64,000 bases of DNA from NCBI RefSeq assembly GCF_018118585.1, contig NZ_CP069421.1, positions 2,046,001-2,110,000 of the forward strand, in the 5' to 3' direction. A program made the translations under genes and the position numbers. Within the stretch, counting starts at the first letter, position 1. Every line of letters begins with the position of its first letter. Shown here in pieces: positions 1 to 64,000 of the stretch. The DNA is from Aristaeella lactis. Its GTDB lineage: Bacteria; Bacillota; Clostridia; Christensenellales; Aristaeellaceae. Below the pieces are notes generated by a model that was given only the letters and a program-made list of their open reading frames with translations, had not been told where the DNA came from and searched no databases.

Positions 1-2339
1 AGCAGTTCATCCGCGCTGAGTCCGAAGTTCTTCTCACCATATACCAGGTCATAGTACTCATTGGTATACTCGGACTCTTCTTCGTCCTCTTTTTTGTCGT
101 CATTGTTTTTCATCATGTCATGGATGAAGTTGTAGTCCTGCACTTTATACAGGTGCTGGTTCTTCTGGTACCGTTCAATTTCCTCGGGACTCATGACCCA
201 GCTGTACTTTTCTTCATCATCAATTATCTTTTCCAGGTTCTCGATCTCTTCTTCCAGGGATTTCCTGTTATCGTCTTCCGTCTCCTCCTGGAGCTGTTTT
301 TTGTATTCTTCCAGTTCTTCCTTCCAGTTCTTGAGATTTTCCTCATACCAGGGATACCGGAAAGCTTCCGTCTGATCCGCAAAGACCGTGTACCGGCTGT
401 CCGTGTACAGGTTCTTCATGGAATGCGCCAGGAACTCCATGGCCTCCTGGGGATGCTCTGTATAGGGATTGACGTACGCGATGGTGATCGTCACCGGTAC
501 AACCGGATCCTCACCTTCAGCAAAGCTCAGCAGCAGCGGCTTGCAACGGGAGTTGTAGCCGCCCGGCGTGGACTCATAATAGAGCTCCAGCAGGGGCTCC
601 CGATACTCTTCTTCGTCATAATCATAGCTTTCACCCTCATCGTCCTCTATGTGTTCCCTGGCGCCCAGGCCTTCATAGTCCAGGTTGTTCAGGCGGGTGA
701 TCAGGCCATTCAGCAGCGGGGAATTGAAAAGATAGTTTTCGCCTTTGCCGTCCATCCAGACCTGGTACTGGTTCAGAAGATTGTTCAGGATGGCCGCGCG
801 GACATACAGGCGGTCCTCCCAGCTTCCCGCCAGGGACGCTTCCTTCTGGCCCGCCAGCACTTCCGGCAAAGCTTCCACCCAGTCAAAGAACTGCTCCCAG
901 GTCTTCGGAAGGTCTTCTTCCTTCAGGCCCAGCCGTTCCAGCACATCCAGGTTGATACCGAACGATGATCCGTATGCTTCCACCGGAACGCCGATGATCT
1001 TTCCATCCTTTTCCACGGCATCCCGGAGATAGGGATACATCCGGTTTACACATTCAGCGATCTGCTCGTTTCCGCTCAGGTCCAGCATGTATCCGCGGTT
1101 GCGCAGCGCGCTGCAGTCGCTGGCCTCGTATTCCATCGCGTAAATGTCGAAGTACGCGTCACGGTTCATCATCGCCTGCAGAACACCGGGATTTTCCGTG
1201 TATTCCTGGTCCAGGACAACGGAAACGTCACCCCGGGTATTGTTCATATCATAGATTGCTTCACTCAGGGCATTGGAATAATTAAAGTCCTTGATCCGCA
1301 GTGTGACGCTGCCGCGCTGTGCGGGATCGGTATTCTTCAGCAGGACCACATTGTAGGACCACAGCACCATAAAACCGTCCGGCAGGAGTATCGCGCCGGA
1401 ATCCGCGCTCGGGCAGTCGTTCACGGATTCAGCCTGGTCAAAGTCCGGCTGGGCCAGCGGCATCCTCCACAGTTCGCCTTTGTACGCAAAGAACAGCATG
1501 TCGCTTTCGGGATCATAGCAGGGATTCAGGCCGTAAAGATCTTCTCCCGTTTTTTCCCACAGCGGTTCCTCGCTCTTGTCTGCCAGGTCCATGCGGCTCA
1601 TGCTCGCTATGGCCTTTTCACTTTCCCAGTTAATCCGCGTCACCAGGACCGACCCTTCCGGACCCGCGACAATACTTGCAACGCTGTCATCCAGATCCGT
1701 CACATCCGTGGTCCCTTCCTGCAGGTCAACCACGCACAGTTTGGGGCCTTCCTCACCATAGGTCTGGCCGATCAGCTTATCCCCGGACGTAAAAGCCCCG
1801 TTCAGGCCGTCGAAATACTGGTATTCATCATCGCCGTTAAGCATGTCGGTGATGTCCATATCCGGCAGGCCGCTGTCTTCCAGGACAGCCTCTCCGTTTT
1901 CCAGCTTAATATGCTTCACGGAAGCGCCGTCCATTTTCCAGAAGTCTTCCCCGGACACCTGCCTGGAAACCAGCGCGTAGATCTCGCCGTTCCAGCCGAA
2001 CACAGAGCTCACATCCTCATAGTGCCTGATGTCCGAACCGTTCTCATCCTGGGTGATGTTGGGTTCCCGGTTATCCGGCATGGTATAGGTTTCCGGTTCT
2101 CCCTTGGGATCTTTGTACACCAGGAACTTCTTCCCATCCTGTCCCCGGAGCACAACGCAGATCCCGTCTCCGGCCCGCACAACAGTCTGGACGGTTTCGT
2201 CCATACCATATCCGTCCGTGGTGGAATACCGCATCAGGATACGGTCCCCCACTGACGCGAAGGCAGGTACGCATGCCGTCACGCACAGCGCAGCAGCCAG
2301 AAACAGCAGGATTACCTTTTTTCCGTTCAGTCTGATCAT
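1..2339 (-). CDS. Extracellular solute-binding-protein-like lipoprotein or secreted protein, 3' end outside window
   Basis: Read on the minus strand from ATG at 2339 and open to the window edge (about 779 codons visible). The N-terminus MIRLNGKKVILLFLAAALC is a signal peptide with a possible lipobox cysteine in VTACVP. Residues of about 30-330 resemble a repetitive propeller-like sensor region. From about residue 340 the sequence has the feel of an ABC-transporter family 1 solute-binding protein (MNNTRGDVSVVLDQEY, LERLGLKEEDLPKTWEQFF, and a long acidic coiled segment near the edge). The start overlaps the stop of the upstream gene by ATGA, so translation is probably coupled. Ligand unknown. 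It is the third gene of a surface-protein operon beginning at 4750. Confidence 0.6.
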   Translation of the reverse strand, partial: MIRLNGKKVILLFLAAALCVTACVPAFASVGDRILMRYSTTDGYGMDETVQTVVRAGDGICVVLRGQDGKKFLVYKDPKGEPETYTMPDNREPNITQDENGSDIRHYEDVSSVFGWNGEIYALVSRQVSGEDFWKMDGASVKHIKLENGEAVLEDSGLPDMDITDMLNGDDEYQYFDGLNGAFTSGDKLIGQTYGEEGPKLCVVDLQEGTTDVTDLDDSVASIVAGPEGSVLVTRINWESEKAIASMSRMDLADKSEEPLWEKTGEDLYGLNPCYDPESDMLFFAYKGELWRMPLAQPDFDQAESVNDCPSADSGAILLPDGFMVLWSYNVVLLKNTDPAQRGSVTLRIKDFNYSNALSEAIYDMNNTRGDVSVVLDQEYTENPGVLQAMMNRDAYFDIYAMEYEASDCSALRNRGYMLDLSGNEQIAECVNRMYPYLRDAVEKDGKIIGVPVEAYGSSFGINLDVLERLGLKEEDLPKTWEQFFDWVEALPEVLAGQKEASLAGSWEDRLYVRAAILNNLLNQYQVWMDGKGENYLFNSPLLNGLITRLNNLDYEGLGAREHIEDDEGESYDYDEEEYREPLLELYYESTPGGYNSRCKPLLLSFAEGEDPVVPVTITIAYVNPYTEHPQEAMEFLAHSMKNLYTDSRYTVFADQTEAFRYPWYEENLKNWKEELEEYKKQLQEETEDDNRKSLEEEIENLEKIIDDEEKYSWVMSPEEIERYQKNQHLYKVQDYNFIHDMMKNNDDKKEDEEESEYTNEYYDLVYGEKNFGLSADEL

Positions 2340-3436
2340 TCTTCAGGTTCCTCCGTCTTTTCCGTATTGTCCACCGGATAGATCAGCATGGTCATGCCCA
2401 GTCTGATCCGTTCGTCTGCCTCGAAGGAGGCATAAGCTTTATAAAGCTTTTTGTCCGATCCTTCCTTTGGATCTTCATTCATATGGGAGATTCCCGTGAT
2501 AACGCCTGTGTAGTTCTTTTCCGCGGCGTTGTCCCAAAGCAGTTCCATGGAAACAGCCTGCCCTTCCTCCAGGAGGAAAAGATCCGCCTCAGGCACCTCA
2601 AACTCCACCTGGAAGCTCTTGGAGGGAACCACCATCATCAGGGTGTCGCCCTTGGTCACGGTCTCGCCGGCGCCTTTGGGATCGCTGGCGATCACACCCG
2701 TCACAGGGCTCTTCACACTGTTATCCGGCGCGTAATACCCGTCCAGGATACCGTCCACCGTTTCAAACAACAGCTCGCCGCGTTCCACAAAATCACCGTT
2801 CTTCACGTGCAGCTTCAATACGCTGCCGGTACCTTCCACCGGCACGGCATCGGACCGTTTCACCGTTCCCTTGCCGATGCGGCTTTCCTTGGACAGGTTC
2901 TCATCGCGGTAGACATAGACCTTTTCTTCCAGGTAGAATTCTCCGCCGGTCACTTCAATGTTGTATCCGGTCTCCGTCATCCCGGAGATGATGCCCGTCC
3001 CCTTGTGGGTGCCGTCGGCAACACAGATCAGGTAAACCCGCTCACCCCGATGGATAAAGTAATTCTCGCTCTTGTTGAAAGCCTTCTCGCTGTTCGCTTC
3101 CACCTTATACTTGCGGGTGGGTTCAATATACAGCGAAGCGCCGTAGCGGGTCTTCGCCCCCTCGGTGCTGTCACCCTCTGCCACATAAAGGCCGGTCACG
3201 GTACCTTCCACCGGCGCGTAGTTCATGGTTGTCTGGATCGTTACCAGGGCGTCGCCTTCCCGGACCGGATCGCCCTTGCGCAGCGTCATTGATCCAATGC
3301 GGCCGCCAAAGGGCGCGGCAATCGGAACCGAGTCTCCCGCGACAACCTTTCCCTCGTAGGAAAGTCCTGTTTCAGCCAGGGCTGTGCTGCCCAGAACCAG
3401 GGCCAGGGCTATCAGCAGTGCAAATACCTTTTTCAT
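2336..3436 (-). CDS. Secreted HlyD/RND-adaptor-like protein
   Basis: 366 aa with a clear signal peptide (MKKVFALLIALALVLGSTALA). Two lipoyl/biotinyl-like hammerhead segments are visible: APFGGRIGSMTLRKGDPVREGD near residues 40-60 and SPVTGVIASDPKGAGETVTKGD near residue 245. A C-terminal beta segment (VEFEVPEADLFLLEEGQAVSM) follows, the arrangement of HlyD/periplasmic adaptor proteins. Such proteins normally link an ABC exporter to the envelope, but no exporter is visible here; a partner may lie left of the window. RBS AAAGGAG precedes the ATG, 15 bp after the stop of the LRR gene. The stop overlaps the next start by 4 bp. Confidence 0.7.
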   Translation of the reverse strand: MKKVFALLIALALVLGSTALAETGLSYEGKVVAGDSVPIAAPFGGRIGSMTLRKGDPVREGDALVTIQTTMNYAPVEGTVTGLYVAEGDSTEGAKTRYGASLYIEPTRKYKVEANSEKAFNKSENYFIHRGERVYLICVADGTHKGTGIISGMTETGYNIEVTGGEFYLEEKVYVYRDENLSKESRIGKGTVKRSDAVPVEGTGSVLKLHVKNGDFVERGELLFETVDGILDGYYAPDNSVKSPVTGVIASDPKGAGETVTKGDTLMMVVPSKSFQVEFEVPEADLFLLEEGQAVSMELLWDNAAEKNYTGVITGISHMNEDPKEGSDKKLYKAYASFEADERIRLGMTMLIYPVDNTEKTEEPEE

Positions 3437-3451
3437 CCGGTTCCTCTCCTT

Positions 3452-4750
3452 TCACTCACCAGAAAACAATTTATCGTACGGCAGGTTCAGCGCTTCCGCG
3501 GACCCGCTGTAAACCCCGGTCAGGTAAATCCCCGCGTGTTCATCCGTAGTCAGTTCATAGGTTTCCTCCCCGACCTTCACCTGCCAGGAAGCAGGTGCAC
3601 CGGGAGTGATCGCTATGCCGTATTCAAAGCGCCGGTTTGCTGTGCCCCGGCTTTTCATTTCATCGTAATTCCATCCGGCCAGGAAGCCTTCGGTTTCCAT
3701 CACGGCGATCTGGTCGCCGTCCCGGAGGACCAGGTGCAGGATGCCGCTCTTGTGCATCTTGCGCAGCACCTCCCCGTTCAGGTTCCAGGTGCTCCCGCTT
3801 CCCGCGCCGTCTCCCGCGGCGGTCAGCACCAGGGTATCGATGGATTCCTGGTTTTCCGGCTGCTGCCAGTTGATCCCGGCCGCGGTAAAGCCGTTTTCCC
3901 CGTCCCCTTCCCGGCTCATGGAAAGCGCCAGGGCCTCGCCGTCCAGCGTCAGCTGGCTCATCACCTTGTCCGGTTCATCCTTCAGCTGTTTCAGGCCCAC
4001 CAGGTCGTAATCCGGTCCCACGGTTTTGCTGCCGCGGCTGTGGGGGATCCTGATCCCACCGCCTCCGCCGCCTCCGCCATGATAGGATGGCTGGCTCGGC
4101 TGTTCCGGTTCCTGGGGCGCTTCCGGCGTGGATGCCGGCGGTTCATGGTCCGGTTCCTTCGGTTCCGGTGTGGGTTCCGGCGTCGGTGTGGGTTCCGGCG
4201 TTGGTGTCGGTGTGGTCTCGTCCGTCTGGGCGGGCGTCGGGGTCGGTGTCGTATCGTCCGCCGGCGTTGGTGTCGGCGTCGGCGTCGGCTCATCCGGCTG
4301 TTTTCCCGCTCCTTCAAACGCGTTGTCCGCAACGCGCACGCCATCCGGCACAAAAGTCGTATCCAGCTGCCTGCAGTTCAGGAATGCGTGATTCCCGATC
4401 TCCTGCAGGTGCGTCTGGCTGCCCAGGCGTACCTTCTCCAGCTTTGTACATTCCGCGAAGGCGCCGTTGCTGATCTTCTCCACCGAATCCGGCAGGGTGA
4501 CGCTCTTCATGGTTTTCAGCCCCTTGAAGGCATTCGGGCCGATCACGCGGATCCCGTCCGGAACGGTTATGTTCTCGTCCGTAACCCTGCAGGCAACCAG
4601 GACGTCCCCCTCGATTTCCCATGCCGGCGGATCCGTCGGTTTATCAATATCTGTTGGTGTTGCCGGGTCTTCCGCCAGTGCGGCGCCGGCGGCCAGGAGG
4701 ACCAGAGCAATGCAGACTGCGATAATCAGCCTGCCAATCTTCTTGCCCAT
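3452..4750 (-). CDS. BspA-like leucine-rich-repeat surface protein with Pro/Thr linker
   Basis: 432 aa. Signal peptide (residues 1-27), then two to three BspA/LRR_5 repeats (VIGPNAFKGLKTMKSVTLPD, ISNGAFAECTKLEKV, IGNHAFLNCRQLD) at about 65-140. Next is a low-complexity linker of PTPTP and EPTPEP units at about 155-220, a Gly-rich hinge with eight glycines, and a C-terminal globular domain of unknown function. LRR_5 domains are usually exposed on the cell surface. RBS AAGGAGGAG lies 8 bp before the ATG. An ECF-like CGTCTAA element lies upstream at 4794-4800. First gene of an operon with the two genes to its left. Confidence 0.75.
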   Translation of the reverse strand: MGKKIGRLIIAVCIALVLLAAGAALAEDPATPTDIDKPTDPPAWEIEGDVLVACRVTDENITVPDGIRVIGPNAFKGLKTMKSVTLPDSVEKISNGAFAECTKLEKVRLGSQTHLQEIGNHAFLNCRQLDTTFVPDGVRVADNAFEGAGKQPDEPTPTPTPTPADDTTPTPTPAQTDETTPTPTPEPTPTPEPTPEPKEPDHEPPASTPEAPQEPEQPSQPSYHGGGGGGGGIRIPHSRGSKTVGPDYDLVGLKQLKDEPDKVMSQLTLDGEALALSMSREGDGENGFTAAGINWQQPENQESIDTLVLTAAGDGAGSGSTWNLNGEVLRKMHKSGILHLVLRDGDQIAVMETEGFLAGWNYDEMKSRGTANRRFEYGIAITPGAPASWQVKVGEETYELTTDEHAGIYLTGVYSGSAEALNLPYDKLFSGE

Positions 4751-4793
4751 GCTTCTGTCCTCTCCTCCTTCCTGAAATAAGCCACTCTTTTAA

Positions 4794-4800
4794 TTAGACG
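4794..4800 (-). promoter_or_regulatory. Possible ECF-type -10 element (CGTCTAA)
   Basis: The minus strand reads CGTCTAATTAAA about 45 bp before the LRR gene start. It matches the -10 of the TGAAAC-N17-CGTCTAA promoters found elsewhere here, but the expected -35 position reads AGAGAA, a poor match. Confidence 0.3.
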
Positions 4801-5012
4801 AACAAGGGACCTATTTTTTCTCTGTTTTTTTGTTAATTTTTTATTAAAAACATTTTTAATACAGATCTATTTTATCAAGACTGTCAATCGGGGACAACCG
4901 CCGTCCCGGGCGGATCATTACAGTATGTTGCAAAGTTGTTCGAACCTTTTGCATCGTACCATTTTTCAGGGGCTGCTGTCAAATAACCTTCCCTGTTGGA
5001 TCCTGTCCAGCA

Positions 5013-5046
5013 GAAAAGGGAGTGCGCGCCGGCGCACTCCCTTTTC
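5013..5046 (-). terminator. Rho-independent terminator
   Basis: A near-perfect 14-bp stem (AAAAGGGAGTGCGC paired with GCGCACTCCCTTTT) lies 29 bp downstream of the gene ending at 5075. Its A/T-rich flanks could work in both directions. Confidence 0.75.
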
Positions 5047-5074
5047 TGTTGCCGGAACTTTGTTCTTTCCGGTC

Positions 5075-6163
5075 TTACCAGTTTATATTCTTCTTCCCGT
5101 CCGGAATACTGTAGACCTCCGAAAATGGGATAATCTTTGTTCCGGGATTGTGAATCTCCGGTCCTTCCGCCAGGGTGATCTCCTGGCTGCCCTCGATCTG
5201 CCAGCAGGGGAAGACCTTCGCGTCCAGCGTGGCGGAATCGTCACGGGGCATTTCATAATCATAGGCGATGTTGATCCGGTTGATCTCAAAGGATTCGCTG
5301 TACAGTTCGCTTTCAGAGCTCTTCTGTTCGTGCGTCGCCGTAAAGAGGCGGACTGCGTCCTGCCACGTGGCGGCGGCTGTCAGCTCATAATCATCGTTCA
5401 CATGGTCAATAATCCTGTTCAGTTCCAGCAGTGCTGTCCCATCCCCTGTCAGCACGATCCTGACCTGCGGAACGCCCGCGGAACGGATCCCGCTCAGCTC
5501 TTGCCGGAAAGTCAGGTACCACGCGCCGATTTCATCCGGGAAGGAATCAAAGCAGTACAGCTTCTGCGCGCCGCTGTAAAACCGTTTCATGTCATCGGTC
5601 AGCGCGCGGATCCGGGAAGAAGGAAGCGCTACAGCCCGGTCCATAACCAGGTTTCCGATATGAAGCCTGTCAAACAGGGAATTGCTTCTCTCCAGCGCGT
5701 CCTGCAGGGGATAAGGCGCGGTTTCCCGTTCCTCCGCGCTGATCCCGGCATTGTCCAGGTAAGTCAGCAGCTGACTGTAACGTTCATAATCCCTGCTGCC
5801 GTAAATCAGTTCCGTGTTTCCCGGGATGGTGAGCTCACTGTCATCCTCATACCTGTAGTGATACCAGTCATCCCCGGAGCCGGATTCCGACTGGATATAA
5901 TCCGATTCTGTCACTTTGCCCGGGTTGAACATCTCGGGCGTATAGGCCCTTGTGTTCCGGAAGGTTACGGTATAAAAGCTCAGTTCCTCAAAACGGTCAT
6001 CAATCTCCAGGTGGTCCGCGGCGGTGATATGCTCCGGGAGCGGAGTGGGCAGAACCTCATCCGCACGGGCAAAGCCCGAAGCGGACAGCACAAAAACGGC
6101 CAGCGCGCAGGCAGGCAGCCTCCTGAACAGGATCTTCCAGGAATCCGCTTTCCTCTGACGCAT
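5075..6163 (-). CDS. Secreted protein of unknown function
   Basis: 362 aa from the second in-frame ATG, chosen because AAAGGAG lies 7 bp before it (an ATG 6 bp earlier is too close). The N-terminus has basic residues and then a hydrophobic stretch ending ASGFARA, a signal peptide. No family is recognised. The mature part is acidic and rich in aromatics, like the other exported orphans in this window. It is monocistronic, with its own sigma-A promoter, an 11-bp inverted repeat over that promoter and a terminator. This suggests control by a dedicated repressor. Confidence 0.6.
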   Translation of the reverse strand: MRQRKADSWKILFRRLPACALAVFVLSASGFARADEVLPTPLPEHITAADHLEIDDRFEELSFYTVTFRNTRAYTPEMFNPGKVTESDYIQSESGSGDDWYHYRYEDDSELTIPGNTELIYGSRDYERYSQLLTYLDNAGISAEERETAPYPLQDALERSNSLFDRLHIGNLVMDRAVALPSSRIRALTDDMKRFYSGAQKLYCFDSFPDEIGAWYLTFRQELSGIRSAGVPQVRIVLTGDGTALLELNRIIDHVNDDYELTAAATWQDAVRLFTATHEQKSSESELYSESFEINRINIAYDYEMPRDDSATLDAKVFPCWQIEGSQEITLAEGPEIHNPGTKIIPFSEVYSIPDGKKNINW

Positions 6164-6192
6164 AGCCATTCTCCTTTCGAGGCTGTATGGCA

Positions 6193-6229
6193 GTTACAAT
6201 ACAAGCTGTACGTACATATGTATTGTAAC
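6193..6229. promoter_or_regulatory. Operator-like inverted repeat overlapping the promoter
   Basis: GTTACAATACA (6193-6203) and TGTATTGTAAC (6219-6229) form perfect 11-bp arms around a 15-bp spacer that contains GTACGTAC. The promoter-proximal arm contains the -10 hexamer of the gene starting at 6163. A dimeric repressor bound here would occlude RNA polymerase. Confidence 0.65.
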
Positions 6230-6250
6230 CATGTTTTGGAAAGCCGTCAA
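6222..6250 (-). promoter_or_regulatory. Sigma-A promoter of the secreted orphan gene
   Basis: On the minus strand: -35 TTGACG (6250-6245), exact 17-bp spacer, -10 TACAAT (6227-6222). The predicted start is near 6215, about 50 bp before the ATG. Confidence 0.7.
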
Positions 6251-6449
6251 GGGTTTTGAACCCTCTGGTTGTTTGTATCCAGTACTTTATTTTCAAGCCT
6301 CCCATCCTTTCTATCCGCTCCTTTGCGGATCGGTTACCTGGAATCTCATACGTAATCGTTTACGGGTTACATTTGCTGTTTCTTGTTGCGTTTTTATTCT
6401 TTATGTAACCATTTCCCGTCATTCTCCCGGAATTCCGCAGGTAAAAAAA

Positions 6450-6472
6450 GAACGCGCAGAATCTGCGCGTTC
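6450..6472 (-). terminator. Rho-independent terminator of the trpB-like gene
   Basis: GAACGCGCAGA / TCTGCGCGTTC stem followed on the minus strand by seven T residues, 20 bp after the stop. Between here and 6250 no gene is seen. Confidence 0.9.
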
Positions 6473-6491
6473 CCTGTATCAGTCGTCTTTA

Positions 6492-7862
6492 TCAGATTTT
6501 CGGCAGCCGGGCACGGAAGGCTTTCAGCTCATCATCCGTGGGAATATAGTCATCCATCTGGCCGTTATGGAACTTCTCGTAAGCCACCAGGTCAAAGTAG
6601 CCGGTGCCGGTCAGGCCGAAGAGGATGGTCTTCTCCTCACCGGTTTCCTTGCACTTCAGTGCCTCATCGATGGCAGCGCAGATAGCGTGGCTGCTTTCCG
6701 GCGCGGGCAGGATGCCTTCGGTGCGGGCGAAGGTTTCAGCCGCTTCGAACACCTTGGTCTGGGGCACGGAAACCGCCCGCATCAACTTGTCATCATACAG
6801 CTGGGACAGGATCGGGCTCATGCCGTGATAGCGCAGGCCGCCGGCATGGTTCGGGGCGGGGATGAAGTCGGAACCCAGGGTGTACATCTTTGCCAGCGGG
6901 CACACCATGCCCGTGTCGCAGAAGTCATAGGCGTATACGCCGCGGGTCAGGCTCGGGCAGGAGGCAGGCTCCACGGCGATGAAGTCGTAGTCCGCTTCGC
7001 CGCGCAGCTTCTCACCCATGAAGGGAGCGATCAGGCCGCCCAGGTTGCTTCCGCCGCCGGCACAGCCGATGATCGTATCCGGCTTGATGCCGTACTTATC
7101 CATCGCGATCTTGGTTTCCATACCGATCACGGACTGGTGCAGCAGAACCTGGTTCAGCACGCTGCCCAGCACGTAGCGGTAACCGGGATTGCCGACGGCC
7201 ACTTCCACCGCTTCGGAGATGGCGCAGCCCAGGGAGCCCGTGGTGCCGGGATGCTCCGCCAGGATCTTCTGTCCCACCTGGGTGGTCATGGACGGGGAAG
7301 GCGTCACGGAAGCGCCGTACACCCGCATCACTTCGCGGCGGAAGGGCTTCTGTTCATAGGAAACCTTCACCATGTAGACCTTGCAGTCCAGCTCGAAATA
7401 CGCGCAGGCCATGGACAGGGCCGTGCCCCACTGGCCGGCGCCGGTCTCGGTGGTCACGCCCTTCAGGCCCTGCTTCTTGGCGTAATAAGCCTGGGCAATG
7501 GCGGAATTCAGCTTGTGGCTGCCGCTGGTGTTGTTGCCTTCGAATTTGTAGTAGATCTTCGCGGGAGTGCCCAGTTTCTTCTCCAGGCAGTAGGCCCGGA
7601 CCAGGGGAGACGGACGGTACATCTTGTAGAAGTCCAGGATCTCCTTCGGAACGGGATACTCGCGGGTGTCGTTGTCCAGTTCCTGCTGCACCAGTTCGTC
7701 GCAGAACACGCCGGAAAGCTCCGCCGCGGTCATGGGCTGATGGGTGCCGGGGTTCAGCAGGGGAGCGGGCTTGTTTTTCATGTCTGCCCGCAGGTTGTAC
7801 CAGTAGGTGGGCATTTCATTTTCAGTCAGGTAGATTTTGTAAGGGATCTCATTGTTTGCCAT
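6492..7862 (-). CDS. trpB: Tryptophan synthase beta chain-like PLP enzyme (TrpB2 type)
   Basis: 456 aa, longer than classical TrpB (about 400) and matching the TrpB2 subgroup. The PLP lysine motif GSHKLNSA is at about 113-120, TETGAGQWG follows, and the phosphate-binding loop GCAGGGSNLGG is near residue 264. TrpB condenses indole with serine to make tryptophan. No trpA or other trp gene is adjacent, so it probably salvages free indole or partners with a distant TrpA. A tryptophan-specifier T-box precedes it and a terminator follows, so it is a single-gene transcription unit induced by uncharged tRNA-Trp. The family call is sound; TrpB1 versus TrpB2 is judged from length and sequence feel. Confidence 0.9.
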   Translation of the reverse strand: MANNEIPYKIYLTENEMPTYWYNLRADMKNKPAPLLNPGTHQPMTAAELSGVFCDELVQQELDNDTREYPVPKEILDFYKMYRPSPLVRAYCLEKKLGTPAKIYYKFEGNNTSGSHKLNSAIAQAYYAKKQGLKGVTTETGAGQWGTALSMACAYFELDCKVYMVKVSYEQKPFRREVMRVYGASVTPSPSMTTQVGQKILAEHPGTTGSLGCAISEAVEVAVGNPGYRYVLGSVLNQVLLHQSVIGMETKIAMDKYGIKPDTIIGCAGGGSNLGGLIAPFMGEKLRGEADYDFIAVEPASCPSLTRGVYAYDFCDTGMVCPLAKMYTLGSDFIPAPNHAGGLRYHGMSPILSQLYDDKLMRAVSVPQTKVFEAAETFARTEGILPAPESSHAICAAIDEALKCKETGEEKTILFGLTGTGYFDLVAYEKFHNGQMDDYIPTDDELKAFRARLPKI

Positions 7863-7949
7863 GGTGCAGTCTCCTTTCTTTCAGGGCCTTGGCCCGGTTC
7901 CCGCTTCTCCCGTCAGTCCGGATGAAGCGGAGGATCGTTGCGGGACGGT

Positions 7950-8225
7950 AAAAAGAAAACCCGTCCCAGTGTTTTCTGCTGGGACAGGTCTGAATCATCA
8001 TTCCTGCGGTGCCACCCGGCTTGGCGCTTTCGCGCCCTCCTCGCTGCGTACATTCATACGCGGACCTTTGATCACGGAGGGTCATCTCCGTCTCACATAC
8101 TCGGTAACCCTTTCTGTTCGCCCTCGGAAGTCCATTCCTTTCCGCTTCCCTGCCGCTTTTCCACCCCCGGCGGCTCTCTGTAAGGTAAGATGTATGGAAA
8201 GTACTTACTCTTCTTCAACGGTTTA
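7950..8225 (-). ncRNA. T-box riboswitch, tRNA-Trp specific
   Basis: On the minus strand the leader has the AGAGAG and GGTG features of stem I. GGAA-UGG-ACUUCC places specifier codon UGG (8134-8132) before a purine. The T-box core GGGTGGCACCGC is at about 8018-8007. The terminator GTCCCAGC/GCTGGGAC-type stem (7985-7963) is followed by a T-run. The UGG specifier fits the trpB-like gene 88 bp downstream. Confidence 0.9.
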
Positions 8226-8229
8226 GCAA

Positions 8230-8259
8230 AGCATACCACAGGACTTTCCCGCGGCGCAA
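8230..8259 (-). promoter_or_regulatory. Probable sigma-A promoter of the T-box leader
   Basis: -35 TTGCGC (8259-8254), 18-bp spacer, -10 TATGCT (8235-8230), placed immediately upstream of the T-box stem I. Confidence 0.5.
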
Positions 8260-8290
8260 GGGGCGTGTTTGTTCTTCCTGTGTACTCATG

Positions 8291-8326
8291 TTAATTCAGA
8301 ATTAAGAATTCAGAATTCAGAATTAT
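8291..8326. repeat. Heptameric repeat array, AATTCAG type
   Basis: About five imperfect 7-bp units (TTAATTC AGAATTA AGAATTC AGAATTC phase). The inverted form recurs at 8476-8503, so the two arrays flank a ~150-bp segment in which no gene is seen. Confidence 0.85.
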
Positions 8327-8475
8327 ATTTTGTTTTCCGCTCTTCTACAGATCAGACAGTCTCTGTTTCACCCTGCACCCATTTGACCCTTTCTATTATG
8401 TAATTATGTATTATTCAAAGCTTTTTTTGTATCGCTCCGGATCTGTCCGGATAAGAACTCAACCTTCTCCCCGTG

Positions 8476-8503
8476 ATTAATTCTGAATTCTGAATTCTGA
8501 ATT
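8476..8503. repeat. Heptameric repeat array, GAATTCT type (inverted partner)
   Basis: Three to four units of TGAATTC, the reverse complement of the array at 8291. It ends just before the -35 of the metalloprotease/HTH gene. Confidence 0.85.
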
Positions 8504-8509
8504 TGCTTG

Positions 8510-8544
8510 TTGCTTTTTTCTGAAAAGCACAATATAATTGTGCT
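8510..8544 (+). promoter_or_regulatory. Sigma-A promoter with overlapping operator
   Basis: -35 TTGCTT (8510-8515), 17-bp spacer, -10 TATAAT (8533-8538). The perfect inverted repeat AGCACAAT-ATA-ATTGTGCT (8526-8544) covers the -10, and a third half-site ATTGTGCT is at 8577-8584. Autoregulation by the HTH protein encoded downstream is plausible. Confidence 0.7.
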
Positions 8545-8658
8545 GAAAATGAATATTCTTTCTTTTTCACATTTTTATTGTGCTTCTTGCGGGTGACGCG
8601 CGCTCTGCGGGCGTGGTCCCCCGCCTTTATTCCCGGAAACAGGAGAGAGGAGATCATT

Positions 8659-10656
8659 ATGGAACAGTCTTTGAGAGAGTATGCCGGCTGGGCTGAGGAA
8701 GAAGCCTGCATCCCGGGGGAAGACCCGGTTGAGGAAATGCTCCGCGCCCGGGAGGATGAAAAGCGCTGCCCTGTCCAGGCCTGGCTGGTTCCCGTTGTGG
8801 ACGATATGGACCGCTGCATCCGGGAACGCTTTTCCACCCTCATCCTTCAGGAAATGAACGCCCGTCTGGCTAATGGCGAACTGAGTCTCCTCCTCGGAAA
8901 CGCCGCCGTATCCGAGAGGATCGCCCCGCGGGACCTGGAAATCGGCACCATCACCTGTTGGCGGCTGAACCGCACGGATTTCCTGGCGGATGTGGACCTT
9001 TCAGTTTCCATGACCGTTGAAAAGGAAGGGCGGGACATCGCCGGCCGTTTCGGTTTCTGCCTGGGGCTCTGGTTCTGCACGGAAGAGGGTTTCAGCTGTG
9101 AGGTGCAGGAACTGCACCTGGCGGCAGACAAGCCGGACCGCAGTTTCTGGAAGCTGGACCGCTTCCTGGTACCGATCCTCCGGGAGGACGAGATCGAGTC
9201 CGGGGCGGAGCGCCTGTGGGAAAACCTCCTGCCGGGCATAAAGGATCCGAAGGACCGTACCGCCCGGATGCTTGCGGAAAAGCTGGGCCTGGAGATCCGG
9301 GAAATGCGTCTCCACTGCCAGAACCGCACCCGCAGCATCCTTTTCTTCCGGGAAGGAACAGTGCTTGTCCAGGATGAAAAAAAGCCCGGGGAGGAAGACT
9401 TCCCTCTCCCGGTTTCCCGCCAGGTTCCGGCCAACACCATTGTGATCAATACCGCCGCCCGGTCCGAATGCCGGGACCTGGATATTCTCCATGAATGTAT
9501 CCATTATGAGTGGCACCTGCTCTTTTACCGTCTCCAGAAGCTGATGAGCACCAACCCGCTGGAAATCCGTTACCGGACTGTCCGCAATTCCATCGGCCGT
9601 CCCGCCAGTGATCCCCTCCGCTTCATGGAACACCAGGCACGGAGCGGCAGCATTGCCCTGCTTCTTCCCCAGAACCTGATCCGCGGTAAAGCGTGGCGCC
9701 TGTTCCAGCAGGCCAGCACCTATCCCTCCGTGGAAGGCTATATCAATCACCCGGGGTTCCGCTGGGACCGAGTCATCCGCCGCCTTTCGGATGAATACGG
9801 TGCTCCCCGCACCACCCTTCGCCGCCGCCTGGTTCAGCTGGGTCACCCGGCTGCCCGCGGGGCCGTCAATTATGTGGACGGGCGGTATATTACGCCCTTT
9901 GCCTTCACCGAGGAGCATTCCTCCCGCGGCCAGGCAACCCTTGTCATCAGCCGCAAAGCCCTGACGGACCTGTACCACCGCAGCAGCGAATTCCGCCAGC
10001 TCATGGGCCGCGGGGATTTTGTCTACGCGGACGGCCATGTCTGCATGAATGATCCCCAGTTCCTCCGTCCCACCAAAGAAGGCGCCCGCCTGACGCCCTG
10101 GGCCAACGCCCACGCCGATGCCTGCTGCCTTTGGTTTGAAAAGGTCTGGCTGCGGGAGAACGAGGAGTCCGTCTGGCTCTTCGGCACCCTGAACAGCAAT
10201 GAGGATTACGTCCGTGAATACGACCGTTTCCTGGACCGCCGGCTGAGTCTGACTGCCCGGGAACGGCTGGCCCGGCGCAACCGTCTCATGCAGTCCATGC
10301 CCAATGATTTTCCGGACGCGCTGGTTTACCTGATGGAAAACCGGGACGGCGGAAAGGTCACCCTGGAAGAGCTGGCCGCCCTGGCCCATGTCTCCAGCAA
10401 AACCGTCAGCCGCTACCGCGGCGGTATGCGCTCAGGGTATAATCCGGATGTGGTTGTGGCACTGTGCATCGCCCTTCACCTGCCGCCCTGGCTTTCCCGC
10501 CTGATGCTGGACAAAGCCGGTTTCTCCATCAAAAGCTATGGTCCCCGGGGACATTACGGGGAGATCCTGGACTGCTGTTTCATGGACACCATTCCCGAGG
10601 TGCAGGAATATCTCCGTGCCGCCGGATACCCGGAGCTTAAACTCCAGGAGGATTAA
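8659..10656 (+). CDS. ImmA/IrrE-like zinc metalloprotease fused to a C-terminal HTH
   Basis: 665 aa from the ATG at 8659 (RBS GGAGAGAGGAG); an upstream in-frame extension lacks a RBS. HECIHYEWH at 278-286 carries the HExxH zinc-peptidase signature typical of ImmA/IrrE (DUF955). The C-terminus has an XRE-like helix-turn-helix (VTLEELAALAHVSSKTVSRYRGG, about 575-600) and then a conserved helical tail. ImmA-type proteases cleave repressors. Here the order is protease first and HTH last, the reverse of many ImmA-XRE proteins, and the chain is long. An operator overlaps its promoter. Likely a stress or mobile-element regulator; substrate unknown. Confidence 0.65.
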   Translation: MEQSLREYAGWAEEEACIPGEDPVEEMLRAREDEKRCPVQAWLVPVVDDMDRCIRERFSTLILQEMNARLANGELSLLLGNAAVSERIAPRDLEIGTITCWRLNRTDFLADVDLSVSMTVEKEGRDIAGRFGFCLGLWFCTEEGFSCEVQELHLAADKPDRSFWKLDRFLVPILREDEIESGAERLWENLLPGIKDPKDRTARMLAEKLGLEIREMRLHCQNRTRSILFFREGTVLVQDEKKPGEEDFPLPVSRQVPANTIVINTAARSECRDLDILHECIHYEWHLLFYRLQKLMSTNPLEIRYRTVRNSIGRPASDPLRFMEHQARSGSIALLLPQNLIRGKAWRLFQQASTYPSVEGYINHPGFRWDRVIRRLSDEYGAPRTTLRRRLVQLGHPAARGAVNYVDGRYITPFAFTEEHSSRGQATLVISRKALTDLYHRSSEFRQLMGRGDFVYADGHVCMNDPQFLRPTKEGARLTPWANAHADACCLWFEKVWLRENEESVWLFGTLNSNEDYVREYDRFLDRRLSLTARERLARRNRLMQSMPNDFPDALVYLMENRDGGKVTLEELAALAHVSSKTVSRYRGGMRSGYNPDVVVALCIALHLPPWLSRLMLDKAGFSIKSYGPRGHYGEILDCCFMDTIPEVQEYLRAAGYPELKLQED

Positions 10657-10660
10657 AAAA

Positions 10661-10679
10661 CGGGTCCGTCAGGACCCGC
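10661..10679. terminator. Bidirectional terminator between convergent genes
   Basis: CGGGTCC GTCA GGACCCG-type stem preceded by an A-run (10655-10660). It lies 5 bp after the metalloprotease stop and overlaps the end of the convergent cyclase gene. Confidence 0.75.
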
Positions 10680-12039
10680 TTATCTCATCGCCGTATATAC
10701 AGCAGCCTTGTCTTCCGTTCTCCTTTACATGATACAGGGCCGCGTCCGCCCGGTGGAACAGCTCCTGGGAATCTGTGATGCTTTCGTCGCCCACCGCCGC
10801 GCCCACGCTCATGCTGACAGCCGGTGAACCGTCAGCGGTATCGGCCAGCGCCGCGTTCACCTGGTCCACCTTCCTCCGGATCAGCTCCTCGGGATGATCC
10901 TTCAGGTGAACCATGAACACCGCGAACTCATCTCCACCGATCCGGCAGATATAGTCATCCGAACGGAAGTTTTCCGTCAGCACCCGGGAGATCTTCTTCA
11001 GGGCCTCGTCCCCGGTCTCATGGCCGGAAGTATCGTTGATCTCTTTAAAGAAATTCACATCCAGGATCAGCAGCGCCGTGGTGGCAATATCCACGTTCGC
11101 GCGGATCAGCTCATAGCCTGCCCGGTTGTACACGCCTGTCAGTTCGTCATGGGAAGCCTTGAAGCTCAGGCTTTCGATGTTCTTCTTATAGGTGTGGTAC
11201 ATCCTGTTATAGGTTTCCGCCAGGTACCGGAATTCCTGTGCTCCGGTCACCGGCAGTTTCTCATCCTTCCGGATGTGGCCGACCGCCTTCAGCAGCGGCA
11301 CAACCCCCAGGTGGGAGAACAGCCAGAGGATCTTGAAGATACAGATGCTCTGCACAACCAGCAGGATGATCATCCATTTCAGGGAGCGGTCTGTCCATGC
11401 CTGCATCTCATCCCGGACTTTCTGGGTGCTTCCGGTCAGCGTGTCAACGCATTCCTGCATGTTTTCACGGATCCGACTCTTCTGCGCGTAATACTCCGTA
11501 TCATGCATCATCATCCGGGCCTTGTCCACCTTCGCTTCCGCGTCCAGCGCCAGGTCCTCTTCAGTCAGCTGAACATCCTGCAGGGCTGCGGGGATATCCG
11601 TGTCTCCTGCCGCGTCCAGCATCAGCCGCATGGCATAGTATTCCCGGCTCATCAGCTCCATGGATTCCTTCATGGCTGCCTGCAGCTGCCCGAGGGCCGG
11701 GGAATCCGGAGCGTTGCGGAACATGATCGCCAGGGCCCGTTCCCGGCGGCGGTCTGTTTCTGCCTCCCGGAAATAATTGTCCAGGTGTGTCCGGTCGCTG
11801 ATCACGGTATAGCGCTGTACTTCTTCCGTCAGGTAGTCGGAAGCGTCCATCAGTGCGTCCGCGGCCGAGGCAAGCTCAATATAATCCCCTGTCGCCTCGG
11901 AAAGGCCGCGGAAAGCTTTCACTGTGTTGAAGGTGGTATACAGCAGGGCTGCCGTGACGATCAGCGAAAAGAAAAGCATCAGGAAAGAGAAGCGTCTCAA
12001 TGATACGCCTCGTCCCTGTCCTTTTCTGAACGACAACAC
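10669..12039 (-). CDS. Membrane-anchored diguanylate cyclase (GGDEF)
   Basis: 456 aa from a GTG start at 12039 (GGGGAG 7 bp upstream). TM helix at about 18-38, an extracellular helical sensor region with many charged residues (40-230), a second TM near 235-255, a HAMP-like linker, then the GGDEF domain from about 290. GGDEF is intact at 368-372 and a product-inhibition I-site RSDD sits exactly five residues before it. It should make cyclic di-GMP from GTP in response to an external signal. No EAL domain is present. Confidence 0.92.
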   Translation of the reverse strand: MLSFRKGQGRGVSLRRFSFLMLFFSLIVTAALLYTTFNTVKAFRGLSEATGDYIELASAADALMDASDYLTEEVQRYTVISDRTHLDNYFREAETDRRRERALAIMFRNAPDSPALGQLQAAMKESMELMSREYYAMRLMLDAAGDTDIPAALQDVQLTEEDLALDAEAKVDKARMMMHDTEYYAQKSRIRENMQECVDTLTGSTQKVRDEMQAWTDRSLKWMIILLVVQSICIFKILWLFSHLGVVPLLKAVGHIRKDEKLPVTGAQEFRYLAETYNRMYHTYKKNIESLSFKASHDELTGVYNRAGYELIRANVDIATTALLILDVNFFKEINDTSGHETGDEALKKISRVLTENFRSDDYICRIGGDEFAVFMVHLKDHPEELIRRKVDQVNAALADTADGSPAVSMSVGAAVGDESITDSQELFHRADAALYHVKENGRQGCCIYGDEISGS

Positions 12040-12095
12040 AGCTTATCTCCCCACTATTCTTTTTATAACGAAAAAATGCCTCGCTGTATTTTACC

Positions 12096-12125
12096 TTGAC
12101 CCTTTCCAGTGTGTCAATGTATAAT
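12096..12125 (+). promoter_or_regulatory. Sigma-A promoter
   Basis: TTGACC (12096-12101), 18-bp spacer, TATAAT (12120-12125). It leaves a leader of about 85 nt before the SIMPL-domain gene. Confidence 0.75.
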
Positions 12126-12216
12126 TTTTTTATACTTTTTCCTGTTTTTTACGGAACTTTTTTCCAATCCTGTCGTCATACATCATGAAACCACTTTTGA
12201 AAGGAGTTTTTTTGTC

Positions 12217-12912
12217 ATGCGTAAACTGATTGCTTTGATCCTGGTTATGGTTCTTTCCCTTTTCACCTTCTCCGCCCTGGCGGATTCTTCGATCGTCGTC
12301 ACCGGAACCGGTGAAACCTACATTCCTGCCGATACCGCCGTTGTTTCCCTCGGCGTCAGCGCCCGGAACGCGGACGCGCTCAAGGCCCAGTCCGAAGTCA
12401 ACGAGGTCATTGCCCGTATCCGTGCCGCGCTGACCGATGCCGGTCTGAAGGAAGAAGACATCAACACCGGATATGTCAACCTCTACGGGGTCTATGACTA
12501 CAGCGGCTACGAGGAAAAGCTCACCGGCTACAGCGCTTCTTCCAGCCTGGCCGTTCTGGTAAAGGATATCAGCCGTGTCGGGGAAGTAATCGACCTGGCC
12601 TTCGGCGCCGGCGCGAACATGCTGGACGGCGTTTCCTTCTCCGCTTCCGATGATTCAGCCGCCCGGGCGGAGTCCCTGAAGGCCGCCCTTGCGGAAGCAA
12701 AGGAAAAGGCGGCTGTCCTTGCGGAAGCCGCCGGAATGGGCGAACCGGAGATCGAGTCCATCCAGGAAACCGGATTCTTCACCTATGACAACGGAACCAA
12801 TCGTTTTGTCACCAAGGCTGCCGGTGCCGTTGAAACTGATGCCGCCACCATCATCCAGGCGGCTAAGATCTGCGTCTCCGCCACTGTTACCGTTACCTTC
12901 AAAACGAAGTAA
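12217..12912 (+). CDS. Secreted SIMPL-domain (DUF541) protein
   Basis: 231 aa from the ATG at 12217 (RBS AAAGGAG, spacing 12). Signal peptide MRKLIALILVMVLSLFTFSALA. The mature protein starts SSIVVTGTGETYIPADTAVVSLGV, the opening of SIMPL/DUF541 proteins, with LTGYSASSSLAV and a C-terminal VSATVTVTF strand. Members occur in the periplasm or on the surface, and some are linked to oxidative stress; the biochemical role is unclear. Single gene behind a good sigma-A promoter. Confidence 0.85.
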   Translation: MRKLIALILVMVLSLFTFSALADSSIVVTGTGETYIPADTAVVSLGVSARNADALKAQSEVNEVIARIRAALTDAGLKEEDINTGYVNLYGVYDYSGYEEKLTGYSASSSLAVLVKDISRVGEVIDLAFGAGANMLDGVSFSASDDSAARAESLKAALAEAKEKAAVLAEAAGMGEPEIESIQETGFFTYDNGTNRFVTKAAGAVETDAATIIQAAKICVSATVTVTFKTK

Positions 12913-12926
12913 ACAGGAGAAGCGTA

Positions 12927-12965
12927 AAAATACCTCCTGCCTCCTACTTCCTACCTCCTACCTAT
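12927..12965. repeat. Heptameric repeat array, CCTCCTA type
   Basis: About five 7-bp units (CCTCCTG CCTCCTA CTTCCTA CCTCCTA CCTATTG) between convergent genes. The same family recurs at 59414-59452. Confidence 0.85.
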
Positions 12966-12974
12966 TGACTCTCA

Positions 12975-14882
12975 TCATGCATTTTTTCTCGTCTGAACTT
13001 TTTCTTTTACAGAGTCAATTATATACCTTCCGCCAACTTCGCCGCTCCGTCCGAAGTTGGCGATTGTTTTCTCCCTGATCCCCCTGATCCTTTCGCCGAA
13101 GCTCTCATCCTCCAGCAGCCCGCGGATCTTTTCCGCCAGTCCGGGGATCTCCCCGGGGTTCACCCGGATACCCACCTGGTCCCGCAGGGTAAATTCCAGC
13201 GGAGCCACGGTGATCTTTTCATAGTCCGGGTTGTTGATCTTCGGCGGCGTATCGATAAACACACAGGGCCGCTCTGTGACCATCACAAACTCGTAGGCTG
13301 TACCGGACCAGTCGCTGATCACCGTATCCGAATCAAAGATGGACGTGTTGCCGGTAAAGTCCAGTTCGAAGAACAGGTCCCCGCCCTCATAATGTTCATA
13401 CCGCTTCACGATGGCATCCATCCGGTCCCCGTAGCGCTTCACGTATTCCGGATGCGGCCGCACCGTCACATCAAAGCCCCTGCCCAGCAGCTCCTTCAGC
13501 AGGTCGTCTATGCAGCTGTCCAGGATATTGTCCGCCTGCCAGGAAGGAGCGATCAGCACCTTCGGCCGAACCCGCTCTGTCCGCGGCGCTGCCCGGTACG
13601 CGTCATACAGCTTTTCCAACTGGCCGTATCCGCAGGCGATCAGCTCCTGTTCCGGATCACCGAAAAGCTTTTCTGTCTGACGAATCTCCTCAAACTGGAA
13701 ATCCCCGACGCACAGGATCGCGTCATAGTGGCGCAGGGCGCCGGTATGCAGCACCATATGGGTGCTCAGCGGATAATGGAATACGTAAACATATTTGATG
13801 TTTTTGCTGTAATAGCTGCGCTTGTACTGGTAGTTGCCCAGGTCGGACATGGTCATAACCATCACGTCCGCCTCCAGCTTCATGAACAGTGTGATCAGCT
13901 TTTTCTGCCCGATATAGTACGGAACGATCCTCGTTTCCTTTTTCGCGATCTCAAAAATCTGGTCGTTGGGATCACCGGTCACATAGTGTATGGTCAGTTT
14001 GCTGTTTGCCAGGATATAGGCGATGATCCGCTCATAATACTTATAGAACCCGCTGCTCTCGGAATAGAAAACCAGGTGCTTGTTCCCCACGGAGAAAAAG
14101 CGCTTGTAGTCCGCTTTTTCCCGGTGCTTATCCTCCCGGCTGCGTACGGTTTCCCTGCCGGTGTTGGTATAGGCAGCCAGTTCCTGCCGGGATTTCTCCA
14201 GGTCAGCCCAGTCGATCTCCTTCTCCGGCGGCCGTATTTTGTTCAGCACCACCTGCTGCAGAATGGTGAACAGGTTGCTGAAGATCCAGTAGAAGCCCAC
14301 TCCGGCGGGCACCGTGAATCCCAGCACCAGGCTGATGCCGACGGAAACCGCCATGGAGGAAAACTGGGCCGCTTTGCCCTGGCTTTTCTGAAGCGGATTC
14401 AGCCGGTTCTGGCACAGGCTCAGGATTGTTGCCGCCAGGCCTGCCAGCACAGGGATCAGCAAGTGAATGCCGCCGGCCGCGGAAGGCGTCGCGGAAAGGT
14501 CAAAGCCCAGGAAACGTGTGTTCAGGTCCGGCTGCCGCAGCCACACGTCCGGATGATAGATGATCTGGACCAGGCCGATCAGCAGGATCACCTGAACCGC
14601 CACCGGGATCACGGTGGCGAAGGGGCTGTAATGTGCTTTTTTATACAGAAGGGCCTGTTCATCGGCCACCTTGTCCGGGTCGCCGAAATATTTGACCTTC
14701 AGCCGGTTGACCGCCGGTTCCAGGCGGACCATTTTAATGCCGTTCGCGTGCACCCACAGGGATACAGGCAGCAGGACCACCTTGGTCATGAGGGTAAACA
14801 GGATCACAGCCAGGCCGTAGTTGCCCGTCACGCTGTAGGCGATCCTCATCAGCCAGCCAAGCGGCGCGCAGATTAATTGCAT
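12975..14882 (-). CDS. YidC/Oxa1 membrane-insertase domain fused to CDP-glycerol glycerophosphotransferase (TagB/TagF-like)
   Basis: 635 aa. Residues 1-230 form a YidC/Oxa1-type domain: NYGLAVILFTLMTKVVLLPVSL, a charged cytoplasmic loop (MVRLEPAVNRLKVKYFGDP), later TM helices, and VPAGVGFYWIFSNLFTILQQ, typical of the last YidC helices. After a linker, residues 290-635 match TagB/TagF-type transferases (YVFHYPLSTHM, VLIAPSWQADN, VTVRPHPEY, DTVISDWSGTAYEF). TagB-type enzymes add glycerol-phosphate to teichoic-acid linkers from CDP-glycerol. The fusion could anchor or scaffold polymer synthesis at the membrane. RBS is weak (AGAGAGAAG). Probably co-transcribed with the small membrane gene 22 bp upstream. 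Confidence 0.85.
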   Translation of the reverse strand: MQLICAPLGWLMRIAYSVTGNYGLAVILFTLMTKVVLLPVSLWVHANGIKMVRLEPAVNRLKVKYFGDPDKVADEQALLYKKAHYSPFATVIPVAVQVILLIGLVQIIYHPDVWLRQPDLNTRFLGFDLSATPSAAGGIHLLIPVLAGLAATILSLCQNRLNPLQKSQGKAAQFSSMAVSVGISLVLGFTVPAGVGFYWIFSNLFTILQQVVLNKIRPPEKEIDWADLEKSRQELAAYTNTGRETVRSREDKHREKADYKRFFSVGNKHLVFYSESSGFYKYYERIIAYILANSKLTIHYVTGDPNDQIFEIAKKETRIVPYYIGQKKLITLFMKLEADVMVMTMSDLGNYQYKRSYYSKNIKYVYVFHYPLSTHMVLHTGALRHYDAILCVGDFQFEEIRQTEKLFGDPEQELIACGYGQLEKLYDAYRAAPRTERVRPKVLIAPSWQADNILDSCIDDLLKELLGRGFDVTVRPHPEYVKRYGDRMDAIVKRYEHYEGGDLFFELDFTGNTSIFDSDTVISDWSGTAYEFVMVTERPCVFIDTPPKINNPDYEKITVAPLEFTLRDQVGIRVNPGEIPGLAEKIRGLLEDESFGERIRGIREKTIANFGRSGEVGGRYIIDSVKEKVQTRKNA

Positions 14883-14904
14883 GTTTCTTCTCTCTTATCC
14901 GTGA

Positions 14905-15156
14905 TCAAAGGTCTTCCAGGTCGTCGCTTTCGTCCTTCGAAGCTTCTTCCTTGCCTACAACTTTATTGATCTTCTTCTTGGCCTTGCGCCAGTAAATGGA
15001 TACGCCCGCGGCAATCGCCACCACCAGGCCGATGGCCGCCTGGATGATAAAGGTGGTGGTGCTGGGATCGATATAGGCGCTGGCCTGGTTCGGTGTCATC
15101 ACCATACAGAATACGCAGTAAAGCACAAGCAGGAAAAGCGACGTTCCTTTTTTCAT
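14905..15156 (-). CDS. Small membrane protein with YIDPST motif
   Basis: 83 aa, starting at the ATG 8 bp after AAAGGAG; an earlier in-frame ATG lacks a usable RBS. Signal/TM segment 5-22 ends in a QASAYIDPSTTTF motif, followed by a TM helix (IIQAAIGLVVAIAAGVSIYW) and a basic then acidic tail. Short proteins with a YIDPG/S motif and one TM are known to me beside polysaccharide or teichoic-acid genes. Its place immediately before the YidC-TagB fusion suggests a partner of that enzyme. Confidence 0.6.
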   Translation of the reverse strand: MKKGTSLFLLVLYCVFCMVMTPNQASAYIDPSTTTFIIQAAIGLVVAIAAGVSIYWRKAKKKINKVVGKEEASKDESDDLEDL

Positions 15157-15476
15157 GGTCATTGCTCCTTTTCGGCAGTTATCATTCAATTTGTTGCGTC
15201 TATTTTACCAAAATTTTCCCTTGTTGACCATCGCTTTTTTCTTCCTGTTCCGGTTTTCTCCCTGTTTTTTTCCTTCCCGGCGGACACAGCCTGTCCTGTT
15301 CCGCCCGCCGCCTTTGTTTTCATGACTCTCTGGATCCCCCGACAGTCCGTTTCCGTCTTTCCGGTGATCCCTGAACCGCGTTTTTCCGTTCCCGGGCGTT
15401 TCAGAATGGACAGCCTGTGTCCCTGTGTTTTCCCTTTTCCGGCGCTATGGTAATGCCGACGAAAGGAGGAAACACA
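15157..15476. other. Divergent intergenic region, no gene seen
   Basis: 320 bp between the small membrane gene and the phage-like pair. It is pyrimidine-rich on the plus strand from 15230 to 15300. A possible extended -10 (TGGTAAAAT on the minus strand, about 15206-15214) could serve the small membrane gene, but no good -35 is seen. Confidence 0.45.
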
Positions 15477-15785
15477 ATGGACATTTATAATCATGAACAT
15501 TATCCCGATCCCACCGCTTCCGAAGCCATTCATACCGTCATGTCACACAACCGGGAAAAGGCGGAAGCGGCGGACGATAACGGCTGCCTGCGGCTCATTG
15601 AGGATGTCATCCGCCAGGCCATTGCGGATCACCTTCATGCCCTGAGCAGGCTGCCCGATTCTGAAGCCCGCAGGCAGCTGGCGGAAACCGAGGCTTTCTT
15701 CCGTTCGGAAAGATTCCGCCGGCTCACCCATTTTGACGGTGAGAAGGTGCTCAGGATGCTCCGGAAGGAGCGGGATCGTGAATGA
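15477..15785 (+). CDS. Hypothetical phage-like protein upstream of a sigma-like regulator
   Basis: 102 aa, ATG at 15477 with strong RBS AAAGGAGG. Mostly alpha-helical and charged (AIADHLHALSRLPDSEARRQLAETEAFFRSERF); no motif recognised. Its stop overlaps the next start by ATGA. Small helical proteins in this position are common next to phage late regulators, but the function is unknown. Confidence 0.6.
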   Translation: MDIYNHEHYPDPTASEAIHTVMSHNREKAEAADDNGCLRLIEDVIRQAIADHLHALSRLPDSEARRQLAETEAFFRSERFRRLTHFDGEKVLRMLRKERDRE

Positions 15786-16210
15786 CTGTCCGTGAATGCC
15801 TTGAAAGGCCCGGAAAGATCCGGCAGGCGATCAGCATCCGGCTCATGCGGATCGAAATGCTGCAGAAATACTCCGTGCGGTTATCTTCCGGCCTGAACCA
15901 GGTCCGCGTAAAATCATCCCCCGATCCCACCCGGATGCAGGCCCTGCTTGCGGAAGCCGCTGACGAGGAAAAGGAAGTTACCCGCCTGGAAGCGGAACTG
16001 TCGCAGGCTTCTTCAGAAGCCGCCATTCTCATTTCAAGGCTGCCGGACATGGAGATGATCCGCCTGCTGGAGCTTCGTTACCTGGAGTGTCAGGGCTGGC
16101 CGGAAACCGCGATGTCCCTGAACCGCAGTCTCAACGGAGCTTACAAACTGCACCGGAGGGCACTGGATCTGCTTCAGCGGGTCCTGGCATCATGCGGTGA
16201 AAGAAAATAA
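15782..16210 (+). CDS. Phage-type sigma-70 region 4-like transcriptional regulator (DUF1492/ArpU-like)
   Basis: 142 aa, start overlapping the previous stop by 4 bp. The N-terminal half is a helical coil (LLAEAADEEKEVTRLEAELSQ). The C-terminus LLELRYLECQGWPETAMSLNRSLNGAYKLHRRALDLL has the layout of a sigma region 4 helix-turn-helix. Small regulators of this type switch on late genes in phages of Bacillota. No phage structural gene is adjacent; the nearest are the tail genes about 29 kb away. It may be a remnant or may control that tail locus (inference). Confidence 0.6.
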   Translation: MTVRECLERPGKIRQAISIRLMRIEMLQKYSVRLSSGLNQVRVKSSPDPTRMQALLAEAADEEKEVTRLEAELSQASSEAAILISRLPDMEMIRLLELRYLECQGWPETAMSLNRSLNGAYKLHRRALDLLQRVLASCGERK

Positions 16211-16237
16211 AAGCGTGGATTCTTTCCGGTTTTCGGG

Positions 16238-16243
16238 TATAAT
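16238..16243 (+). promoter_or_regulatory. Probable -10 element (TATAAT) of the aldo/keto reductase
   Basis: Perfect TATAAT 50 bp before the start codon. The -35 region is weak, so only the -10 is annotated. Confidence 0.45.
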
Positions 16244-16293
16244 GGTTTTGCAGGAATGAACACAACTGAATGACTGAAAGAAAGGATACGATT

Positions 16294-17418
16294 ATGCCGG
16301 AACCATTCAGGCCCAATCCCCTCCGTCTTGCCTTCGGCCTGATGCGCCTGCCGAAAAACGCGGACGGAAGCATCGACATCCCCCAGGTCTGTGAAATGGC
16401 TGACCGTTTCATTGCCGCGGGCGGCACCTATTTTGACACCGCCTACGTCTATGACGGCGGCGACAGCGAAAAAGCCTTCAAAGCCGCCGTGGCGGATCGT
16501 TATCCCCGGGACACCTATACCCTGGCCACCAAGATCCACGCCACCATCGGCGCGACCGATGAACAAAGCGCCAAGCAGGAATTCCGGACCAGCCTGGAGC
16601 GCACCGGCGCCGGTTTCTTTGATTACTACCTGCTTCACGCTCTCCAGGTTTCCACCCATCAGAAATACGATGACTACCGCCTTTGGGACTTTGTAAAGGA
16701 CCTGAAGGAGAAAGGGCTGGTCCGCCACTGGGGCTTCTCCTTCCACGCGGATCCCGCCCTGCTGGAAAGGCTGCTGGATGCCCACCCGGACACGGAATTT
16801 GTCCAGCTGCAGATCAACTATGCTGACTGGGAAAACCCCGGTGTGGCCTCCCGCCGTAACTGGGAGATCTGCCGCGAGCGCGGGATTCCGGTAATGATCA
16901 TGGAGCCGGTCAAGGGCGGCATCCTGGCCGACCCCATTCCGGAAGTGCGGGCGGTGTTTGACGCTTACGGCGCGGATGTTTCCTATGCCAGCTGGGCCCT
17001 GCGCTTCGCTGCTGGGCTGGAGGGCGTTCATGCCGTGCTCAGCGGTATGAGCAACCTGGCCCAGATGGATGACAACCTGAAAACCATGAAGGATTTCCGC
17101 CCGCTGGACGAAAAGGAAATGGAACTGATCAGCCTCGCCCGGAAAGCGCTGGATGAAGACAAGTCCATCCCCTGCACCGCCTGCCACTATTGTACCAAGG
17201 GCTGCCCGATGAACATTCCCATCCCGGAGATCTTCAACGTGATCAACCGCCGGAAAGGCAGTCCCGAGTTCCGCACCATCCGGGAATACAGCATCGTAAC
17301 CGCCGGCCGCGGCCTGGCAAGCGACTGTGTTTCCTGCGGGCGGTGCGAGCGGGCCTGTCCCCAGGGGCTGCCTGTGATCACCCTGCTCCGGAAGTGCAAG
17401 GCCGAACTGGAAAAATAA
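16294..17418 (+). CDS. Aldo/keto reductase with C-terminal 4Fe-4S ferredoxin domain
   Basis: 374 aa from the ATG at 16294 (RBS AAAGGA). The AKR barrel covers 1-270: AFGLMRLP at the start, the YFDTAYVYDGGDSEKAF segment with catalytic Asp/Tyr, and KGLVRHWGFSFH. The C-terminal third has two cysteine clusters, CTACHYCTKGCP and CVSCGRCERACPQGLP, for 4Fe-4S clusters. This oxidoreductase class is common in anaerobic Clostridia; substrate and electron partner are unknown. Ends at a shared terminator. Confidence 0.92.
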   Translation: MPEPFRPNPLRLAFGLMRLPKNADGSIDIPQVCEMADRFIAAGGTYFDTAYVYDGGDSEKAFKAAVADRYPRDTYTLATKIHATIGATDEQSAKQEFRTSLERTGAGFFDYYLLHALQVSTHQKYDDYRLWDFVKDLKEKGLVRHWGFSFHADPALLERLLDAHPDTEFVQLQINYADWENPGVASRRNWEICRERGIPVMIMEPVKGGILADPIPEVRAVFDAYGADVSYASWALRFAAGLEGVHAVLSGMSNLAQMDDNLKTMKDFRPLDEKEMELISLARKALDEDKSIPCTACHYCTKGCPMNIPIPEIFNVINRRKGSPEFRTIREYSIVTAGRGLASDCVSCGRCERACPQGLPVITLLRKCKAELEK

Positions 17419-17436
17419 AACCTGCCAAAAAGAATC

Positions 17437-17461
17437 AGCAGCCGGGCAAACCCGGCTGCTG
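17437..17461. terminator. Bidirectional terminator
   Basis: CAGCAGCCGGG-CAAA-CCCGGCTGCTG perfect stem between convergent genes, followed by GTTTT on the plus strand. Confidence 0.8.
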
Positions 17462-17480
17462 TAGTTTTATCTGTCCCTTG

Positions 17481-18182
17481 TCAGTTGGCGTGGATCTCAC
17501 ACGGCGTCCCTGTATAGTATTTGGTCAGGAACTGGAAGCCGTTGATCGAATCCAGCGCGATGGCGAACGCCGCCGTCTCCTCCCAGAATGCGGCCGGAAG
17601 GGTAACTTCCACGTCTTCCTCCCCGTGAAGGATCATCGTCATCTCCGGCAGGGCTGTTTCCTGATCCGCCGTCTTCGTTCCGGCGTATTCCACCGCCTTG
17701 GCAAGCAGGCCCGCAAAGAACGTGGCGTTGCTGATATCCTTGCCCAGCATGATCATGGCGTCCTCCGCCGCTGTTCCGTCTTCCTTGGTCGCGGTCCAGT
17801 CCGGCGTGGTCACATCCAGGAACCGGTATTCCATCCCGTCCAGGATGAAGGAAACCGTGCTGATATTCAGGTGCTTCGTACCGCGGTAACGGATCCAGAT
17901 CCGGAAGGCGGCATGCTCAGCCTCATCCGCTGTATAGTCCGAAACCATGATCTCCGGATACACCGTGCTGAAATAGGTTTCGCTGTCATAGGGAGTCATG
18001 AAGGCGCGGTGTTCCGCCGTCTCCAGGGTTTCAATAAAGGCGGAGTTTCCCCCCTCCGGCTCCATAAACCGGAAGAAGGAAGCGTTATCCTTAAAAAACC
18101 GGATATTGAAGTTTTTATTGTCCGCCGCGGCACAGCCGATGGAAAGCACCAGGGCCAGTGCCAGCGCAATGATTCTTTTCAT
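17481..18182 (-). CDS. Secreted or lipid-anchored protein of unknown function
   Basis: 233 aa from the ATG at 18182 (AAGGAGG-like RBS), after which MKRIIALALALVLSIGCAAA forms a signal peptide; the cysteine could be lipidated although the lipobox (LSIGC) is not canonical. The mature protein is acidic with mixed alpha/beta character and no known domain. Resembles the other small exported orphans in this window in composition. Confidence 0.6.
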   Translation of the reverse strand: MKRIIALALALVLSIGCAAADNKNFNIRFFKDNASFFRFMEPEGGNSAFIETLETAEHRAFMTPYDSETYFSTVYPEIMVSDYTADEAEHAAFRIWIRYRGTKHLNISTVSFILDGMEYRFLDVTTPDWTATKEDGTAAEDAMIMLGKDISNATFFAGLLAKAVEYAGTKTADQETALPEMTMILHGEEDVEVTLPAAFWEETAAFAIALDSINGFQFLTKYYTGTPCEIHAN

Positions 18183-18201
18183 GGAAACCTCCTTGTGCCG
18201 C

Positions 18202-18645
18202 TTACCGCTGCAGGCGGATCCTGCGTCTTTCCTCCGCCGCGGCGTATTCCTGTTTTTCCTCCGTTGTTTCCGGAACGAACGGGGGAACCGCGGCGGGCTG
18301 GTCCTGCTCATCCAGGGCCACAAAAACCACATAAGCCCGGTTGATCAGTTCCCGGCTGCCGTCCAGCCGTTCCACCATACTGTCCACCCGGACCTCCAGG
18401 GAGGTTCGTCCGGTCCAGGTCACCGTTGCCTCCTGCACCACCGTGTCGTTCAGGTACGCCGGCTTCAGGAAGTTCAGGTTGTCAATGCACACCGTTGTCA
18501 CCGCGTGCCCGGTATAGCGGCGGGCCGCCACAGCGCCCACCACGTCGATCCACGCCATGATCTGTCCGCCGAAAAGCCTGGGTTTGGCATAGCCGTTGCA
18601 GTGCTGCGGCATCACGATCTGGACAGCCGTTGTTTTTTCTGCCAT
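18202..18645 (-). CDS. Acyl-CoA thioesterase (hotdog fold)
   Basis: 147 aa with GGQIMAWIDVVGAVAARRYTGH, the characteristic YciA/BACH-type hotdog segment in which the Asp is catalytic, then NLNFLKPAYLNDTVVQEATV and RSRELINRAYVVFVALDE-like strands. It would hydrolyse acyl-CoA esters in the cytoplasm. GGAGG RBS 9 bp before the ATG. Located 20 bp upstream of the secreted orphan gene, so possibly co-transcribed, though no functional link is evident. Confidence 0.85.
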   Translation of the reverse strand: MAEKTTAVQIVMPQHCNGYAKPRLFGGQIMAWIDVVGAVAARRYTGHAVTTVCIDNLNFLKPAYLNDTVVQEATVTWTGRTSLEVRVDSMVERLDGSRELINRAYVVFVALDEQDQPAAVPPFVPETTEEKQEYAAAEERRRIRLQR

Positions 18646-18753
18646 TTTTCGTTTCCTCCATACCGTTGTTTCCCTTTGGAAACGCTGATATTTTTATTTG
18701 TTCGCTTTTCTTCCTTCCGGGCCTCCCGTATAATGAAAAGGAGAAAAAGAAGG

Positions 18754-19308
18754 ATGAAGAGGGTTATGACGGATATTTACGCGGAGCGCTACAGGGATCT
18801 TTCACAGGAAGCGCAGACCTGCTGTCTCACCGGGCATCGGGTGATCCCTCCGGGAGAAGAGAAAAAGATCATGATCCGGGCGAAGAACATCCTCCTCCGG
18901 CTCATCCGGGAGAAGAACGTCCGTTTCTTCGGCGTGGGCGGGGCGGTTGGTTTTGATATGCTCGCCTCAGAATACCTGCTGGACCTGAAAGCCCATGACG
19001 AACACCAGATCAAGATCATCTCTGTCCTGCCTTATCCCGCCTGGCGGGAAACCGAAGACTGGACAGACAAGCTCCGTGCCCGGGAGGAGAAGATCCTCCT
19101 TGGCAGCGACAAGGTGGTCTACGTCCGTAACGAATATGAAAAAAACGTCTTTCTCCTGCGGGACCGAAAGCTTGTGGACTGTTCCGCCTGGTGTGTCAGT
19201 TACTGCAACCGGCCGCGCACCGGCACAGCCTATACGGTCAAATACGCCCTGGATCACGGGGTGAAGGTCTATAACGCCAGCAGCTTCAGTCTCCGGAACC
19301 TGGTCTGA
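18754..19308 (+). CDS. SLOG-family (DUF1273/YpsA-like) nucleotide-binding protein
   Basis: 184 aa from the ATG at 18754 (AAGGAG about 10 bp upstream); a second ATG 12 bp later is possible. CCLTGHR opens the fold, FFGVGGAVGFDMLASEYLL is the glycine-rich nucleotide-binding segment, and NRPRTGTAYTVKYALDHGVKVYN closes it, as in YpsA/DUF1273 of the SLOG superfamily. YpsA influences cell division in Bacillus; the ligand is not established. Single gene with no obvious operon partner. Confidence 0.8.
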   Translation: MKRVMTDIYAERYRDLSQEAQTCCLTGHRVIPPGEEKKIMIRAKNILLRLIREKNVRFFGVGGAVGFDMLASEYLLDLKAHDEHQIKIISVLPYPAWRETEDWTDKLRAREEKILLGSDKVVYVRNEYEKNVFLLRDRKLVDCSAWCVSYCNRPRTGTAYTVKYALDHGVKVYNASSFSLRNLV

Positions 19309-19319
19309 CAATCTCCCCT

Positions 19320-19565
19320 TTACGGACGGAAATCGTCCGGCATCGGGCCTTCATCGTCCTTGTCCCGTCCGCTGCGGATCAGCAGGACCACAAGGCCGAT
19401 GCAGGCCGCGGCAATCCCCAGGCGCTTCAGGCCTTCCCAGATGAAAGGAAAAAAGCCCAGCGTGCCGACGCAGTACACAGCCGCGACACTCAGGGCGATG
19501 ATCAGGATAAACCTTACGATCAGCCACAACGCGCCGCCGAATACAGAAAGAATATCCTTGATCAT
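19320..19565 (-). CDS. Small two-TM membrane protein
   Basis: 81 aa; RBS GGAGG 8 bp before the ATG. Two hydrophobic helices (LWLIVRFILIIALSVAAVYCVG and LGIAAACIGLVVLLI) and a short acidic tail DKDDEGPMPDD. No family recognised. It ends 11 bp from the convergent SLOG gene. Confidence 0.6.
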   Translation of the reverse strand: MIKDILSVFGGALWLIVRFILIIALSVAAVYCVGTLGFFPFIWEGLKRLGIAAACIGLVVLLIRSGRDKDDEGPMPDDFRP

Positions 19566-19679
19566 CCCGCAGTCCTCCGGTTTCTTTTCAGTCCTGTAAA
19601 TGAAATATTATCATAAAGCCGTTTTCATCTCAACCGCCGGGCTCATGCCCGGCGGCTTTCGTTCTGCCCTGTTCCAGCC

Positions 19680-20228
19680 TCACGGCATCCGGGAGATCAG
19701 CGCCTGTCCCTCGGTTTTCAGCCACTTCAGGGGCTTCCGGTATTCCGGCAGGATCCGCTCCACCTCCGCCCAGAACCGCGGGGAGTGATTCAGTTCCCTC
19801 CGGTGGCACAGTTCATGGACGATCACATAGTCCATCACGTCTTCCGGGCACCGCAGCAGCATGCAGTTGAAATTCAGGTTTCCCTTCGCGGAGCAGCTGC
19901 CCCACAGTGTCTTCTGCTTTTTGACGGTGACCCGTCCATAGGTCACACCGACCTGCCGGGCCCATTCCGCCACCCTGGCCGGGATAACCTTCCGTCCCAG
20001 CTTCACCAGGTCCTCCAGTTCGCCTTCGGAAAGCTTCGGCACCTGCGCCCGGGCGCTGACCTTTTCCAGCGTCTTTTCGATCCACGTTCTTTTGCTGTCC
20101 AGTACCCGCCGGATCTCTGCCTCCGATGTACGCAGCGGCGCCCGTACGGTGATCCCGCCCCCGTCGTCGATCCGGATCCCGATGGTTTTCCGCCTGCAGC
20201 GGATCACCTTCACTTCCCAGGTCTGCAT
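19680..20228 (-). CDS. YgjP/SprT-like zinc metallopeptidase (DUF45)
   Basis: 182 aa starting MQTWEVKVIRCRRKTIGIRI, the usual opening of this family; an ATG 27 bp upstream is possible but has an RBS too close. WGSCSAKGNLNFNCMLLRCPEDVMDYVIVHELCHRRELNHSPRFW carries the HELCH zinc site with a third His ligand downstream. The family (M48-like) is annotated as putative peptidase; substrate unknown. Its start is 6 bp after the stop of the HD-domain gene, so the two form an operon. Confidence 0.85.
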   Translation of the reverse strand: MQTWEVKVIRCRRKTIGIRIDDGGGITVRAPLRTSEAEIRRVLDSKRTWIEKTLEKVSARAQVPKLSEGELEDLVKLGRKVIPARVAEWARQVGVTYGRVTVKKQKTLWGSCSAKGNLNFNCMLLRCPEDVMDYVIVHELCHRRELNHSPRFWAEVERILPEYRKPLKWLKTEGQALISRMP

Positions 20229-20233
20229 CCTGT

Positions 20234-20803
20234 TCACCCGATTTCCTGTTCCCATTCCTTCAGAAACTGTTCCATAAACGCGTGGCGGCTTTCCGCCATT
20301 TCCTTTGCCTTTTCCGTATTCATCAGGTCCTTCAGCAGGAGCAGTTTTTCATGAAAATGGGCAATGGAGTCTTCCGGTGTCCGGCTGTGCTTTCCGCCGT
20401 AGGCAAACGTCCGGGCAATGCCGATGGCCCCGATGGCATCCAGCCGGTCCGCGTCCTGGATGATCCGTCCCTCAACGGTTTCCGGATGCTTTCCCCTGTT
20501 CTTGCTGAAGGAGACTGAATTCACCGCCTCGCAGATCCGGTCTGCCGTTTCCCGGTCCACGCCCTGTGCTTCCAGGAAACGGCGGGCGTTGGCGTTGTTT
20601 TCCGTGTTGAACAGCTTGTGGTCATCCGCGTCGTGGAGCAGGGCGCCCAGGGAAACAACCAGCCGGTCTGCTTCCGGCTCCGTTTCCGCGATCAGCAGGG
20701 CGTTGCGGTATACCCGCATGGCGTGCTCAAATCCATGCCCGTCCGCGTTCTCCGCAAACAGCTCCCGGATATAGTTGATGGCTTCATCGATCATATTCCG
20801 CAT
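20234..20803 (-). CDS. HD-domain phosphohydrolase
   Basis: 189 aa. HGFEHAMRVYRNA near 22-34 and ALLHDADDHKLF near 53-64 are the metal-binding H and HD motifs; IIQDADRLDAIGAIGIARTFAYGG matches YedJ-type HD hydrolases. Substrate (a nucleotide or metabolite phosphate) unknown. First gene of a two-gene operon with the DUF45 peptidase. Confidence 0.85.
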   Translation of the reverse strand: MRNMIDEAINYIRELFAENADGHGFEHAMRVYRNALLIAETEPEADRLVVSLGALLHDADDHKLFNTENNANARRFLEAQGVDRETADRICEAVNSVSFSKNRGKHPETVEGRIIQDADRLDAIGAIGIARTFAYGGKHSRTPEDSIAHFHEKLLLLKDLMNTEKAKEMAESRHAFMEQFLKEWEQEIG

Positions 20804-20870
20804 AGGCTCAGTCAGTCCTCAGATCGTCATTTTTGTTTCATCATATCACGGAACAAAACCCGCAACAAGA

Positions 20871-20903
20871 GGAGCCGGGGAGAAGCGTTTTCTCCCCGGC
20901 TCC
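20871..20903 (-). terminator. Terminator after the 1439-aa sensor gene
   Basis: GGAGCCGGGGAGAA / TTCTCCCCGGCTCC stem 16 bp beyond the stop; the following T-run is weak. Confidence 0.6.
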
Positions 20904-20918
20904 CGGTCAAAAGTCCTG

Positions 20919-23900
20919 TTATTCCGCCTGCCGGATTTCGTATTGAATGCCGTTTTCCTCGCAGTATTGCTGTGCGTAGGAACCTTCGTACACAACGCAT
21001 ACCAGGTTTTCGCAGCCGGTGAACGCGTTCTTCCCGATGTAGCTCACTATTTCCGGTAGTTCAATCTTCTCCAGGTTCCCGCAGTTCTCGAAAGCATAGT
21101 CGCTGATATAGTATACGCTGTACGGGATCTCAACAAGTTTCAGCTTTTCGCAGTTCCGGAAAGCGCCTCTTCCGATGGTCCTGGTTCCTTCCCGGATGAT
21201 GACCCACTCAAGGTTTTCACAGCCGGAGAATGTATAAATCTCCAGGTTTTCCATACAGCCCGGCAGCGTGACCGAAACCAGGCTCGTACAGTCAGCGAAA
21301 ACATGTCCTCCTTCAAACTTCGCTCCATACGGAATGGAAACGGATTTCAGGCTGCTGCAGCCGCGGAACGCGGAGCCTCCGATGGTCATCACATTGTCCG
21401 GCAGGTCAATGGATGTCAGTGCTTTGCATCCTTCAAAAGCGCCTTCCCCAACGGTTTCCAGTTTCTTCGGAAGAATGAGGGATGCCAGGTTTTCACAGCC
21501 GCTGAACGCGTAATCCCCTATTTCAGTCACATAGTCCAGCATGATCACGGAAGTCAGGTTGGTACAGTCTTTGAACGCGTCTTCCGCAATTTCCCTGACA
21601 TATAACCCGTATACCGTTTCCGGAATGACAATCTTTGTGCTCTGCTTATAGGAAGGATCGCTGACTACCGTAAGTGAATTGTCCTCCTTCACGCCGAACA
21701 CCAGTCCGTCATATTCAAACCGGTTTCCTTCTTTCCGGACAGAACACAGCGGGATCTGAATCTCCCAGTTATCTTCTATCGATTCCAGAATCCTTTCAAC
21801 ACAAAGTATCGTTACAGCTTTGTCCGCGTCTTCCTGTTTCAGTCTTGAGATATATTCCTCCCGGTCTTCAACGCCGTCTCCATTTTCGTCCCAGCATGCC
21901 GACATGAAATGCTCATTGATATCATGCTCCCTGTTCTCAAAGCTATAGCTTACATAGGACATGATCATCTTGTGGTATCTCGTATTGTCCGCGAACCATA
22001 TCAGCCTGTTATCCGGATATTGAAGCTGTATATGCAGTTCATTGTCAATCACGCCGATGCCTGTCAGTACAACGCCTTCATCGATCTGGATATCCAGCGG
22101 ATCATGGGTATCCAGCACTTTCCGCTTCAGGTCTGTCGGTTCAGTAAAGAGCATCTCCGGCGGTTCAATTCCTTCAGCCGTCTTCCCGTATTGCCCGATC
22201 AGCGGAGTCAGGTCGGTATCCGTATGCCCGCTTATCGTAATATTCTTTATCCCAAACGTTACAGGGCCATTATAAGGCTCGACTGGCTGATCATACAGCA
22301 CATATTCTGCAACCGTCATTTTGTGTGTTGTTTCATCGTATTCCGTGAATACCGTGCCTGACATCATATCCAGGTTTTGGCTGATGACCGTCACGGCATA
22401 TGGCCTGTACTGCTCCATGCTGCGTCCGGAAATCCGGTCTCCGTCCAGATCCTGCACCGTATACATCACCCAGGCTTCCCGGTCCTGCACCAGTGCTGAA
22501 AGCAGTTCAACCCGGATCCCCTGTTTCTCACAGCTGAGATTCACCGGGATCAGTTCTTCCCGGATCTCCGGCCATTTGCTTTCCATCTTCTCATGGAGGT
22601 TTTCCATATCATATGTGTCATATGCGGATCCTGTGCCTTCAGGAGCCTCCGCAGTTTGTTCTGGAATGTTTTCAGCAGACTCATCAGTTTCCTGGCTGCC
22701 GCCGGCCATAATCTGGTTCAGCGGGATCTGGATTTCCCAGTCATCCGTCACCGATTCTATACATTTCTGGATCCTGATCTCCGCCTTCACCGAATCTTTT
22801 TCTTCCGGTTTCACTTCTGAAATAAACTCAGCCCAATCACCGCGGCCGTTGCCGTCCTCATCCCAGCTTTCCTCTTCAAACCCTGTTTCGCAGTATTGTA
22901 TTCCGTCAACATAGGAATTGCCTGCGTCACTCTTTGCCGCAAAGGCTCTGATTATCCTGTCGGTCATGTGAAGCTGTACATGCAGTTCATTGTCGATCCA
23001 GCCGATCCCCGTCAGGGTTACATCCTCATCAACCGGAATATCCAGCGGGTTATGAAAGTCCAGCACATTCTTTTTCAGATCAACCGGCGAGGTGTACAGC
23101 AGCTCCGGCGGTTCTGTTCCTTCAGCTGTTTTGCCATATTGTTCGATCAGGGGGGCCAGATCGGTTTTCGTTTCCCCGATTATGTTGATATGATTGATCA
23201 TGATCGATACATAACGGCTGTCCGGCTGAATCGTGTCATAGTATTGTATGTATGCTGCCATGAAAGATTTGCGGGTTGTTTCATCATACAGGAGATACCG
23301 AGATGCCACGTAATGCGCGCCATGATCGAAATCCGTAAAAACAGAAGGCACATACTGGTATATGTCCTGTCTGGGTGTCCGGTCTTCTTCCAGATCCTGC
23401 AGCGTATACACGATCCAGGCTCCTTTATCTTTTGCCAGTGCGGACAGCACGTCAATCCGGATTCCCTGTTTTTCACAGCTGAGATTCACCGGAACCAGTT
23501 CTTCCGTAATGCCCGGCCATTCCTGCTCAAGCAGTGCGTTGATATCCGCTGATTCCACACCGGATGCAGCTTCGGTTTCTTCCGGATTGTCCGTTCCGAT
23601 GGATTCAACATCATCCTGGCTGCCGCCGACCATGAGCCGGTCCAGCGGGATCTGGATATTCCAGTCTCCTTCAACCGTCTCCAATTCTGTATCAATCTCA
23701 AGCGCCGGCCTTACATACTCTACATCCTCCTGTTTCAGAGGTGAGAAATATTCATACCAGACTTCCGCCTGCCAGTTTTCCGCTTGTCCCGATTCTTCCG
23801 TCCACATTGATCCGCTGAACTTGGGATCATAATCTTCCGCTCCCCATGCGTTAAGGTTATTCATGAAAAGTACCGGGAATCTCCCTCCGCGGGATGAGTA

Positions 23901-25238
23901 TGTAAAGCGAACCTGAACATGCAGTTCGTCATCGATCCAGCCGATTCCGGTCAGGTAAACGCCTTTCTCAATCTGAATATCAAGCGGATTACGATAGTCC
24001 AGTACATTTCTCTTTTTCGTGTCCCTTTCATCAGGGTACATTTCCGGTGGTTCAATTCCGTCCACCGTTTTCCCATATTTCTCAATCAGCGGAGTCAGTT
24101 CTGTTCTCCTGGTTCCGATAATAATAATGTCCTTTACATTGAGTGTAATATTGCGGTTCTTCGATGTGATCGGTTCATCATATTCCTGATGTGCAAGGAA
24201 AAATTGTTTGTGTTCCTCCTTGTCATAGCCAAAAGTATTACCGGTCACTTCTTCCATTTGATCAGTGATATCTGTCTGTACCTGGAAAGAGTACCCGAAC
24301 ACATCACGGTCAAAATCCCGTTCTTCTTCTTTCAGGTCCTGTACTGAACAGACAAACCAGGCTTCACGTCCTTTCACCAGTGCGGAAATCACTTCCACGC
24401 GGAACCCCTGGCTTTCGCAGCTGAGGTTCATCGGGATCAGTTCTTCCGTAATTCCCGGCCAGTGGTTTTTCAGTTCCGCGTCAAGATCTTCCAGCTTCAT
24501 TTCAACTAAAGAATGCAGTTTGGGTTCTTCCGGAACTGTGATCTGAACGCTTTCCGGATCGATATACCGAAATCCGTCAGCTTCAAGCTTCAGATCAAAA
24601 CTGAGCTTGGTCTGGACCCATTTTCCATGTCCCTGCATGGTCATCGTCCGGACCGGATCACCCGATTCTCCCGAAAGCGAGATATATCCCTGCATTCCGT
24701 TATACGAAGTATTGCCAAGGATTTCTTTCAGGGCTTCAATGGTATCCCCTGCTTTTTCCTTCCATTCAGGTGTGCACAGATCCAGCATAGCTTCCAGGTC
24801 GGCATCATCCCATATGCTTTCCCCGTTCCAGTGCTGTATAAAACTGTATCCCCGGTCGATCACATCACTTTCGTTCTCTTCCACCAATACCGCGGGATTT
24901 TCTGTCCCGTCCGTTTCTCCCGGAACGGTCACTGTTCCCTGCGCCAGGACCGTCTCAATAGGCTGTACGGTATACCTGCCTTCGCCGGGCCGGATCTCAT
25001 CCGGCCGGTTGATCAGCCCGAAATGGCCGTTCGCGGCCAGCATCCCGACGCACATCACCACTACCAGCGCCGCCGCGGTCACAGGGACCAGCCGGAGCCG
25101 TTTTTTCTTCCGGGCAGCTTTCTGCTCCTGTCGTTCCGCCATCAGGTGGAACACTTTATCATCAATCATTTCCGCAAAGCCTTCCGAGGGATCCGGATTA
25201 TGTGCCTGCAGCGTTCTTTCGATATCATTCTTCAGCAT
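20919..25238 (-). CDS. Giant membrane-anchored anti-sigma-like sensor: three repeated modules plus BspA-like LRRs
   Basis: 1439 aa from the ATG at 25238 (AAAGGAGG, spacing 9). A short cytoplasmic N-terminus precedes one TM (LVPVTAAALVVVMCVGMLAA, about 47-66). A ~190-residue spacer follows, then three tandem ~270-residue modules, each opening with WPxIxEELxPxNLSCExQG and ending with WxIQIPL. Modules 2 and 3 contain EF-hand-like loops (DEDGNGRGDWAE and DENGDGVEDREE). The last ~240 residues are LRR_5 repeats (AFKDCTNLTSV, AFSGCENLASL, AFRGCSSLKSV). It overlaps the ECF sigma stop by 14 bp, so it is probably that sigma factor's anti-sigma and surface sensor. Module similarity to DUF4179/DUF5643 is tentative. 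Confidence 0.75.
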   Translation of the reverse strand: MLKNDIERTLQAHNPDPSEGFAEMIDDKVFHLMAERQEQKAARKKKRLRLVPVTAAALVVVMCVGMLAANGHFGLINRPDEIRPGEGRYTVQPIETVLAQGTVTVPGETDGTENPAVLVEENESDVIDRGYSFIQHWNGESIWDDADLEAMLDLCTPEWKEKAGDTIEALKEILGNTSYNGMQGYISLSGESGDPVRTMTMQGHGKWVQTKLSFDLKLEADGFRYIDPESVQITVPEEPKLHSLVEMKLEDLDAELKNHWPGITEELIPMNLSCESQGFRVEVISALVKGREAWFVCSVQDLKEEERDFDRDVFGYSFQVQTDITDQMEEVTGNTFGYDKEEHKQFFLAHQEYDEPITSKNRNITLNVKDIIIIGTRRTELTPLIEKYGKTVDGIEPPEMYPDERDTKKRNVLDYRNPLDIQIEKGVYLTGIGWIDDELHVQVRFTYSSRGGRFPVLFMNNLNAWGAEDYDPKFSGSMWTEESGQAENWQAEVWYEYFSPLKQEDVEYVRPALEIDTELETVEGDWNIQIPLDRLMVGGSQDDVESIGTDNPEETEAASGVESADINALLEQEWPGITEELVPVNLSCEKQGIRIDVLSALAKDKGAWIVYTLQDLEEDRTPRQDIYQYVPSVFTDFDHGAHYVASRYLLYDETTRKSFMAAYIQYYDTIQPDSRYVSIMINHINIIGETKTDLAPLIEQYGKTAEGTEPPELLYTSPVDLKKNVLDFHNPLDIPVDEDVTLTGIGWIDNELHVQLHMTDRIIRAFAAKSDAGNSYVDGIQYCETGFEEESWDEDGNGRGDWAEFISEVKPEEKDSVKAEIRIQKCIESVTDDWEIQIPLNQIMAGGSQETDESAENIPEQTAEAPEGTGSAYDTYDMENLHEKMESKWPEIREELIPVNLSCEKQGIRVELLSALVQDREAWVMYTVQDLDGDRISGRSMEQYRPYAVTVISQNLDMMSGTVFTEYDETTHKMTVAEYVLYDQPVEPYNGPVTFGIKNITISGHTDTDLTPLIGQYGKTAEGIEPPEMLFTEPTDLKRKVLDTHDPLDIQIDEGVVLTGIGVIDNELHIQLQYPDNRLIWFADNTRYHKMIMSYVSYSFENREHDINEHFMSACWDENGDGVEDREEYISRLKQEDADKAVTILCVERILESIEDNWEIQIPLCSVRKEGNRFEYDGLVFGVKEDNSLTVVSDPSYKQSTKIVIPETVYGLYVREIAEDAFKDCTNLTSVIMLDYVTEIGDYAFSGCENLASLILPKKLETVGEGAFEGCKALTSIDLPDNVMTIGGSAFRGCSSLKSVSIPYGAKFEGGHVFADCTSLVSVTLPGCMENLEIYTFSGCENLEWVIIREGTRTIGRGAFRNCEKLKLVEIPYSVYYISDYAFENCGNLEKIELPEIVSYIGKNAFTGCENLVCVVYEGSYAQQYCEENGIQYEIRQAE

Positions 25239-25710
25239 ATACAATTCCCTCCTTTGCCATCTGTTTCTTCAGCTCGTTCAGTGCGCGGCTGATACGGGTG
25301 GAAACGGTTCCCCGCGGAACCCGGAGCACTTCGGCGATTTCCTTTTCAGTCATCCGTTCCTGCATCCTGAGAATCAGCGGGATCCGGTATTTATCCTCCA
25401 GTCCGCAGATGTACTCAAACAGCAGGTCTCCGGTTTTGTCCGTGATCAGGCTTTCCTGCACGGAATCCAGCGGAACGAGCCGTTTCCTTCTTCGCAGCTC
25501 GTTTTTGGAAGCGTTGATCACACAGCGGATCAGATAAGGTCCCAGGGCGTCCGGGTTTCTCAGCTTCCAAAAATGTGTCCAGGCTGCTTCCACCGCGGCG
25601 GAAACCGCGTCTTCCGCGTCCGCTCCGGTATGCAGATAGCTCATCGCCACCCGGTACATCCTGTCCCGGTTTTTCCGCACCGTATCCAGGAAATGCCTTT
25701 CCTGATCCAT
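25225..25710 (-). CDS. ECF-family RNA polymerase sigma factor
   Basis: 161 aa from MDQERHFL at 25710, chosen because GGAGG lies 9 bp upstream; longer in-frame extensions lack a RBS. Region 2 (SYLHTGADAEDAVSAAVEAAWTHFWKLRN) and region 4 (EKEIAEVLRVPRGTVSTRISRALNELK) are complete. It overlaps the giant sensor gene by 14 bp. No clean copy of the TGAAAC-N17-CGTCTAA promoter is seen upstream, unlike some of its paralogues. Confidence 0.93.
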   Translation of the reverse strand: MDQERHFLDTVRKNRDRMYRVAMSYLHTGADAEDAVSAAVEAAWTHFWKLRNPDALGPYLIRCVINASKNELRRRKRLVPLDSVQESLITDKTGDLLFEYICGLEDKYRIPLILRMQERMTEKEIAEVLRVPRGTVSTRISRALNELKKQMAKEGIVYAEE

Positions 25711-25793
25711 TCTGCGCATCCTCCGTCCGTTTCGATCGATCTGTATAACAGACACACCAAAGAGGGCTTTTTGCTTTTGGGGAAAGAAAAAAA

Positions 25794-25824
25794 CGATCCG
25801 GTTCTGTATATCACAGCCGGATCG
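25794..25824 (-). terminator. Terminator after VanW gene, copy 1 of a duplicated hairpin
   Basis: CGATCCGG ... CCGGATCG stem with loop TTCTGTATATCACAG and seven T residues after it on the minus strand. Nearly identical loop and flank (GCGTCAA) recur at 27628-27660. Confidence 0.85.
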
Positions 25825-25851
25825 CCGCGTCAATTGCTGTTCTTCCGCGCC

Positions 25852-27537
25852 TTACGGTTCATAGACACGGGCCGGTTTGGGCTTGTACTCATCACGGCCC
25901 AGCTTTACCCGGTTTGTTTCAACCCCGTTGGTATACTCCACCCGGTAACTGTCCACAATGCAGCCGTTCTCTGCCGGTGCCGCTTCCTGTTTGTCCATAA
26001 CAGGAACCGGCGTCGCGACACAGAGGATTTCCTGTTCCTCCGTCACGATGTCCCATGTCACGCCGCCCGGATCCTTTCCGTAGATCACCACCCGGGCGAT
26101 CATCTGTTTCTTGTTTTTGGATCCCGGTTTCCTTGTGACCTCGGTACAGATGTAAACCGGTCCGTCCGTATCATTCCTGAGCTTCAGGTCTATCTTTTTT
26201 CCACCCCGGTATTCGGACAGGTAGACTGTCGCGTCCTTTCCAGGCTGCGTGTAGTTTACCCGTTCGGAATGCTGCTTCCTTTCAACAATCGTCAGTCCCG
26301 ACCGGACCGCTGCCTGGTACAGCGTGGTGCTGGCCTGGCAGACGCCTCCGCCGAAGCCGGTTTCCTTTTCCCCGTACACATACTCGATGGCCGGATAGAA
26401 TCCCCTTTCCTGGGTCCGCCTGCCGACCACGTCGTTGAAGCTGAAAGTCTCCCCCGGTTTCAGGATACTGCCGTTGCTGTTGATATACTCAAAAGCCAGT
26501 TCGATATTTTTGTTCCGGTCCTCGTCATACCGGATATCCGTCACCGCTTCTCCCCGGCGCGTATAGTTTTTCTTCACGTTCTCCAGCAGAACAGACGGTG
26601 TGATTTTCTTCGGCGTCAGTTCCACCGTTCCGCTTTCCAGCGCCGAAGCCCTCCGCCAGATTTCCTTCCGGACCTCTTCCGTGTCCAGGCTCCACCCGTA
26701 CTGTTCCTCCTCAAAGGTGAAAGGGTTGTCCGGGTTGCGCGGATTAAAGCTGACCGCCCTGGCGTCCACAGCCGGTTTGTCGATCTGCACCTTGATCTGT
26801 GCCAGTTTCTCATCAATCACGCGCAGGTTTCCGTCCGGTTTCGCTGTATAGGCCTGGTACGGTTCCTTTTCCAGGCGCAGCATTTCCTCGTATCGCGTTT
26901 CCGCGTCGCCGGTATGCCCCAGCTGTGCCGCTTCATACAGCACACTCTCCGTGTCCACGTTGAAGCCCAGCATGTCCGCGTCTATTTCTCCGTACACCGT
27001 ACCGTTCCAGGTCAGCTGTACCTTCCATGTGCCGTAGACCTGCCGGATCCTGGAGTTCACCGCCTCCCGCGCCTCGTCCGCGGTCATGCCGCCCAGGTCG
27101 ATCCCGTCCACATACACCCCGGGGCAGAACTTTTCGTTATAGGGTTCAATTTTCGCCAGGATCGTATCCCGGGACTGCTGTTCACTGTTCCGGTGACTGA
27201 CAGACTGAAGCAGGCCCGCGCCGATCACCGCCAGCAGGATGATCAGAACCGCGGCAATCACTACCGTACTGCCCTTCTTCTGTTTTTTTGGCGGCCGGGG
27301 TGTCCGGTTTCCCGCTCCCATACCCTGGTTGTATTGCTGCCGCGGATCAGGAACATAGCCGTATCCCGCCGGCGTCTGCCGGGAAACCTGTCCCCGGTAA
27401 TTGCCCGGCGGAACCTGCCGGCGGTTATCCTGCGGGATATATCCCCTTTCGGGTCTGGAGGCCGGCCCCCGCATTCCGTTCCATGCCGGGTTCACCGTTT
27501 CCCGGCGGTACGGATCCCGGTTGTTTCCGTTTGCCAC
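25852..27537 (-). CDS. VanW-family membrane-anchored cell-wall protein
   Basis: 561 aa from a GTG at 27537 (GGGAGG, spacing 7). A Pro/Gln/Arg-rich cytoplasmic tail (1-85) precedes a TM helix (STVVIAAVLIILLAVIGAGLL). Peptidoglycan-binding-like PG_binding_4 segments follow (FCPGVYVDGIDLGGMTADEAREAV and a second at about 240-330). The VanW domain is at about 365-480 (LKPGETFSFNDVVGRR, GGGVCQASTTLYQAAVRSGL), and a G5-like tail (VEYTNGVETNRVKLGRDEYKPKP) ends it. VanW proteins act at the cell wall, though their activity is not settled. An ECF-type promoter lies directly upstream, linking it to the sigma island. Confidence 0.88.
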   Translation of the reverse strand: MANGNNRDPYRRETVNPAWNGMRGPASRPERGYIPQDNRRQVPPGNYRGQVSRQTPAGYGYVPDPRQQYNQGMGAGNRTPRPPKKQKKGSTVVIAAVLIILLAVIGAGLLQSVSHRNSEQQSRDTILAKIEPYNEKFCPGVYVDGIDLGGMTADEAREAVNSRIRQVYGTWKVQLTWNGTVYGEIDADMLGFNVDTESVLYEAAQLGHTGDAETRYEEMLRLEKEPYQAYTAKPDGNLRVIDEKLAQIKVQIDKPAVDARAVSFNPRNPDNPFTFEEEQYGWSLDTEEVRKEIWRRASALESGTVELTPKKITPSVLLENVKKNYTRRGEAVTDIRYDEDRNKNIELAFEYINSNGSILKPGETFSFNDVVGRRTQERGFYPAIEYVYGEKETGFGGGVCQASTTLYQAAVRSGLTIVERKQHSERVNYTQPGKDATVYLSEYRGGKKIDLKLRNDTDGPVYICTEVTRKPGSKNKKQMIARVVIYGKDPGGVTWDIVTEEQEILCVATPVPVMDKQEAAPAENGCIVDSYRVEYTNGVETNRVKLGRDEYKPKPARVYEP

Positions 27538-27570
27538 AGGCCTGCCTCCCTTCTTCGTTCTCTTCGTGAT

Positions 27571-27601
27571 AATAAACGATCCGGGCCCTTCATCTGTTTC
27601 A
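27571..27601 (-). promoter_or_regulatory. ECF-type promoter of the VanW gene
   Basis: TGAAAC (27601-27596), 17-bp spacer, CGTTTATT (27578-27571) on the minus strand, 34 bp before the GTG start. -35 perfect, -10 two mismatches to CGTCTAA. Confidence 0.55.
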
Positions 27602-27627
27602 CTTCTGCCCGGGCTCCGGCATAAAAA

Positions 27628-27660
27628 ATGATCCGGTTCTGTATATCACAACCGGATCAT
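27628..27660 (-). terminator. Terminator after the 838-aa sensor gene, copy 2 of a duplicated hairpin
   Basis: ATGATCCGGTT ... AACCGGATCAT stem with loop CTGTATATCAC, followed by six T residues on the minus strand. Shares loop and flank with 25794-25824. Confidence 0.85.
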
Positions 27661-27691
27661 TGCGTCAAATCCCGTTATGCCGGGAAAACCG

Positions 27692-30208
27692 TCAGGTTTC
27701 TTCCGTTTTTTCCCTGGCTTCCTTATACCAGTCCGCCAGGCTCTTCGTTTCGTCATCCACCATCACATTGATATTCTTTCCATCGCAGCCTTTCCAGACG
27801 TCCTCACCGATTTCAAGCTCCTTCGTCTGTACGGTAATGGTCTTTATGCCGGTGCAGCCCTCGAAAGCCCTGTCCTCTATCCCCCATGTTGTTTCAGGGA
27901 TCACAAGGCTGTCCAGGCTCTCGCAGCCCTTGAAAGCTTCCTCCGCGATATACATCATCTTTTCCGGAATGACCATTTCGTGCAGCTTTCTGCAGCCGCT
28001 GAACGCGCCTTTGCCGATGTACGTCATTCCATCCGCCATGGAAACAGAGGTCAGGTTCACACAGCCGGAGAACATATTCTCCGTTACGCCGGTCGCCATA
28101 TACGGAAGGATAACAGAATCCAGGTTCTCACAGTCAGCAAAGACAGCTTCCCCGCATGTTATATTCTTTGGCAGCCATACGGAAATCAGGCTGTTGCAGC
28201 CGCTGAACGCTTTCCTGCCAATGTTGATGAATCCGCTGTCATTTTCCTCCCGGAAAAGGATATCCGTCAGGTCCGTGCAGCCTTCAAAAGCGGATTCCCC
28301 GATCGAGAACAGGCTTCCCGGCATTGTGACCGATTTCAGCGCCGTACAGCCGCGGAATGCCCGGTTCCCGATATGGGTCAGGTGATCGGGCATTGTGATT
28401 GATTTCAGTTCCGTACAGTCCTCAAAGGCGCCTTCTCCGATTTCCGTCACCCTGTAGCTGTTGTTTACGCCCGCCGGAATGACGATCTCGTCCATCTGTT
28501 TGTTATCCGCGCCGGGAAGAACTGTCGCCGTACCGTCGGCGTTCAGTGCGTACCGCAGGCCGTTTTCTTCATATTCGGTTTCACCGCTGTTTTCGGCATC
28601 CTGCCGCAGGAGCCCGAACGGAACCTCAATCTTCCAGGTGTCTTCCACAAACGACTCGAAGGTCTCCAGTTCGACTTCAAACAGCGTCCGGTCAGCATCC
28701 TCCGGAGTGCCGGTCATCACATATTCCACCCAGTCCGGCAGGCCGTCGCCGGTATCATCCCAGGCCAGCATGGCAAGCTCATACCCGGTATACTCGCCTT
28801 CCTCATCCGTCCGGATACCGTAGTCGCCCAGCCAGGTTTCAAAGCGTATGCCTTCATAGCCGCGTTCCGAAATCATGCCCCTGTTACCGGTGAAATGGAT
28901 CTGGGCATGCAGTTCATCGCCGATCCAGCCGATTCCGGTCAGGGTGATATCTTCATCCAGGGCGATATCCAGGGGATGCGTATAATCCAGCACCTTCCAG
29001 GTCTTATCCTCTTCCACATCCTGACCGTACCAGCAGTAGGTGTCGAGCGGGCTCGTCAGTTCGATACCCTTCTCCGTCTTTCCATACTCCTTCAGGTAAG
29101 GAACCATATCCGCTGTCACCCTGTGCCGGACCGGCATGTCTTCCATGCCCATCATAAAGACATCGTCATCCGTCGGAAGCGCCTGGTCATACATGCGCTT
29201 CGTTCCATAGGTATACTTATGCTCCGCCTCTTCATAAAGCAGGTCAACCGTATCCTGCGCGGAATATGTCTCATAATTGTATATCTCACTGATTTTATTG
29301 GAACTGGCGCTGTTGACCCGGTCTCCCTCCAGATCCTGGAGAGACCAGACATAATAAACCTCAAACCGGTTCACAACAGCGGAGATCAGTTCCATCCGCA
29401 CTCCCTGTTTTTCACAGCTGAGGTTGACCGGAACCAGTTCCTTTGTGATCCCCGGCCATGTTTCCTCCAGCTTGTCGTTAATGATGTCCTGCGGATCTGT
29501 TGAAATCTGCGGCATTGTCCTCCGGATGCTTTCAGGATTGATGTACCGGAGTCCGTCCTTTCCGAGGCACAGGTCAAACTCCATCCTGAATTTATCGTAT
29601 GTCTTGTTTCCCACCGCAAGAAGTATGTTCTCACAGGTCAGTGTCCGCACCGGGTCTCCCGCGCTTCCGGATATTTCATTTCCGTCCCCGAATCCGGCAC
29701 AGATTGTGTCCCCCAGGATTTCATCCAGGGCTTCCCGCGCATTCCCGGCTTTCTCTTTCCATTCTGCGGAGCACAGCTTCAGCATCTCGTCCAGGTCTTC
29801 ATCAGTCCGTTCTTCCCTGCTGTTCCAGCGTTCGGCAAAGTCCACCACCCGTTGGATCAGGGCATGATCAGTTTCATTTTCATCAGGCGCTGCGGTTGCT
29901 GTACCGTTCTGTTCCGTTCCCTGCGCCAGGGTTGTTTCAATGGGCTGCGCGGTATACTGAATGTCATTGGGCGCAATCTCATCCGGCCGGTTGATCAGGC
30001 CATGGAAGCCGCCCCGTACAGCGATACCCACGATCAGCACAACAGCCATGGCCGCCGCCAGCGCGGGCACACGGAACCGCCGGAAGTCCCGGGCTGCCTT
30101 TTTCTTCTCTTCTTCCGCTTTCAGTCCTTCAATGGTTTTCTGCATAACAGTCCGGAATCCGGCGTCCGCAGGTCCGAACGCTTTCCGGAAATCTTCTGCC
30201 TTTTTCAT
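27692..30208 (-). CDS. Membrane-anchored anti-sigma-like sensor with one module and BspA-like LRRs
   Basis: 838 aa; ATG overlaps the sigma stop by 4 bp. Cytoplasmic N-terminus (MKKAEDFRKAFG...), TM at about 49-66, then a spacer paralogous to the 1439-aa protein (FHGLINRPDEIAPNDIQYTAQPIETTLAQG). One ~270-residue module follows (WPGITKELVPVNLSCEKQG to WKIEVPF) with EF-hand-like loop DDTGDGLPDWVE. The C-terminal ~270 residues are LRR_5 repeats (AFRGCTALKSVTMPGSL, AFSGCNSLISVWLP). Likely regulates the co-encoded sigma factor from the membrane. Confidence 0.75.
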   Translation of the reverse strand: MKKAEDFRKAFGPADAGFRTVMQKTIEGLKAEEEKKKAARDFRRFRVPALAAAMAVVLIVGIAVRGGFHGLINRPDEIAPNDIQYTAQPIETTLAQGTEQNGTATAAPDENETDHALIQRVVDFAERWNSREERTDEDLDEMLKLCSAEWKEKAGNAREALDEILGDTICAGFGDGNEISGSAGDPVRTLTCENILLAVGNKTYDKFRMEFDLCLGKDGLRYINPESIRRTMPQISTDPQDIINDKLEETWPGITKELVPVNLSCEKQGVRMELISAVVNRFEVYYVWSLQDLEGDRVNSASSNKISEIYNYETYSAQDTVDLLYEEAEHKYTYGTKRMYDQALPTDDDVFMMGMEDMPVRHRVTADMVPYLKEYGKTEKGIELTSPLDTYCWYGQDVEEDKTWKVLDYTHPLDIALDEDITLTGIGWIGDELHAQIHFTGNRGMISERGYEGIRFETWLGDYGIRTDEEGEYTGYELAMLAWDDTGDGLPDWVEYVMTGTPEDADRTLFEVELETFESFVEDTWKIEVPFGLLRQDAENSGETEYEENGLRYALNADGTATVLPGADNKQMDEIVIPAGVNNSYRVTEIGEGAFEDCTELKSITMPDHLTHIGNRAFRGCTALKSVTMPGSLFSIGESAFEGCTDLTDILFREENDSGFINIGRKAFSGCNSLISVWLPKNITCGEAVFADCENLDSVILPYMATGVTENMFSGCVNLTSVSMADGMTYIGKGAFSGCRKLHEMVIPEKMMYIAEEAFKGCESLDSLVIPETTWGIEDRAFEGCTGIKTITVQTKELEIGEDVWKGCDGKNINVMVDDETKSLADWYKEAREKTEET

Positions 30209-30681
30209 GATTCAAACACTTCCTCCCTGCAAATCTCTTTCAGCTTGCTGCGTCCGCGGTTCAGCCTCGATTTCACGGTTCCCTGCGGGATCCGCAGGAT
30301 CGAAGCGACCTCTTTTACATCGTATCCTTCGATGTAATACAGCAGGATCGGCATCCGGTCTCTTTCCTCCAGCTGAAGCAGGCACTCCTTCAGGTCAATG
30401 GAATCATACGCGGAAGGCGCTGCCGCCTCCGGAAACTCCTCTGTCGGAATCATCCGCTTTTTTTCACGGCGGATGTCATGGCAAACATTCAGCAGGATCC
30501 GGATGATCCAGGTGCGGATGTAGGATTCGTTCCTGAGAAACGCGCGCTTTTCCCAGGCTCTCCGCAGGGCTTCCTGAACGGCATCCTCCCTGTCCGCTTC
30601 AGAAGACAGCTGGCTGCAGGTTATCCTGTACAGCGTCTCCGTCATTTCGGTCATGACCTGACCGAAAGCTTCACCTGTCAT
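30205..30681 (-). CDS. ECF-family RNA polymerase sigma factor
   Basis: 158 aa. Region 2 (LSSEADREDAVQEALRRAWEKRAFLRNESYIRTWIIRILLNVCHD) and region 4 (YDVKEVASILRIPQGTVKSRLNRGRSKLKE) complete. GGAGG RBS. Close paralogue of the plus-strand sigma factor at 48289 (shared EADxxDAVQEAxRRxWEKR). Cotranscribed and translationally coupled with its sensor partner. Confidence 0.93.
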   Translation of the reverse strand: MTGEAFGQVMTEMTETLYRITCSQLSSEADREDAVQEALRRAWEKRAFLRNESYIRTWIIRILLNVCHDIRREKKRMIPTEEFPEAAAPSAYDSIDLKECLLQLEERDRMPILLYYIEGYDVKEVASILRIPQGTVKSRLNRGRSKLKEICREEVFES

Positions 30682-30714
30682 TAAGGTTCCTCCCTGTCCT
30701 TTGGTTTACACCTA

Positions 30715-30744
30715 TTAGACTTTCCGACAGTGCCTTTGGTTCAC
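30715..30744 (-). promoter_or_regulatory. ECF-type promoter of the sigma gene at 30681
   Basis: GTGAAC (30744-30739), 17-bp spacer, AGTCTAA (30721-30715). One position from the consensus in the -10. Suggests autoregulation. Confidence 0.45.
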
Positions 30745-30780
30745 GAAGTGTTTGAATTTATAAAAAATTATACAAAAAAA

Positions 30781-30805
30781 ACAGCCGCGATGAAAGCGCA
30801 GCTGT
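30781..30805 (-). terminator. Rho-independent terminator
   Basis: ACAGCTGCGC TTTCAT CGCGGCTGT imperfect stem on the minus strand followed by eight T residues, 50 bp after the small orphan gene. Confidence 0.8.
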
Positions 30806-30855
30806 ATAAAATCCCCATATTTTTCATGCTCCCGACGGTTTTTCCCTTCCGGTCT

Positions 30856-31131
30856 CTACCGGTTGTTCCCGGTTGCCGTCCCGTTATCCGCAATCTCTGC
30901 CGCGGTATCGGAGGCAATTCTTTCCGCTCCGGCTGTCAGCGTCTCCGCAGCCTCCGTCGCCATCTCCGTTTCCGCTGCTTCTGTCAGCACGTTTTCAGCA
31001 GCCTGTGCTGTATGGAGGTTTCCCAGAATGCTGTTTCCCAGCAGGCCGTACGATACCACAAAGCCGATGCACATCACAATAATCAGCGCGCACGCGATCG
31101 CGGGCATCCGGAAATCCTTTCCTTTTTTCAT
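30856..31131 (-). CDS. Small TM protein, probable truncated anti-sigma remnant
   Basis: 91 aa with strong RBS AAGGAGG. MKKGKDFR resembles the N-termini of the sensors (MKKAEDFR, MKRNEDFR), followed by one TM (MPAIACALIIVMCIGFVVSYG) and an Ala/Glu/Thr-rich extracellular tail with EMATEAAETLTAGAE. The sensor module is absent here, but the next gene upstream (31176-32144) is a stand-alone secreted module. The pair looks like one sensor split into an anchor and a secreted half, or a degenerated paralogue. Confidence 0.55.
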   Translation of the reverse strand: MKKGKDFRMPAIACALIIVMCIGFVVSYGLLGNSILGNLHTAQAAENVLTEAAETEMATEAAETLTAGAERIASDTAAEIADNGTATGNNR

Positions 31132-31175
31132 TCGTCTGACCCTCCTTCAGGCAGTTGTCCTTCCGGTCAAAGCTG

Positions 31176-32144
31176 TCAGGAATCCCGGATCGTGTCCGCC
31201 GGGATCCTGATCTCCCATTTTTCTTCCAGCACGCCCAGGGTTTCCTGTATCTCCGCCACAATGTTGAACCGGTCCATCTCCTCCGGTCCGCAGGCAAACA
31301 GGTATTCATACCAGTCCGCCGCCCGGTCGCCGTTTTCGTCCCAGCTGAGCCTCCGGACGCCTTCCGGCAGCCGGTCCTTCCGCTCGGCATATATATCATC
31401 GCACAGGCTGAACACCAGCGGATCCTGGCAGCTGTTCTTTACCGAAGCATGTGGCCTGTCCATATGGTGGATCTGCACATGCAGCAGGCCATCTATCCAG
31501 CCGGCCCCGGTCAGCATCAGGTTGTCCCTCAGGGGAATATTCAGCGGATGGGTATAATCCAGCACCTTGAGATCCGGCACCTGGTCGCTCTGGTATTCAC
31601 CGGGGCGGTCGCACCACACCGGCAGGTTCTCCGGCGGCATGACGCCTCCGGCGTTTTTCCCGTACTGCTTCACCAGCGGGATCAGGTCCGTTTCCGAATG
31701 CCGCGTCAGCTGCAGGTCTTTCATGCTGAACGTGATCCCGTTTTCCTCCGGCTGTACCGGTTTGCTGTGCCGGATCTCTTCCGCGTATATGCTCTTGTGC
31801 GTTGTCTCGTCATAATCCAGCATATAGGCCGCAGCCCCTTCATAACTGCCGAGATCGTCATACAGCACTGTCCGGGTATCCGCGTCGATCCGTTCTCCCT
31901 CCAGGTCCTGCAGGGAAAAGACCAGCAGCGTCTTCCGGTCTTTCACGCCCGCCGAAATCACTTCGATCCGGATTCCGGCTTTGTCGCAGCTCATCCGGAC
32001 AGGTTTCAGGCAGTCCGCGTATTCTTTCCACTGGTTATTCAGGAAAGAATCGACTTTGTCCCCCGTGTTTGCCAGCGCTGTCCCTGCCGTCACAGCCAGC
32101 AGGCAGATTATCATAAGAATTGTCCGGATATATGATCTCTTCAC
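31176..32144 (-). CDS. Secreted stand-alone sensor module
   Basis: 322 aa from a GTG at 32144 (GAGGG, spacing 8). Signal peptide MKRSYIRTILMIICLLAVTAGTALA, then a single copy of the ~270-residue module (LKPVRMSCDKAGIRIEVISAGVKD to WEIRIPADTI) with EF-hand-like loop DENGDRAADWYE. No TM beyond the signal and no sigma gene next to it, although an excellent ECF promoter lies upstream. It may be a secreted ligand-binding or decoy form of the sensor module (inference). Confidence 0.65.
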   Translation of the reverse strand: MKRSYIRTILMIICLLAVTAGTALANTGDKVDSFLNNQWKEYADCLKPVRMSCDKAGIRIEVISAGVKDRKTLLVFSLQDLEGERIDADTRTVLYDDLGSYEGAAAYMLDYDETTHKSIYAEEIRHSKPVQPEENGITFSMKDLQLTRHSETDLIPLVKQYGKNAGGVMPPENLPVWCDRPGEYQSDQVPDLKVLDYTHPLNIPLRDNLMLTGAGWIDGLLHVQIHHMDRPHASVKNSCQDPLVFSLCDDIYAERKDRLPEGVRRLSWDENGDRAADWYEYLFACGPEEMDRFNIVAEIQETLGVLEEKWEIRIPADTIRDS

Positions 32145-32192
32145 CCGCTTGTCCCTCTCTTCCGGATTATTCTGTTACTCCCATCTACTTTA

Positions 32193-32222
32193 TTAGACGC
32201 ACAATATCGCATTTTTGTTTCA
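32193..32222 (-). promoter_or_regulatory. ECF-type promoter of the secreted module gene
   Basis: Perfect TGAAAC (32222-32217), 17-bp spacer, CGTCTAA (32199-32193) on the minus strand, about 50 bp before the GTG. Confidence 0.7.
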
Positions 32223-32316
32223 TCAGTAAAGACATTTTTGCAAATTTTACAACTTGTTTACATAGATGAACCTTCTGATAACAAATCCCGATCCTGCCGC
32301 CGGGCAGGCAAAAAAA

Positions 32317-32339
32317 CGGCAGCCCCTGAGGGACTGCCG
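32317..32339 (-). terminator. Terminator of the LysR-type gene
   Basis: CGGCAGTCCCT / AGGGGCTGCCG stem, then seven T residues on the minus strand, 17 bp after the stop. A second small hairpin (CCTGCC/GGCAGG) is at 32293-32308. Confidence 0.85.
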
Positions 32340-32355
32340 CGCTGTTGTTTGTCTG

Positions 32356-33267
32356 TTATTCCGGGTTTGACGGTGCCAGGCTTTTCAGGATCTCAATGTA
32401 CCTGGCTGTCAGGAAGGAAGGCCGGATAGCACCCGGAAGGATGTAGCCGATCTCCATATAATCATCCGCTTCCAGCGGCTTCGCGATAATATTCGGTCCG
32501 TTCAGTTCCTCACTGATCACTCCGCTGCAGATGGTGTATCCGTTCAGGCCGACCAGCATGTTGAACAGCGTGGCTCGGTCGCACACCACCAGTTCCCGGT
32601 CGCAGTCCGCAGTGCTCAGGATTTCCTCCGAAAAGTAGAAGGAATTGTGGCTTCCCTGCTCAAAGGAAAGCCGGGGATAAGGTTTCAGGTCTTCCAGGGT
32701 CAGGCTTTTCTTCTCAGCCAGCGGATTATCCCTGCCGATGAACACATGCGGCTTCGCAGTAAACAGGGGCGTAAAGGAAAGATTGTTGTCCCGCAGGGTT
32801 TTCCGGATAACCGTTTCATTGAAGCGGTTCAGGTACAGCACCCCGATCTCGCTGCGCAGGTGTGCCACATCCTCAATGATCTCATAGGTCTGGGTTTCCC
32901 GCATATGGTATTCATATTTACTGCCGGCCTGTTCCTTCAGCAGCCTGACAAAAGCTTCCACCGCAAAGGAATAATGCTGGGAGGATACACAGAATCGCTG
33001 CTTTCCCATGCTCTGCCCCGTATACCGTTCCTCGATCAGGTTCGCCTGCTCCAGCACCTGCCGGGCGTAACCCAGGAATTCCTCCCCGTCCGGGGTCACT
33101 TCCATGCCCTTGTTGGACCGGGCAAAAAGTACGATCCCGTACTCTTTCTCCAGCTCATGAATGGCTGCGGTCAGGCTGGGCTGGGCAATAAACAGTTTTT
33201 TCGCCGCGTCCGTGATGTTTCCGGTTTCCGCCACCGTCACCGCGTACAGGAGCTGTTTCAGGGTCAT
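32356..33267 (-). CDS. LysR-family transcriptional regulator
   Basis: 303 aa from MTLKQLLYAV at 33267, which has GGAGG 8 bp upstream; an ATG 15 bp earlier overlaps that RBS. Winged HTH at 1-60 (ETGNITDAAKKLFIAQPSLTAAIHELEKEYG) and a periplasmic-binding-like effector domain (VFIGRDNPLAEKKSLTLEDLKPYPRLSF). Divergent from a MetE-like gene with two palindromes in the 153-bp gap, the classic LysR arrangement. Probably senses a sulphur or one-carbon metabolite (inference). Confidence 0.92.
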   Translation of the reverse strand: MTLKQLLYAVTVAETGNITDAAKKLFIAQPSLTAAIHELEKEYGIVLFARSNKGMEVTPDGEEFLGYARQVLEQANLIEERYTGQSMGKQRFCVSSQHYSFAVEAFVRLLKEQAGSKYEYHMRETQTYEIIEDVAHLRSEIGVLYLNRFNETVIRKTLRDNNLSFTPLFTAKPHVFIGRDNPLAEKKSLTLEDLKPYPRLSFEQGSHNSFYFSEEILSTADCDRELVVCDRATLFNMLVGLNGYTICSGVISEELNGPNIIAKPLEADDYMEIGYILPGAIRPSFLTARYIEILKSLAPSNPE

Positions 33268-33313
33268 GGCATTTTCCTCCATGGATAGGATTTAATTGCA
33301 GTATATCACCGTT

Positions 33314-33357
33314 CATAGATTTTTTCTATGGTAAACCCTGTAAAAGATATATTTTAC
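33314..33357. promoter_or_regulatory. Two palindromes in LysR/MetE-like divergent region
   Basis: CATAGA-TTTTT-TCTATG (33314-33330), containing the ATAG-N7-CTAT form of a LysR box, and GTAAAA-N6-TTTTAC (33340-33357). Centre-to-centre spacing is about 27 bp, suitable for activation and regulatory half-tetramer sites. Confidence 0.55.
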
Positions 33358-33420
33358 CTATTTCCCCGGTAGGTTTACAATCCGGTTCATAGCATTGATC
33401 ACGGAGAGGAGACCTGACGT

Positions 33421-34536
33421 ATGAGCAACCTGAAAACACCCTTCCGCTATGATTTTGTGGGAAGTTTCCTGCGGCCGCAGGCCCTGAAGGACGCCAAGGC
33501 AGCCTTTCAGGCCGGTAAGATCGACCGGGAGGAACTGGACAGGATTATCAATTGTGAAATCACCAAAGTGGTGGCAAAGCAGAAGGAGCTTGGCTATCAC
33601 GTTATCACCGACGGCGAGTTCCGCCGGACCTTCTGGCACCTGGACTTCATGTGGGGCTTCGATGGTGTGGACCACAAAGCAACCGGAAAGGGCGTACCCT
33701 TCCATGATGAGCTGGCCGTGCTGGATGACACCTACCTGGTCGGAAAGATCCGGGCCAAAGCCCATCCCTTTGTGGAGTATTTCTCCTTCCTGAAGCAGTT
33801 TGAGGATGAGAATACCGTGGCAAAATACACCATTCCCGCCCCCGCCCAGACCTTCCAGCAGATGATCATCCCCGCCAATTTCGAAACCACCCGGAAGTTC
33901 TATCCGGACAACGCGGAGCTCATCCGGGATATCGGCAAGGCCTATCAGGATGTGATCCGCCAGTTCTATGACGCGGGCTGCCGCAATCTCCAGCTGGATG
34001 ACTGCACCTGGGGTGCCCTGGTGGGTGACGCCGCGCAGCAGCGCTACAAATCCCTGGGCATCGACCTGGAGGAGGTCAAGGCCCAGCTGCTGGAGGTCAA
34101 CAACCTGGCGCTGGAAGGCAAGCCCGAAGATATGGTCATCAATTCCCACATCTGCCGCGGCAACTATCATTCCACCTATTTCACCAGCGGCCCCTATGAC
34201 ACCGTGGCGGACTATGTCTTCGCCCGGGAGAACGTCAACGCCCTCTTCCTGGAATATGACGATGAGCGCTCCGGCGGTTTTGCGCCCCTGGCGAAAGTAT
34301 CGGAAGACAAGCAGGTCGTCCTCGGCCTCATCACCACCAAGTCCCCCGTCCTGGAGGATAAGCAGAAAGTGATCCGGCGCATTCATGACGCTGCCCGGTT
34401 TATTCCCCTGGACCGGCTGTGCCTCAGTCCCCAGTGCGGTTTTGCTTCCTGCGAGATCGGCAATAAGCTGACTGAGGAGGAGCAGTGGGCCAAGCTGAAG
34501 CTGGTCAAAGAGATCGCGGAAGAAGTCTGGGGCTGA
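33421..34536 (+). CDS. MetE-like cobalamin-independent methionine synthase family protein (YxjG/YxjH type)
   Basis: 371 aa, corresponding to the C-terminal catalytic domain of MetE only. RYDFVGSFLRPQALKDA opens the barrel; DGEFRRTFWHLDF, LQLDDCTW, INSHICRGNYHS and the final LCLSPQCGFASCE hold the expected zinc ligands (His, Cys, Cys). Short homologues such as YxjG/YxjH transfer methyl groups from alternative donors rather than methyl-folate polyglutamate. RBS GAGGAG. Divergent LysR gene suggests inducible control. Confidence 0.88.
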   Translation: MSNLKTPFRYDFVGSFLRPQALKDAKAAFQAGKIDREELDRIINCEITKVVAKQKELGYHVITDGEFRRTFWHLDFMWGFDGVDHKATGKGVPFHDELAVLDDTYLVGKIRAKAHPFVEYFSFLKQFEDENTVAKYTIPAPAQTFQQMIIPANFETTRKFYPDNAELIRDIGKAYQDVIRQFYDAGCRNLQLDDCTWGALVGDAAQQRYKSLGIDLEEVKAQLLEVNNLALEGKPEDMVINSHICRGNYHSTYFTSGPYDTVADYVFARENVNALFLEYDDERSGGFAPLAKVSEDKQVVLGLITTKSPVLEDKQKVIRRIHDAARFIPLDRLCLSPQCGFASCEIGNKLTEEEQWAKLKLVKEIAEEVWG

Positions 34537-34544
34537 CCCTGAAT

Positions 34545-34630
34545 CGGGAATTCGTCCCCATTGTCATCCCGACCAAGGTCGCTTGCGACCGCGTGGAGGG
34601 ATCTCCTCCGGAGTCTCTTTGCAGCCCGAA
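34545..34630. repeat. Intergenic hairpin-rich repeat-like sequence
   Basis: Contains the perfect palindrome GGTCGCTTGCGACC (34577-34590) and GGAG-GATCT-CTCC-type hairpins, with TTGTCATCCCGACC upstream. It resembles widespread short intergenic repeats of bacteria, but only one copy is in this window, so repetition is not shown. Confidence 0.35.
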
Positions 34631-34660
34631 ATGAAGACCTTTACGAATACTAAATGAAAG

Positions 34661-34695
34661 AACCCCCGTTTCCCGGCCTGTGGGAAACGGGGGTT
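34661..34695. terminator. Bidirectional terminator
   Basis: AACCCCCGTTTCCC / GGGAAACGGGGGTT 14-bp perfect stem between the MetE-like gene and the convergent sensor gene. Confidence 0.85.
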
Positions 34696-34722
34696 CCTCT
34701 GTTATTCCGGAACGGCTCCCGG

Positions 34723-35859
34723 TCAGTTTCCTTCCTGGAATTGGACTCTCTTCATCGGGATCTTCACAGACCAGTTCCCTTTGATTTCCTGCCAGCTGGT
34801 GTTATCCCGGAGTTCAGCCCGGAGAACTCCCTCCTCCACGTCTATCGGCTCACAGGGGAATATATACTCTTCCCAGTCGCCGATCTCATCGCCGTTTTCA
34901 TCCCATTCCCATCCGATCACCCCGTCCGGCAGCTTTTCCGGATGCCAGTGCCAGGGACTGATTCCGTCCACGCCATACATGCGGAGCCAGCAGGACGTGG
35001 GAAAATACTCCGTATCCCGGCTGATCTTTTTCATCACATGGTCCGGATAGTGAATCTGCACATGCAGCATTCCGTCTATCCAGCCGATCCCGCTCAGTTC
35101 CACATACTCATTCAGCGGAATCTTCAGGTTCGCGGAAGGATCCAGGATCGTGGCCGTTTCCGGTCTGCTGCCGTCAGTCGAAACCACTCTGTAACGCAGT
35201 GCTCTCGCGTCTCCGGGCGCTTCCGCCGTCTTCACGTCCCTCCCGTACTGTTCCAGCATCGGGCGAAGGTCTGTTTCATCCACTTTCACCGTCTCCAGTG
35301 AATCAATAAGCAGCGGAATCTCATAATCCTCGCTGATCAGTTCCGGCTCAAAATCGTAAACCTGCGCGTATACTCCCTTCTTTTCAGCCGCGTCATAGGA
35401 CAGGCAGAGCGGGCCGTCTACCGTATACTGTTCCTCATCGCTCCTTGGGAACGCTTCCGAACCGGACGTAATGGCGGTATGTTCACTCAGCCGGTCTCCC
35501 TCCAGGTCCTGCAGAGAGAACGTAATCATGGCCTTGTTGTCCTTCACCACAGCGGAAATGACCTCCATCCGGATCCCTTCCGCCTCGCAGCTCATATCCA
35601 CCGGCATCAGGAACTCCGCGGCTTCCGGCCAGAGAGCGTGCAGCCTGGCATTGCATACGTCCACCGTTGCCGCCAGGGTTGTGGCCAGTCCCATCACCGC
35701 CAGGATCACGCAGAGGATCACCGCGGCCCGGGGCATTCTCCTTCCCGGCTTTGTCTCAGCCGTCAGTTTCAGTATCTGCATATCGCTTCTTGCTTCAAAG
35801 CCCGCAGGCGGCGTTCTCCGCTTCGCCTGGATGGCTTTTTTCATATCTTCCTGAAGCAT
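34723..35859 (-). CDS. Membrane-anchored anti-sigma-like sensor, single module
   Basis: 378 aa, ATG with AAAGGAGG upstream. Cytoplasmic segment 1-42, TM RAAVILCVILAVMGLATTLAA, then one module (LWPEAAEFLMPVDMSCEAEGIRMEVISAVVKD ... WSVKIPMKRV) with EF-hand-like loop DENGDEIGDWEE. No LRRs. Its start lies 65 bp inside the end of the sigma gene, the largest overlap of the pairs here. Simplest intact member of the sensor family and a good reference for the module. Confidence 0.75.
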   Translation of the reverse strand: MLQEDMKKAIQAKRRTPPAGFEARSDMQILKLTAETKPGRRMPRAAVILCVILAVMGLATTLAATVDVCNARLHALWPEAAEFLMPVDMSCEAEGIRMEVISAVVKDNKAMITFSLQDLEGDRLSEHTAITSGSEAFPRSDEEQYTVDGPLCLSYDAAEKKGVYAQVYDFEPELISEDYEIPLLIDSLETVKVDETDLRPMLEQYGRDVKTAEAPGDARALRYRVVSTDGSRPETATILDPSANLKIPLNEYVELSGIGWIDGMLHVQIHYPDHVMKKISRDTEYFPTSCWLRMYGVDGISPWHWHPEKLPDGVIGWEWDENGDEIGDWEEYIFPCEPIDVEEGVLRAELRDNTSWQEIKGNWSVKIPMKRVQFQEGN

Positions 35860-36337
35860 TCTTCATTCCCTCCTTTTCCATTTCCTTCCGGATCATTTCC
35901 AGCCCCCGCGCGATCCGTGATGAAACGGTCCCGCGCGGAAGGTGGAGCGCTGCCGCGATCTCCTTTTCCTGCATCTCTTCATCAAATTTCAGCAGCATCG
36001 GCAGCCTGTATTTTTCATCCAGTGCTGTCAGGTAGTCCGCTATGCCGCGTTCGGCCTTCGGAGCCTCCAGCACATTTTCCAGCGGTTCGATCGGCGTTGT
36101 CCGCTTCCGCCTGCGCAGTTCATCGTGGGCCGCGTTGATCACGCTCCGCATCAGGTACGCCGGCAGGGCTTCCTTCGTATGGATCCTCGGCAGGTGTTTC
36201 CAGGTGGATTCCACCGTGCTTGAAACCGCGTCTTCCGCGTCCGCGTCCGAGTGAAGAAGGTTATAAGCCACCCGCCACATTGCCTGCCGTCTGGCTTTCA
36301 CAGCTTCGATAAAAAGCTGTTCGTTTTGATCACTCAT
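35795..36337 (-). CDS. ECF-family RNA polymerase sigma factor
   Basis: 180 aa from MSDQNEQLF at 36337 (AAAGGAAG upstream). Region 2 (LLHSDADAEDAVSSTVESTWKH) and region 4 (EKEIAAALHLPRGTVSSRIARGLEMI) intact. It has a ~20-residue C-terminal extension (GRYEKSHPGEAENAACGL) that overlaps the sensor start. Closest to the sigma factor at 25225 in this window (shared ADAEDAVS and LPRGTVSxRI). Confidence 0.92.
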   Translation of the reverse strand: MSDQNEQLFIEAVKARRQAMWRVAYNLLHSDADAEDAVSSTVESTWKHLPRIHTKEALPAYLMRSVINAAHDELRRRKRTTPIEPLENVLEAPKAERGIADYLTALDEKYRLPMLLKFDEEMQEKEIAAALHLPRGTVSSRIARGLEMIRKEMEKEGMKNASGRYEKSHPGEAENAACGL

Positions 36338-36372
36338 GCTTTCACTTCCTTTTCCCGTATCCGGATACACTA

Positions 36373-36403
36373 TTAAGACGTGGTTTTGCTGCTCTGTGCT
36401 CCA
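36373..36403 (-). promoter_or_regulatory. Possible ECF-type promoter of the sigma gene at 36337
   Basis: TGGAGC (36403-36398), 17-bp spacer, CGTCTTAA (36380-36373). The -10 is close to the motif, the -35 is weak. Confidence 0.35.
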
Positions 36404-36436
36404 TCATACAAAAAAATATATCAAAACACAAAGAAA

Positions 36437-36460
36437 AGCGCAGGGCTTTTGCCCTGCGCT
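36437..36460 (-). terminator. Terminator of the zinc-finger anti-sigma gene
   Basis: AGCGCAGGGC-TTTT-GCCCTGCGCT stem followed by TTTTC on the minus strand, 16 bp after the stop. Confidence 0.8.
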
Positions 36461-36475
36461 AAACGCTTGTGTGGT

Positions 36476-37237
36476 TCAATGCCATTCCGGCACAGCATTC
36501 TCAAGCTCATCCAGTTCGCTGAGACTGTCTTTTCCCTCTTCGTATAGATAAGGATATGCTTTTCTCTCCATCTCCATATATTTTTCCATTTCCTCAGAGG
36601 CATCCGGAATGGGATCTCCCTTTTTCCAGATTGTCACATAATCTCCCGGTTTGCCCTGGCGAACCTCGTCCGGCAGATCCGAATCACTCCAGACAGACCA
36701 GAATGATTTGCCATGATTCTCCCCGCCGTTAATATACCGGAGCGGCGGAACGTAAACAGATTCATACAGGATTTTCTTTCCGTTCTCCTCTACAACTTTA
36801 GCATTTGATCCAATATAACTGGAATTGAATCTCAGATCCATCGTTACAACAATTTCCCCGTTTTTCAGTCTGCTCAAACTCATGGTGTACTTTTCATTGT
36901 TCACCGGCCAATTCCCCTGATCCAGCCAGGTCATCAGGAATCCTGCCGCCATCACCGCCACAAAAGCGACAGCAAACACCAGGATCAGTTTCCTGCGTTT
37001 CCGTTTGCGCTGGGTCGCGCGGGTGGTTTTCAACGCTTCCACGATGGTGCGCTGTTCTTCCTCATATTCCGCCAGCGTTTCCTGCGGCATATCCGCCTTC
37101 ATCTTTTCATACTCTTTCCTGCATTCCTCGCAGGTTTCCATATGTTCCTCAACCAGTCCCCGGCTTTCATCGCTGGCAACCCGGTCCAGCACCAGGGGCA
37201 TCAGGTCCCGGATCACATTACAGTCATTCTTTTTCAT
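36476..37237 (-). CDS. Zinc-finger (zf-HC2/ZAS) anti-sigma factor
   Basis: 253 aa. The N-terminal ZAS domain has CNVIRDLMPLVLD and HMETCEECRKEY, the H-x3-C-x2-C zinc signature. Then a basic stretch, one TM (LILVFAVAFVAVMAAGFLMTWL, about 84-105) and an extracellular domain (106-253) of unknown fold. It should hold the co-encoded sigma factor inactive at the membrane. Overlaps the sigma stop by 14 bp. Unrelated to the module-type sensors. Confidence 0.88.
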   Translation of the reverse strand: MKKNDCNVIRDLMPLVLDRVASDESRGLVEEHMETCEECRKEYEKMKADMPQETLAEYEEEQRTIVEALKTTRATQRKRKRRKLILVFAVAFVAVMAAGFLMTWLDQGNWPVNNEKYTMSLSRLKNGEIVVTMDLRFNSSYIGSNAKVVEENGKKILYESVYVPPLRYINGGENHGKSFWSVWSDSDLPDEVRQGKPGDYVTIWKKGDPIPDASEEMEKYMEMERKAYPYLYEEGKDSLSELDELENAVPEWH

Positions 37238-37706
37238 TCTTGTTTCCCTCCATGGCTTCCCGCAGCATCTGCCTGGCCCGGTAATAGGTCACCCGGGACC
37301 AGGACTCGCTCTTTTTAAACAGTTCCGCAATCTGTGTATGGTTCAGGTCGCAGAAGGTACGCAGGGTGAACACCTCACGGTATGGTTCCTCCAGACTGTG
37401 CAGGTACCGGTGGGCAATCATCGCCTGGTCCTTCCGCACGATCTTTTCCGCGAAATCCTCCCCGGAGGGAATATCCTCCGGCAGTGGCTCCGTGGGTTTC
37501 CGCCTGCGGACCGCGTCGATATACAGGTGTTTCGCGATCCCGCACAGCCAGGTGCTTGCGCTGCACCTTCCGTCAAACCGGTCTATGCTCCTGACCGCCT
37601 GGTAGAAGGTTTCCTGCGTCAGTTCCTCCGCCAGTTCACTGCTTCCGCTCAGGCGCGTCAGGTAGGCTTTTACCATGCCACTGTAGCGGTCGTACATTTC
37701 TTCCAT
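37224..37706 (-). CDS. ECF-family RNA polymerase sigma factor
   Basis: 160 aa. Region 2 (GSSELAEELTQETFYQAVRSIDRFDGRCSASTWLCGIAKHLYID) and region 4 (LNHTQIAELFKKSESWSRVTYYRARQMLRE) present. The best Shine-Dalgarno (GGGAGGG) is about 19 bp before the ATG, so the true start may be slightly upstream. Belongs to the ZAS-linked ECF subgroup and is not a close paralogue of the others here. Confidence 0.9.
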   Translation of the reverse strand: MEEMYDRYSGMVKAYLTRLSGSSELAEELTQETFYQAVRSIDRFDGRCSASTWLCGIAKHLYIDAVRRRKPTEPLPEDIPSGEDFAEKIVRKDQAMIAHRYLHSLEEPYREVFTLRTFCDLNHTQIAELFKKSESWSRVTYYRARQMLREAMEGNKNEKE

Positions 37707-37759
37707 GTCAGCCGTGGCGCGTCCCTCCCTTCCGCAGTTTCAAAAGCGCTTTCATTCTT

Positions 37760-37789
37760 TTAGTCGCACATCCGGAAAAAACGTTACAA
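37760..37789 (-). promoter_or_regulatory. ECF-type promoter of the sigma gene at 37706
   Basis: TGTAAC (37788-37783), 16-bp spacer, CGACTAA (37766-37760) on the minus strand. The -35 abuts the T-tract of the preceding terminator. Confidence 0.45.
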
Positions 37790-37793
37790 AAAA

Positions 37794-37820
37794 ATGAGAC
37801 AGAAAAAATTTCTGTCTCAT
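37794..37820 (-). terminator. Rho-independent terminator
   Basis: ATGAGACAGAAA / TTTCTGTCTCAT perfect stem then seven T residues on the minus strand, 52 bp after the lipoprotein gene. Confidence 0.9.
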
Positions 37821-37872
37821 CTGCCGGTTATCCTGCCTTTCTCATACACAGTCTGAATACCTGGCGCAGCTT

Positions 37873-38763
37873 TTATCTGGCGGGAGCTTTCTCTTCCGTT
37901 GTGCTGTCATTCTCCGTTTCAGCAGCTGCTTCCGCTGCCAGTTCATCATTCAAAGTCGGTTCCGGACTTCTGAGGCTTTCAGGGTCAACATACCAGAACC
38001 CGTCTTCACCTTTTTTCATAAGAATACTGACGAAATACGGTATCGGTTCCCTGCCGTCATTCCGGTCCACCGTTATAAAAGCCATCGCCTTACGAACCGT
38101 ATCCGTTTCCGTTTTTTCGATATTTAATATTTCTTCGTCCACAGCTGTCCTGTTTCCCAGCAGCTCAAACAGCCTCCGTCTGGCGTTTTCCTGTTCCTTC
38201 TTCCATTCAGGGGAGCACACTTCCAGCATCCGGTCAAGGTCATTGGTTCCCCATCCTTCAAAGAAGACTGCCAGTTTGTTCCGGATTACCGTGTCATCCG
38301 CAGCCTCTGTCTGTACACTTGTGATGACCTCATAGCTTTTCAGGCTTTGGGGATCAATATACCAATTCCCGTCTGCGGCCTTTATCACATGAATGGACAT
38401 TCTGTACTGTACCGGTTCCTTTCCGTCATTCCGGTCCATCAGTACTGAAAGCGTTACCGTGCCGTCCGATCCTGTCCCGTTTTCGGAAATCAGCTCAATA
38501 TACAGTTCCAGCGCCCTTCTGTTCGCGAGCAGGTTAAATAGCGCGTTTTTGGGATTTTCACAGTTCGATTTCCACTTCGGATCACACAGTTCCACCATAG
38601 GATCATAATCACTGTTTCCCCAAAATTCGAAAAAGTCGGTCACGAGTTCCTCTATCCGCGCAGTCTCAGAATCCGCCGTCTCACCAAAGGCTGCCGCGCA
38701 GCCGGACAGGACCATGGCAGCTGCCATCACCAGGACCAGGAATCGTTTCAGGATGTTTCTCAT
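37873..38763 (-). CDS. Lipoprotein with two tandem copies of a DUF4878/NTF2-like domain
   Basis: 296 aa from the ATG at 38763 (AAAGGAAA RBS). Lipoprotein signal with lipobox VLSGC. Two internal repeats of ~120 residues: FFEFWGNSDYDPMVELCDPKWKSNCENPKNALFNLL and FFEGWGTNDLDRMLEVCSPEWKKEQENARRRLFELL, each followed by VxxDRNDGxEPxxYxxSI and WYIDPxSL. The same spacer pattern (FAERWNSREERTDEDLDEMLKLCSAEWKEKAGNA, ending YINPESI) occurs in the two LRR-bearing sensors. It is therefore a free form of that accessory domain. Function unknown. Confidence 0.7.
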   Translation of the reverse strand: MRNILKRFLVLVMAAAMVLSGCAAAFGETADSETARIEELVTDFFEFWGNSDYDPMVELCDPKWKSNCENPKNALFNLLANRRALELYIELISENGTGSDGTVTLSVLMDRNDGKEPVQYRMSIHVIKAADGNWYIDPQSLKSYEVITSVQTEAADDTVIRNKLAVFFEGWGTNDLDRMLEVCSPEWKKEQENARRRLFELLGNRTAVDEEILNIEKTETDTVRKAMAFITVDRNDGREPIPYFVSILMKKGEDGFWYVDPESLRSPEPTLNDELAAEAAAETENDSTTEEKAPAR

Positions 38764-38873
38764 TTTGTTGTTTCCTTTCGGCAATGATTTATCAGCAGGT
38801 TTCCCCGGCGTCCACGAAAAGCTGTTCATCTATAAGAACGGAGCAAAGTACCTTTGTCTTCCACGCTCAAAAA

Positions 38874-38901
38874 ACCGGGAAACAGTTTCCTGTTTCCCGG
38901 T
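38874..38901 (-). terminator. Rho-independent terminator
   Basis: ACCGGGAAACAG / CTGTTTCCCGGT-type stem followed on the minus strand by TTTTTTTGAG, 30 bp after the isochorismatase-like gene. Confidence 0.85.
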
Positions 38902-38930
38902 ATATGCTGTCGTTCTGCTGCCGGGATCGC

Positions 38931-40184
38931 TCAGCCCGCCCCGTAGCAGGAATAATCCATCAGTTCACAGTTGCCTTCCGCATCAAGCACCGCGATAATG
39001 CAGGTTGCCACATCATAGGCCGGGTCCAGCGGCATCGCGTAAATATACAGGTACTGCTTGTCCCCCACGTCAATATAATCCTCCACCTTCAGCGGCTCCA
39101 GCAGCTCCAGCACCCCCGGCGCCAGCTTCTCAAGCTGTTCGGTAAGCTGACCCTTCGCCTGCTCCCACACCGCTTCGTCCAGGTCCGCGCCGTCCATCCG
39201 GGAAGCCGAATACTTCCGGTCATCCAGGTCATTATACCCGATCTCCTGGATCACGCCGTTGCTGAGGAAGTTCGCGGTGTACAGGTCTCTCCCTTCCGCG
39301 TTGTTGATGGACATGTGGTAGCTCATGTCATGCTCATCCACATTCATGCTCAGTTCTCCCTCCGGCAGAGGTTCGCTGCTCAGCAGGGGCCACAGTTCCT
39401 TCATGTAGGCTTCCGCTTCTTTTTCGTCATGGATCTCCTTCATCGGGGCCAGCAGTTCCGCTATATATTTTTCATCCGGATCGCTCCAGTAGAATGCTTC
39501 ATCATCTTCACCACCCCAGGCGCTTCCGGCGCCGATGGCGTCCAGATACTCTTCGCTGCTCATCACGGTCGTATGAACCGGGGCGAAGCTCTCGGCAAGG
39601 GCTTTGATCATTGCTTCATTTTCTTCCGAGCATCCCGCGATACAGTCATACAGATACACCACTTCATAGCCCATATCGATCGCGTCCAGCATGGTGGCCA
39701 GCACGCAGCACTCCGCAACCACACCGGTCAGCACAACCGCTTTCTTCCCCTTCATGGCTTCCACCACAGCATCGCAGTCCATGGAGGAGTAGGTGGTCTT
39801 TTCCGCCACACGGCCTTCCTCCGCGAAGGGAAGTATTGCTTCCGCCAGTTCAGACAGGAAGTCGTTTTCGTTGATTTCCTTATAGGCTTCATTGTAGTCC
39901 TGCCAGCGTCCCACCGGCTCCGTGGGGGCAATATACGCTGTCAGGAGATAATCCGGCGCTTCCGGATTGATCAGGATGGAAATCGTATTCACCATGGCTT
40001 CCGGCATATTGGGGCAGGCCCAGTCATACCCCGGCAGGTATACATTCTGGAAGTCCACGATCAGCAGCAGGTCTTCCGCCGCGTTGCGCGCCGCCGGCGC
40101 GGCCGCCTCTTCACCCGTTACATGCCCTGCGCAGGACAGGAGCAAGCCAAGAACAAGAACCATTGCGATCAGTCGTTTGTTCAT
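38931..40184 (-). CDS. Exported isochorismatase-like cysteine hydrolase with extra C-terminal domain
   Basis: 417 aa from the ATG at 40184 (GGGAGG, spacing 7). The N-terminus is an export signal, possibly lipidated at LLLSC. Residues of about 38-220 carry the isochorismatase triad: Asp in LLLIVDFQNVYLPG, Lys in EKTTYSSMDCD, Cys in VVLTGVVAECCVLATMLDA. The C-terminal ~180 residues (EAYMKELWPLLSSEPLPEGELS...) form an unknown domain. This family is nearly always cytoplasmic, hydrolysing amides or vinyl ethers, so export is unusual. Substrate unknown. Confidence 0.8.
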   Translation of the reverse strand: MNKRLIAMVLVLGLLLSCAGHVTGEEAAAPAARNAAEDLLLIVDFQNVYLPGYDWACPNMPEAMVNTISILINPEAPDYLLTAYIAPTEPVGRWQDYNEAYKEINENDFLSELAEAILPFAEEGRVAEKTTYSSMDCDAVVEAMKGKKAVVLTGVVAECCVLATMLDAIDMGYEVVYLYDCIAGCSEENEAMIKALAESFAPVHTTVMSSEEYLDAIGAGSAWGGEDDEAFYWSDPDEKYIAELLAPMKEIHDEKEAEAYMKELWPLLSSEPLPEGELSMNVDEHDMSYHMSINNAEGRDLYTANFLSNGVIQEIGYNDLDDRKYSASRMDGADLDEAVWEQAKGQLTEQLEKLAPGVLELLEPLKVEDYIDVGDKQYLYIYAMPLDPAYDVATCIIAVLDAEGNCELMDYSCYGAG

Positions 40185-40314
40185 CTTCATTCCTCCCGTA
40201 TTCTTTTTGTTGTCGCAGTGAGTATAGGGAAACAAGACATGCTTCTTCTGAGTCTTCCTCTACTATTCGCCGGAAACGGAAAAAAGCCCTTTTTTCATGA
40301 TTGCAACCAAAAAA

Positions 40315-40330
40315 GCCGCCCTAAGGCGGC
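40315..40330 (-). terminator. Terminator after the TIM-barrel gene
   Basis: GCCGCC-TTAG-GGCGGC-type stem followed by TTTTTTGG on the minus strand. Confidence 0.75.
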
Positions 40331-40335
40331 CGGGA

Positions 40336-41001
40336 TTACTCTTCCCTGTATTTTTCCATCATTTCCTTGAACAGTTCCGCTGTGGACGGCGGGGTAAAGG
40401 TGATCGCGTTCGCTCCCGCGGCAATGGTCCGGGCAATGCTTTCCTCCGAGTTGCCGCCGCTGGCGATCAGCGGGATCTCCGGATACTCCGCCCGGATCTT
40501 TTCCACCACTCCCGGCGTCTTTGACCCGCAGGCCACGTTCAGCATAGAGGCACCGGCTTTCAGCCTGCCCTCGATATCCGTGCTTTCCTGTGTCACGGTG
40601 ATGATCACCGGAATATCCACCGCCATGGCCACCGCCGCCAGGTTCGCGTTGGTGATCGGCGCGTTCAGGATCACGCCCATGGCGCCCTGGCATTCCACGT
40701 CCTTTGCCAGTGCCACGGTCCGCGGTCCCTTTGTGGTGCCTCCGCCCACCCCGCAGAACACCGGAATATAGGATGCCTTGATGATCGCGTCGCTGATCGC
40801 CTGCTGCGGCGTAAAGGGATAGACCGCGAACACGGCGTCCGCGTCGCAGTTCCGGATGATAGCCAGGTCGGTGGTAAAAACGAAAGTCTTGATCCTCCGG
40901 CCGTTGACAATGATGCCGCTGGCGGAATAGCACGCCTCCGGCATTTTCAGGATATGGCCCCTCAGTGAACTCTGTATATTGGGAATAAAGTTCTTTTCCA
41001 T
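40336..41001 (-). CDS. TIM-barrel protein of uncertain activity (annotated as hydrolase/aldolase-like in related Clostridia)
   Basis: 221 aa. VFTTDLAIIRNCDADAVFAVYPFTPQQAI, IPVFCGVGGGTTKGPRTVALA and IPLIASGGNSEESIARTIAAGANAITFTPPS show repeated beta-alpha units and a glycine-rich phosphate-binding end, as in small phosphate-binding TIM barrels. I recall conserved homologues in Clostridia, but no reaction I can name with confidence. Own RBS (GGAGG) and terminator, so monocistronic. Confidence 0.6.
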   Translation of the reverse strand: MEKNFIPNIQSSLRGHILKMPEACYSASGIIVNGRRIKTFVFTTDLAIIRNCDADAVFAVYPFTPQQAISDAIIKASYIPVFCGVGGGTTKGPRTVALAKDVECQGAMGVILNAPITNANLAAVAMAVDIPVIITVTQESTDIEGRLKAGASMLNVACGSKTPGVVEKIRAEYPEIPLIASGGNSEESIARTIAAGANAITFTPPSTAELFKEMMEKYREE

Positions 41002-41065
41002 TCGGTTCCTCCTTCAGGAGTGATGCGTTCATTATCCCCGAATCTGTCCTGAAAAGCAAGAAAAA

Positions 41066-41081
41066 GCCGCCCGAAGGCGGC
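41066..41081 (-). terminator. Terminator of the four-gene sigma operon
   Basis: GCCGCC-TTCG-GGCGGC stem with a stable tetraloop, then TTTTTC on the minus strand. It lies 17 bp after the last gene. Confidence 0.85.
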
Positions 41082-41098
41082 CTGTCACGGAAAAAACT

Positions 41099-42127
41099 TC
41101 ATTCCAGCCGGGACCCGTCCTCCGCGGAAATGTAGTAATACGTCAGGGCATCATAGCATTCCTTCACGATTTTCCCGTCCGCAAGCACATTCATCACTTC
41201 CCATCCTTCCCAGGCAGGCTGGATATTTCCTTTGCTGTCCACAGCCATCACCAGGCGCAGGGACTGTTTGTTGACAAACTCATGCCGGATCTCAGCGTAT
41301 CCCAGTTCCTTCAGCAGTTCATCATAAGGTCCAATGGCATACTCCCGCCAGTCATAGCTTGATAAGCTGGGCAGTACAGGAGTCTGCGCAGCGATGGCCT
41401 CCGCCTCCTTTTCCGTGACGGTGATCAAAGCTTCTTTCCCCGGTTCAAAGGTAAAGCCGCCTCCCAGTCTTGCGGAAACAAGATAGTTGTTCGCGTCAAA
41501 GACAAATGTATTCAGACAGAATGACGGATCTTCAGTCCGGTAGGAGTGCAGCCCGACCGGCAGGCCGCAGACAGGGGCCGGGTGATATTGCAGGATCATA
41601 ACATCCGGGTTAAATTCTTCGATTCTTTCCCGTCTTTCCCCGCAGGTTCTCTGCATCGCTTCCAGAACCTTCTCCAGTCCCGGCGACAAAGCTTTTCCAA
41701 GATAATACCATTGTCCGTCTTCCCGGTCCCAGAAATCCCATCTTTCAAAGTCACGCTCGATATAATCCCGGCAAGTCATGGCGGCAATCAGTTCCATTTC
41801 TCCTTCGGGATAGACTGTCTCCAGCAGTGTCTCCGCGATCTCCCGGCAAGCCCTGGTCCGTTCATTATCCAAAATTTCCGGATCCGGAATCACATCCCAT
41901 CCTTCTCCGTTGAAGATGACCGGATCCTTGCTCCAGGCACTGTTATCAGCAAATACCTTCTCGCTGTCCGGAACCATGTATCCGGAAAACACTGTCTCCA
42001 TGGTTTTTTCCGGAATCTTCCCATACATTTTGATCCTGCCTGTATATACTCCGGCAGGCATTTCCTCCGCCATACAGGCGGAAACCACCGCCATCAGGCA
42101 CAGAACCAGCGCAATAATTCTCTTCAT
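41099..42127 (-). CDS. Lipoprotein of unknown function, paralogue A
   Basis: 342 aa with lipoprotein signal (MKRIIALVLCLMAVVSACMAEE). The mature protein is acidic with conserved blocks QYHPAPVCGLPVGLHSY, VSARLGGGF and LKELGYAEIRHEF, and a C-terminal YYISAEDGSRLE. About half the positions match the neighbouring gene, so they arose by tandem duplication. Last gene of an operon that begins with an ECF sigma factor; probably an envelope protein made under that factor. No known family recognised with confidence. Confidence 0.65.
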   Translation of the reverse strand: MKRIIALVLCLMAVVSACMAEEMPAGVYTGRIKMYGKIPEKTMETVFSGYMVPDSEKVFADNSAWSKDPVIFNGEGWDVIPDPEILDNERTRACREIAETLLETVYPEGEMELIAAMTCRDYIERDFERWDFWDREDGQWYYLGKALSPGLEKVLEAMQRTCGERRERIEEFNPDVMILQYHPAPVCGLPVGLHSYRTEDPSFCLNTFVFDANNYLVSARLGGGFTFEPGKEALITVTEKEAEAIAAQTPVLPSLSSYDWREYAIGPYDELLKELGYAEIRHEFVNKQSLRLVMAVDSKGNIQPAWEGWEVMNVLADGKIVKECYDALTYYYISAEDGSRLE

Positions 42128-42145
42128 CTCTCATCATTCCTTTTC

Positions 42146-43180
42146 TTACGGATTCAGCAGGGACCCGTCCTCCGCGGAAATGTAGAAGTTCCACGGTCCC
42201 TGGTGGTGTTCCTGAATGACCTCGTTATCCATAAGCAGCTCATAGTATTCACTGCATTCCCAGGCCGGCTGCAGCCGTCCTTTTTTATTGACGGCCATCA
42301 CCAGGCGTGCGGTTTTGCCGGAAACCATCCGCATCCGGATGGATGAGCATCCCAGTTCCTTCAGAAGGAAGTCATAGGCATTGCCCTCCCATCCCCGTAT
42401 CCGCCAGTCATAGATTTCTGTTCCGTCATTCTTTTCCGCAGCTATCCGGAGTGCTTCCTCCACGGTGATCTTCACCACGGTTTCCCGGACAGGATTGGCC
42501 GTGAAGCTTCCGCCCAGGTTCACAGAAACAATGTGGTTCCCGGCATCAAAAATGAAAGTTGTCAGGCAGAACGGCATATATTCCTGTCCGTTGTCCAGCA
42601 CCAGTCCCACCGGCAGTCCGCAGACCGGACCCGGATGGTACTGCAGGATCGTCCAGTCCGGATCGATTTGTTCTATCCGTTCCCGTTCTCTCGCGCCGTT
42701 CAGCTGTGCGGCCGTCAGCGCTCCCTCCAGTTCATGTGTCAGGGGCCTGTCCATATAGAACCATTGCCCGTCTTTCAGCTCGAAGCACTCTGACCGTTCC
42801 ATAGTTTTCGCTTCAAAATCCTGATAGGGCATGGCGGTGATCAGTTCCGGTTCGTTATCCGGATATGCGGTACGGAGCAGTTTTTCCGCCGTTTCCCGGC
42901 AGTTCCTGATCCTTTCGCTGTCTTCGGTCACCGCTTCTGCACTCCGGTGCCAGCCGTATCCGCTCATCAGCAGTTCATCGCACCAGGCCATATTTTCATC
43001 ATAGGTCACCTCGCAGCCCGGCGCCATATATTCCGAAAGCAGCGCCTTCATGGCTTTTTCCGGAAGATCAGGATACATGCGGATCTCGCATTCATATGCC
43101 TGCGAAGGCAGTTCCTCCGCCATGCAGCCGGAAACCGCCGTCAGCAGGCACAGGAGACAAAGGATTATTCTTTTCAGCAT
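42146..43180 (-). CDS. Lipoprotein of unknown function, paralogue B
   Basis: 344 aa, lipoprotein signal ending VSGCMAEE. Shares with paralogue A the blocks QYHPGPVCGLPVGL, VSVNLGGSF, LKELGCSSIRMRM and the terminal FYISAEDGSLL. Starts 3 bp after the anti-sigma-like gene stop, so tightly coupled. The duplicated pair within one ECF operon suggests dosage or diversified binding. Confidence 0.65.
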   Translation of the reverse strand: MLKRIILCLLCLLTAVSGCMAEELPSQAYECEIRMYPDLPEKAMKALLSEYMAPGCEVTYDENMAWCDELLMSGYGWHRSAEAVTEDSERIRNCRETAEKLLRTAYPDNEPELITAMPYQDFEAKTMERSECFELKDGQWFYMDRPLTHELEGALTAAQLNGARERERIEQIDPDWTILQYHPGPVCGLPVGLVLDNGQEYMPFCLTTFIFDAGNHIVSVNLGGSFTANPVRETVVKITVEEALRIAAEKNDGTEIYDWRIRGWEGNAYDFLLKELGCSSIRMRMVSGKTARLVMAVNKKGRLQPAWECSEYYELLMDNEVIQEHHQGPWNFYISAEDGSLLNP

Positions 43181-43183
43181 TCT

Positions 43184-44143
43184 TTACTCCCCTTTCCCGG
43201 TGCAGATGGCAAACTCCACCTGTCCGGCCGTTCCGCCGGTATACAGATCGGCATCGTCCTCCGTATACTCCATTACCCTGTAACGCAGGACGCAGTTCAT
43301 TCCCTCACTGCCAAGCGTTTCCCGCCCGGCCTGTGCCGTGATGATCTGCTGCTCCGCGTAGTCCTTCATATTCGGATATTCCTCAACAAATTTCCTCATT
43401 TCTTCATCATAGGAAGCGTTCAGCCAGTCCGGATGGTAATACATCATATAGACCACATCCCCGTCCGGTGTACGCAGCTCATCCAGCGAAGCGGATCCTT
43501 CCAGTGAAGTTCCGTCCTTCAGGCTGACACCTTCCGCATCGATCAGCAGCAGGGTTTTGCTGTTGTCATCCATCATCTCCGCAACCGGTCCGTGGGTCAC
43601 TTCATCCGTTTCCCGGTTATCCCGCCACAGCATATGATAATTTCTCTCTTCCGCGTCCTCGTCAGCGTCTTCCGGCGGTTCATAATCCTTACCCATATAG
43701 GAGCCGTCCGTATCCAGCGCCCATTTGCTGTGCAGTTCATAATGCTGCGGGTCCTTCGGGGCTGCCCTGAAGGTGATGATCAGTTCCCCCGCTTCCGGTG
43801 CCCAGGAAACGTCCTGCACCGTAACATCCACCAGGCCGTCATCCGCCTGCTGCTGGGCCGGTTCTTCCACCCGGTTTTCCATAATCTCCTGCTGCCAGGC
43901 CGCGTCATTTCCATTGTTCTGTCCGCCGAACCACCATCTTATATCGTATACAACGCCCGCGGCAACAGCAGCGGCCGCCAGCAGAACCAGCACGATCGCG
44001 AAGACCAGCCCGGCAGGGATCTTTCTTTTCACCCTGACTTCATCCTTTCCCCTGAGGACAGCCGAAAGATATGCCTGGTGTGTTTCCGCCGGGATTTCGC
44101 CGGTCATCCGGTTCAGCCGTGCGCGAAGCTCCTGCTCTGTCAT
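43184..44143 (-). CDS. Membrane-anchored anti-sigma-like protein
   Basis: 319 aa from MTEQELRARL at 44143 (AAAGGAGG, spacing 7), overlapping the sigma stop by ATGA. Cytoplasmic helix region 1-45, TM (KIPAGLVFAIVLVLLAAAAVAAGVVY), and a secreted domain with VTVQDVSWAPEAGELIITFRAAPKDPQHY, distinct from the EF-hand module of the other sensors but with a similar plan. Likely the anti-sigma partner and sensor for the co-encoded sigma factor. Confidence 0.7.
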   Translation of the reverse strand: MTEQELRARLNRMTGEIPAETHQAYLSAVLRGKDEVRVKRKIPAGLVFAIVLVLLAAAAVAAGVVYDIRWWFGGQNNGNDAAWQQEIMENRVEEPAQQQADDGLVDVTVQDVSWAPEAGELIITFRAAPKDPQHYELHSKWALDTDGSYMGKDYEPPEDADEDAEERNYHMLWRDNRETDEVTHGPVAEMMDDNSKTLLLIDAEGVSLKDGTSLEGSASLDELRTPDGDVVYMMYYHPDWLNASYDEEMRKFVEEYPNMKDYAEQQIITAQAGRETLGSEGMNCVLRYRVMEYTEDDADLYTGGTAGQVEFAICTGKGE

Positions 44144-44616
44144 TTCGACTCCTCCTTTCCGTCCCATTCCACACGAAGCGCTTTGCGTCCCCGATGCATC
44201 CGGTTTTTGACCAGCGCCAGGGATACCTGCTGTATCCGCGCGATCTCTTCCAGCGTAAACCCTTCCAGGTAGTGCAGCACCAGCGGAACGCGCAGCTTCT
44301 CCGGCAGGCTTTCCAGCATCAGCCGTGTCTCCTGGTCATCGTTTTCCGGCGCTGGCCGGTCGGGAATCATCTCCGCCGGGAAACACCGGCTGTTTTTCCT
44401 GTGCAGGTTGTGGCATTCATTTACCATGATCCTGCAGATCCAGGTCTTAAAATACTGTTCTTCCCGCAGCCTTCCGTAATTCTGCCAGGCCTTCAGTGCG
44501 GTCTCCTGCATTGCGTCCTGGCGGTCCGCTTCGGACCGGAGGAGCGCGCAGGCGATCCTGTACAGCATCTGTTCGCTGTCCAGCAGCTTCCGTGTGAATT
44601 GCAGTTCATCCATCAT
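44140..44616 (-). CDS. ECF-family RNA polymerase sigma factor
   Basis: 158 aa. Region 2 (LLRSEADRQDAMQETALKAWQNYGRLREEQYFKTWICRIMVNECHN) and region 4 (FTLEEIARIQQVSLALVKNRMHRGRKAL) complete. RBS AGAGG. First of four co-directional genes (sigma, anti-sigma-like, two lipoproteins) ending at the 41066 terminator, with an ECF-type promoter of its own. Confidence 0.92.
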   Translation of the reverse strand: MMDELQFTRKLLDSEQMLYRIACALLRSEADRQDAMQETALKAWQNYGRLREEQYFKTWICRIMVNECHNLHRKNSRCFPAEMIPDRPAPENDDQETRLMLESLPEKLRVPLVLHYLEGFTLEEIARIQQVSLALVKNRMHRGRKALRVEWDGKEESK

Positions 44617-44659
44617 CAGTACAACCTCTCCGAAGAGTTTTCATCAGTCATGACATATT

Positions 44660-44689
44660 ATAGACGCCCGGGGAGGGAAAAAAGTTAAA
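44660..44689 (-). promoter_or_regulatory. ECF-type promoter of the sigma operon
   Basis: TTTAAC (44689-44684), 17-bp spacer, CGTCTAT (44666-44660) on the minus strand, followed by AATATG. Confidence 0.5.
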
Positions 44690-44716
44690 CTGTCGGAAAT
44701 TTTACAAATAAAAAAA

Positions 44717-44739
44717 GGCCGGGGGCATTCCCCCCCGGC
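44717..44739 (-). terminator. Terminator at the end of the tail/lysis locus
   Basis: GCCGGGGGG-AATG-CCCCCGGC-type stem followed by TTTTTTTATTTG on the minus strand, directly after the holin stop. Confidence 0.9.
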
Positions 44740-45000
44740 TCACTCCTCATCCCTGTACGGCGTTTCGTAGCCCATTGCCCGTTCACTGTCCCCGATCCCG
44801 GCGGTCGTGGGATCCACGATCACGCCGATCAGGCCCAGGAAAGTCAGCACCTGGTTCAGCAGCTGTACCACCAGGTTCTGCGTTACCGCGGGAAACACGT
44901 CAAACAGCGCCAGCAGGCTGTAGACAAACCCAACGATCAGGCTGAAAAAACTTCCCAGCCATACTTTGTTCTGAAAACGAACCTTCCAGTTAATCTTCAT
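44740..45000 (-). CDS. Phage holin, phi-LC3 type
   Basis: 86 aa. MKINWKVRFQNKVWLGSFFSLIVGFVYSLLALF and a second hydrophobic stretch match the phi-LC3 holin family, which opens the membrane so endolysin can reach the wall. GGAGG RBS. Last gene of the tail/lysis locus. It ends with acidic residues (GYETPYRDEE). Confidence 0.9.
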   Translation of the reverse strand: MKINWKVRFQNKVWLGSFFSLIVGFVYSLLALFDVFPAVTQNLVVQLLNQVLTFLGLIGVIVDPTTAGIGDSERAMGYETPYRDEE

Positions 45001-45044
45001 CTTTTTTCCTCCTCATCACACTTTACATGTTTTCATTCTGAATT

Positions 45045-45210
45045 GTTGAGGAAGCATCCACGCTTAAGACTGATCTGTCAGCGCTTTAGCGCTGGTAACA
45101 GATCGTCCATGCAGGCGTCAGCGTTTCAGCGCTGGTAACGCCGAGCCATTCGTGGTAAATGCTTCCCATGCTACAGCCGTCCGGATTTTTAATTCGGGTA
45201 ACGGCGATCG
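45045..45210. repeat. Composite double-hairpin element, copy 1 (expanded)
   Basis: Begins GTTGAG and ends GGCGATCG like copies 2 and 3. An outer stem GGAAGCAT/ATGCTTCC carries a bulge, and inside it two hairpins, GATCTGT-CAGCGC...GCGCTG-GTA-ACAGATC and GGCGT-CAGCG...GCGCTG-GTA-ACGCC. A further GCCGT-CCGG...TTCGG-GTA-ACGGC follows. Each hairpin has a 3-nt bulge GTA on the 3' side. Flanked by heptamer-like ATTCTGAATTG and AGAATTATGCATTG. Lies between holin and XhlA-like genes. Confidence 0.75.
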
Positions 45211-45215
45211 CAGAA

Positions 45216-45434
45216 TTATGCATTGTGGATTAGCTTCACTTCCGCCTGCAGGTTTTTCACCTGCTCCTCCAGCCGGTACATTCGTTCCACCACGCTGTTA
45301 TGCTTATCCACCTTCTCCTCCAGCTTTTCCAGCCGGTATGCCACCAGGGCCGCCTGCTTCCTGTTGCTCATATAGACACCCAGGAACGCGAAACCCGCGG
45401 TGATCAGCGCCGCAACGATCGTCTCAATGTTCAT
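45216..45434 (-). CDS. XhlA/BhlA-like holin accessory protein
   Basis: 72 aa. N-terminal TM (IVAALITAGFAFLGVYMS) then a coiled coil (LEKLEEKVDKHNSVVERMYRLEEQVKNLQAEV), the reverse of some XhlA layouts but the same content. Starts by ATGA overlap with the endolysin stop. The stop codon (TAA at 45218-45216) lies in heptamer-like repeat sequence flanking the double-hairpin element. Confidence 0.75.
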   Translation of the reverse strand: MNIETIVAALITAGFAFLGVYMSNRKQAALVAYRLEKLEEKVDKHNSVVERMYRLEEQVKNLQAEVKLIHNA

Positions 45435-46285
45435 TCTTTCATCAGCTCCTTTCTCGTCACCGGTCCCACAATGCCGTCCATCTTCAGCCCGTGATCCTTC
45501 TGGAAGGCCTTCACCGCCGCCAGGGTATCTTTCCCGAATTTCCCGTCAATCCCGCAGGAACCTACACTGTATCCCTTCCTTTCCAGCACCTCCTGCAGTT
45601 CCTTAACAGTCTCCCCTCTACTCCCCTTCCGAAGCGTCGGCCAGGCTTCAACCATTAATTGTTCATTGTTCATTGTTGAGCAGTTGTCCAAATCTTTGAT
45701 TTGGGTAACAGCTGCCATATTACAGCCGTCAAAGTTCCCATTGGAACTTTGGTCACGGCGATCATGTAATTCTTCATTGCCGGCATTGATATAATCAATG
45801 CCGGCCAACTCTCCCCAATGCGTCCATTTCCCCGCCGTGACCTTCGTTGTGGTCACCCCGTTGATCGTTCCCATCGCTTCGATCACAGTTCCGTCTCCCA
45901 CAAACAAGCCCACATGGCTGTACCGGCTGCCGTTCCACACGAAAACCGCCGTGCCCGGTTTCAGGACAGCGCAGTCCGTGCGTTTTCCTTTCTTCAGTTC
46001 CCCCTTTTCCGTGCACCATTTCCGGTACATCGTGTCGGACCCGTGATACATCGTGCCGCCCAGCTGCTTAAAAGCCCATGAAAAAAGGCCGCTGCAGTCA
46101 GCGACCGTGTGCCCGATCCATTTCTTTCCGTATTTTCGTCCCTGGGCCCTGTTGGAATCAGTGCTTTTCTCCAGTTCCCGTTGTTTGGCTTCCGTCCACT
46201 TCTCCCCGGCCGTTCCCCAGATATATCCCCATTTCTCCTTCAGGGCCTGCCGGAACTTTTCGATCAATGCTTCCGTTGTGATCAT
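45431..46285 (-). CDS. Endolysin: NlpC/P60 peptidase plus peptidoglycan-binding domain
   Basis: 284 aa from MITTEALIEKF at 46285 (AGGAGG, spacing 7). NlpC/P60 catalytic motif with Cys in HTVADCSGLFSWAF (about 62) and His in GSRYSHVGLFVGDG (about 125). The C-terminal PG_binding_1 domain is at about 215-284 (LRKGSRGETVKELQEVLERKGYS). The linker of about residues 170-210 (NEELHDRRDQSSNGNFDGCNM...STMNNEQ) is the in-frame translation of a double-hairpin repeat and its heptamer flanks. Cleaves peptide cross-links of peptidoglycan. Confidence 0.9.
   Translation of the reverse strand: MITTEALIEKFRQALKEKWGYIWGTAGEKWTEAKQRELEKSTDSNRAQGRKYGKKWIGHTVADCSGLFSWAFKQLGGTMYHGSDTMYRKWCTEKGELKKGKRTDCAVLKPGTAVFVWNGSRYSHVGLFVGDGTVIEAMGTINGVTTTKVTAGKWTHWGELAGIDYINAGNEELHDRRDQSSNGNFDGCNMAAVTQIKDLDNCSTMNNEQLMVEAWPTLRKGSRGETVKELQEVLERKGYSVGSCGIDGKFGKDTLAAVKAFQKDHGLKMDGIVGPVTRKELMKE
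45656..45779. repeat. Double-hairpin element copy 2 with heptamer flanks, inside the endolysin gene
   Basis: Core of 91 bp at 45675-45765 (GTTGAG...GGCGATCAT), flanked by ATTGTTC heptamers (45656-45674) and AATTCTTCATTG. Hairpin A: GCAGTTGT-CCAAATC...GATTTGG-GTA-ACAGCTGC. Hairpin B: GCCGT-CAAAGTTCC...GGAACTTTG-GTC-ACGGC. Linked by CATATTACA. Translated in frame as the endolysin linker. Confidence 0.85.
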
Positions 46286-46414
46286 TTGCACCCCTCCTGT
46301 TCAAATCAATTATCAGCGTCTATTTCTCCTTTTTCATCCTGTTCATTCCCCTCCCTTTGTCATATTCTTTAATCAGTAAATAAGCGGCCTGTGCCGCTGA
46401 AGGAGGTAAATCCC

Positions 46415-46702
46415 ATGAAAAAGAACCTGTTTATTGTAAGCTTCTGTTACCATGGTCTTCTGGGCGGCGACATTATTGCGGATGACAACGCCATTACCTA
46501 CAAAACCGGCAAACTGACCATCCCGGCCAACCTGCGGAACCTGGAAATGAAATACACTGATATCGCCGGCATCACCGAAGACCGCGCGTTGTTTCTTCCC
46601 GCGGTCACCATTCACATGAGAAGCGGTGAAAGCTATAAATTTGTGGTCTTCTTTGCCCGTAAGCGCTTCTGTGAACTGCTCCGCTCCCATGGCGTCATGT
46701 GA
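46415..46702 (+). CDS. Small GRAM/PH-like protein, inserted in tail locus
   Basis: 95 aa from the ATG at 46415 with strong RBS AAGGAGG. All-beta composition (LFIVSFCYHGLLGGDIIADDNAITYKTGKL... AVTIHMRSGESYKFVVFFARKRFCELL) with a closing helix, resembling bacterial GRAM/PH-like domains. Opposite strand to the tail genes. Not recognisably phage. Confidence 0.55.
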   Translation: MKKNLFIVSFCYHGLLGGDIIADDNAITYKTGKLTIPANLRNLEMKYTDIAGITEDRALFLPAVTIHMRSGESYKFVVFFARKRFCELLRSHGVM

Positions 46703-46759
46703 TAAACAGTTCGTTTGTCCACTGTCGCAAATGATGTCCATAAACCAGAAAGCGGCTCA

Positions 46760-47221
46760 TCATGCGCCAGCAACCTGATCCTGAATTCTGCATTCTGAAT
46801 TCTGCATTGTTTTCCCAATCCCCGCAGGGATCGGTAAAACACTTCCCCCTCTCACCGTCACCGTCCCGTCCCCGTTGTCTGTCAGGATGCTTCCCGGAGA
46901 GGCAGCCTCCAGTACCGCGGGGACGGTTTCATTTGTTCCGTCCCAGGTCCACAGGGCCAGCTTGGCCAGCACATACCACCGGAAAGCTTCATCCGGAACA
47001 TCTGTGCCCAGATTCGCGCGTTTCAGTCCTGAAGCCTCCGCCATACTGTCCAGCTGAATTCCCTCCGCACAGGCAAACGAATACCCCGGCTGCAGGGCCG
47101 CAGCCAGGGTCATCAGGTCCGCCGCCTGCCGGAGGACAGCTTCTGCCAGCGCCATAAAGCGAGGCCGTTCCCGGGAAGAAGCGGGAAAAAGAGAAAGATA
47201 ATCCGACAATTCACAATTCAT
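46760..47221 (-). CDS. Baseplate-associated phage protein (DUF2612-like)
   Basis: 153 aa. LAEAVLRQAADLMTLAAALQPGYSFACAEGIQLDSMAEASGLKR and YVLAKLALWTWDGTNETVPAVLEAASPG fit DUF2612, a protein found after baseplate J in contractile tails. The last ~15 residues (TMQNSECRIQDQ...) are translated heptamer repeat, and the ATG itself lies in an AATTGTGAATTG stretch. Weak RBS; likely coupled to the J gene 16 bp upstream. Confidence 0.75.
   Translation of the reverse strand: MNCELSDYLSLFPASSRERPRFMALAEAVLRQAADLMTLAAALQPGYSFACAEGIQLDSMAEASGLKRANLGTDVPDEAFRWYVLAKLALWTWDGTNETVPAVLEAASPGSILTDNGDGTVTVRGGSVLPIPAGIGKTMQNSECRIQDQVAGA
46780..46811. repeat. Heptameric repeat array inside the 3' end of the DUF2612-like gene
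   Basis: TGAATTC TGCATTC TGAATTC TGCATTG: four units at exact 7-bp period, translated as the C-terminus of the gene. Confidence 0.85.
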
Positions 47222-47237
47222 CCTGTTTCTGCCTTCA

Positions 47238-48155
47238 TTAACTGAAATAGAAGATCACACCGCCGTTCTGAATGGTGGTGATTTTTTCGTTCCACGCGCA
47301 GGGAACAAGATCCCGCGCCGCGGAAGATTCGCCGCTTACTGCTGCCTGGATATCAGTGATGATAAAGGTTTTCGCGATCTCCGGTTTCGCGTTGTAGGCT
47401 GCGCCGTAAAGCTGCGGAATGTTCAACGGTGCCGCCAGGCCCAATCCGTTGATGTAGTCCGCCACCGGTCCCTTCAGGGCATTTCGGATCTCATCCCGGT
47501 TTCCGCCCTCCAGCACCCGGATAAAGAGATAGACCACGATCATCTTGTCCGTATTCCGGGTAAAGGAAACCGGATGACCGTTCCCCTGGGCGTCCGGGAC
47601 AGTAACCGTGGTGCTTCCCCATGTCCCGATCCCCGGCGGCTTTTTATCGAAGATTGCCTGTGCCACAGCTTCCCCGTTTCCGCCGTCGGTCACCACCGCG
47701 ATGCTGTGTGCGGGAATACTGATGCTGTCTGTACTGTCTGTATCATTCACATACAGCCGGGCATCGCGTACACCTTTCGCTCCTTTCACCGCGGCCAGCA
47801 GGGCATCCGCCGTTCCGGTACTCCGGCCAGCCAGGGAATGCCGGATCCGTGCCCGTACAGATGCGTCTGTTTCCCCTGCCGCCCGGGTAAGGCCGTAGGC
47901 AGGCAGCAGCAGATCCAGCGCGTTCCCGGAGGCATAAGCCGGATTCCGGGAATTATATGCCTGCAGTACCAGGGCGGAAGCATCATCCAGCGCTTTGGCA
48001 AAAACAGATAACAGCTGGTAATCCGGCACAGCTGGTCCAAGTTCCGTCTCAATACCAAAGATGTTCCGGTAGGCTTCCGTAAGGTCTTCCAGCCGGTCTT
48101 CATAAGTCGGCATATGGATGCCGGTTCCGTCAATATATGGCGCGAAATAAGACAT
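47238..48155 (-). CDS. Baseplate J family protein (gp47-like)
   Basis: 305 aa. YEDRLEDLTEAYRNIFGIETELGPAVPDYQLLSVFAKALDDASALVLQAYNSRNPAYASGNALDLLLPAYGLTR is the classical baseplate_J N-terminus, and ETDASVRARIRHSLAGRSTGTADALLAAVKGAKGV the second conserved block. It forms the outer wedge of the contractile baseplate. GGAGG RBS. First of a block J - DUF2612 - endolysin - XhlA - holin downstream of an inserted sigma locus. Confidence 0.93.
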   Translation of the reverse strand: MSYFAPYIDGTGIHMPTYEDRLEDLTEAYRNIFGIETELGPAVPDYQLLSVFAKALDDASALVLQAYNSRNPAYASGNALDLLLPAYGLTRAAGETDASVRARIRHSLAGRSTGTADALLAAVKGAKGVRDARLYVNDTDSTDSISIPAHSIAVVTDGGNGEAVAQAIFDKKPPGIGTWGSTTVTVPDAQGNGHPVSFTRNTDKMIVVYLFIRVLEGGNRDEIRNALKGPVADYINGLGLAAPLNIPQLYGAAYNAKPEIAKTFIITDIQAAVSGESSAARDLVPCAWNEKITTIQNGGVIFYFS

Positions 48156-48212
48156 ACATCCTCCAATTCATCATTCACTGTCGCATTTACGCGGAAAAAA
48201 CTTGTGCTAAAA

Positions 48213-48242
48213 TGAAACCTGTTTGCCGGCTTCTCCGTCTAA
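48213..48242 (+). promoter_or_regulatory. ECF-type promoter of the plus-strand sigma operon
   Basis: Perfect TGAAAC (48213-48218), 17-bp spacer, CGTCTAA (48236-48242). Best example of the motif with the one at 32193. Confidence 0.7.
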
Positions 48243-48288
48243 CGGATGTCAAAATGCCCGGGCAGATTATCTTCAGGAGGAAACCAAA

Positions 48289-48771
48289 GTGACCAACGAA
48301 GCCTTTACCGAGGCGATTATCCGGATGACACCCACGTTATACCGGATCGCCAGGGGCCAGCTGATGATCGAGGCGGATCAGCAGGATGCCGTACAGGAAG
48401 CCATCCGGCGCAGCTGGGAAAAGCGGGAAAACCTGAAGGACGAGCGCTACCTTCAGACCTGGGTCATCAGGATTCTCCTCAACGCGTGCCACGATATCCA
48501 GCGTCATGAAAAGCGGGTATACCCTGTCAGCGAGATTCCTGATCGTCCCCTGGACGCGCCGGAATTCGTCGACCTGCGGGGCGCCCTGCTTCAGCTGAAG
48601 GAAAAGTACCGCGTTCCCGTCATCCTGCACTATATCGAAGGATATGAGATCAGGCATGTGTCAGAGATCCTGAAGCTCCCTGCCAGCACCGTTAAAACGA
48701 GACTTATGCGCGGCCGCACCAGGCTGCGGGACATCCTGAACGAGGAGGCTTTGGAAGAATATGAAACGTAA
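48289..48771 (+). CDS. ECF-family RNA polymerase sigma factor (sixth in window)
   Basis: 160 aa from a GTG at 48289 (CAGGAGG, spacing 8); an upstream in-frame extension runs through the promoter and is rejected. Region 2 (LMIEADQQDAVQEAIRRSWEKRENLKDERYLQTWVIRILLNACHD) and region 4 (YEIRHVSEILKLPASTVKTRLMRGRTRLRD) intact. Paralogue of the factor at 30205. Inserted on the opposite strand between the wedge gene and baseplate J. Confidence 0.93.
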   Translation: MTNEAFTEAIIRMTPTLYRIARGQLMIEADQQDAVQEAIRRSWEKRENLKDERYLQTWVIRILLNACHDIQRHEKRVYPVSEIPDRPLDAPEFVDLRGALLQLKEKYRVPVILHYIEGYEIRHVSEILKLPASTVKTRLMRGRTRLRDILNEEALEEYET

Positions 48772-51646
48772 TGAAGATTTCCGCAACGCCCTGGGCGAAC
48801 CGGATGAATATTTCCAGCAGTCCGTTATGGACACCCTGAACCAGCTGAACCGGCAGGCGGAAAGGGAGAGCCGGCCGAAGTGGAACTTCTCCATGCGGCT
48901 TGTCTCTTCTTTTGCCGCGCTGGTACTCGTCATCGGAGGCATTGTGATAGCCGCCCGAAATGACCATCGCGACTACCTCACGCCCGTGGCAACCAGTCCT
49001 GTGGATATTACCGCCACAGCACAGACAACCGTCACCCCCCTTGCCAGCCCCACACCCATTGAGACAGAACACGCTGTTCTGACTTTCACTGAAGCGGTAA
49101 GGGATGGCTCTGATATCCGGATCACCGTTGATATCCGGCCAAAGAATGAACATACCCTTGCACTGAACGCAAATCACCTTTTGAGCACGTCTGTTCAGTA
49201 TGTCTCTGATCTGTATGGAATCCAGCCTGACAGCCCGGAGCAGTCCCTGTATGAATGGGCCGTGGAGCACGGTTTTCCGAAGGCCCTGGCTGTTGACCTG
49301 AATGCTCCGTCAGATGACACACCCGGCCCCGTTTCCCGTCTCTGGCATATTGAAAAGCACACGCTCAGGGAAGACGGATCCGCTCTAATGACCATTGTGG
49401 GTCCTGCCGCAGACAATGACGTATATGACCTGGAATTCCATATCATTCCGTGGAATATGGAAGATAAGGGTGAGTCGTTCCTTCCGGGCTTGCACGACGG
49501 AGGGAGCATCCGCCTGACCCTCACGGATACAGCGTCTCATATTCCGGAGCTTGAAGTCTTCCCTGGAACAAGCACTTCAGACATCCCGCCCATTACTGAA
49601 TATTCCGGGAAGGCATGGGGCTTAACAGATGCCTTATCTTATAAAGATCTGGTGAATAAAATAGACGTCAGGATTGGCCAGGTATACTATGTCAAAGGCG
49701 TTGTACAGGAAGTCCTCTCTGCCAGCCCCCTGAGGGTGTTGATCAACACCAGCGAAGATGGTACATCCCGGCCGGTAATCATTGAAAGCCCCTCGTATTG
49801 CACTTTCCCATGGAAAGCCGGATCTTCTTACCGGATCTATGCGGATGCTTCTTGCCTCTATGACAATATTCCTGTACTGACTGCCCGTTACTGTTATATC
49901 GATGCTCTGGAATATGAGCAGGAAAACACACAGGAAAATGAGCAGGAAGACATTGAATTTGATCAGGGCACTGTGAAGATCCGGGAAGCAGTCACAGACG
50001 GTATAGCTGTTTATCTGTCTGTTGAGGTTCAACCAAAAAATAGTAACTGCCTCACCTTGGCTGACTATATGCATCCAAGTTATAGTGCCCTGGAGAATAT
50101 TGGAATAACATCAGATTATGACGGGCAGACCGTTTATCAGTGGGCCGTCGAACACGGTTATCATAAACTGCTGCAGTTTAATGCAACGTCTCTGCGCGAT
50201 GGATTGTTTGACCCATTCAGAGCCACAGAGGTAGAGATCACTGAAACCGGTTCTACCCTCATCAATCTTGTCAGCAGTACAGTTCCTGATACTGATCAGT
50301 ATCCCCTTCACTTGTCTCTTACCCCTTATGATATGAGTGATGAACCCTCCTATCGCCTTATTGCTGCAGAATGTGAGGAAAAAGGCATATCATTGTCTGT
50401 CAGCACTACAGGTGAGGTACCTGTAACCCTTGCTGATTACATCTCGGTTGTTGATCCGGACACTGGAAAACCAGAAGGAAAAATAACCGTCTCCATTATC
50501 CGGGCTTCCCTGAATACATACTGTAAACTGAATCGTCTGAAAGATGACGGATCTTTCGTCAGCTATTGCATCCTTTCTCTCTCTGATAATGAGATGGCCG
50601 GAAGTTTTTCGAACATTACCAATTTTTTTAATCCATTGGCTGATAATCAGAACTGTATTATGATACCGACAAAAGAAATGACAGACGATATACTGAAAAA
50701 CCTTCCTGATACGTTTAAATACTATCTTGTCACGATTCCCGAAAATACCACAGAGCCAGCGGTACAGGCATGGTATACCCTGAAAAAGCTGGATGAAGCT
50801 GAAACAGAAACGGCCTCGGTGAAGGTGCTTGAAGCCGTCGCCGATACAAGCAATATCTGCCTCACCGTTGAGGTTACCCCCAAGTCTGAAAAATGCCTGG
50901 TGGTAAACTTTGATGTCACTCCATCTTCTGATTCACCGGAAAAGATCGGACAGGTACCGGACAGCAGATCCCAGACCATTACAGAATGGGCTGCCGCCCA
51001 TGGCTATGATAAAGTGATCCGCGTCACCTTAAGTTCCTCCATGCCCGAGTCGTTGAACTACACTTCTCCTTCTGCCGAATCCATGCTGGATTCCTATTCC
51101 AACGGCACCGAATTGACCGAAAACGGCTCAGCCATCCTGCGCGCAACAGGAAAATCCATTCCCAGTCAGGAGATCTATGACCTGTTCTGCAACCTGATGT
51201 CCTGGGAGCTCGGAACAAAAGGCTCTTACCGGCAGGAACAGGTCATCATCCCGATCTATGTTCCCGATTCAAAACAGGAACCCCTGCTCATCGGCAAATA
51301 CAGGCTGGCCTCTGACCCGGCAAACGTTGATAAAATGACCGTTTCCATTTACCGGTCACAGGTATCCGATTATGCTGAGTTCAGGACGAAAGACAGGGAT
51401 TACTTTTTCAGGCACGCTCACCTGCTGGATGAAAACAGGGACATGAACGCGTACAGCGGAACCGTCATTCACTCGATCTCCCAGGAATATGAGGATGATG
51501 ACACCACCTACGTGTACCGCCTGCCCTGCAAGCTGCCTGAGGAGCTTCCCGATACGCTGATCATGGCATGGTCAGACAGGCCTGATGAACCCATCGTTCG
51601 CGTAGACACCCGAACTGTTGAACCTGATCAGACCGTTACCCCCTGA
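48761..51646 (+). CDS. Large membrane-anchored anti-sigma-like sensor with three repeated modules
   Basis: 961 aa, overlapping the sigma stop by 11 bp (GAGGAGG upstream). N-terminus MKRNEDFRNALGEPDEYF is like the other sensors. TM LVSSFAALVLVIGGIVIAA, then three ~290-residue repeats beginning FTEAVRDGSDIRITVDIRPKNE, IREAVTDGIAVYLSVEVQPKNS and VLEAVADTSNICLTVEVTPKSE, each with an LYEWAVEHG / VYQWAVEHG / ITEWAAAHG block. Repeat type differs from the EF-hand modules, yet the architecture (TM plus triplicated module) is the same. Local AT content rises in the middle (50.0-50.8 kb). Confidence 0.75.
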   Translation: MKRNEDFRNALGEPDEYFQQSVMDTLNQLNRQAERESRPKWNFSMRLVSSFAALVLVIGGIVIAARNDHRDYLTPVATSPVDITATAQTTVTPLASPTPIETEHAVLTFTEAVRDGSDIRITVDIRPKNEHTLALNANHLLSTSVQYVSDLYGIQPDSPEQSLYEWAVEHGFPKALAVDLNAPSDDTPGPVSRLWHIEKHTLREDGSALMTIVGPAADNDVYDLEFHIIPWNMEDKGESFLPGLHDGGSIRLTLTDTASHIPELEVFPGTSTSDIPPITEYSGKAWGLTDALSYKDLVNKIDVRIGQVYYVKGVVQEVLSASPLRVLINTSEDGTSRPVIIESPSYCTFPWKAGSSYRIYADASCLYDNIPVLTARYCYIDALEYEQENTQENEQEDIEFDQGTVKIREAVTDGIAVYLSVEVQPKNSNCLTLADYMHPSYSALENIGITSDYDGQTVYQWAVEHGYHKLLQFNATSLRDGLFDPFRATEVEITETGSTLINLVSSTVPDTDQYPLHLSLTPYDMSDEPSYRLIAAECEEKGISLSVSTTGEVPVTLADYISVVDPDTGKPEGKITVSIIRASLNTYCKLNRLKDDGSFVSYCILSLSDNEMAGSFSNITNFFNPLADNQNCIMIPTKEMTDDILKNLPDTFKYYLVTIPENTTEPAVQAWYTLKKLDEAETETASVKVLEAVADTSNICLTVEVTPKSEKCLVVNFDVTPSSDSPEKIGQVPDSRSQTITEWAAAHGYDKVIRVTLSSSMPESLNYTSPSAESMLDSYSNGTELTENGSAILRATGKSIPSQEIYDLFCNLMSWELGTKGSYRQEQVIIPIYVPDSKQEPLLIGKYRLASDPANVDKMTVSIYRSQVSDYAEFRTKDRDYFFRHAHLLDENRDMNAYSGTVIHSISQEYEDDDTTYVYRLPCKLPEELPDTLIMAWSDRPDEPIVRVDTRTVEPDQTVTP

Positions 51647-51649
51647 TCC

Positions 51650-52009
51650 TCATTCTGATTCATAGGAAATATCAACGCTCCCATCCGTGGTCTCCGCAAT
51701 AAAGGAAAAGCGGAGCCTGCGGCCGTCAGCAGAAACTTTTGACTCCCGGATGTCATGTACTCCGGGAGTTTCCCGTATATAGGAGGACAGGTATCCGGCA
51801 ATCAGCTGCCCGTCTGCTTCCGTCAGCCGGGATTCCTTCAGCATCTCCAGTACGCCATTGCCCCGGCCCGGGTTTTCCCACCACTCGCCGGTCAGCAGCC
51901 GAAGCCGGTCATGGATCAGTTCCGCCGTCGCCCTGCTCCCCTTCAGCATATCCGAAACCCTGAGTACCGGCAGCACATCCCCGGATTCATCCACAGGCCG
52001 GATAAGCAT
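51650..52009 (-). CDS. Baseplate wedge protein (gp25/XkdS-like)
   Basis: 119 aa. LRVSDMLKGSRATAELIHDRLRLLTGEWWENPGRGNGVLEML and YIRETPGVHDIRESKVSADGRRLRFSF correspond to gp25-like/DUF2634 wedge proteins. GGAGAG RBS. It ends 3 bp from the convergent sensor gene, with no space for a terminator. Confidence 0.8.
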   Translation of the reverse strand: MLIRPVDESGDVLPVLRVSDMLKGSRATAELIHDRLRLLTGEWWENPGRGNGVLEMLKESRLTEADGQLIAGYLSSYIRETPGVHDIRESKVSADGRRLRFSFIAETTDGSVDISYESE

Positions 52010-52035
52010 ACACTCTCTCCTTTCGCGGCCGCAGC

Positions 52036-52078
52036 CGCAATTAATTCTGAATTCTGAATTCTTAATTCTGAATTGTTC
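52036..52078. repeat. Heptameric repeat array containing the stop of the spike gene
   Basis: TTAATTC TGAATTC TGAATTC TTAATTC TGAATTG: five units at exact 7-bp period. The spike gene's TAA (52064-52062) falls inside. Confidence 0.9.
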
Positions 52079-52427
52079 TCGGGTTCTTCCTGAACCCTAC
52101 AAACGCGAATGCATCTGACAAGGAGTGCCTCCTCCCCGACCTGGGCTCTCCAGTCTCTCCGTTCTCCTGCCAGGCATCCGTATCATAGTCCGCGAATACC
52201 ACCAGGCACGCGTCTCCCGGATTCACTTCAAAGGGAACCGGCATAAAGACCGGCACATCCCGCAGCAGCGGAAAGCCAGACGCCGCGGGCCGGATCTCCG
52301 CGGTCCCTTTTCCCGGATCAAAGGTTTCCACCGTTCCCGGCATGGCACAGTGTAAAGAGGTTAAAATATCCTTCTTCACCGCCAGCCATTCGGAAGGAGA
52401 CAATCCGCCGTCTGTCGAATGATTCAT
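52062..52427 (-). CDS. Gp138-like baseplate spike protein
   Basis: 121 aa from MNHSTDGGLSP at 52427 (GAGGTGA). LHCAMPGTVETFDPGKGTAEIRPAASG, PVFMPVPFEVNPGDACLVVFADYDTDAW and HSLSDAFAFVGFRKNPR match the Gp138 N-terminal OB-fold, part of the membrane-puncturing spike. It ends right after the OB fold, so the usual spike tail is missing or encoded elsewhere. The final residues TIQN and stop come from heptamer repeat. Confidence 0.8.
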   Translation of the reverse strand: MNHSTDGGLSPSEWLAVKKDILTSLHCAMPGTVETFDPGKGTAEIRPAASGFPLLRDVPVFMPVPFEVNPGDACLVVFADYDTDAWQENGETGEPRSGRRHSLSDAFAFVGFRKNPRTIQN

Positions 52428-52440
52428 TCCGTCACCTCGA

Positions 52441-52446
52441 TATAAT
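52441..52446 (+). promoter_or_regulatory. -10 element (TATAAT) of the phosphodiesterase gene
   Basis: Perfect TATAAT 27 bp before the TTG start; -35 weak. Confidence 0.45.
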
Positions 52447-52472
52447 TGTACTGAGAAAAGGAGAACCTTTCG

Positions 52473-53018
52473 TTGAAACTGCTGATCGCTTCGGATATTC
52501 ACGGTTCCGCCCTGTATTGCAATGAGCTGTTCAAGGCCTATGACCGGGAGCAGGCGGACCGCCTGCTTCTGCTGGGAGATATTCTCTATCACGGCCCGCG
52601 CAATGACCTGCCGGACGGCTACGCGCCAAAGGAAGTGATTCCCGCCCTGAACGCCCGGAAGAACAGCATCCTGTGCATTCGCGGCAACTGTGATACGGAA
52701 GTGGACCAGATGGTCCTGGACTTCCCCCTCATGGCGGACTACGCCCTGGTCTGTGTGGACGGTCTCCGGCTCTATGCCACCCACGGTCATGTTTACGGCC
52801 CGGATCACCTCCCGCCGCTGCAGCCGGGAGATATCCTCCTGTATGGCCATACCCACATCCCCGCCTGGGACGTCCGGGAAGGCATTCCCTGCCTCAACCC
52901 GGGTTCCGTTTCCATTCCGAAGGCAGGTTCCCCCCGGGGCTATATCCTGCTGGAAAACGGTACCTTCACCTGGAAAACCCTGGATGGCGTGGAATACCAC
53001 AAACTAATGCAGAATTAA
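52473..53018 (+). CDS. YfcE-type metallophosphoesterase
   Basis: 181 aa from a TTG start (AAAGGAG, spacing 9). SDIHGS at 7-12, LLGDILYHGPRNDLP, IRGNCDTEVD, THGHVYGP and YGHTHIPA give the full calcineurin-like metal site of YfcE phosphodiesterases. Housekeeping-type gene on the strand opposite to the tail genes, between spike and hub. The last residues LMQN and stop (TAA) lie in a heptamer repeat. Confidence 0.92.
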   Translation: MKLLIASDIHGSALYCNELFKAYDREQADRLLLLGDILYHGPRNDLPDGYAPKEVIPALNARKNSILCIRGNCDTEVDQMVLDFPLMADYALVCVDGLRLYATHGHVYGPDHLPPLQPGDILLYGHTHIPAWDVREGIPCLNPGSVSIPKAGSPRGYILLENGTFTWKTLDGVEYHKLMQN

Positions 53019-53038
53019 GAATGCAGAATGCAGAATTG
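53006..53038. repeat. Heptameric repeat array, CAGAATG/AGAATTA type
   Basis: GCAGAAT TAAGAAT GCAGAAT GCAGAAT TGTGAAC phase; supplies the stop of the phosphodiesterase gene. Inverted partner at 53131-53156. Confidence 0.85.
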
Positions 53039-53130
53039 TGAACAGCACATGCTGCAAAACGTTCTCCCGATACAGTTTCTGACAGACTCCGGAAACCAGA
53101 GAACAGCATACAGACAGATCCCTTAATATC

Positions 53131-53156
53131 ATTCTGAATTCTTAATTCTGAATTTC
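53131..53156. repeat. Heptameric repeat array containing the stop of the hub gene
   Basis: ATTCTGA ATTCTTA ATTCTGA ATTTCC. The hub gene ends EIQN-stop inside it. Confidence 0.85.
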
Positions 53157-53906
53157 CAAAATGATTTCCGCCTGCCAGCTACCTGTCATATTGTCAGCGT
53201 CTATACTGCGCTCTGTAACGAGTCCCTCCGTGGACTCGTTTTTCCATTTCACTTTTGCCCGTTTTCCCAGCGGCCAGCCCGCCGGTTTTGTCCGGAGGAT
53301 CATCTTTCCCCCGGTGAAAACCGGAACGTCTGTCAAATCGCTTTCGGTCAGCGTCAGTGACACCGGCAGCCCTTCCGCCGGCGCCGCGCACAGTCCCGCT
53401 TCCGTCATGTATGCCCGTGCCGGAACGGCAGACAGCACGTCATTCACACATTCCGCTGCCCGTCCGCGGAAAGCCTGTCCCCTGGAAAACACGGGATCCG
53501 GTCCTGCGCAGGTCAGCAGGCGGATCCCGGTACCGGAAGCATTCAGGATCCTTTGAACAGTTTCAGATACAGAAGTGCCGGCCTCCACGGAAAGGGAGAC
53601 CGGCGCTTCCCACAGGGCCAGGTTCGGGGAAAAGACAACTTCCGTAATCATCCCCTCCGGCACAGTCCGCCGGTAAACTCCGGCAGCCTGTCCTGCCGCC
53701 AGCAGGCTGTTCTCCCGCAGGACCGTTATCGTCTTTGCGGCGGCAAGCATCGCATGGGCGGAATCATCCGGATTCCACGCCCGCAGGATAAACGGCAGGG
53801 GTTCCAGGCCCAGGCTTTCCCGGCCTGTCACAGATACACGGTTCAGCCCCTTTACCCGTTCTCCGTCCGCCATCACAGTCAATGACCGGATCATTGGATT
53901 GCTCAT
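53142..53906 (-). CDS. Baseplate hub protein (gpD/gp44-like)
   Basis: 254 aa. IRSLTVMADGERVKGLNRVSVTGRESLGLEPLPFILRAWNPDD and a middle VSETVQRILNASGTGIRLL fit the late-control D/hub class that sits under the spike. Encoded between plug and spike as expected. Last residues ILEIQN come from heptamer repeat sequence, so the native C-terminus may have been replaced. Confidence 0.7.
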   Translation of the reverse strand: MSNPMIRSLTVMADGERVKGLNRVSVTGRESLGLEPLPFILRAWNPDDSAHAMLAAAKTITVLRENSLLAAGQAAGVYRRTVPEGMITEVVFSPNLALWEAPVSLSVEAGTSVSETVQRILNASGTGIRLLTCAGPDPVFSRGQAFRGRAAECVNDVLSAVPARAYMTEAGLCAAPAEGLPVSLTLTESDLTDVPVFTGGKMILRTKPAGWPLGKRAKVKWKNESTEGLVTERSIDADNMTGSWQAEIILEIQN

Positions 53907-53930
53907 CTCGTTTTCCCCTATGGCAGCATG

Positions 53931-54296
53931 TCAGTTTTCATCCGGTATTTCATCCAGAAACAGCAGCCTGAACTCCGCCAGGTTTTCCCCGGCCGGATCC
54001 CGGGTGGATGGTTCCTCTGTTCCGCGCAGGCAAAGCAGGCTGCCTGCCCCTTTTCCGTTCCGCAGATGCCGGAAAGGCCGCAGCAGGTCATTCATCTCCC
54101 CGCGGGAACAGATCAGCGGGATCATGTTTACCAGCAGTTCACCCGCCGCGTGGTCCCAAAGGGAAAAGAACCACTGGTCCGCGGCCGGCAGGTACCGCAG
54201 CTCCGCCTGCGCGTGAAAAGGTTCCCCGCCGATGGACAGATCCAGCGTCATCACCTGCCACGTTTCCCCTGTCACCGGTAATAAATACCCCGTCAT
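53931..54296 (-). CDS. Phage baseplate plug-family protein
   Basis: 121 aa. VMTLDLSIGGEPFHAQAELRYLPAADQWFFSLWDHAAGELLVNMIPLICSRGEMNDLL and LAEFRLLFLDE have the pattern of baseplate plug proteins. RBS GGGAGAG. Lies between Dit-like and hub genes, its normal place. Confidence 0.75.
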   Translation of the reverse strand: MTGYLLPVTGETWQVMTLDLSIGGEPFHAQAELRYLPAADQWFFSLWDHAAGELLVNMIPLICSRGEMNDLLRPFRHLRNGKGAGSLLCLRGTEEPSTRDPAGENLAEFRLLFLDEIPDEN

Positions 54297-54319
54297 ACCA
54301 TCTCTCCCAATAAAGGTTT

Positions 54320-54362
54320 AACTATTAATTGTTCATTGTTCATTGTTAATTGTTCATTGGTT
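54320..54362. repeat. Heptameric repeat array, ATTGTTC type
   Basis: ATTGTTC ATTGTTC ATTGTTA ATTGTTC ATTGGTT: five units at 7-bp period, adjacent to the stop of the Dit-like gene at 54361. Confidence 0.9.
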
Positions 54363-54885
54363 ATACCCCTGCTCTTTGCAGCATCTGCGTCAAAGCGGTT
54401 CCTGTCACTTTCTTAAGGTTTCCTGCCGTTCCGGTGTTTTCCCGCACCGAGGAGTTGGTGTTTGTCTTTACCTCCCCGTCGTTTCCGGCAGACGCCGGAA
54501 GGTATTCCAGGAAGACCAGTTCCCCGCTCCATCCTTCCTGGTTTTCCTCGTCCTGGGTGGCTGTGATCTCCGTCAGCAGCATATTCTCATAGGTCCCCAG
54601 GGAGGTGACCACCCTGCAGGGGATGCGGTTCCGTTTCAGGGAGGCCATTGCCTCCAGCATCCGGGCAGACCAGCCGGGACTGTGGGCCGTATCGGTTTCA
54701 ATCACAGACAGTGTCACCCGGTCAGGCAGGTTTCTCGCGCTGTTAACGGTCTCCGTTCCCTGGGGCGCCTCCCGGTTCAGGTCCAGCGTCAGACTGTGTT
54801 CAATAGCTGTCACCCCGGTAAAGTGCCAGGCGTAGTTTTTCCCGTCTGCCGCGCAGGCAACATAGGCTGTGGAAGCCATGCTCAT
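54361..54885 (-). CDS. Dit-like phage tail/baseplate protein
   Basis: 174 aa from MSMASTAYVAC at 54885 (AAGGGAG, spacing 7). VTAIEHSLTLDLNREAPQGTETVNSARNLPDRVTLSVIETD and LGTYENMLLTEITATQDEENQEGWSGELVFLEYLP are the conserved blocks of the Dit-like N-terminal domain. Followed by a Ser/Thr/Asn-rich tail. The antiporter terminator lies just upstream, so the gene needs its own promoter or antitermination. Confidence 0.75.
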   Translation of the reverse strand: MSMASTAYVACAADGKNYAWHFTGVTAIEHSLTLDLNREAPQGTETVNSARNLPDRVTLSVIETDTAHSPGWSARMLEAMASLKRNRIPCRVVTSLGTYENMLLTEITATQDEENQEGWSGELVFLEYLPASAGNDGEVKTNTNSSVRENTGTAGNLKKVTGTALTQMLQRAGV

Positions 54886-54917
54886 TCTTTTTCTCCCTTC
54901 CTGCGGGTACAAAAAAA

Positions 54918-54935
54918 GCCTGCATTTTCGCAGGC
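54918..54935 (-). terminator. Terminator of the antiporter gene, inside the tail locus
   Basis: GCCTGCG-AAAA-TGCAGGC-type stem then TTTTTTTGTACC on the minus strand, 26 bp after the antiporter stop and upstream of the Dit-like gene. Confidence 0.85.
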
Positions 54936-54960
54936 CGGTCGGATCGGATCAACAGGGGTA

Positions 54961-55932
54961 TCAGATGACAAACTGGAATACGCAGAACGCGGCATACACG
55001 CACAGCAGGAAGATGCCCTGGAACCGGGTCAGCTTCTGCCGTTTCAGCGCCGGAAGCGTCATGAAAGCCATCACAAAGAACATTACGGGAATATCCACCG
55101 CCAGGGAAACCGGCGTGCCGCAGATGGTATTACTGACAGGCACTTTGAACGGGCTGAGCGTTGTGCTCAGGCCGGAAACCAGCACCAGGTTGAACAGGTT
55201 CGCGCCGACGATGTTGCCCAGGCTCAGGGCGCCGTGGCCTTTCACCAGCGCCGTGATGGCCGTTACCAGTTCCGGCAGGCTGGTACCCAGCGCCACAAAG
55301 GTCAGGGCGATCACGCTTTCCGGAACGCCGATAGCCTCGGCGATCAGGGTTCCGTTATCCACCAGCAGGTTGGCGCCTACGGCAATGCTTACCGCGCCGG
55401 CGGCCAGCATCAGCATGGTCTTCCAAAGGGGGGATTCCCCGTCTTCCGCTTCCTCAGCATCATCCGTACTTCCGTAGCCGTTCTTTTTCCCGTCCCAGAT
55501 GGTGTAGGCGATATAGGCAGCAAAAATCAGCAGGAGCACAATGCCGGACAGGCGGCTGAAGGTCCGGCCGATATAAGCGTTCAGGGCATAATACACTGCC
55601 GCGATGAAGAAAAAGACCACCGGCACCCGGAAGCTCTTTGTGTCCACCTTGCAGGGCCGTATCGCGAAGGTAACAGCGGAGATCAGCGCCGTGTTGCAGA
55701 TCACGCTCCCGATGGCGTTTCCGTAGGCGATCTCACTATGGCCCTTCAGCGCGCCGGTCGCGGAGACCAGCACCTCCGGCAGGGTCGTTCCGATGGCAAC
55801 CACCGTCGCCCCGATCACAAGCTCCGGAACATGAAAACGGCGGGCCAGATCCGTGGAACCATCCACAAACCAGTCCCCGCCCTTGATCAGCAGTATGAAT
55901 CCCAGCAGAAACAGCAAAACCGGTACGAGCAT
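54961..55932 (-). CDS. Sodium/calcium antiporter (CaCA family)
   Basis: 323 aa from MLVPVLLFLLG at 55932. Two alpha repeats are visible: GATVVAIGTTLPEVLVSATGALKGHSEIAYGNAIGSVICNT (about 42-82) and ALTFVALGTSLPELVTAITALVKGHGALSLGNIVGANLFNL (about 210-250), with ten or so TM helices and an acidic central loop. It exchanges Na+ (or H+) for Ca2+ at the membrane. A housekeeping gene inserted between tape measure and Dit-like genes, with its own terminator. Confidence 0.93.
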   Translation of the reverse strand: MLVPVLLFLLGFILLIKGGDWFVDGSTDLARRFHVPELVIGATVVAIGTTLPEVLVSATGALKGHSEIAYGNAIGSVICNTALISAVTFAIRPCKVDTKSFRVPVVFFFIAAVYYALNAYIGRTFSRLSGIVLLLIFAAYIAYTIWDGKKNGYGSTDDAEEAEDGESPLWKTMLMLAAGAVSIAVGANLLVDNGTLIAEAIGVPESVIALTFVALGTSLPELVTAITALVKGHGALSLGNIVGANLFNLVLVSGLSTTLSPFKVPVSNTICGTPVSLAVDIPVMFFVMAFMTLPALKRQKLTRFQGIFLLCVYAAFCVFQFVI

Positions 55933-56043
55933 TCTGTTCTCCCCCTTCCGACAGGGGAAATTATACCATATCATTTCATATGCGCGACCTTCGCTTTGCG
56001 GAAATAGAACCGTCTATTTCTCCGGAAACCGCAAAATAGAATT

Positions 56044-56826
56044 TTATCCTTTGGCTGACTGCAGGGTCCGCAGCAGGTATCGTTCCGCCGTATCATAAAG
56101 GCTGCGGCCGATCTGCTCCGGATCGCTTCCCGCTGCCGTCACATGGATATTCACCGGCGCGGATACGTTCTGGCTGTAATGACTGACACTCCCCGTTCCC
56201 GCCTCCCCCGCTTTGGGGATTTCAGAAAGAACCAGGCTCATCCGCGAAGCATTCAGATCTCCCCGAATCTCCGACATCAGTTCTGACTTCACGAATCCCG
56301 TCCCTGAATTGTTTGTATGTTCCAGGCTGCCGGATAATAATTCTGAATTCTGAATTCTTAATTCTGAATTAATTCTATTCCCTCCGCCCGTAGGCGTTAA
56401 TGCTGAATTCTGAATTCGTAATTCTGAATTGGCTTTCAGCTTTACTTCCACCGGATCCGAAAAGATGCTCCGGATACTGCCCACCGCGCTCCGCGCGGCG
56501 GATACGATCCCGGAGGCGTTGGCTTTCAGTGAAACAGGCTGTTTCACCAGAGCGGTGAAACTCTCATAATCGCTGAAAGCCTGTGCCAGGTCCAGCCCGA
56601 CAGGCAGCCTGCCCGGACCTGCGGTTTCTTCCACAGGGACATCGAAACCGGAAAAGCCCGGCAGGATACCCAGCTCTTCCGAAAAGGAGCGGATCGCCGC
56701 GGACGCACCGTCAAAAGCTGCTGCCAGCTGCTCCGCCAGTTCGCGGTTTTCAGACAGGACAGACTGCAGGCGGCTGACGCCTGCTTCATCAATTTTGACG
56801 GCAAAGGAAGCCAGGAATTCCTGCAC
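56044..56826 (-). CDS. Short tail tape-measure-like protein with in-frame repeat insertions
   Basis: 260 aa from a GTG at 56826 (AGGAGGGG, spacing 6); a TTG 30 bp earlier is unlikely. Helical N-terminus (VSRLQSVLSENRELAEQLAAAFDGASAAIRSFSEEL) and a C-terminus VNIHVTAAGSDPEQIGRSLYDTAERYLLRTLQ typical of tape-measure ends. The middle has two translated heptamer arrays (NSELRIQNSAL and NSELRIQNSELL) separated by TPTGGGNRI. Normal tape measures have 500-1500 residues, so this would specify a very short tail tube or be a degenerate gene. Confidence 0.65.
   Translation of the reverse strand: MQEFLASFAVKIDEAGVSRLQSVLSENRELAEQLAAAFDGASAAIRSFSEELGILPGFSGFDVPVEETAGPGRLPVGLDLAQAFSDYESFTALVKQPVSLKANASGIVSAARSAVGSIRSIFSDPVEVKLKANSELRIQNSALTPTGGGNRINSELRIQNSELLSGSLEHTNNSGTGFVKSELMSEIRGDLNASRMSLVLSEIPKAGEAGTGSVSHYSQNVSAPVNIHVTAAGSDPEQIGRSLYDTAERYLLRTLQSAKG
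56334..56433. repeat. Two heptameric arrays inside the tape-measure gene
   Basis: Arrays at about 56335-56372 (AATTCTG x2, AATTCTT, AATTCTG) and 56403-56430 (TGAATTC TGAATTC GTAATTC TGAATTG), both on the 7-bp period, with a 30-bp spacer. The reading frame stays open through both. Confidence 0.9.
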
Positions 56827-56881
56827 GAGATACCCCCTCCTGAAAGAAATTTTCAATTTTTACAATTTTTTTACAAAAAAG

Positions 56882-56912
56882 TGAAAACAAAATGCCCCTT
56901 CCTGTCGTCTAA
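56882..56912 (+). promoter_or_regulatory. ECF-type promoter of the small gene in the tail locus
   Basis: GTGAAAAC (56881-56888), 17-18 bp spacer, CGTCTAA (56906-56912), then TATTATGG. A perfect -10 and near-consensus -35. Confidence 0.6.
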
Positions 56913-56932
56913 TATTATGGAGGGTGATAGAA

Positions 56933-57130
56933 ATGAGAAAGACGAAGGTTTACGTGATCAGACGCCAGGGGGAGCTCTATACACGTTTCTCACTCAGCAC
57001 GCACCGTGACTCGGTGACGGGCGATCTTTCCATTTCTTTCACCCTCCCCGGCAAAGCCTGGACCTTCTGTTTCGAGAAACCCATCCCGGAACTGGGCCTG
57101 TTTGTCTGGGGAGATACGGAACATGTCTGA
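56933..57130 (+). CDS. Small protein under an ECF-type promoter
   Basis: 65 aa from the ATG at 56933 (GGAGGG, spacing 8). Beta-rich: KTKVYVIRRQGELYTRFSLS, TGDLSISFTLPGKAWTFCFEKP, LGLFVWGDTEHV. No signal, no TM, no known family. On the strand opposite to the tail genes, between tape measure and chaperone, with its own promoter and terminator. The only non-sigma, non-envelope gene here that carries the CGTCTAA promoter. Confidence 0.55.
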   Translation: MRKTKVYVIRRQGELYTRFSLSTHRDSVTGDLSISFTLPGKAWTFCFEKPIPELGLFVWGDTEHV

Positions 57131-57183
57131 AACAAGACCCGGCCGCCGCGGCTGACAAAAGCGGCAGGCTGTGTGTCTTTTCA

Positions 57184-57411
57184 TTATATCCGGGCGGCTT
57201 CGGCCGCCCTTTTTTCATTTTCCCTTCGCACCCGGATCAGCTCCGTAATGTCCAGCAGGTCGTCCAGCGTATAGGTGCCGTCCCAGAGTTCATGCTGCCG
57301 CCACATTCCGGCGGCTACCGGCAGAAAGAGGAACTCATCGATGTTCGGGCAGGTCAGGGGGATGTATCCGCAGGGGCTGTTTCCATCCCCGACCCGCCTT
57401 CGCCGAAAAAA
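57184..57411 (-). CDS. -1 frame extension of the tail assembly chaperone (GT-like)
   Basis: Entered by a -1 shift at T-TTT-TTC (57411-57405). The -1 frame reads RRRRVGDGNSPCGYIP and then PNIDEFLFLPVAAGMWRQHEL, WDGTYTLDDLLDITELIRVRRENEKRAAEAA to a TAA at 57186. It has no usable start codon or RBS of its own near the join. Fused length is 189 aa, exactly in frame after slippage. Matches the G/GT strategy of tail chaperones. Confidence 0.8.
   Translation of the reverse strand, partial: FFRRRRVGDGNSPCGYIPLTCPNIDEFLFLPVAAGMWRQHELWDGTYTLDDLLDITELIRVRRENEKRAAEAARI
57192..57215 (+). terminator. Plus-strand terminator of the small ECF-promoter gene
   Basis: GGGCGGC-TTCG-GCCGCCC stem with UUCG loop then six T residues on the plus strand. 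It lies within the last codons of the chaperone extension on the other strand. Confidence 0.85.
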
Positions 57412-57752
57412 CCGGACAGGCTCCAGGCGATGCCCTCCATCAGCAGTCTCATGCAGGAACGGGTATCGTGCTCCAGCTCCGGATAGCCCCATTCGCTGCC
57501 GGTCATCACCGGCTGGGGCCCGGCAGGCAGCAGCACGGAAACATGGTTCAGCACCGCCGTCATCACAGACCGAAGTTCCTCCTCCGACAGGGAGGCGATC
57601 AGGTCCAGCATCGTAGGATGTTCGATCTTCCCTTCCAGCCTCATCAGCAGCCGGAGCAGTACCACCCCGGAAAAAGCATCAAGTTTGAAAAGGCGAAAAC
57701 CGAGAAGGTTCCCGTCTTTCCTGATTTCGATATCCTTTGTGACTGTGCGCAT
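57354..57752 (-). CDS. Tail assembly chaperone (G-like, zero frame)
   Basis: 132 aa from MRTVTKDIEIRKDG at 57752 (AGGAG, spacing 8); a GTG three codons earlier is unlikely. Content FRLFKLDAFSGVVLLRLLMRLEGK and SLSEEELRSVMTAVLNHVSVLLPAGPQ fits small helical chaperones found between tube and tape measure. The frame stops at 57354 after a slippery T-TTT-TTC. Chaperones of this type coat the tape measure during tail assembly. Confidence 0.8.
   Translation of the reverse strand: MRTVTKDIEIRKDGNLLGFRLFKLDAFSGVVLLRLLMRLEGKIEHPTMLDLIASLSEEELRSVMTAVLNHVSVLLPAGPQPVMTGSEWGYPELEHDTRSCMRLLMEGIAWSLSGFFGEGGSGMETAPADTSP
57405..57411 (-). promoter_or_regulatory. Slippery heptamer for programmed -1 frameshift
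   Basis: Zero-frame codons GGT TTT TTC contain T-TTT-TTC, a canonical X-XXY-YYZ slippery site. A possible GGGG...CCCC stem follows 15-35 nt downstream. Confidence 0.8.
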
Positions 57753-57776
57753 AGCAAACACTCCTAATTATGAATT

Positions 57777-57898
57777 GTTGAGCAACTGTCCAATTCTTTG
57801 ATTTGTGTAACAGTTGCCATATTACAGCCGTCAAAGTTCCTTCCAGAACTTTGGTCACGGCGATCATGGAATTCTGAATTCTGAATTCTGAATTAATC
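57777..57898. repeat. Double-hairpin element copy 3 with heptamer flank
   Basis: Core of 91 bp at 57777-57867, same length as copy 2, same linker CATATTACA and same GTTGAG/GGCGATCAT ends. Hairpin A stem is GCAACTGT/ACAGTTGC where copy 2 has GCAGTTGT/ACAGCTGC, a compensatory change. Followed by four AATTCTG heptamers (57868-57896) ending at the tube gene stop. Lies in the chaperone leader. Confidence 0.85.
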
Positions 57899-58333
57899 TT
57901 ACTGTTCCGTTATGGTCGTTGCCAGCAGGGTATAACTGACGTTCGTTGCCATCCGGTCATAAGTCCGGTCCGGCGCTTTCTGCAGGGAAACCCCGGTACA
58001 GATGGTTTTGAACCCGGACACCGTATCCGTAATGGTCAGTGTTCCCAGGGCAATCCGGTTCGGATTGCCCGTATTTTTTGCCCACCTGGCCCAGCGCCTG
58101 AGGAAATCATCCCCGATACTGTTCTGCGGCACCTCAATCTGGATGGTGCCGTTTGTTGTTTTCAGCCGGTTCACCACCACATATCCGTCCGCGGTAGCTG
58201 TATGGGAGCTCAGGTCCCCGGCCGCTGCCACGGTGATCTTCCCGATACCGCACAGATGCAGGTTCGCCGTCCCCACATCCGGATGGTACAAAACCGACTT
58301 CACATCCGGAAGGGAATAAACGTTATAAGCCAT
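57899..58333 (-). CDS. Phage tail tube protein (DUF3277-like)
   Basis: 144 aa. NVYSLPDVKSVLYHPDVGTANLHLCGIGKITVAAAGDLSSHTATADGYVVVNRLKTTNGTIQIEVPQNSIGDDFLRRWARW and a final VSYTLLATTITEQ match DUF3277 proteins that follow DUF3383 sheaths. AAGGAGG RBS. Stop codon (TAA) sits at the edge of a heptamer array. Confidence 0.85.
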   Translation of the reverse strand: MAYNVYSLPDVKSVLYHPDVGTANLHLCGIGKITVAAAGDLSSHTATADGYVVVNRLKTTNGTIQIEVPQNSIGDDFLRRWARWAKNTGNPNRIALGTLTITDTVSGFKTICTGVSLQKAPDRTYDRMATNVSYTLLATTITEQ

Positions 58334-58353
58334 GCGTGCCTCCTTCTGCTATG

Positions 58354-58377
58354 ATGACCGCCTTGCCAGGCGGTCAT
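58354..58377. promoter_or_regulatory. Perfect inverted repeat upstream of the tube gene
   Basis: ATGACCGCC-TTGCCA-GGCGGTCAT, 9-bp arms, 20 bp upstream of the tube gene start on one side and before the plus-strand gene at 58435 on the other. No T-run follows on either strand, so an operator or leader hairpin is as likely as a terminator. Confidence 0.5.
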
Positions 58378-58434
58378 TTCTGTGATAGTTTGTATATAGA
58401 CAGGTTACATCCCGGTAATGAAAGGAGCATATAT

Positions 58435-58713
58435 ATGGTCACCATTCTGAACCGCAAAAGGCTTCTGGCTGACTCTTCCAGCGAAACAGCGGCAAAAGTA
58501 CGGGAGGCGCTGAAAGCTGCCGGTATTAAGTATTTCATGAAAACTGTCCAGAACAGCACCGCGCTGGGAAAAGCCATCCACACCAGCATAGGTGCCCGTA
58601 CATATGGTTCCGGTATGCCATCCTCTTCTTACTCTGACCAGGTCAGTTATGTTTACATGGTCTATGTCAGCAGGAAGGATTACGCCCGGGCAAAAGACCT
58701 CTGCCACCTGTGA
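58435..58713 (+). CDS. Small DUF2007-like protein
   Basis: 92 aa from the ATG at 58435 (AAAGGAG, spacing 7). KVREALKAAGIKYFMKTVQ... VSYVYMVYVSRKDYARAKDLCHL follows the short alpha-beta plan of DUF2007-type putative signal-transducing proteins, ending in a V-x-V-x-K-x-D-x-x-A-K block. Plus strand, next to a second gene of related plan. Confidence 0.5.
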   Translation: MVTILNRKRLLADSSSETAAKVREALKAAGIKYFMKTVQNSTALGKAIHTSIGARTYGSGMPSSSYSDQVSYVYMVYVSRKDYARAKDLCHL

Positions 58714-58799
58714 CACCGCGGTCTGCCTTCATGTTTTGACCTTATCCCTAGCTTTTTCAGTCAGTATAGCTTCACAAAAACGAAAGAGAGGATATCCTT

Positions 58800-59327
58800 A
58801 TGGCGCTGATATGTGAGAAATGCAGGCGTATTATTATGGAAGATGTGTGTCCCTTCTGCGGAAGCACAGAAACCCGTGAACCGGCCGATGATGACCACTG
58901 TTATCTGACCATCCTGAATCTACCCAGTGAGGCAGCGGTTCTTAAAGAGCTCCTGAACCAGAAAGGCATCCCGTTCAGGATGAACATCGTCAGCATTGAT
59001 AAACATACTGTTACCCGTGATGTCTATGTTCCCTACAGCTGTCTGGAAGAAGCGCAGCGCGAAATGGCAAAGCTTTGGAAAGAAGAACCTGCGGGCGATG
59101 CCTGGAACGAAGAATTGGGATCCGATGTCTTCCAGGCGGATGAGATCGACCAGATGGAATGCTCCATTCTGGACGGTATGGACCTGGAAGAGCTTAAAGC
59201 CTATAAGGACAAGATCTCGAAAACCCTGAAGGAGATCAAGGCTCTGGAGCAGTTGTGGAAAGAGCGTACAAACAGGCTGCTTGATATGCGGGAAGAAGCC
59301 GAAACCCTCATCGACGAACTGTCGTAA
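58800..59327 (+). CDS. Zinc-ribbon protein with DUF2007-like domain and coiled coil
   Basis: 175 aa. Zinc ribbon CEKCRRIIMEDVCPFCGS at 5-22, DUF2007-like domain (LNLPSEAAVLKELLNQKGIPFRMNI ... RDVYVPYSCLEEAQREMAKL, about 40-95), acidic linker and a C-terminal coiled coil (LKAYKDKISKTLKEIKALEQLWKERTNRLLDMREEAETLIDEL). Cytoplasmic, function unknown. Own terminator. Inserted between tube and sheath genes. Confidence 0.65.
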   Translation: MALICEKCRRIIMEDVCPFCGSTETREPADDDHCYLTILNLPSEAAVLKELLNQKGIPFRMNIVSIDKHTVTRDVYVPYSCLEEAQREMAKLWKEEPAGDAWNEELGSDVFQADEIDQMECSILDGMDLEELKAYKDKISKTLKEIKALEQLWKERTNRLLDMREEAETLIDELS

Positions 59328-59363
59328 TTCAACCGGCATCTGGTGCCCTATTCCTTCAGAAAA

Positions 59364-59388
59364 ACAGCGCATCCCGCGCTGTTTTTTT
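59364..59388 (+). terminator. Rho-independent terminator
   Basis: ACAGCGC-ATCCC-GCGCTGT stem followed by TTTTTTT on the plus strand, 36 bp after the zinc-ribbon gene. Confidence 0.9.
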
Positions 59389-59412
59389 CACCATTTTTAA
59401 GTTTTAAGTAAA

Positions 59413-59452
59413 AAACCTCCTACTTCCTACCTCCTACCTCCTACCTCATATC
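59413..59452. repeat. Heptameric repeat array, CCTCCTA type
   Basis: CCTCCTA CTTCCTA CCTCCTA CCTCCTA CCTCATA: five units at 7-bp period directly beside the sheath stop at 59455. Same family as 12927-12965. Confidence 0.9.
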
Positions 59453-59454
59453 TG

Positions 59455-60561
59455 TCATATCTCTACTTTTATTTCAATCACAACAGACTCAATGCTTCCC
59501 GCCAGGCACAGCGCGCACTGCACCGGTACAGCCCTGTGCGCCGCCCGGTCAGCTTCGCTTTGGTCATCATAGCTGTCCGCCCAGAGCATAAACCCGTTCT
59601 CGACGATCTCCCCGCTCCGGACAGGTCCCGCATCTGTCCCGCGCCACACGGCGGAAGCCAGCACACCCCGGTCGGTATAGCCCATGAGAATGGAGGAAAA
59701 CCGGTTGATAAACTGAGCCGTGGAATCATCCGTCTGGGGCATCTTATCCGGATTTTCCGCCAGCAGCGTCACCGCGGCGTTCTGCAGGTCTTCCGCGATT
59801 TTATCCGTATAGAGGACTTCATCATACCGCTGCCCGTTAGCCATCGTTCCGTTCTCAAACAGAAAGTGGGTATAGCCCCGCGCCACGTACACATTTCCAT
59901 TCTTTGCCTTAATGCTGTCCGCCTGTCCCTGTGTCAGCGCGGAAGGCTGTATTCCCTGGATGGTCTTGTAGCACAGGGCAAAGGCGGTTTTCTGATGTGC
60001 CAGTTCCAGTCCCATGGCTGTTCCCATCACCGCCGCGCAGTCAGGAACCGCGGCGCAGCAGAACGGCAGCGTCCGTTTCAGCCGTTCCCGGTACAGCCGG
60101 TCCAGCGGTCCATCCGCGGCAGCGGAAAAAGACAATACCGGGGCAAAGAGTACCGCCGGAACCGGCAGGGCTTCCACGTACCGGGCCAGTCTCGTCAACG
60201 CCTCATCTGTCAGGGGCGATACCGGCATTACACCGTAAAAATCTGCCGTCTGCTCCAGCACCGCGTCCAGAGCGTCCTCCGCCGTCTGTGAAACCGGATA
60301 ACAGGAAACCAGCAGGTGCCCTGGTGCCGGAGAAGCCGCGAAATACTTCAGCGCCGCCCCACAGGCATCCCCGTCCGCCTCAAACCCCAGGGCAGTCAGT
60401 CCGGCAGTGGCCTCCGCCCCGGAGGTATAAACCTGCAGCCGGCGCTCCTCCGTATATCCGGTGTCCGGAACCAGCAGCAGGCCTGTATCAAAAGAGGACG
60501 GAGCGGCGGATGCCCGGACGGTGCTGACCGCCACGCGGGCAACAGGATTAATGCTCAGCAC
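59455..60561 (-). CDS. Contractile tail sheath protein (DUF3383-like)
   Basis: 368 aa from a GTG at 60561 (GGAGG, spacing 8); an ATG five codons upstream overlaps that RBS. VLSINPVARVAVSTVRASAAPSSFDTGLLLVPD, FPCCAAVPDCAAVMGTAMGLELAHQKTAFALCYKTIQGIQPSALTQGQADSIKAKNGNVYVARG and LMGYTDRGVLASAVW are DUF3383 sheath features. Marks the locus as a contractile (myovirus-type) tail. The NT5C terminator lies directly upstream, so expression must restart or read through. Confidence 0.88.
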   Translation of the reverse strand: MLSINPVARVAVSTVRASAAPSSFDTGLLLVPDTGYTEERRLQVYTSGAEATAGLTALGFEADGDACGAALKYFAASPAPGHLLVSCYPVSQTAEDALDAVLEQTADFYGVMPVSPLTDEALTRLARYVEALPVPAVLFAPVLSFSAAADGPLDRLYRERLKRTLPFCCAAVPDCAAVMGTAMGLELAHQKTAFALCYKTIQGIQPSALTQGQADSIKAKNGNVYVARGYTHFLFENGTMANGQRYDEVLYTDKIAEDLQNAAVTLLAENPDKMPQTDDSTAQFINRFSSILMGYTDRGVLASAVWRGTDAGPVRSGEIVENGFMLWADSYDDQSEADRAAHRAVPVQCALCLAGSIESVVIEIKVEI

Positions 60562-60589
60562 AGAAAAAGCCTCCATTTCATTACGGTTT

Positions 60590-60627
60590 TTAAATTCAGA
60601 ATTCAGAATGCAGAATTAAGAATGAAT
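60590..60627. repeat. Heptameric repeat array upstream of the sheath gene
   Basis: AATTCAG AATTCAG AATGCAG AATTAAG AATGAAT: five units at 7-bp period between the NT5C terminator and the sheath start. Confidence 0.9.
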
Positions 60628-60652
60628 TGTGGGGTCAAAAACGGCAGCAAAA

Positions 60653-60674
60653 AACGCCGCTTTTCAGCGACGTT
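60653..60674 (-). terminator. Terminator of the 5'-nucleotidase gene
   Basis: AACGTCGC-TGAAAA-GCGGCGTT imperfect stem followed by TTTTTTGC on the minus strand, 14 bp after the stop. Confidence 0.8.
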
Positions 60675-60687
60675 CAGAATCGTTTTT

Positions 60688-61230
60688 TTATTCCATCCGG
60701 TCTATGGCTTCAACGATCTCATCCCAGTTATGCACCCGGATCATACCGTTGGCCTCCGCGTCATAGTCCCGGTTGTAGGGCCGTGTAAAGAGGATTTTTT
60801 TGTATTCCCCGCCTTCCAGGTTGTGAATGCCGTCATCGATCAGCACGTCTCCCCGGATCATCTGCTTCCGGCTGGTAATAATGACCTGCTGCGGGGACAG
60901 GAAGGGAAAGTACCGGAAGAGCACATCCTCCATTTTCCTGTGCACATGCTCAAACTCTGTGGCTGTAACGACGTAGACTTTATGCCCTTCATCCATGAAA
61001 TGCTTCAGCGCTTCCGCCGCGCCGGGCACGGGCTTCACGTCCTCCCAGAAATCATCCTCGCGCATAAAGTCGAGGATCTGCCGTTTTTCAATGCCCGGGA
61101 AAGCACACACGATGGTCCAGTCGGTCACGTCATCCACCGACACGTTCCGGTCAAACCGCTCATTGGCCCGTTTCACCAGGGCTTCCAGCAGCTGCTCCAT
61201 GGTATCGTCCATATCCACAAGGATCGTCAC
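60688..61230 (-). CDS. HAD-family 5'(3')-deoxyribonucleotidase-like protein (NT5C type)
   Basis: 180 aa from a GTG at 61230 (GGAGGTGA). Motif I DMDDTMEQL gives the nucleophile and acid Asp; VVTATEFEHVHRKMEDVLFRYFPFLSPQQVIITSRKQMIRGDVLIDDG supplies motifs II-IV. NT5C enzymes dephosphorylate (deoxy)nucleoside monophosphates. Also common in phages, so it might be cargo of the tail locus, but it has its own terminator. Confidence 0.85.
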   Translation of the reverse strand: MTILVDMDDTMEQLLEALVKRANERFDRNVSVDDVTDWTIVCAFPGIEKRQILDFMREDDFWEDVKPVPGAAEALKHFMDEGHKVYVVTATEFEHVHRKMEDVLFRYFPFLSPQQVIITSRKQMIRGDVLIDDGIHNLEGGEYKKILFTRPYNRDYDAEANGMIRVHNWDEIVEAIDRME

Positions 61231-61293
61231 CGCGTCTCACCTCCGGCGCTGTATTCAGCGCAAATAATAGCATAGCCATTGAGAAATCACAAT

Positions 61294-61875
61294 TCATAAT
61301 TCGTCCTGATGTCTGGTGCCGCCCTGGTGTTTCAGGATCACAACAGGCGCTGTAGCAATGGAAGGCCGCGTCCCCGCCTGCTGTTCATACCGGATGCGCA
61401 GCGGGATCGACAGGTCCGCCCGTTTCCGCCAGAGGGAGCCCTCCTCCTCATGCATCAGGGCCGGCTGCGGCGGATCCGGAACGGGAAAGATTCCGGCGTC
61501 CCGCAGAATCCGCCGGGGAAACCCGTTTCCGTCCAGGTACAGCATGTGCCGGATCCGGAGCGCGTACTCCTCTGAAGCCGGACCGTAACAGACAATGATC
61601 AGCCGGTATTTCAGCGTTGTGTACACCAGGGCTGTGTTTCTGCCTGTTCCGGCCTCTTGGGGAACATATGCGGTGGACACCGGATCGGAAGCCGGATCCT
61701 GCAGCAGTGTCCAGTAGATCACATTCCGGTTTACCGGCGGCCGCGGGGCGTTTTCCGGTTCAGCATAAGCCTCACGGATCAGCGCGGCGGCCTCACGGGA
61801 CAGATTATTCACCCCTGCGCAGGCACAAAGAGCATCAAAAAGGGCAATTTGAACCGGTTTTGAAGGAAAATTCAT
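61294..61875 (-). CDS. Phage neck/tail terminator protein
   Basis: 193 aa from MNFPSKPVQIALF at 61875 (GGAG 9 bp upstream). NVIYWTLLQDPASDPVSTAYVPQEAGTGRNTALVYTTLKYRLIIVCYGPASEEYALRIRHMLYLDG matches the neck-terminator (LIC_12616-like) family, which caps the tail tube. Its position just before the sheath agrees. The 3' end (DEL-stop) runs into heptamer-like sequence (AATTATGAATTG on the minus strand). Confidence 0.8.
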   Translation of the reverse strand: MNFPSKPVQIALFDALCACAGVNNLSREAAALIREAYAEPENAPRPPVNRNVIYWTLLQDPASDPVSTAYVPQEAGTGRNTALVYTTLKYRLIIVCYGPASEEYALRIRHMLYLDGNGFPRRILRDAGIFPVPDPPQPALMHEEEGSLWRKRADLSIPLRIRYEQQAGTRPSIATAPVVILKHQGGTRHQDEL

Positions 61876-61915
61876 CGTTTTCTTCTCCATTTGTATGGTA
61901 TTTCGCGCACAAGTG

Positions 61916-61924
61916 TGATATAAT
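61916..61924 (+). promoter_or_regulatory. Extended -10 promoter of the HU gene
   Basis: TGATATAAT (61916-61924), a TGN extended -10, about 40 bp before the ATG. No clear -35. Confidence 0.5.
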
Positions 61925-61965
61925 CACATCAAAAGCAGGGCACACGCCCGGAAAGGATAATAAAC

Positions 61966-62250
61966 ATGAACAAAACAGAACTCGTTGAAGTCGTATCCTC
62001 TAAAGCTGGAGTTACCAAAACCGAGGCTCAGAAAGTTGTTACCGCCACGCTGGAAGCTATCGTCCAGGGTGTAGTTGCCGATGGCAAAGTTATCCTGCCC
62101 GGCTTCGGCACCTTTGAAACCCGTCAGCGTTCCGCCCGTAACGGCCGGAACCCCCGCACCGGCGAAGTGATCAAGATCAAGGCGACAAAGGCCCCCGCCT
62201 TCAAGCCCGGCAAGGGAATGAAGGACGCCGTCGCGAAGAAAAAGAAGTAA
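61966..62250 (+). CDS. hup: HU-family histone-like DNA-binding protein
   Basis: 94 aa. MNKTELVEVVSSKAGVTKTEAQKVVTATLEAIVQGV, the LPGFGTFETRQRSARNGRNPRTGE arm and KAPAFKPGKGMKDAV are full HU signatures, with a lysine-rich tail. It bends and compacts DNA. Plus strand, between the first two tail genes, with its own promoter and terminator. Confidence 0.95.
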   Translation: MNKTELVEVVSSKAGVTKTEAQKVVTATLEAIVQGVVADGKVILPGFGTFETRQRSARNGRNPRTGEVIKIKATKAPAFKPGKGMKDAVAKKKK

Positions 62251-62270
62251 GCAAGGCGAATCCATATGCG

Positions 62271-62296
62271 CCGGGAGTGTTCATCACTCCCGGTTT
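62271..62296 (+). terminator. Terminator of the HU gene
   Basis: CCGGGAGTG-TTCAT-CACTCCCGG stem then TTTT on the plus strand; it overlaps the last codons of the convergent adaptor gene. Confidence 0.85.
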
Positions 62297-62661
62297 TCTT
62301 CGTTAATCAGCACCGCCAGGGCCTGAACAAACCCGAATCCCTGCCAGTTCCGTACCCTCACCACCCGCCAGGTCTGACCGTTCCACCGGATCCTGTCCGG
62401 CGCGGTAAAGGAGCCGCTGTCATCCGCCGGTGTTCCGGTGCTCAGGGCATAGTCGGTATAGATCACAATACAGGACTCCTTCTTTTCCTCTTCCGGCAGC
62501 AGTTTCAGGCTTTCCGCTGTTCCGGGATGAATGCAGCCCGCCGCCTGCCCGGTCACGCTGCAGGAAACCGTTCCCTCCCGGCTCCGGGTGCAGGTGATCC
62601 GCTCAACGGTAAAAGCAACAGATCCCAGTTCGGGATCATGGAGAACAGAAGAAATACCCAT
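62284..62661 (-). CDS. Phage head-tail adaptor-like protein (first gene of tail locus)
   Basis: 125 aa. TVERITCTRSREGTVSCSVTGQAAGCIHPGTAESLKLLPEEEKKESCIVIYTDYAL and DRIRWNGQTWRVVRVRNWQGFGFVQALAVL follow the beta-rich plan of small head-tail connector/stopper proteins next to the neck terminator. GGAGG RBS. No capsid, portal or terminase gene follows on the other side, where ordinary chromosomal genes begin. Confidence 0.65.
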   Translation of the reverse strand: MGISSVLHDPELGSVAFTVERITCTRSREGTVSCSVTGQAAGCIHPGTAESLKLLPEEEKKESCIVIYTDYALSTGTPADDSGSFTAPDRIRWNGQTWRVVRVRNWQGFGFVQALAVLINEENRE

Positions 62662-62727
62662 CAGACCTCCGTCATGGTATACTATAAGGGTTGTATCCAG
62701 TTATTCAGGCAAGGAGAAAGAATCGAT

Positions 62728-63099
62728 ATGTTTCAGCGTATTTCCGGCTTCTTCCGCCGTTTATTCGGAAACAAGGGCTTCCGCCGCGCGTGCTGGGTCT
62801 TTCTCGGTTTGTTCGTAGTTTACTATCTTTACAACATGGCCCTGTTCCTTCAGGCCCTGATACGTGCCGGTTTTACGCTCCGCTACGCGATTCGCGTGGT
62901 GCTCCGTACCCCGCTGGTCTTCCGCTCCATATCTCCCTTCTGGAGTGTCCTGCTCGGGGTGTTCATCGGCCTGGCCTGGTTCTTTTACCGCAGATGGAAA
63001 AACACAGAAACGGAAAAAACAGAAGAAAAAGAGCCTGAGGTTCCCTCTTCCGTCAGTGAGGAAGATTTCCCGGACACAAACCGTCATATGTATCAATAA
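62728..63099 (+). CDS. Small membrane protein of unknown function
   Basis: 123 aa from the ATG at 62728 (AAGGAG, spacing 11). Basic N-terminus (MFQRISGFFRRLFGNKGFRRA), TM VFLGLFVVYYLYNMALFLQAL, second TM FWSVLLGVFIGLAWFFY and an acidic tail. No family recognised; not evidently phage. Confidence 0.6.
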   Translation: MFQRISGFFRRLFGNKGFRRACWVFLGLFVVYYLYNMALFLQALIRAGFTLRYAIRVVLRTPLVFRSISPFWSVLLGVFIGLAWFFYRRWKNTETEKTEEKEPEVPSSVSEEDFPDTNRHMYQ

Positions 63100-63266
63100 T
63101 TCCCCGATGTGATCAACTCATCGTTTTTATCCGGATATCCGTTTAAAACAGCACCTTCCTGCCAACTCTACGGATCGCAGACTCCGCTTTTCCGCCATAT
63201 TCTACGGTCCGTGGGTGTGATTTCAGGAAGGATTGCGGGATAATCCATCCCCGAAAGGAGGAGCGC

Positions 63267-63902
63267 ATGGATCAGGTCAGAACAGGCCGCTTTATCGCCG
63301 CGCGGCGGAAAGAGAAAGGCCTTACACAAAAGCAGCTCGCTGAAAAACTGGGCATCAGCGACAAAACGGTTTCGAAATGGGAATGCGGAAACGGATTCCC
63401 GGAAGTATCCCTGCTGCTTCCTCTGTGCGATGAACTCGGAATCACAGTCAATGACCTGCTGTCGGCCGAGCTTGTCCCCGGGGAAGCGTATCAGGAGAAA
63501 GCGGAGAATAATATGGTGGATATGATCAAAGAACGGGAGGAAAACCGGCGGCATTATATGCTTTTGTCCGCCCTGGGCGGTGTATCGCTGCTTTCCTTCC
63601 TGACCCTCTTGTTTGTGGCCTGCCTTCCCACAGGCGCCATCTCCCTGACCCTCAGGTTTATCATCCTGGCGATCGCCTTTTTGATCTTTGCGGTCGGCCT
63701 CCTGGCTGTTATCGAAGGGCAGCGGAAGATCGGGTATTATCAGTGCGCCAGGTGTTCCGGAACCTTCGTCCCGACGTTCTGGTCCCACGCTTTCGGACTG
63801 AACGTGGTGTCAAAACGGCTCCTGAAATGCCCCCGCTGCGGAAAGAGATCATTCTGCAAAAAAGTGATGTCCAGAGAGCCCGACGCACAGGAAGGAGACT
63901 GA
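63267..63902 (+). CDS. XRE-family regulator with two TM helices and a zinc ribbon
   Basis: 211 aa (AAAGGAGG RBS). Cro/CI-type HTH at 8-62 (ARRKEKGLTQKQLAEKLGISDKTVSKWECGNGFPEV), two TM helices (YMLLSALGGVSLLSFLTLLFVACL and LRFIILAIAFLIFAVGLLAVI), then paired CxxC motifs CARCSG and CPRCGKRSFC forming a zinc ribbon. A membrane-bound DNA-binding regulator; such proteins often control the gene after them, here a lipoprotein 4 bp downstream. Confidence 0.88.
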   Translation: MDQVRTGRFIAARRKEKGLTQKQLAEKLGISDKTVSKWECGNGFPEVSLLLPLCDELGITVNDLLSAELVPGEAYQEKAENNMVDMIKEREENRRHYMLLSALGGVSLLSFLTLLFVACLPTGAISLTLRFIILAIAFLIFAVGLLAVIEGQRKIGYYQCARCSGTFVPTFWSHAFGLNVVSKRLLKCPRCGKRSFCKKVMSREPDAQEGD

Positions 63903-63906
63903 ACTG

Positions 63907-64000
63907 ATGAAGAAAACAACAAAATGGCTGCTGGCCGCGGTGCTGATCGTCTGCCTGCTGTGCCTGACCGGCTGCAGCGGTAAATACTCCTCCCATTACA
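63907..64000 (+). CDS. Lipoprotein, N-terminal fragment at window edge
   Basis: 31 residues visible. MKKTTKWLLAAVLIVCLLC followed by lipobox LTGC gives a clear lipoprotein signal. It starts 4 bp after the XRE-TM regulator gene, so probably its operon partner. Rest of the gene is outside the window. Confidence 0.75.
   Translation, partial: MKKTTKWLLAAVLIVCLLCLTGCSGKYSSHY

Follow-up and report, generated by a model that had tools for sequence, protein, structure and literature searches.

Does the run of contractile-tail and lysis genes in Aristaeella lactis encode a headless tail particle, or is it part of something larger? An earlier note had proposed the former, a headless tail locus broken up by chromosomal genes. 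Profile matches place the tail and lysis genes at 44740–62661 of the window (the whole 64,000-nucleotide stretch analyzed, which stops at genome coordinate 2110000), in canonical order on the minus strand and with open frames, as that note had described. It had also reported no capsid, portal or terminase gene, which holds inside the window but not beyond it. A profile search of this genome (G000; other G labels denote compared genomes) located head and packaging genes just upstream of the window end, on the same strand and in canonical order: a Neck1-like gene, DUF4054, the major capsid protein (MCP), cement, DUF2213 protease, portal, large terminase (TerL) and a TerS-like gene. Measured from the adaptor, the Neck1-like gene starts 2.4 kb and the capsid gene 10.6 kb further upstream, and the module ends at 2131536. 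Head or terminase genes in such a place are what the earlier note itself had named as a refutation of its headless reading. All 26/26 phage-derived genes (head, tail and packaging) are on the host chromosome in G000, the TerS-like gene being named by position only; they extend over 41 kb, with 16 kb of phage sequence and many cellular genes between (Table 1). The best reading is that a domesticated phage module, passed on vertically and coding for a complete virion, lies here and that 44740–62661 is its downstream half. Where a window or a contig ends inside such a locus, the locus can falsely look headless.

Table 1. Phage genes of the module and the cellular genes inserted among them, in window positions.
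Feature	Position	Strand	Evidence
Holin	44740..45000	-	PF04531 1.2e-21; match in 6/11 compared genomes
XhlA-like holin-associated protein	45216..45434	-	phrog_1863 2.3e-10; phrog_1296 holin 1.7e-4
Endolysin, NlpC/P60 + PG-binding	45431..46291	-	PF00877 7e-11; PF01471 8.6e-18
Inserted cellular gene (earlier note: GRAM-like)	46415..46702	+	No Pfam match; same slot in G175, G149, G066
DUF2612-like baseplate protein	46760..47221	-	PF11041 1.7e-3, below cut-off; phrog_587 2.4e-8; match in 10/11 compared genomes
Baseplate wedge (J-like)	47238..48155	-	phrog_6 2.2e-22
Inserted ECF sigma factor	48223..48771	+	PF08281 1.3e-12; same slot in G175, G149, G066
Inserted anti-sigma-like repeat protein, 961 aa (function by eye)	48761..51646	+	Coding score, translation; homologues at same slot
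Baseplate wedge (gp25-like)	51650..52009	-	phrog_120 2.1e-6
Central spike	52062..52400	-	PF18352 2.5e-16
Inserted metallophosphoesterase	52473..53018	+	PF12850 (Metallophos_2) 7.6e-21
Baseplate hub	53142..53906	-	phrog_196 3.8e-5
Baseplate plug (Pam3 gp18)	53931..54296	-	PF22479 (Pam3_gp18) 4.7e-7
Tail protein, Dit-like by position	54361..54885	-	phrog_817 ('tail fiber protein') 3.7e-10; match in 11/11 compared genomes
Inserted Ca2+/Na+ exchanger (CaX)	54961..55974	-	PF01699 (Na_Ca_ex) 4.9e-60; same slot in G175, G149, G066
Short tape measure protein (270 aa), by position	56044..56856	-	Homologues in 12 genomes
Inserted 65-aa gene	56933..57130	+	Coding score; no Pfam match
TAC frameshift extension, DUF6889	57184..57492	-	PF21829 1.4e-9; TAC overlap in 11/11 compared genomes
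Tail assembly chaperone (TAC), slippery T-run	57354..57761	-	phrog_1688 9.7e-6
Tail tube	57899..58333	-	PF11681 KPP10_Orf10 2.5e-15
Inserted cellular gene (earlier note: DUF2007-like)	58351..58713	+	Coding score; no Pfam match
Inserted cellular gene (earlier note: DUF2007-like)	58800..59327	+	Coding score; no Pfam match
Contractile tail sheath	59455..60576	-	PF11863 (DUF3383) 3e-35; phrog_205 6.6e-45; Pam3 sheath PDB 8hdr 7.6e-4
Inserted 5'-nucleotidase NT5C	60688..61230	-	PF06941 5.4e-31
Neck / tail terminator	61294..61890	-	PF23961 8.6e-12
Inserted HU histone-like gene	61966..62250	+	PF00216 6.7e-31; same slot in G175, G149, G066
Head-tail adaptor	62284..62661	-	phrog_939 (head protein) 2e-17
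Neck1	upstream of window	same as tail	phrog_222 6.8e-21
DUF4054	upstream of window	same as tail	6.1e-8
Major capsid protein (Major_capside)	upstream of window	same as tail	2.8e-62
Cement (Phage_cement, PF22758)	upstream of window	same as tail	3.7e-18
Protease (DUF2213, PF09979)	upstream of window	same as tail	2.9e-45
Portal (Phage_portal_3, PF06381)	upstream of window	same as tail	6.9e-104
Large terminase TerL (Terminase_6N)	upstream of window	same as tail	3.9e-13

The structural families fit a KPP10/Pam3/E217-type myophage module (sheath PF11863, tube PF11681, plug PF22479, cement PF22758, protease PF09979 and portal PF06381). Some of the names first given to individual genes needed revision. 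The spike, originally read as one ORF at 52062–53000, occupies 52062–52400 on the minus strand, the remainder being antisense to the plus-strand phosphoesterase at 52473–53018, and the DUF2612-like assignment is matched in Pfam below threshold. The Dit-like name stands by position, but the family match at 54361–54885 is to phrog_817, annotated 'tail fiber protein'; the statement that no tail-fibre gene is visible is therefore no longer firm. This match is the sole fibre label, and the identified genes include no certain receptor-binding protein. The tape measure likewise keeps its name by position, its sole family match being phrog_184 at 0.041. It is 243–307 aa long in 10 of the 11 genomes fully read at that gene, and in G000 it lacks a block that its close relatives keep. 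A minus-strand reading of 48.7–51.6 kb as the tape measure was rejected, since that stretch is the plus-strand 961-aa gene. TAC and the next ORF overlap as expected of a frameshift pair, and the slippery T-run is kept in 12/12 chaperone genes from 12 genomes.

The packaging genes were inspected further. TerL keeps a Walker-type motif and three aspartate motifs in 9/9 sequences. The TerS-like protein has no match in Pfam and no convincing one in PHROG, and it may hold an HTH, or DNA-binding, fold: in its predicted model (mean pLDDT 76.6) the N-terminus forms three helices with weak HTH resemblances, the best fold match being an AraC-type domain at only E 0.88. To our knowledge, the TerS of known GTAs has no detectable DNA-binding domain.

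Several of the inserted cellular genes are common to four species (G000, G175, G149 and G066) at the same slots inside the module. Most of their names survive: HU, NT5C, Na_Ca_ex, Metallophos_2, the ECF sigma factor and the anti-sigma-like 961-aa protein held up, but the GRAM-like and two DUF2007-like names have no Pfam match at E 0.01. Terminator-like sites follow CaX and NT5C, both on the same strand as the phage genes, so the idea that the strand bias reflects one long read-through transcript was dropped. Simple word counts in the regions ahead of the dispersed genes turned up only Shine-Dalgarno-like AAAGGAG and A/T repeats, and no promoter motif in common. A family scan of 56 proteins from inserted and flanking genes, with the smallest ORFs outside it, showed nothing of replication or integration type in the 25/38 families listed. 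The earlier note saw no integrase, and no tyrosine integrase lies near the locus; the genome has four PF00589 matches, of which the nearest is ~375 kb off. A flanking gene matching phrog_7043 ('tail protein') was discarded as a metallo-beta-lactamase-like protein (named by eye) outside the module.

Comparison with relatives shows how widely the module is kept. All 26/26 genes are matched in G000, G175, G149 and G185, 25/26 in G091 and in G066 (two of the latter being fragments), and 20–23 of 26 in G227 (read in part), G200, G205, G232 and G132 (where the locus stops at a contig edge). In-match stops occur only near gene ends, before likely starts or before the frameshift. The earlier note had expected a domesticated locus to show, in related genomes, tail genes with the same interspersed genes and no head genes; the tail genes do come with several of the same inserts, but head genes are present as well. 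A capsid match is found in 31/45 genus genomes (12/13 high-quality ones), a portal match in 35/45, and the rpoB control in 31/45 (11/13). Since 8 of the 14 capsid-negative genomes do have rpoB, some of these absences may be real. TerL at E<=1e-60 is found in 6/7 sampled genus genomes vs 2/389 others of the order, and the module appears nearly confined to the genus. Records of 8/39 relatives name goat, sheep or yak gut.

Within the clade, the module is vertically inherited. The upstream flank is common to G000, G175, G149, G185, G227 and, up to the contig end, G066; in relatives, no counterpart of the G000 downstream flank was found next to the locus, and the idea that both flanks are shared was dropped. 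The rpoB and portal trees have the same topology for eight genomes. G219 pairs with G112 in the rpoB tree and with G217 in the portal tree, and deeper branches conflict too. G000, G175 and G149 each have one capsid and one portal match; some genomes have several copies. The locus takes four forms: a prophage copy in G232, a compact form in G205, dispersed forms in G091, G185 and G227, and heavily interleaved forms in G000, G175, G149 and G066. The G232 copy is a true prophage; its structural genes are related to those of the module, and it also has polymerase-, primase- and repressor-like genes (by eye).

The module is also under purifying selection. Between G000 and G175, at dS 0.55–1.29, omega is 0.064–0.429 for 24/26 genes, given without a significance test; spike and TACT were left out, as their ORFs share sequence with other coding frames. 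Four flanking cellular genes have omega 0.057–0.250 in the same comparison. TerL (0.109) and MCP (0.088) are among the most constrained genes, above the constraint on hub or wedge. Low carbon content per residue is a GTA signature, and against the G232 prophage copy, the sole comparator, content is lower in 14/19 genes of G000 (p 0.087), 16/19 of G175 (0.029), 13/19 of G185 (0.045), 13/17 of G227 (0.011), 14/19 of G091 (0.007), 13/19 of G205 (0.045) and 10/18 of G132 (0.44), a weak signature. Together, shared slots, purifying selection, the common upstream flank and largely host-congruent trees bear out the earlier view of retained function, and from its sequence the locus looks domesticated.

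We put at roughly 60% the probability that the module works as a contractile-tailed, GTA-like particle of ruminant-gut Clostridia. The GTA traits found are the lack of replication and integration genes in the families scanned, vertical inheritance at a fixed locus, and purifying selection on structural and packaging genes. Conservation of the virion together with the packaging motor points to a DNA-packaging particle. Because related species, too, have the module in a working state, its particles are probably made and of use to the bacterium, perhaps as carriers of the host's own DNA to other cells. Replication and integration genes would have been lost, with cellular genes inserted between many phage genes. 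A host signal of some kind would lead to expression of the dispersed genes, TerL would pack pieces of the host chromosome into heads, and short contractile tails would be joined to them. Holin and endolysin would then lyse a fraction of the cells, and the particles would hand DNA to relatives.

The main rival, which we consider unlikely, is a PBSX-like killer: the domesticated virion would be the same and would take up host DNA or be built with a head, but its effect on relatives would be that of a bacteriocin, without DNA delivery. The retained contractile sheath, baseplate and lysis module and the short tape measure suit such a killer, and PBSX of Bacillus subtilis is described, in the available text of PMC12946183, as GTA-like yet acting as a tailocin. 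Against this, TerL and MCP are more constrained than hub or wedge, and a killer would be expected to have a variable fibre gene, whereas the only fibre-labelled gene is conserved in the compared genomes. Recent decay of a prophage, with genes surviving by chance and inserts as its early stage, is improbable and largely refuted. The absence of a nearby integrase and of replication genes in the families scanned, the inserts themselves, the partial loss of the head in G066 and the altered tape measure of G000 would fit, but four species match all 26 genes without mid-gene stops, several inserts recur at the same slots, the slippery site is kept in 12/12 chaperone genes, and omega stays below 0.43 for 24/26 genes between G000 and G175 at dS 0.55–1.29. 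Still less probable is an active temperate phage lineage integrating repeatedly at one site. G232 and the genomes with several copies speak for it, yet for this clade it is contradicted by the host-congruent tree of eight genomes, the shared inserts, the single capsid and portal matches in three genomes, and the fact that neither integration nor replication genes were seen there. Least probable is the headless contractile tail particle (tailocin) first proposed, rejected for G000: the tail and lysis set is complete in the window, and in G066 the capsid is truncated and cement is without a match, but G000 has capsid, portal, protease, cement and TerL, with capsid and TerL under stronger constraint than most tail genes.

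The GTA-like reading has a possible extension in the interrupted capsid genes. Interrupted copies of the capsid gene occur in G066, G200 and, judged by position, G212 and G210, and a serine recombinase gene adjoins the broken gene in four related genomes. In G066 the N-terminal part of the capsid is lost, as are the cement gene and the larger part of the protease gene; of the genomes read in detail, this one looks headless, and the same may hold for others in which the capsid gene is broken. We tentatively suggest that a contractile-tailed GTA has long been kept in a genus of ruminant-gut Clostridia, its virion genes separated by successive cellular insertions with function retained, and that a serine-recombinase element has come to integrate in the capsid gene, turning off or parasitizing particle production in some lineages.

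Among the open-access titles listed, which are part of the hits, none deals with this locus. It offers a candidate set of genes in gut Clostridia and, in its prophage, compact, dispersed and interleaved forms, species controls that come with it, allowing study of stepwise phage taming, co-regulation of dispersed genes and DNA movement among gut bacteria. Its sheath, tube, plug, cement, DUF2213 and portal families are those of Pam3, KPP10 and E217-type myophages and Agathobaculum phage AB434P2; the best phage record is 39.2% identical for MCP (best 15 of 366 matches) and at most 29.2% for the sheath (best 10 of 111 matches). It resembles tailocins in its contractile tail and lysis cassette, but differs in its conserved head and packaging genes, with capsid, portal and TerL adjacent. 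The PBSX tail is contractile too; the family matches here are of KPP10/Pam3/E217 type. RcGTA and CcGTA of Alphaproteobacteria are siphovirus-like, with a mostly contiguous cluster. By description, the locus has in common with them domesticated genes for virion and packaging, inherited vertically and with no replication genes alongside, whereas it is contractile-tailed and interleaved with many cellular genes, and its TerS may keep a DNA-binding fold. Such gene content without replication genes is how GTAs are characterized in the available part of PMC11841831. Closer in setting is FpGTA of Faecalibacterium, which the available text of PMC12946183 describes as podovirus-like, in two operons of 10.5 and 5.5 kb, operon I being present in 12/12 Faecalibacterium genomes that its authors examined. 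The same text reports GTA-like packaging in Christensenellaceae and a gene-cluster search that named only Onthomonas, Gemmiger and Faecalibacterium MAGs. Both are GTA-like elements of gut Gram-positive anaerobes with split loci and lysis genes, but the locus here is contractile-tailed, comprises 26 genes over 41 kb and belongs to another lineage.

The locus is not headless, as the earlier note had described it. Head and packaging genes lie upstream of the tail genes, past the window end at genome position 2110000, and run in canonical order from a Neck1-like gene through a TerS-like gene. A capsid query from viral contig L087 matched the Aristaeella lactis genome (G000) at 2119249–2120199, on the same strand as the adaptor gene and 10.6 kb upstream of it. 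The complete module in G000 comprises 26 genes over 40.8 kb, with a phage portion of 16.1 kb. Within the window, family searches confirmed the minus-strand tail and lysis genes (44740 to 62661) and their open frames, as well as the interspersed cellular genes: HU, a 5'-nucleotidase, a Ca2+/Na+ exchanger, a metallophosphoesterase, and an ECF sigma factor with its anti-sigma-like, 961-aa partner. The small interspersed genes of the window had no Pfam match. The reading frame assigned to the spike proved composite; only 52062–52400 is spike, and the remainder is antisense to the phosphoesterase.

Coordinates of features in and around the module (other G-numbers, compared genomes; p125, label coined here for a small conserved protein)
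Feature	Coordinates	Strand	Assignment
Neck1-like protein	G000 2111062-2111568	strand of tail genes	Pfam/PHROGs
DUF4054	G000 2118217-2118624	strand of tail genes	Pfam/PHROGs
p125	G000 2118640-2119017	strand of tail genes	no Pfam/PHROGs confirmation
MCP (major capsid protein)	G000 2119246-2120217	strand of tail genes	Pfam/PHROGs
Cement	G000 2120258-2120758	strand of tail genes	Pfam/PHROGs
DUF2213 protease	G000 2120751-2122052	strand of tail genes	Pfam/PHROGs
Portal	G000 2128341-2129645	strand of tail genes	Pfam/PHROGs
TerL	G000 2129780-2130973	strand of tail genes	Pfam/PHROGs
TerS-like gene	G000 2131027-2131536	strand of tail genes	position and architecture alone
phrog_1740-type ECF sigma genes	window 30205-30681, 37224-37706, 44140-44616, 48223-48771; L041:6445-7131, 11883-12359		sequence reading
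Prophage-like module	G232:C23:15001-43123		neighbouring genes by eye
Leucine-rich-repeat-like gene	G175:C1:2278338-2279783; G149:C1:2224262-2225707; G066:C6:11120-12565; also G185, G227, G200	phage-gene strand	by eye
Neck1-like gene, twice	G149:C1:2221283-2223125		
Tube gene, twice	G232:C23:34818-36036		
C-terminal sheath fragment	G185:C16:121135-121308		
Three small peptides	G200:C40:10682-11499		
Recombinase/capsid junctions	G200:C40:24737-45735; G066:C6:8121-9698; G212:C32:19631-21166; G210:C10:49282-49917		

The module appears to be under selection, judging from Nei-Gojobori point estimates of omega on stop-to-stop ORFs. Between G000 and G175, omega was 0.064–0.429 for 24 of 26 genes at dS 0.55–1.29 (TerL 0.109, MCP 0.088, tube 0.064, sheath 0.195, hub 0.355, wedge 0.429); flanking cellular genes gave 0.057–0.250. 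The spike (0.698) and TACT, the frameshift extension of the tail assembly chaperone TAC (0.633), were set aside in this pair as their ORFs overlap other coding frames, and gave 0.187 and 0.251 between G000 and G185. In the closest pairs some genes scored higher on few changes, including TAC (0.525, G175–G149) and DUF2612 (0.433, G149–G066). Twelve genomes entered the detailed comparison, which for G204 covered a single 20-kb stretch. The TerL motifs GAIRSGKT, AYADE, DYG, VDPSAASFK and DHAMDA are retained in 9/9 genomes. A T-run slippery heptamer lies close to the chaperone gene end in all 12 (TTTTTTC in 11, TTTTTTT in one). By extrapolation of the matches, the chaperone gene and the next frame overlap by 135 bases in 10/11 and by 129 in the other. 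Apart from short stray lysin-like matches elsewhere, stops within matches were confined to three kinds of place: close to gene ends (p125 and neck of G227, TAC of G132 and G205), before likely starts (the TerS-like gene of G200, p125 of G227), and before the frameshift in TACT.

The module seems to have lost mobility. No tyrosine integrase was found near the locus. A PHROGs scan of 56 inserted and flanking proteins returned, among the 25 families listed of 38, sigma factors, an acetyltransferase family, HTH regulators and repressors (two members), a DNA-binding protein and unknowns. One 'tail protein' match in this set was traced to a metallo-beta-lactamase-like protein. Many ECF sigma genes surround the locus, and 6 of the 56 proteins matched phrog_1740. 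A related structural module in G232 sits beside polymerase-, primase- and repressor-like genes and a different terminase-like gene, all noted by eye, so the genus also contains a true prophage of this type.

Within the genus, capsid and tube were each matched in 31/45 genomes and portal in 35/45, with 12/13 each among high-quality genomes. The rpoB core control was missed in similar numbers (found in 31/45 and 11/13), so these misses partly reflect genome incompleteness. Of the 14 capsid-less genomes, eight do carry rpoB; portal was likewise unmatched in five of these eight (G201, G202, G216, G218, G230; all <90% complete), and some of the absences may therefore be real. High-quality G163 matched portal, with no capsid or tube match. 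The sheath is rare outside the genus, at 5/189 other genomes of a family sample (15/200 overall; 10/11 for the genus alone). For TerL, a cut-off of E<=1e-60 gave matches in 2/389 other genomes of an order sample.

Flanks and trees indicate vertical inheritance of the module within its clade. On the upstream side, beyond the TerS-like gene, two CobW-like genes and one DegV-like gene (named by eye) share order and orientation in G000, G175, G149, G185 and G227; G066 has the first of them before its contig ends. Downstream, two genes are common to G175, G149 and G185. The downstream flank of G000 was not found beside the locus in these three, and its 221-aa gene sits within the locus in G175, G149 and G066. 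Trees of rpoB and portal (21 genomes, those with several portals represented by the best match to G000) agree for G112, G185, G227, G000, G220, G175, G066 and G149, at portal support that is weak at some forks, down to 80/45. The exception is G219, which pairs with G112 in rpoB and with G217 in portal. Deeper nodes also disagree (e.g. G217, G212, G224), and older exchange is therefore likely.

Insertion of cellular genes appears to have been stepwise. In the prophage-like G232 copy gaps are mostly small, the largest (962) holding a second tube gene. Elsewhere large gaps fall at different slots by lineage: neck/sheath in G091 (6144), hub/spike in G227 (7937), portal/DUF2213 in G000 (6292), and p168neck/adaptor in G175 (10441), G149 (7261) and G066 (11295). 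HU, exchanger, ECF sigma factor and phosphoesterase occupy identical slots in G000, G175, G149 and G066. No close copies were found in the locus of G185 or G227, which carry a 32–34% exchanger homologue at another slot. An acetyltransferase-like insert is shared too, at a different slot in G000. Inserts in G000 lie on the opposite strand in 20/24 cases versus 20/57 surrounding genes (Fisher p 8e-5), as do 23/28 in G175 (p 0.03), 24/30 in G149 (0.009), 24/29 in G066 (0.002), 9/12 in G185 (0.02), 23/28 in G227 (0.05), 10/12 in G091 (0.30) and 4/5 in G205 (0.31), with genes from a simple purpose-made caller and species that are not independent. The trend is reversed in G200 (4/18, p 0.43), mainly because of an element in its capsid gene.

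Several further features mark the locus. A 7-base repeat (AATTCTG/AATTATG) occurs in arrays that are concentrated in 2090743–2131536 (window 46777–60624), with 12 in 41 kb of G000 versus 2 in the other 63 kb read, and likewise in G175 (16 versus 4), G149 (16 versus 9) and G066 (9 versus 1), but not in G185 (1 versus 4), G091 (0 versus 0) or G227 (2 versus 4). Some arrays sit where phage genes meet cellular ones, and two within the tape measure gene. A secreted leucine-rich-repeat-like gene follows p125 in six genomes, overlapping the DUF4054 start in three; PHROGs matches of the G175 copy were solely to families of unknown function. Signs of local duplication occur in G149, G232 and G185. The small peptides of G200, with VSGG double-glycine-like leaders, adjoin lysis genes.

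The capsid genes of G066 and G200 are interrupted near codon 104, and a large serine recombinase gene lies beside the break. The recombinase copies of G200, G212 and G210 are 98–100% identical to that of G066; those of G212 and G210, the latter a 212-aa piece, abut the C-terminal capsid part. Other truncated matches, in G204 and G225, lie at apparent contig edges. The two capsid parts of G200 are ~21 kb apart, separated by tandem recombinases and, by eye, sugar-use and ABC-transport-like genes. Such an element could prevent particles from forming, or regulate the process.

Conservation of TerL, portal and capsid, of the chaperone overlap, and of the tail and lysis genes is consistent with a DNA-packaging particle released by lysis. 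The best-supported reading is a gene transfer agent (GTA), with DNA delivery being putative. There are three main doubts. One is the altered tape measure of G000 itself (window 56044–56856), which lacks a block containing DGDAEYIIPV. This block is kept in G175, G149, G066, G185, G227 and G204 and slightly altered in G200; the motif is also missing from G091, G205, G232 and G132. Another is the uncertain receptor-binding protein, whose sole candidate matches phrog_817, and the third is a possible HTH in the predicted model of the TerS-like protein.

The tape measure is short, 243–307 aa from the first start in 10/11 genomes and 382 in G132, that of G204, the twelfth, being cut at the stretch edge. 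Tail length scales at ~0.15 nm per tape measure residue, which predicts a tail about 40 nm long. In Agathobaculum phage AB434P2, the gene taken as tape measure encodes 512 aa. Domesticated prophages and GTAs are established phenomena, and PMC11841831 describes GTAs that are encoded at more than one locus. What is new in this putative GTA is its lineage, its contractile module of KPP10/Pam3 type, and the interleaving with cellular genes across a resolved species series.
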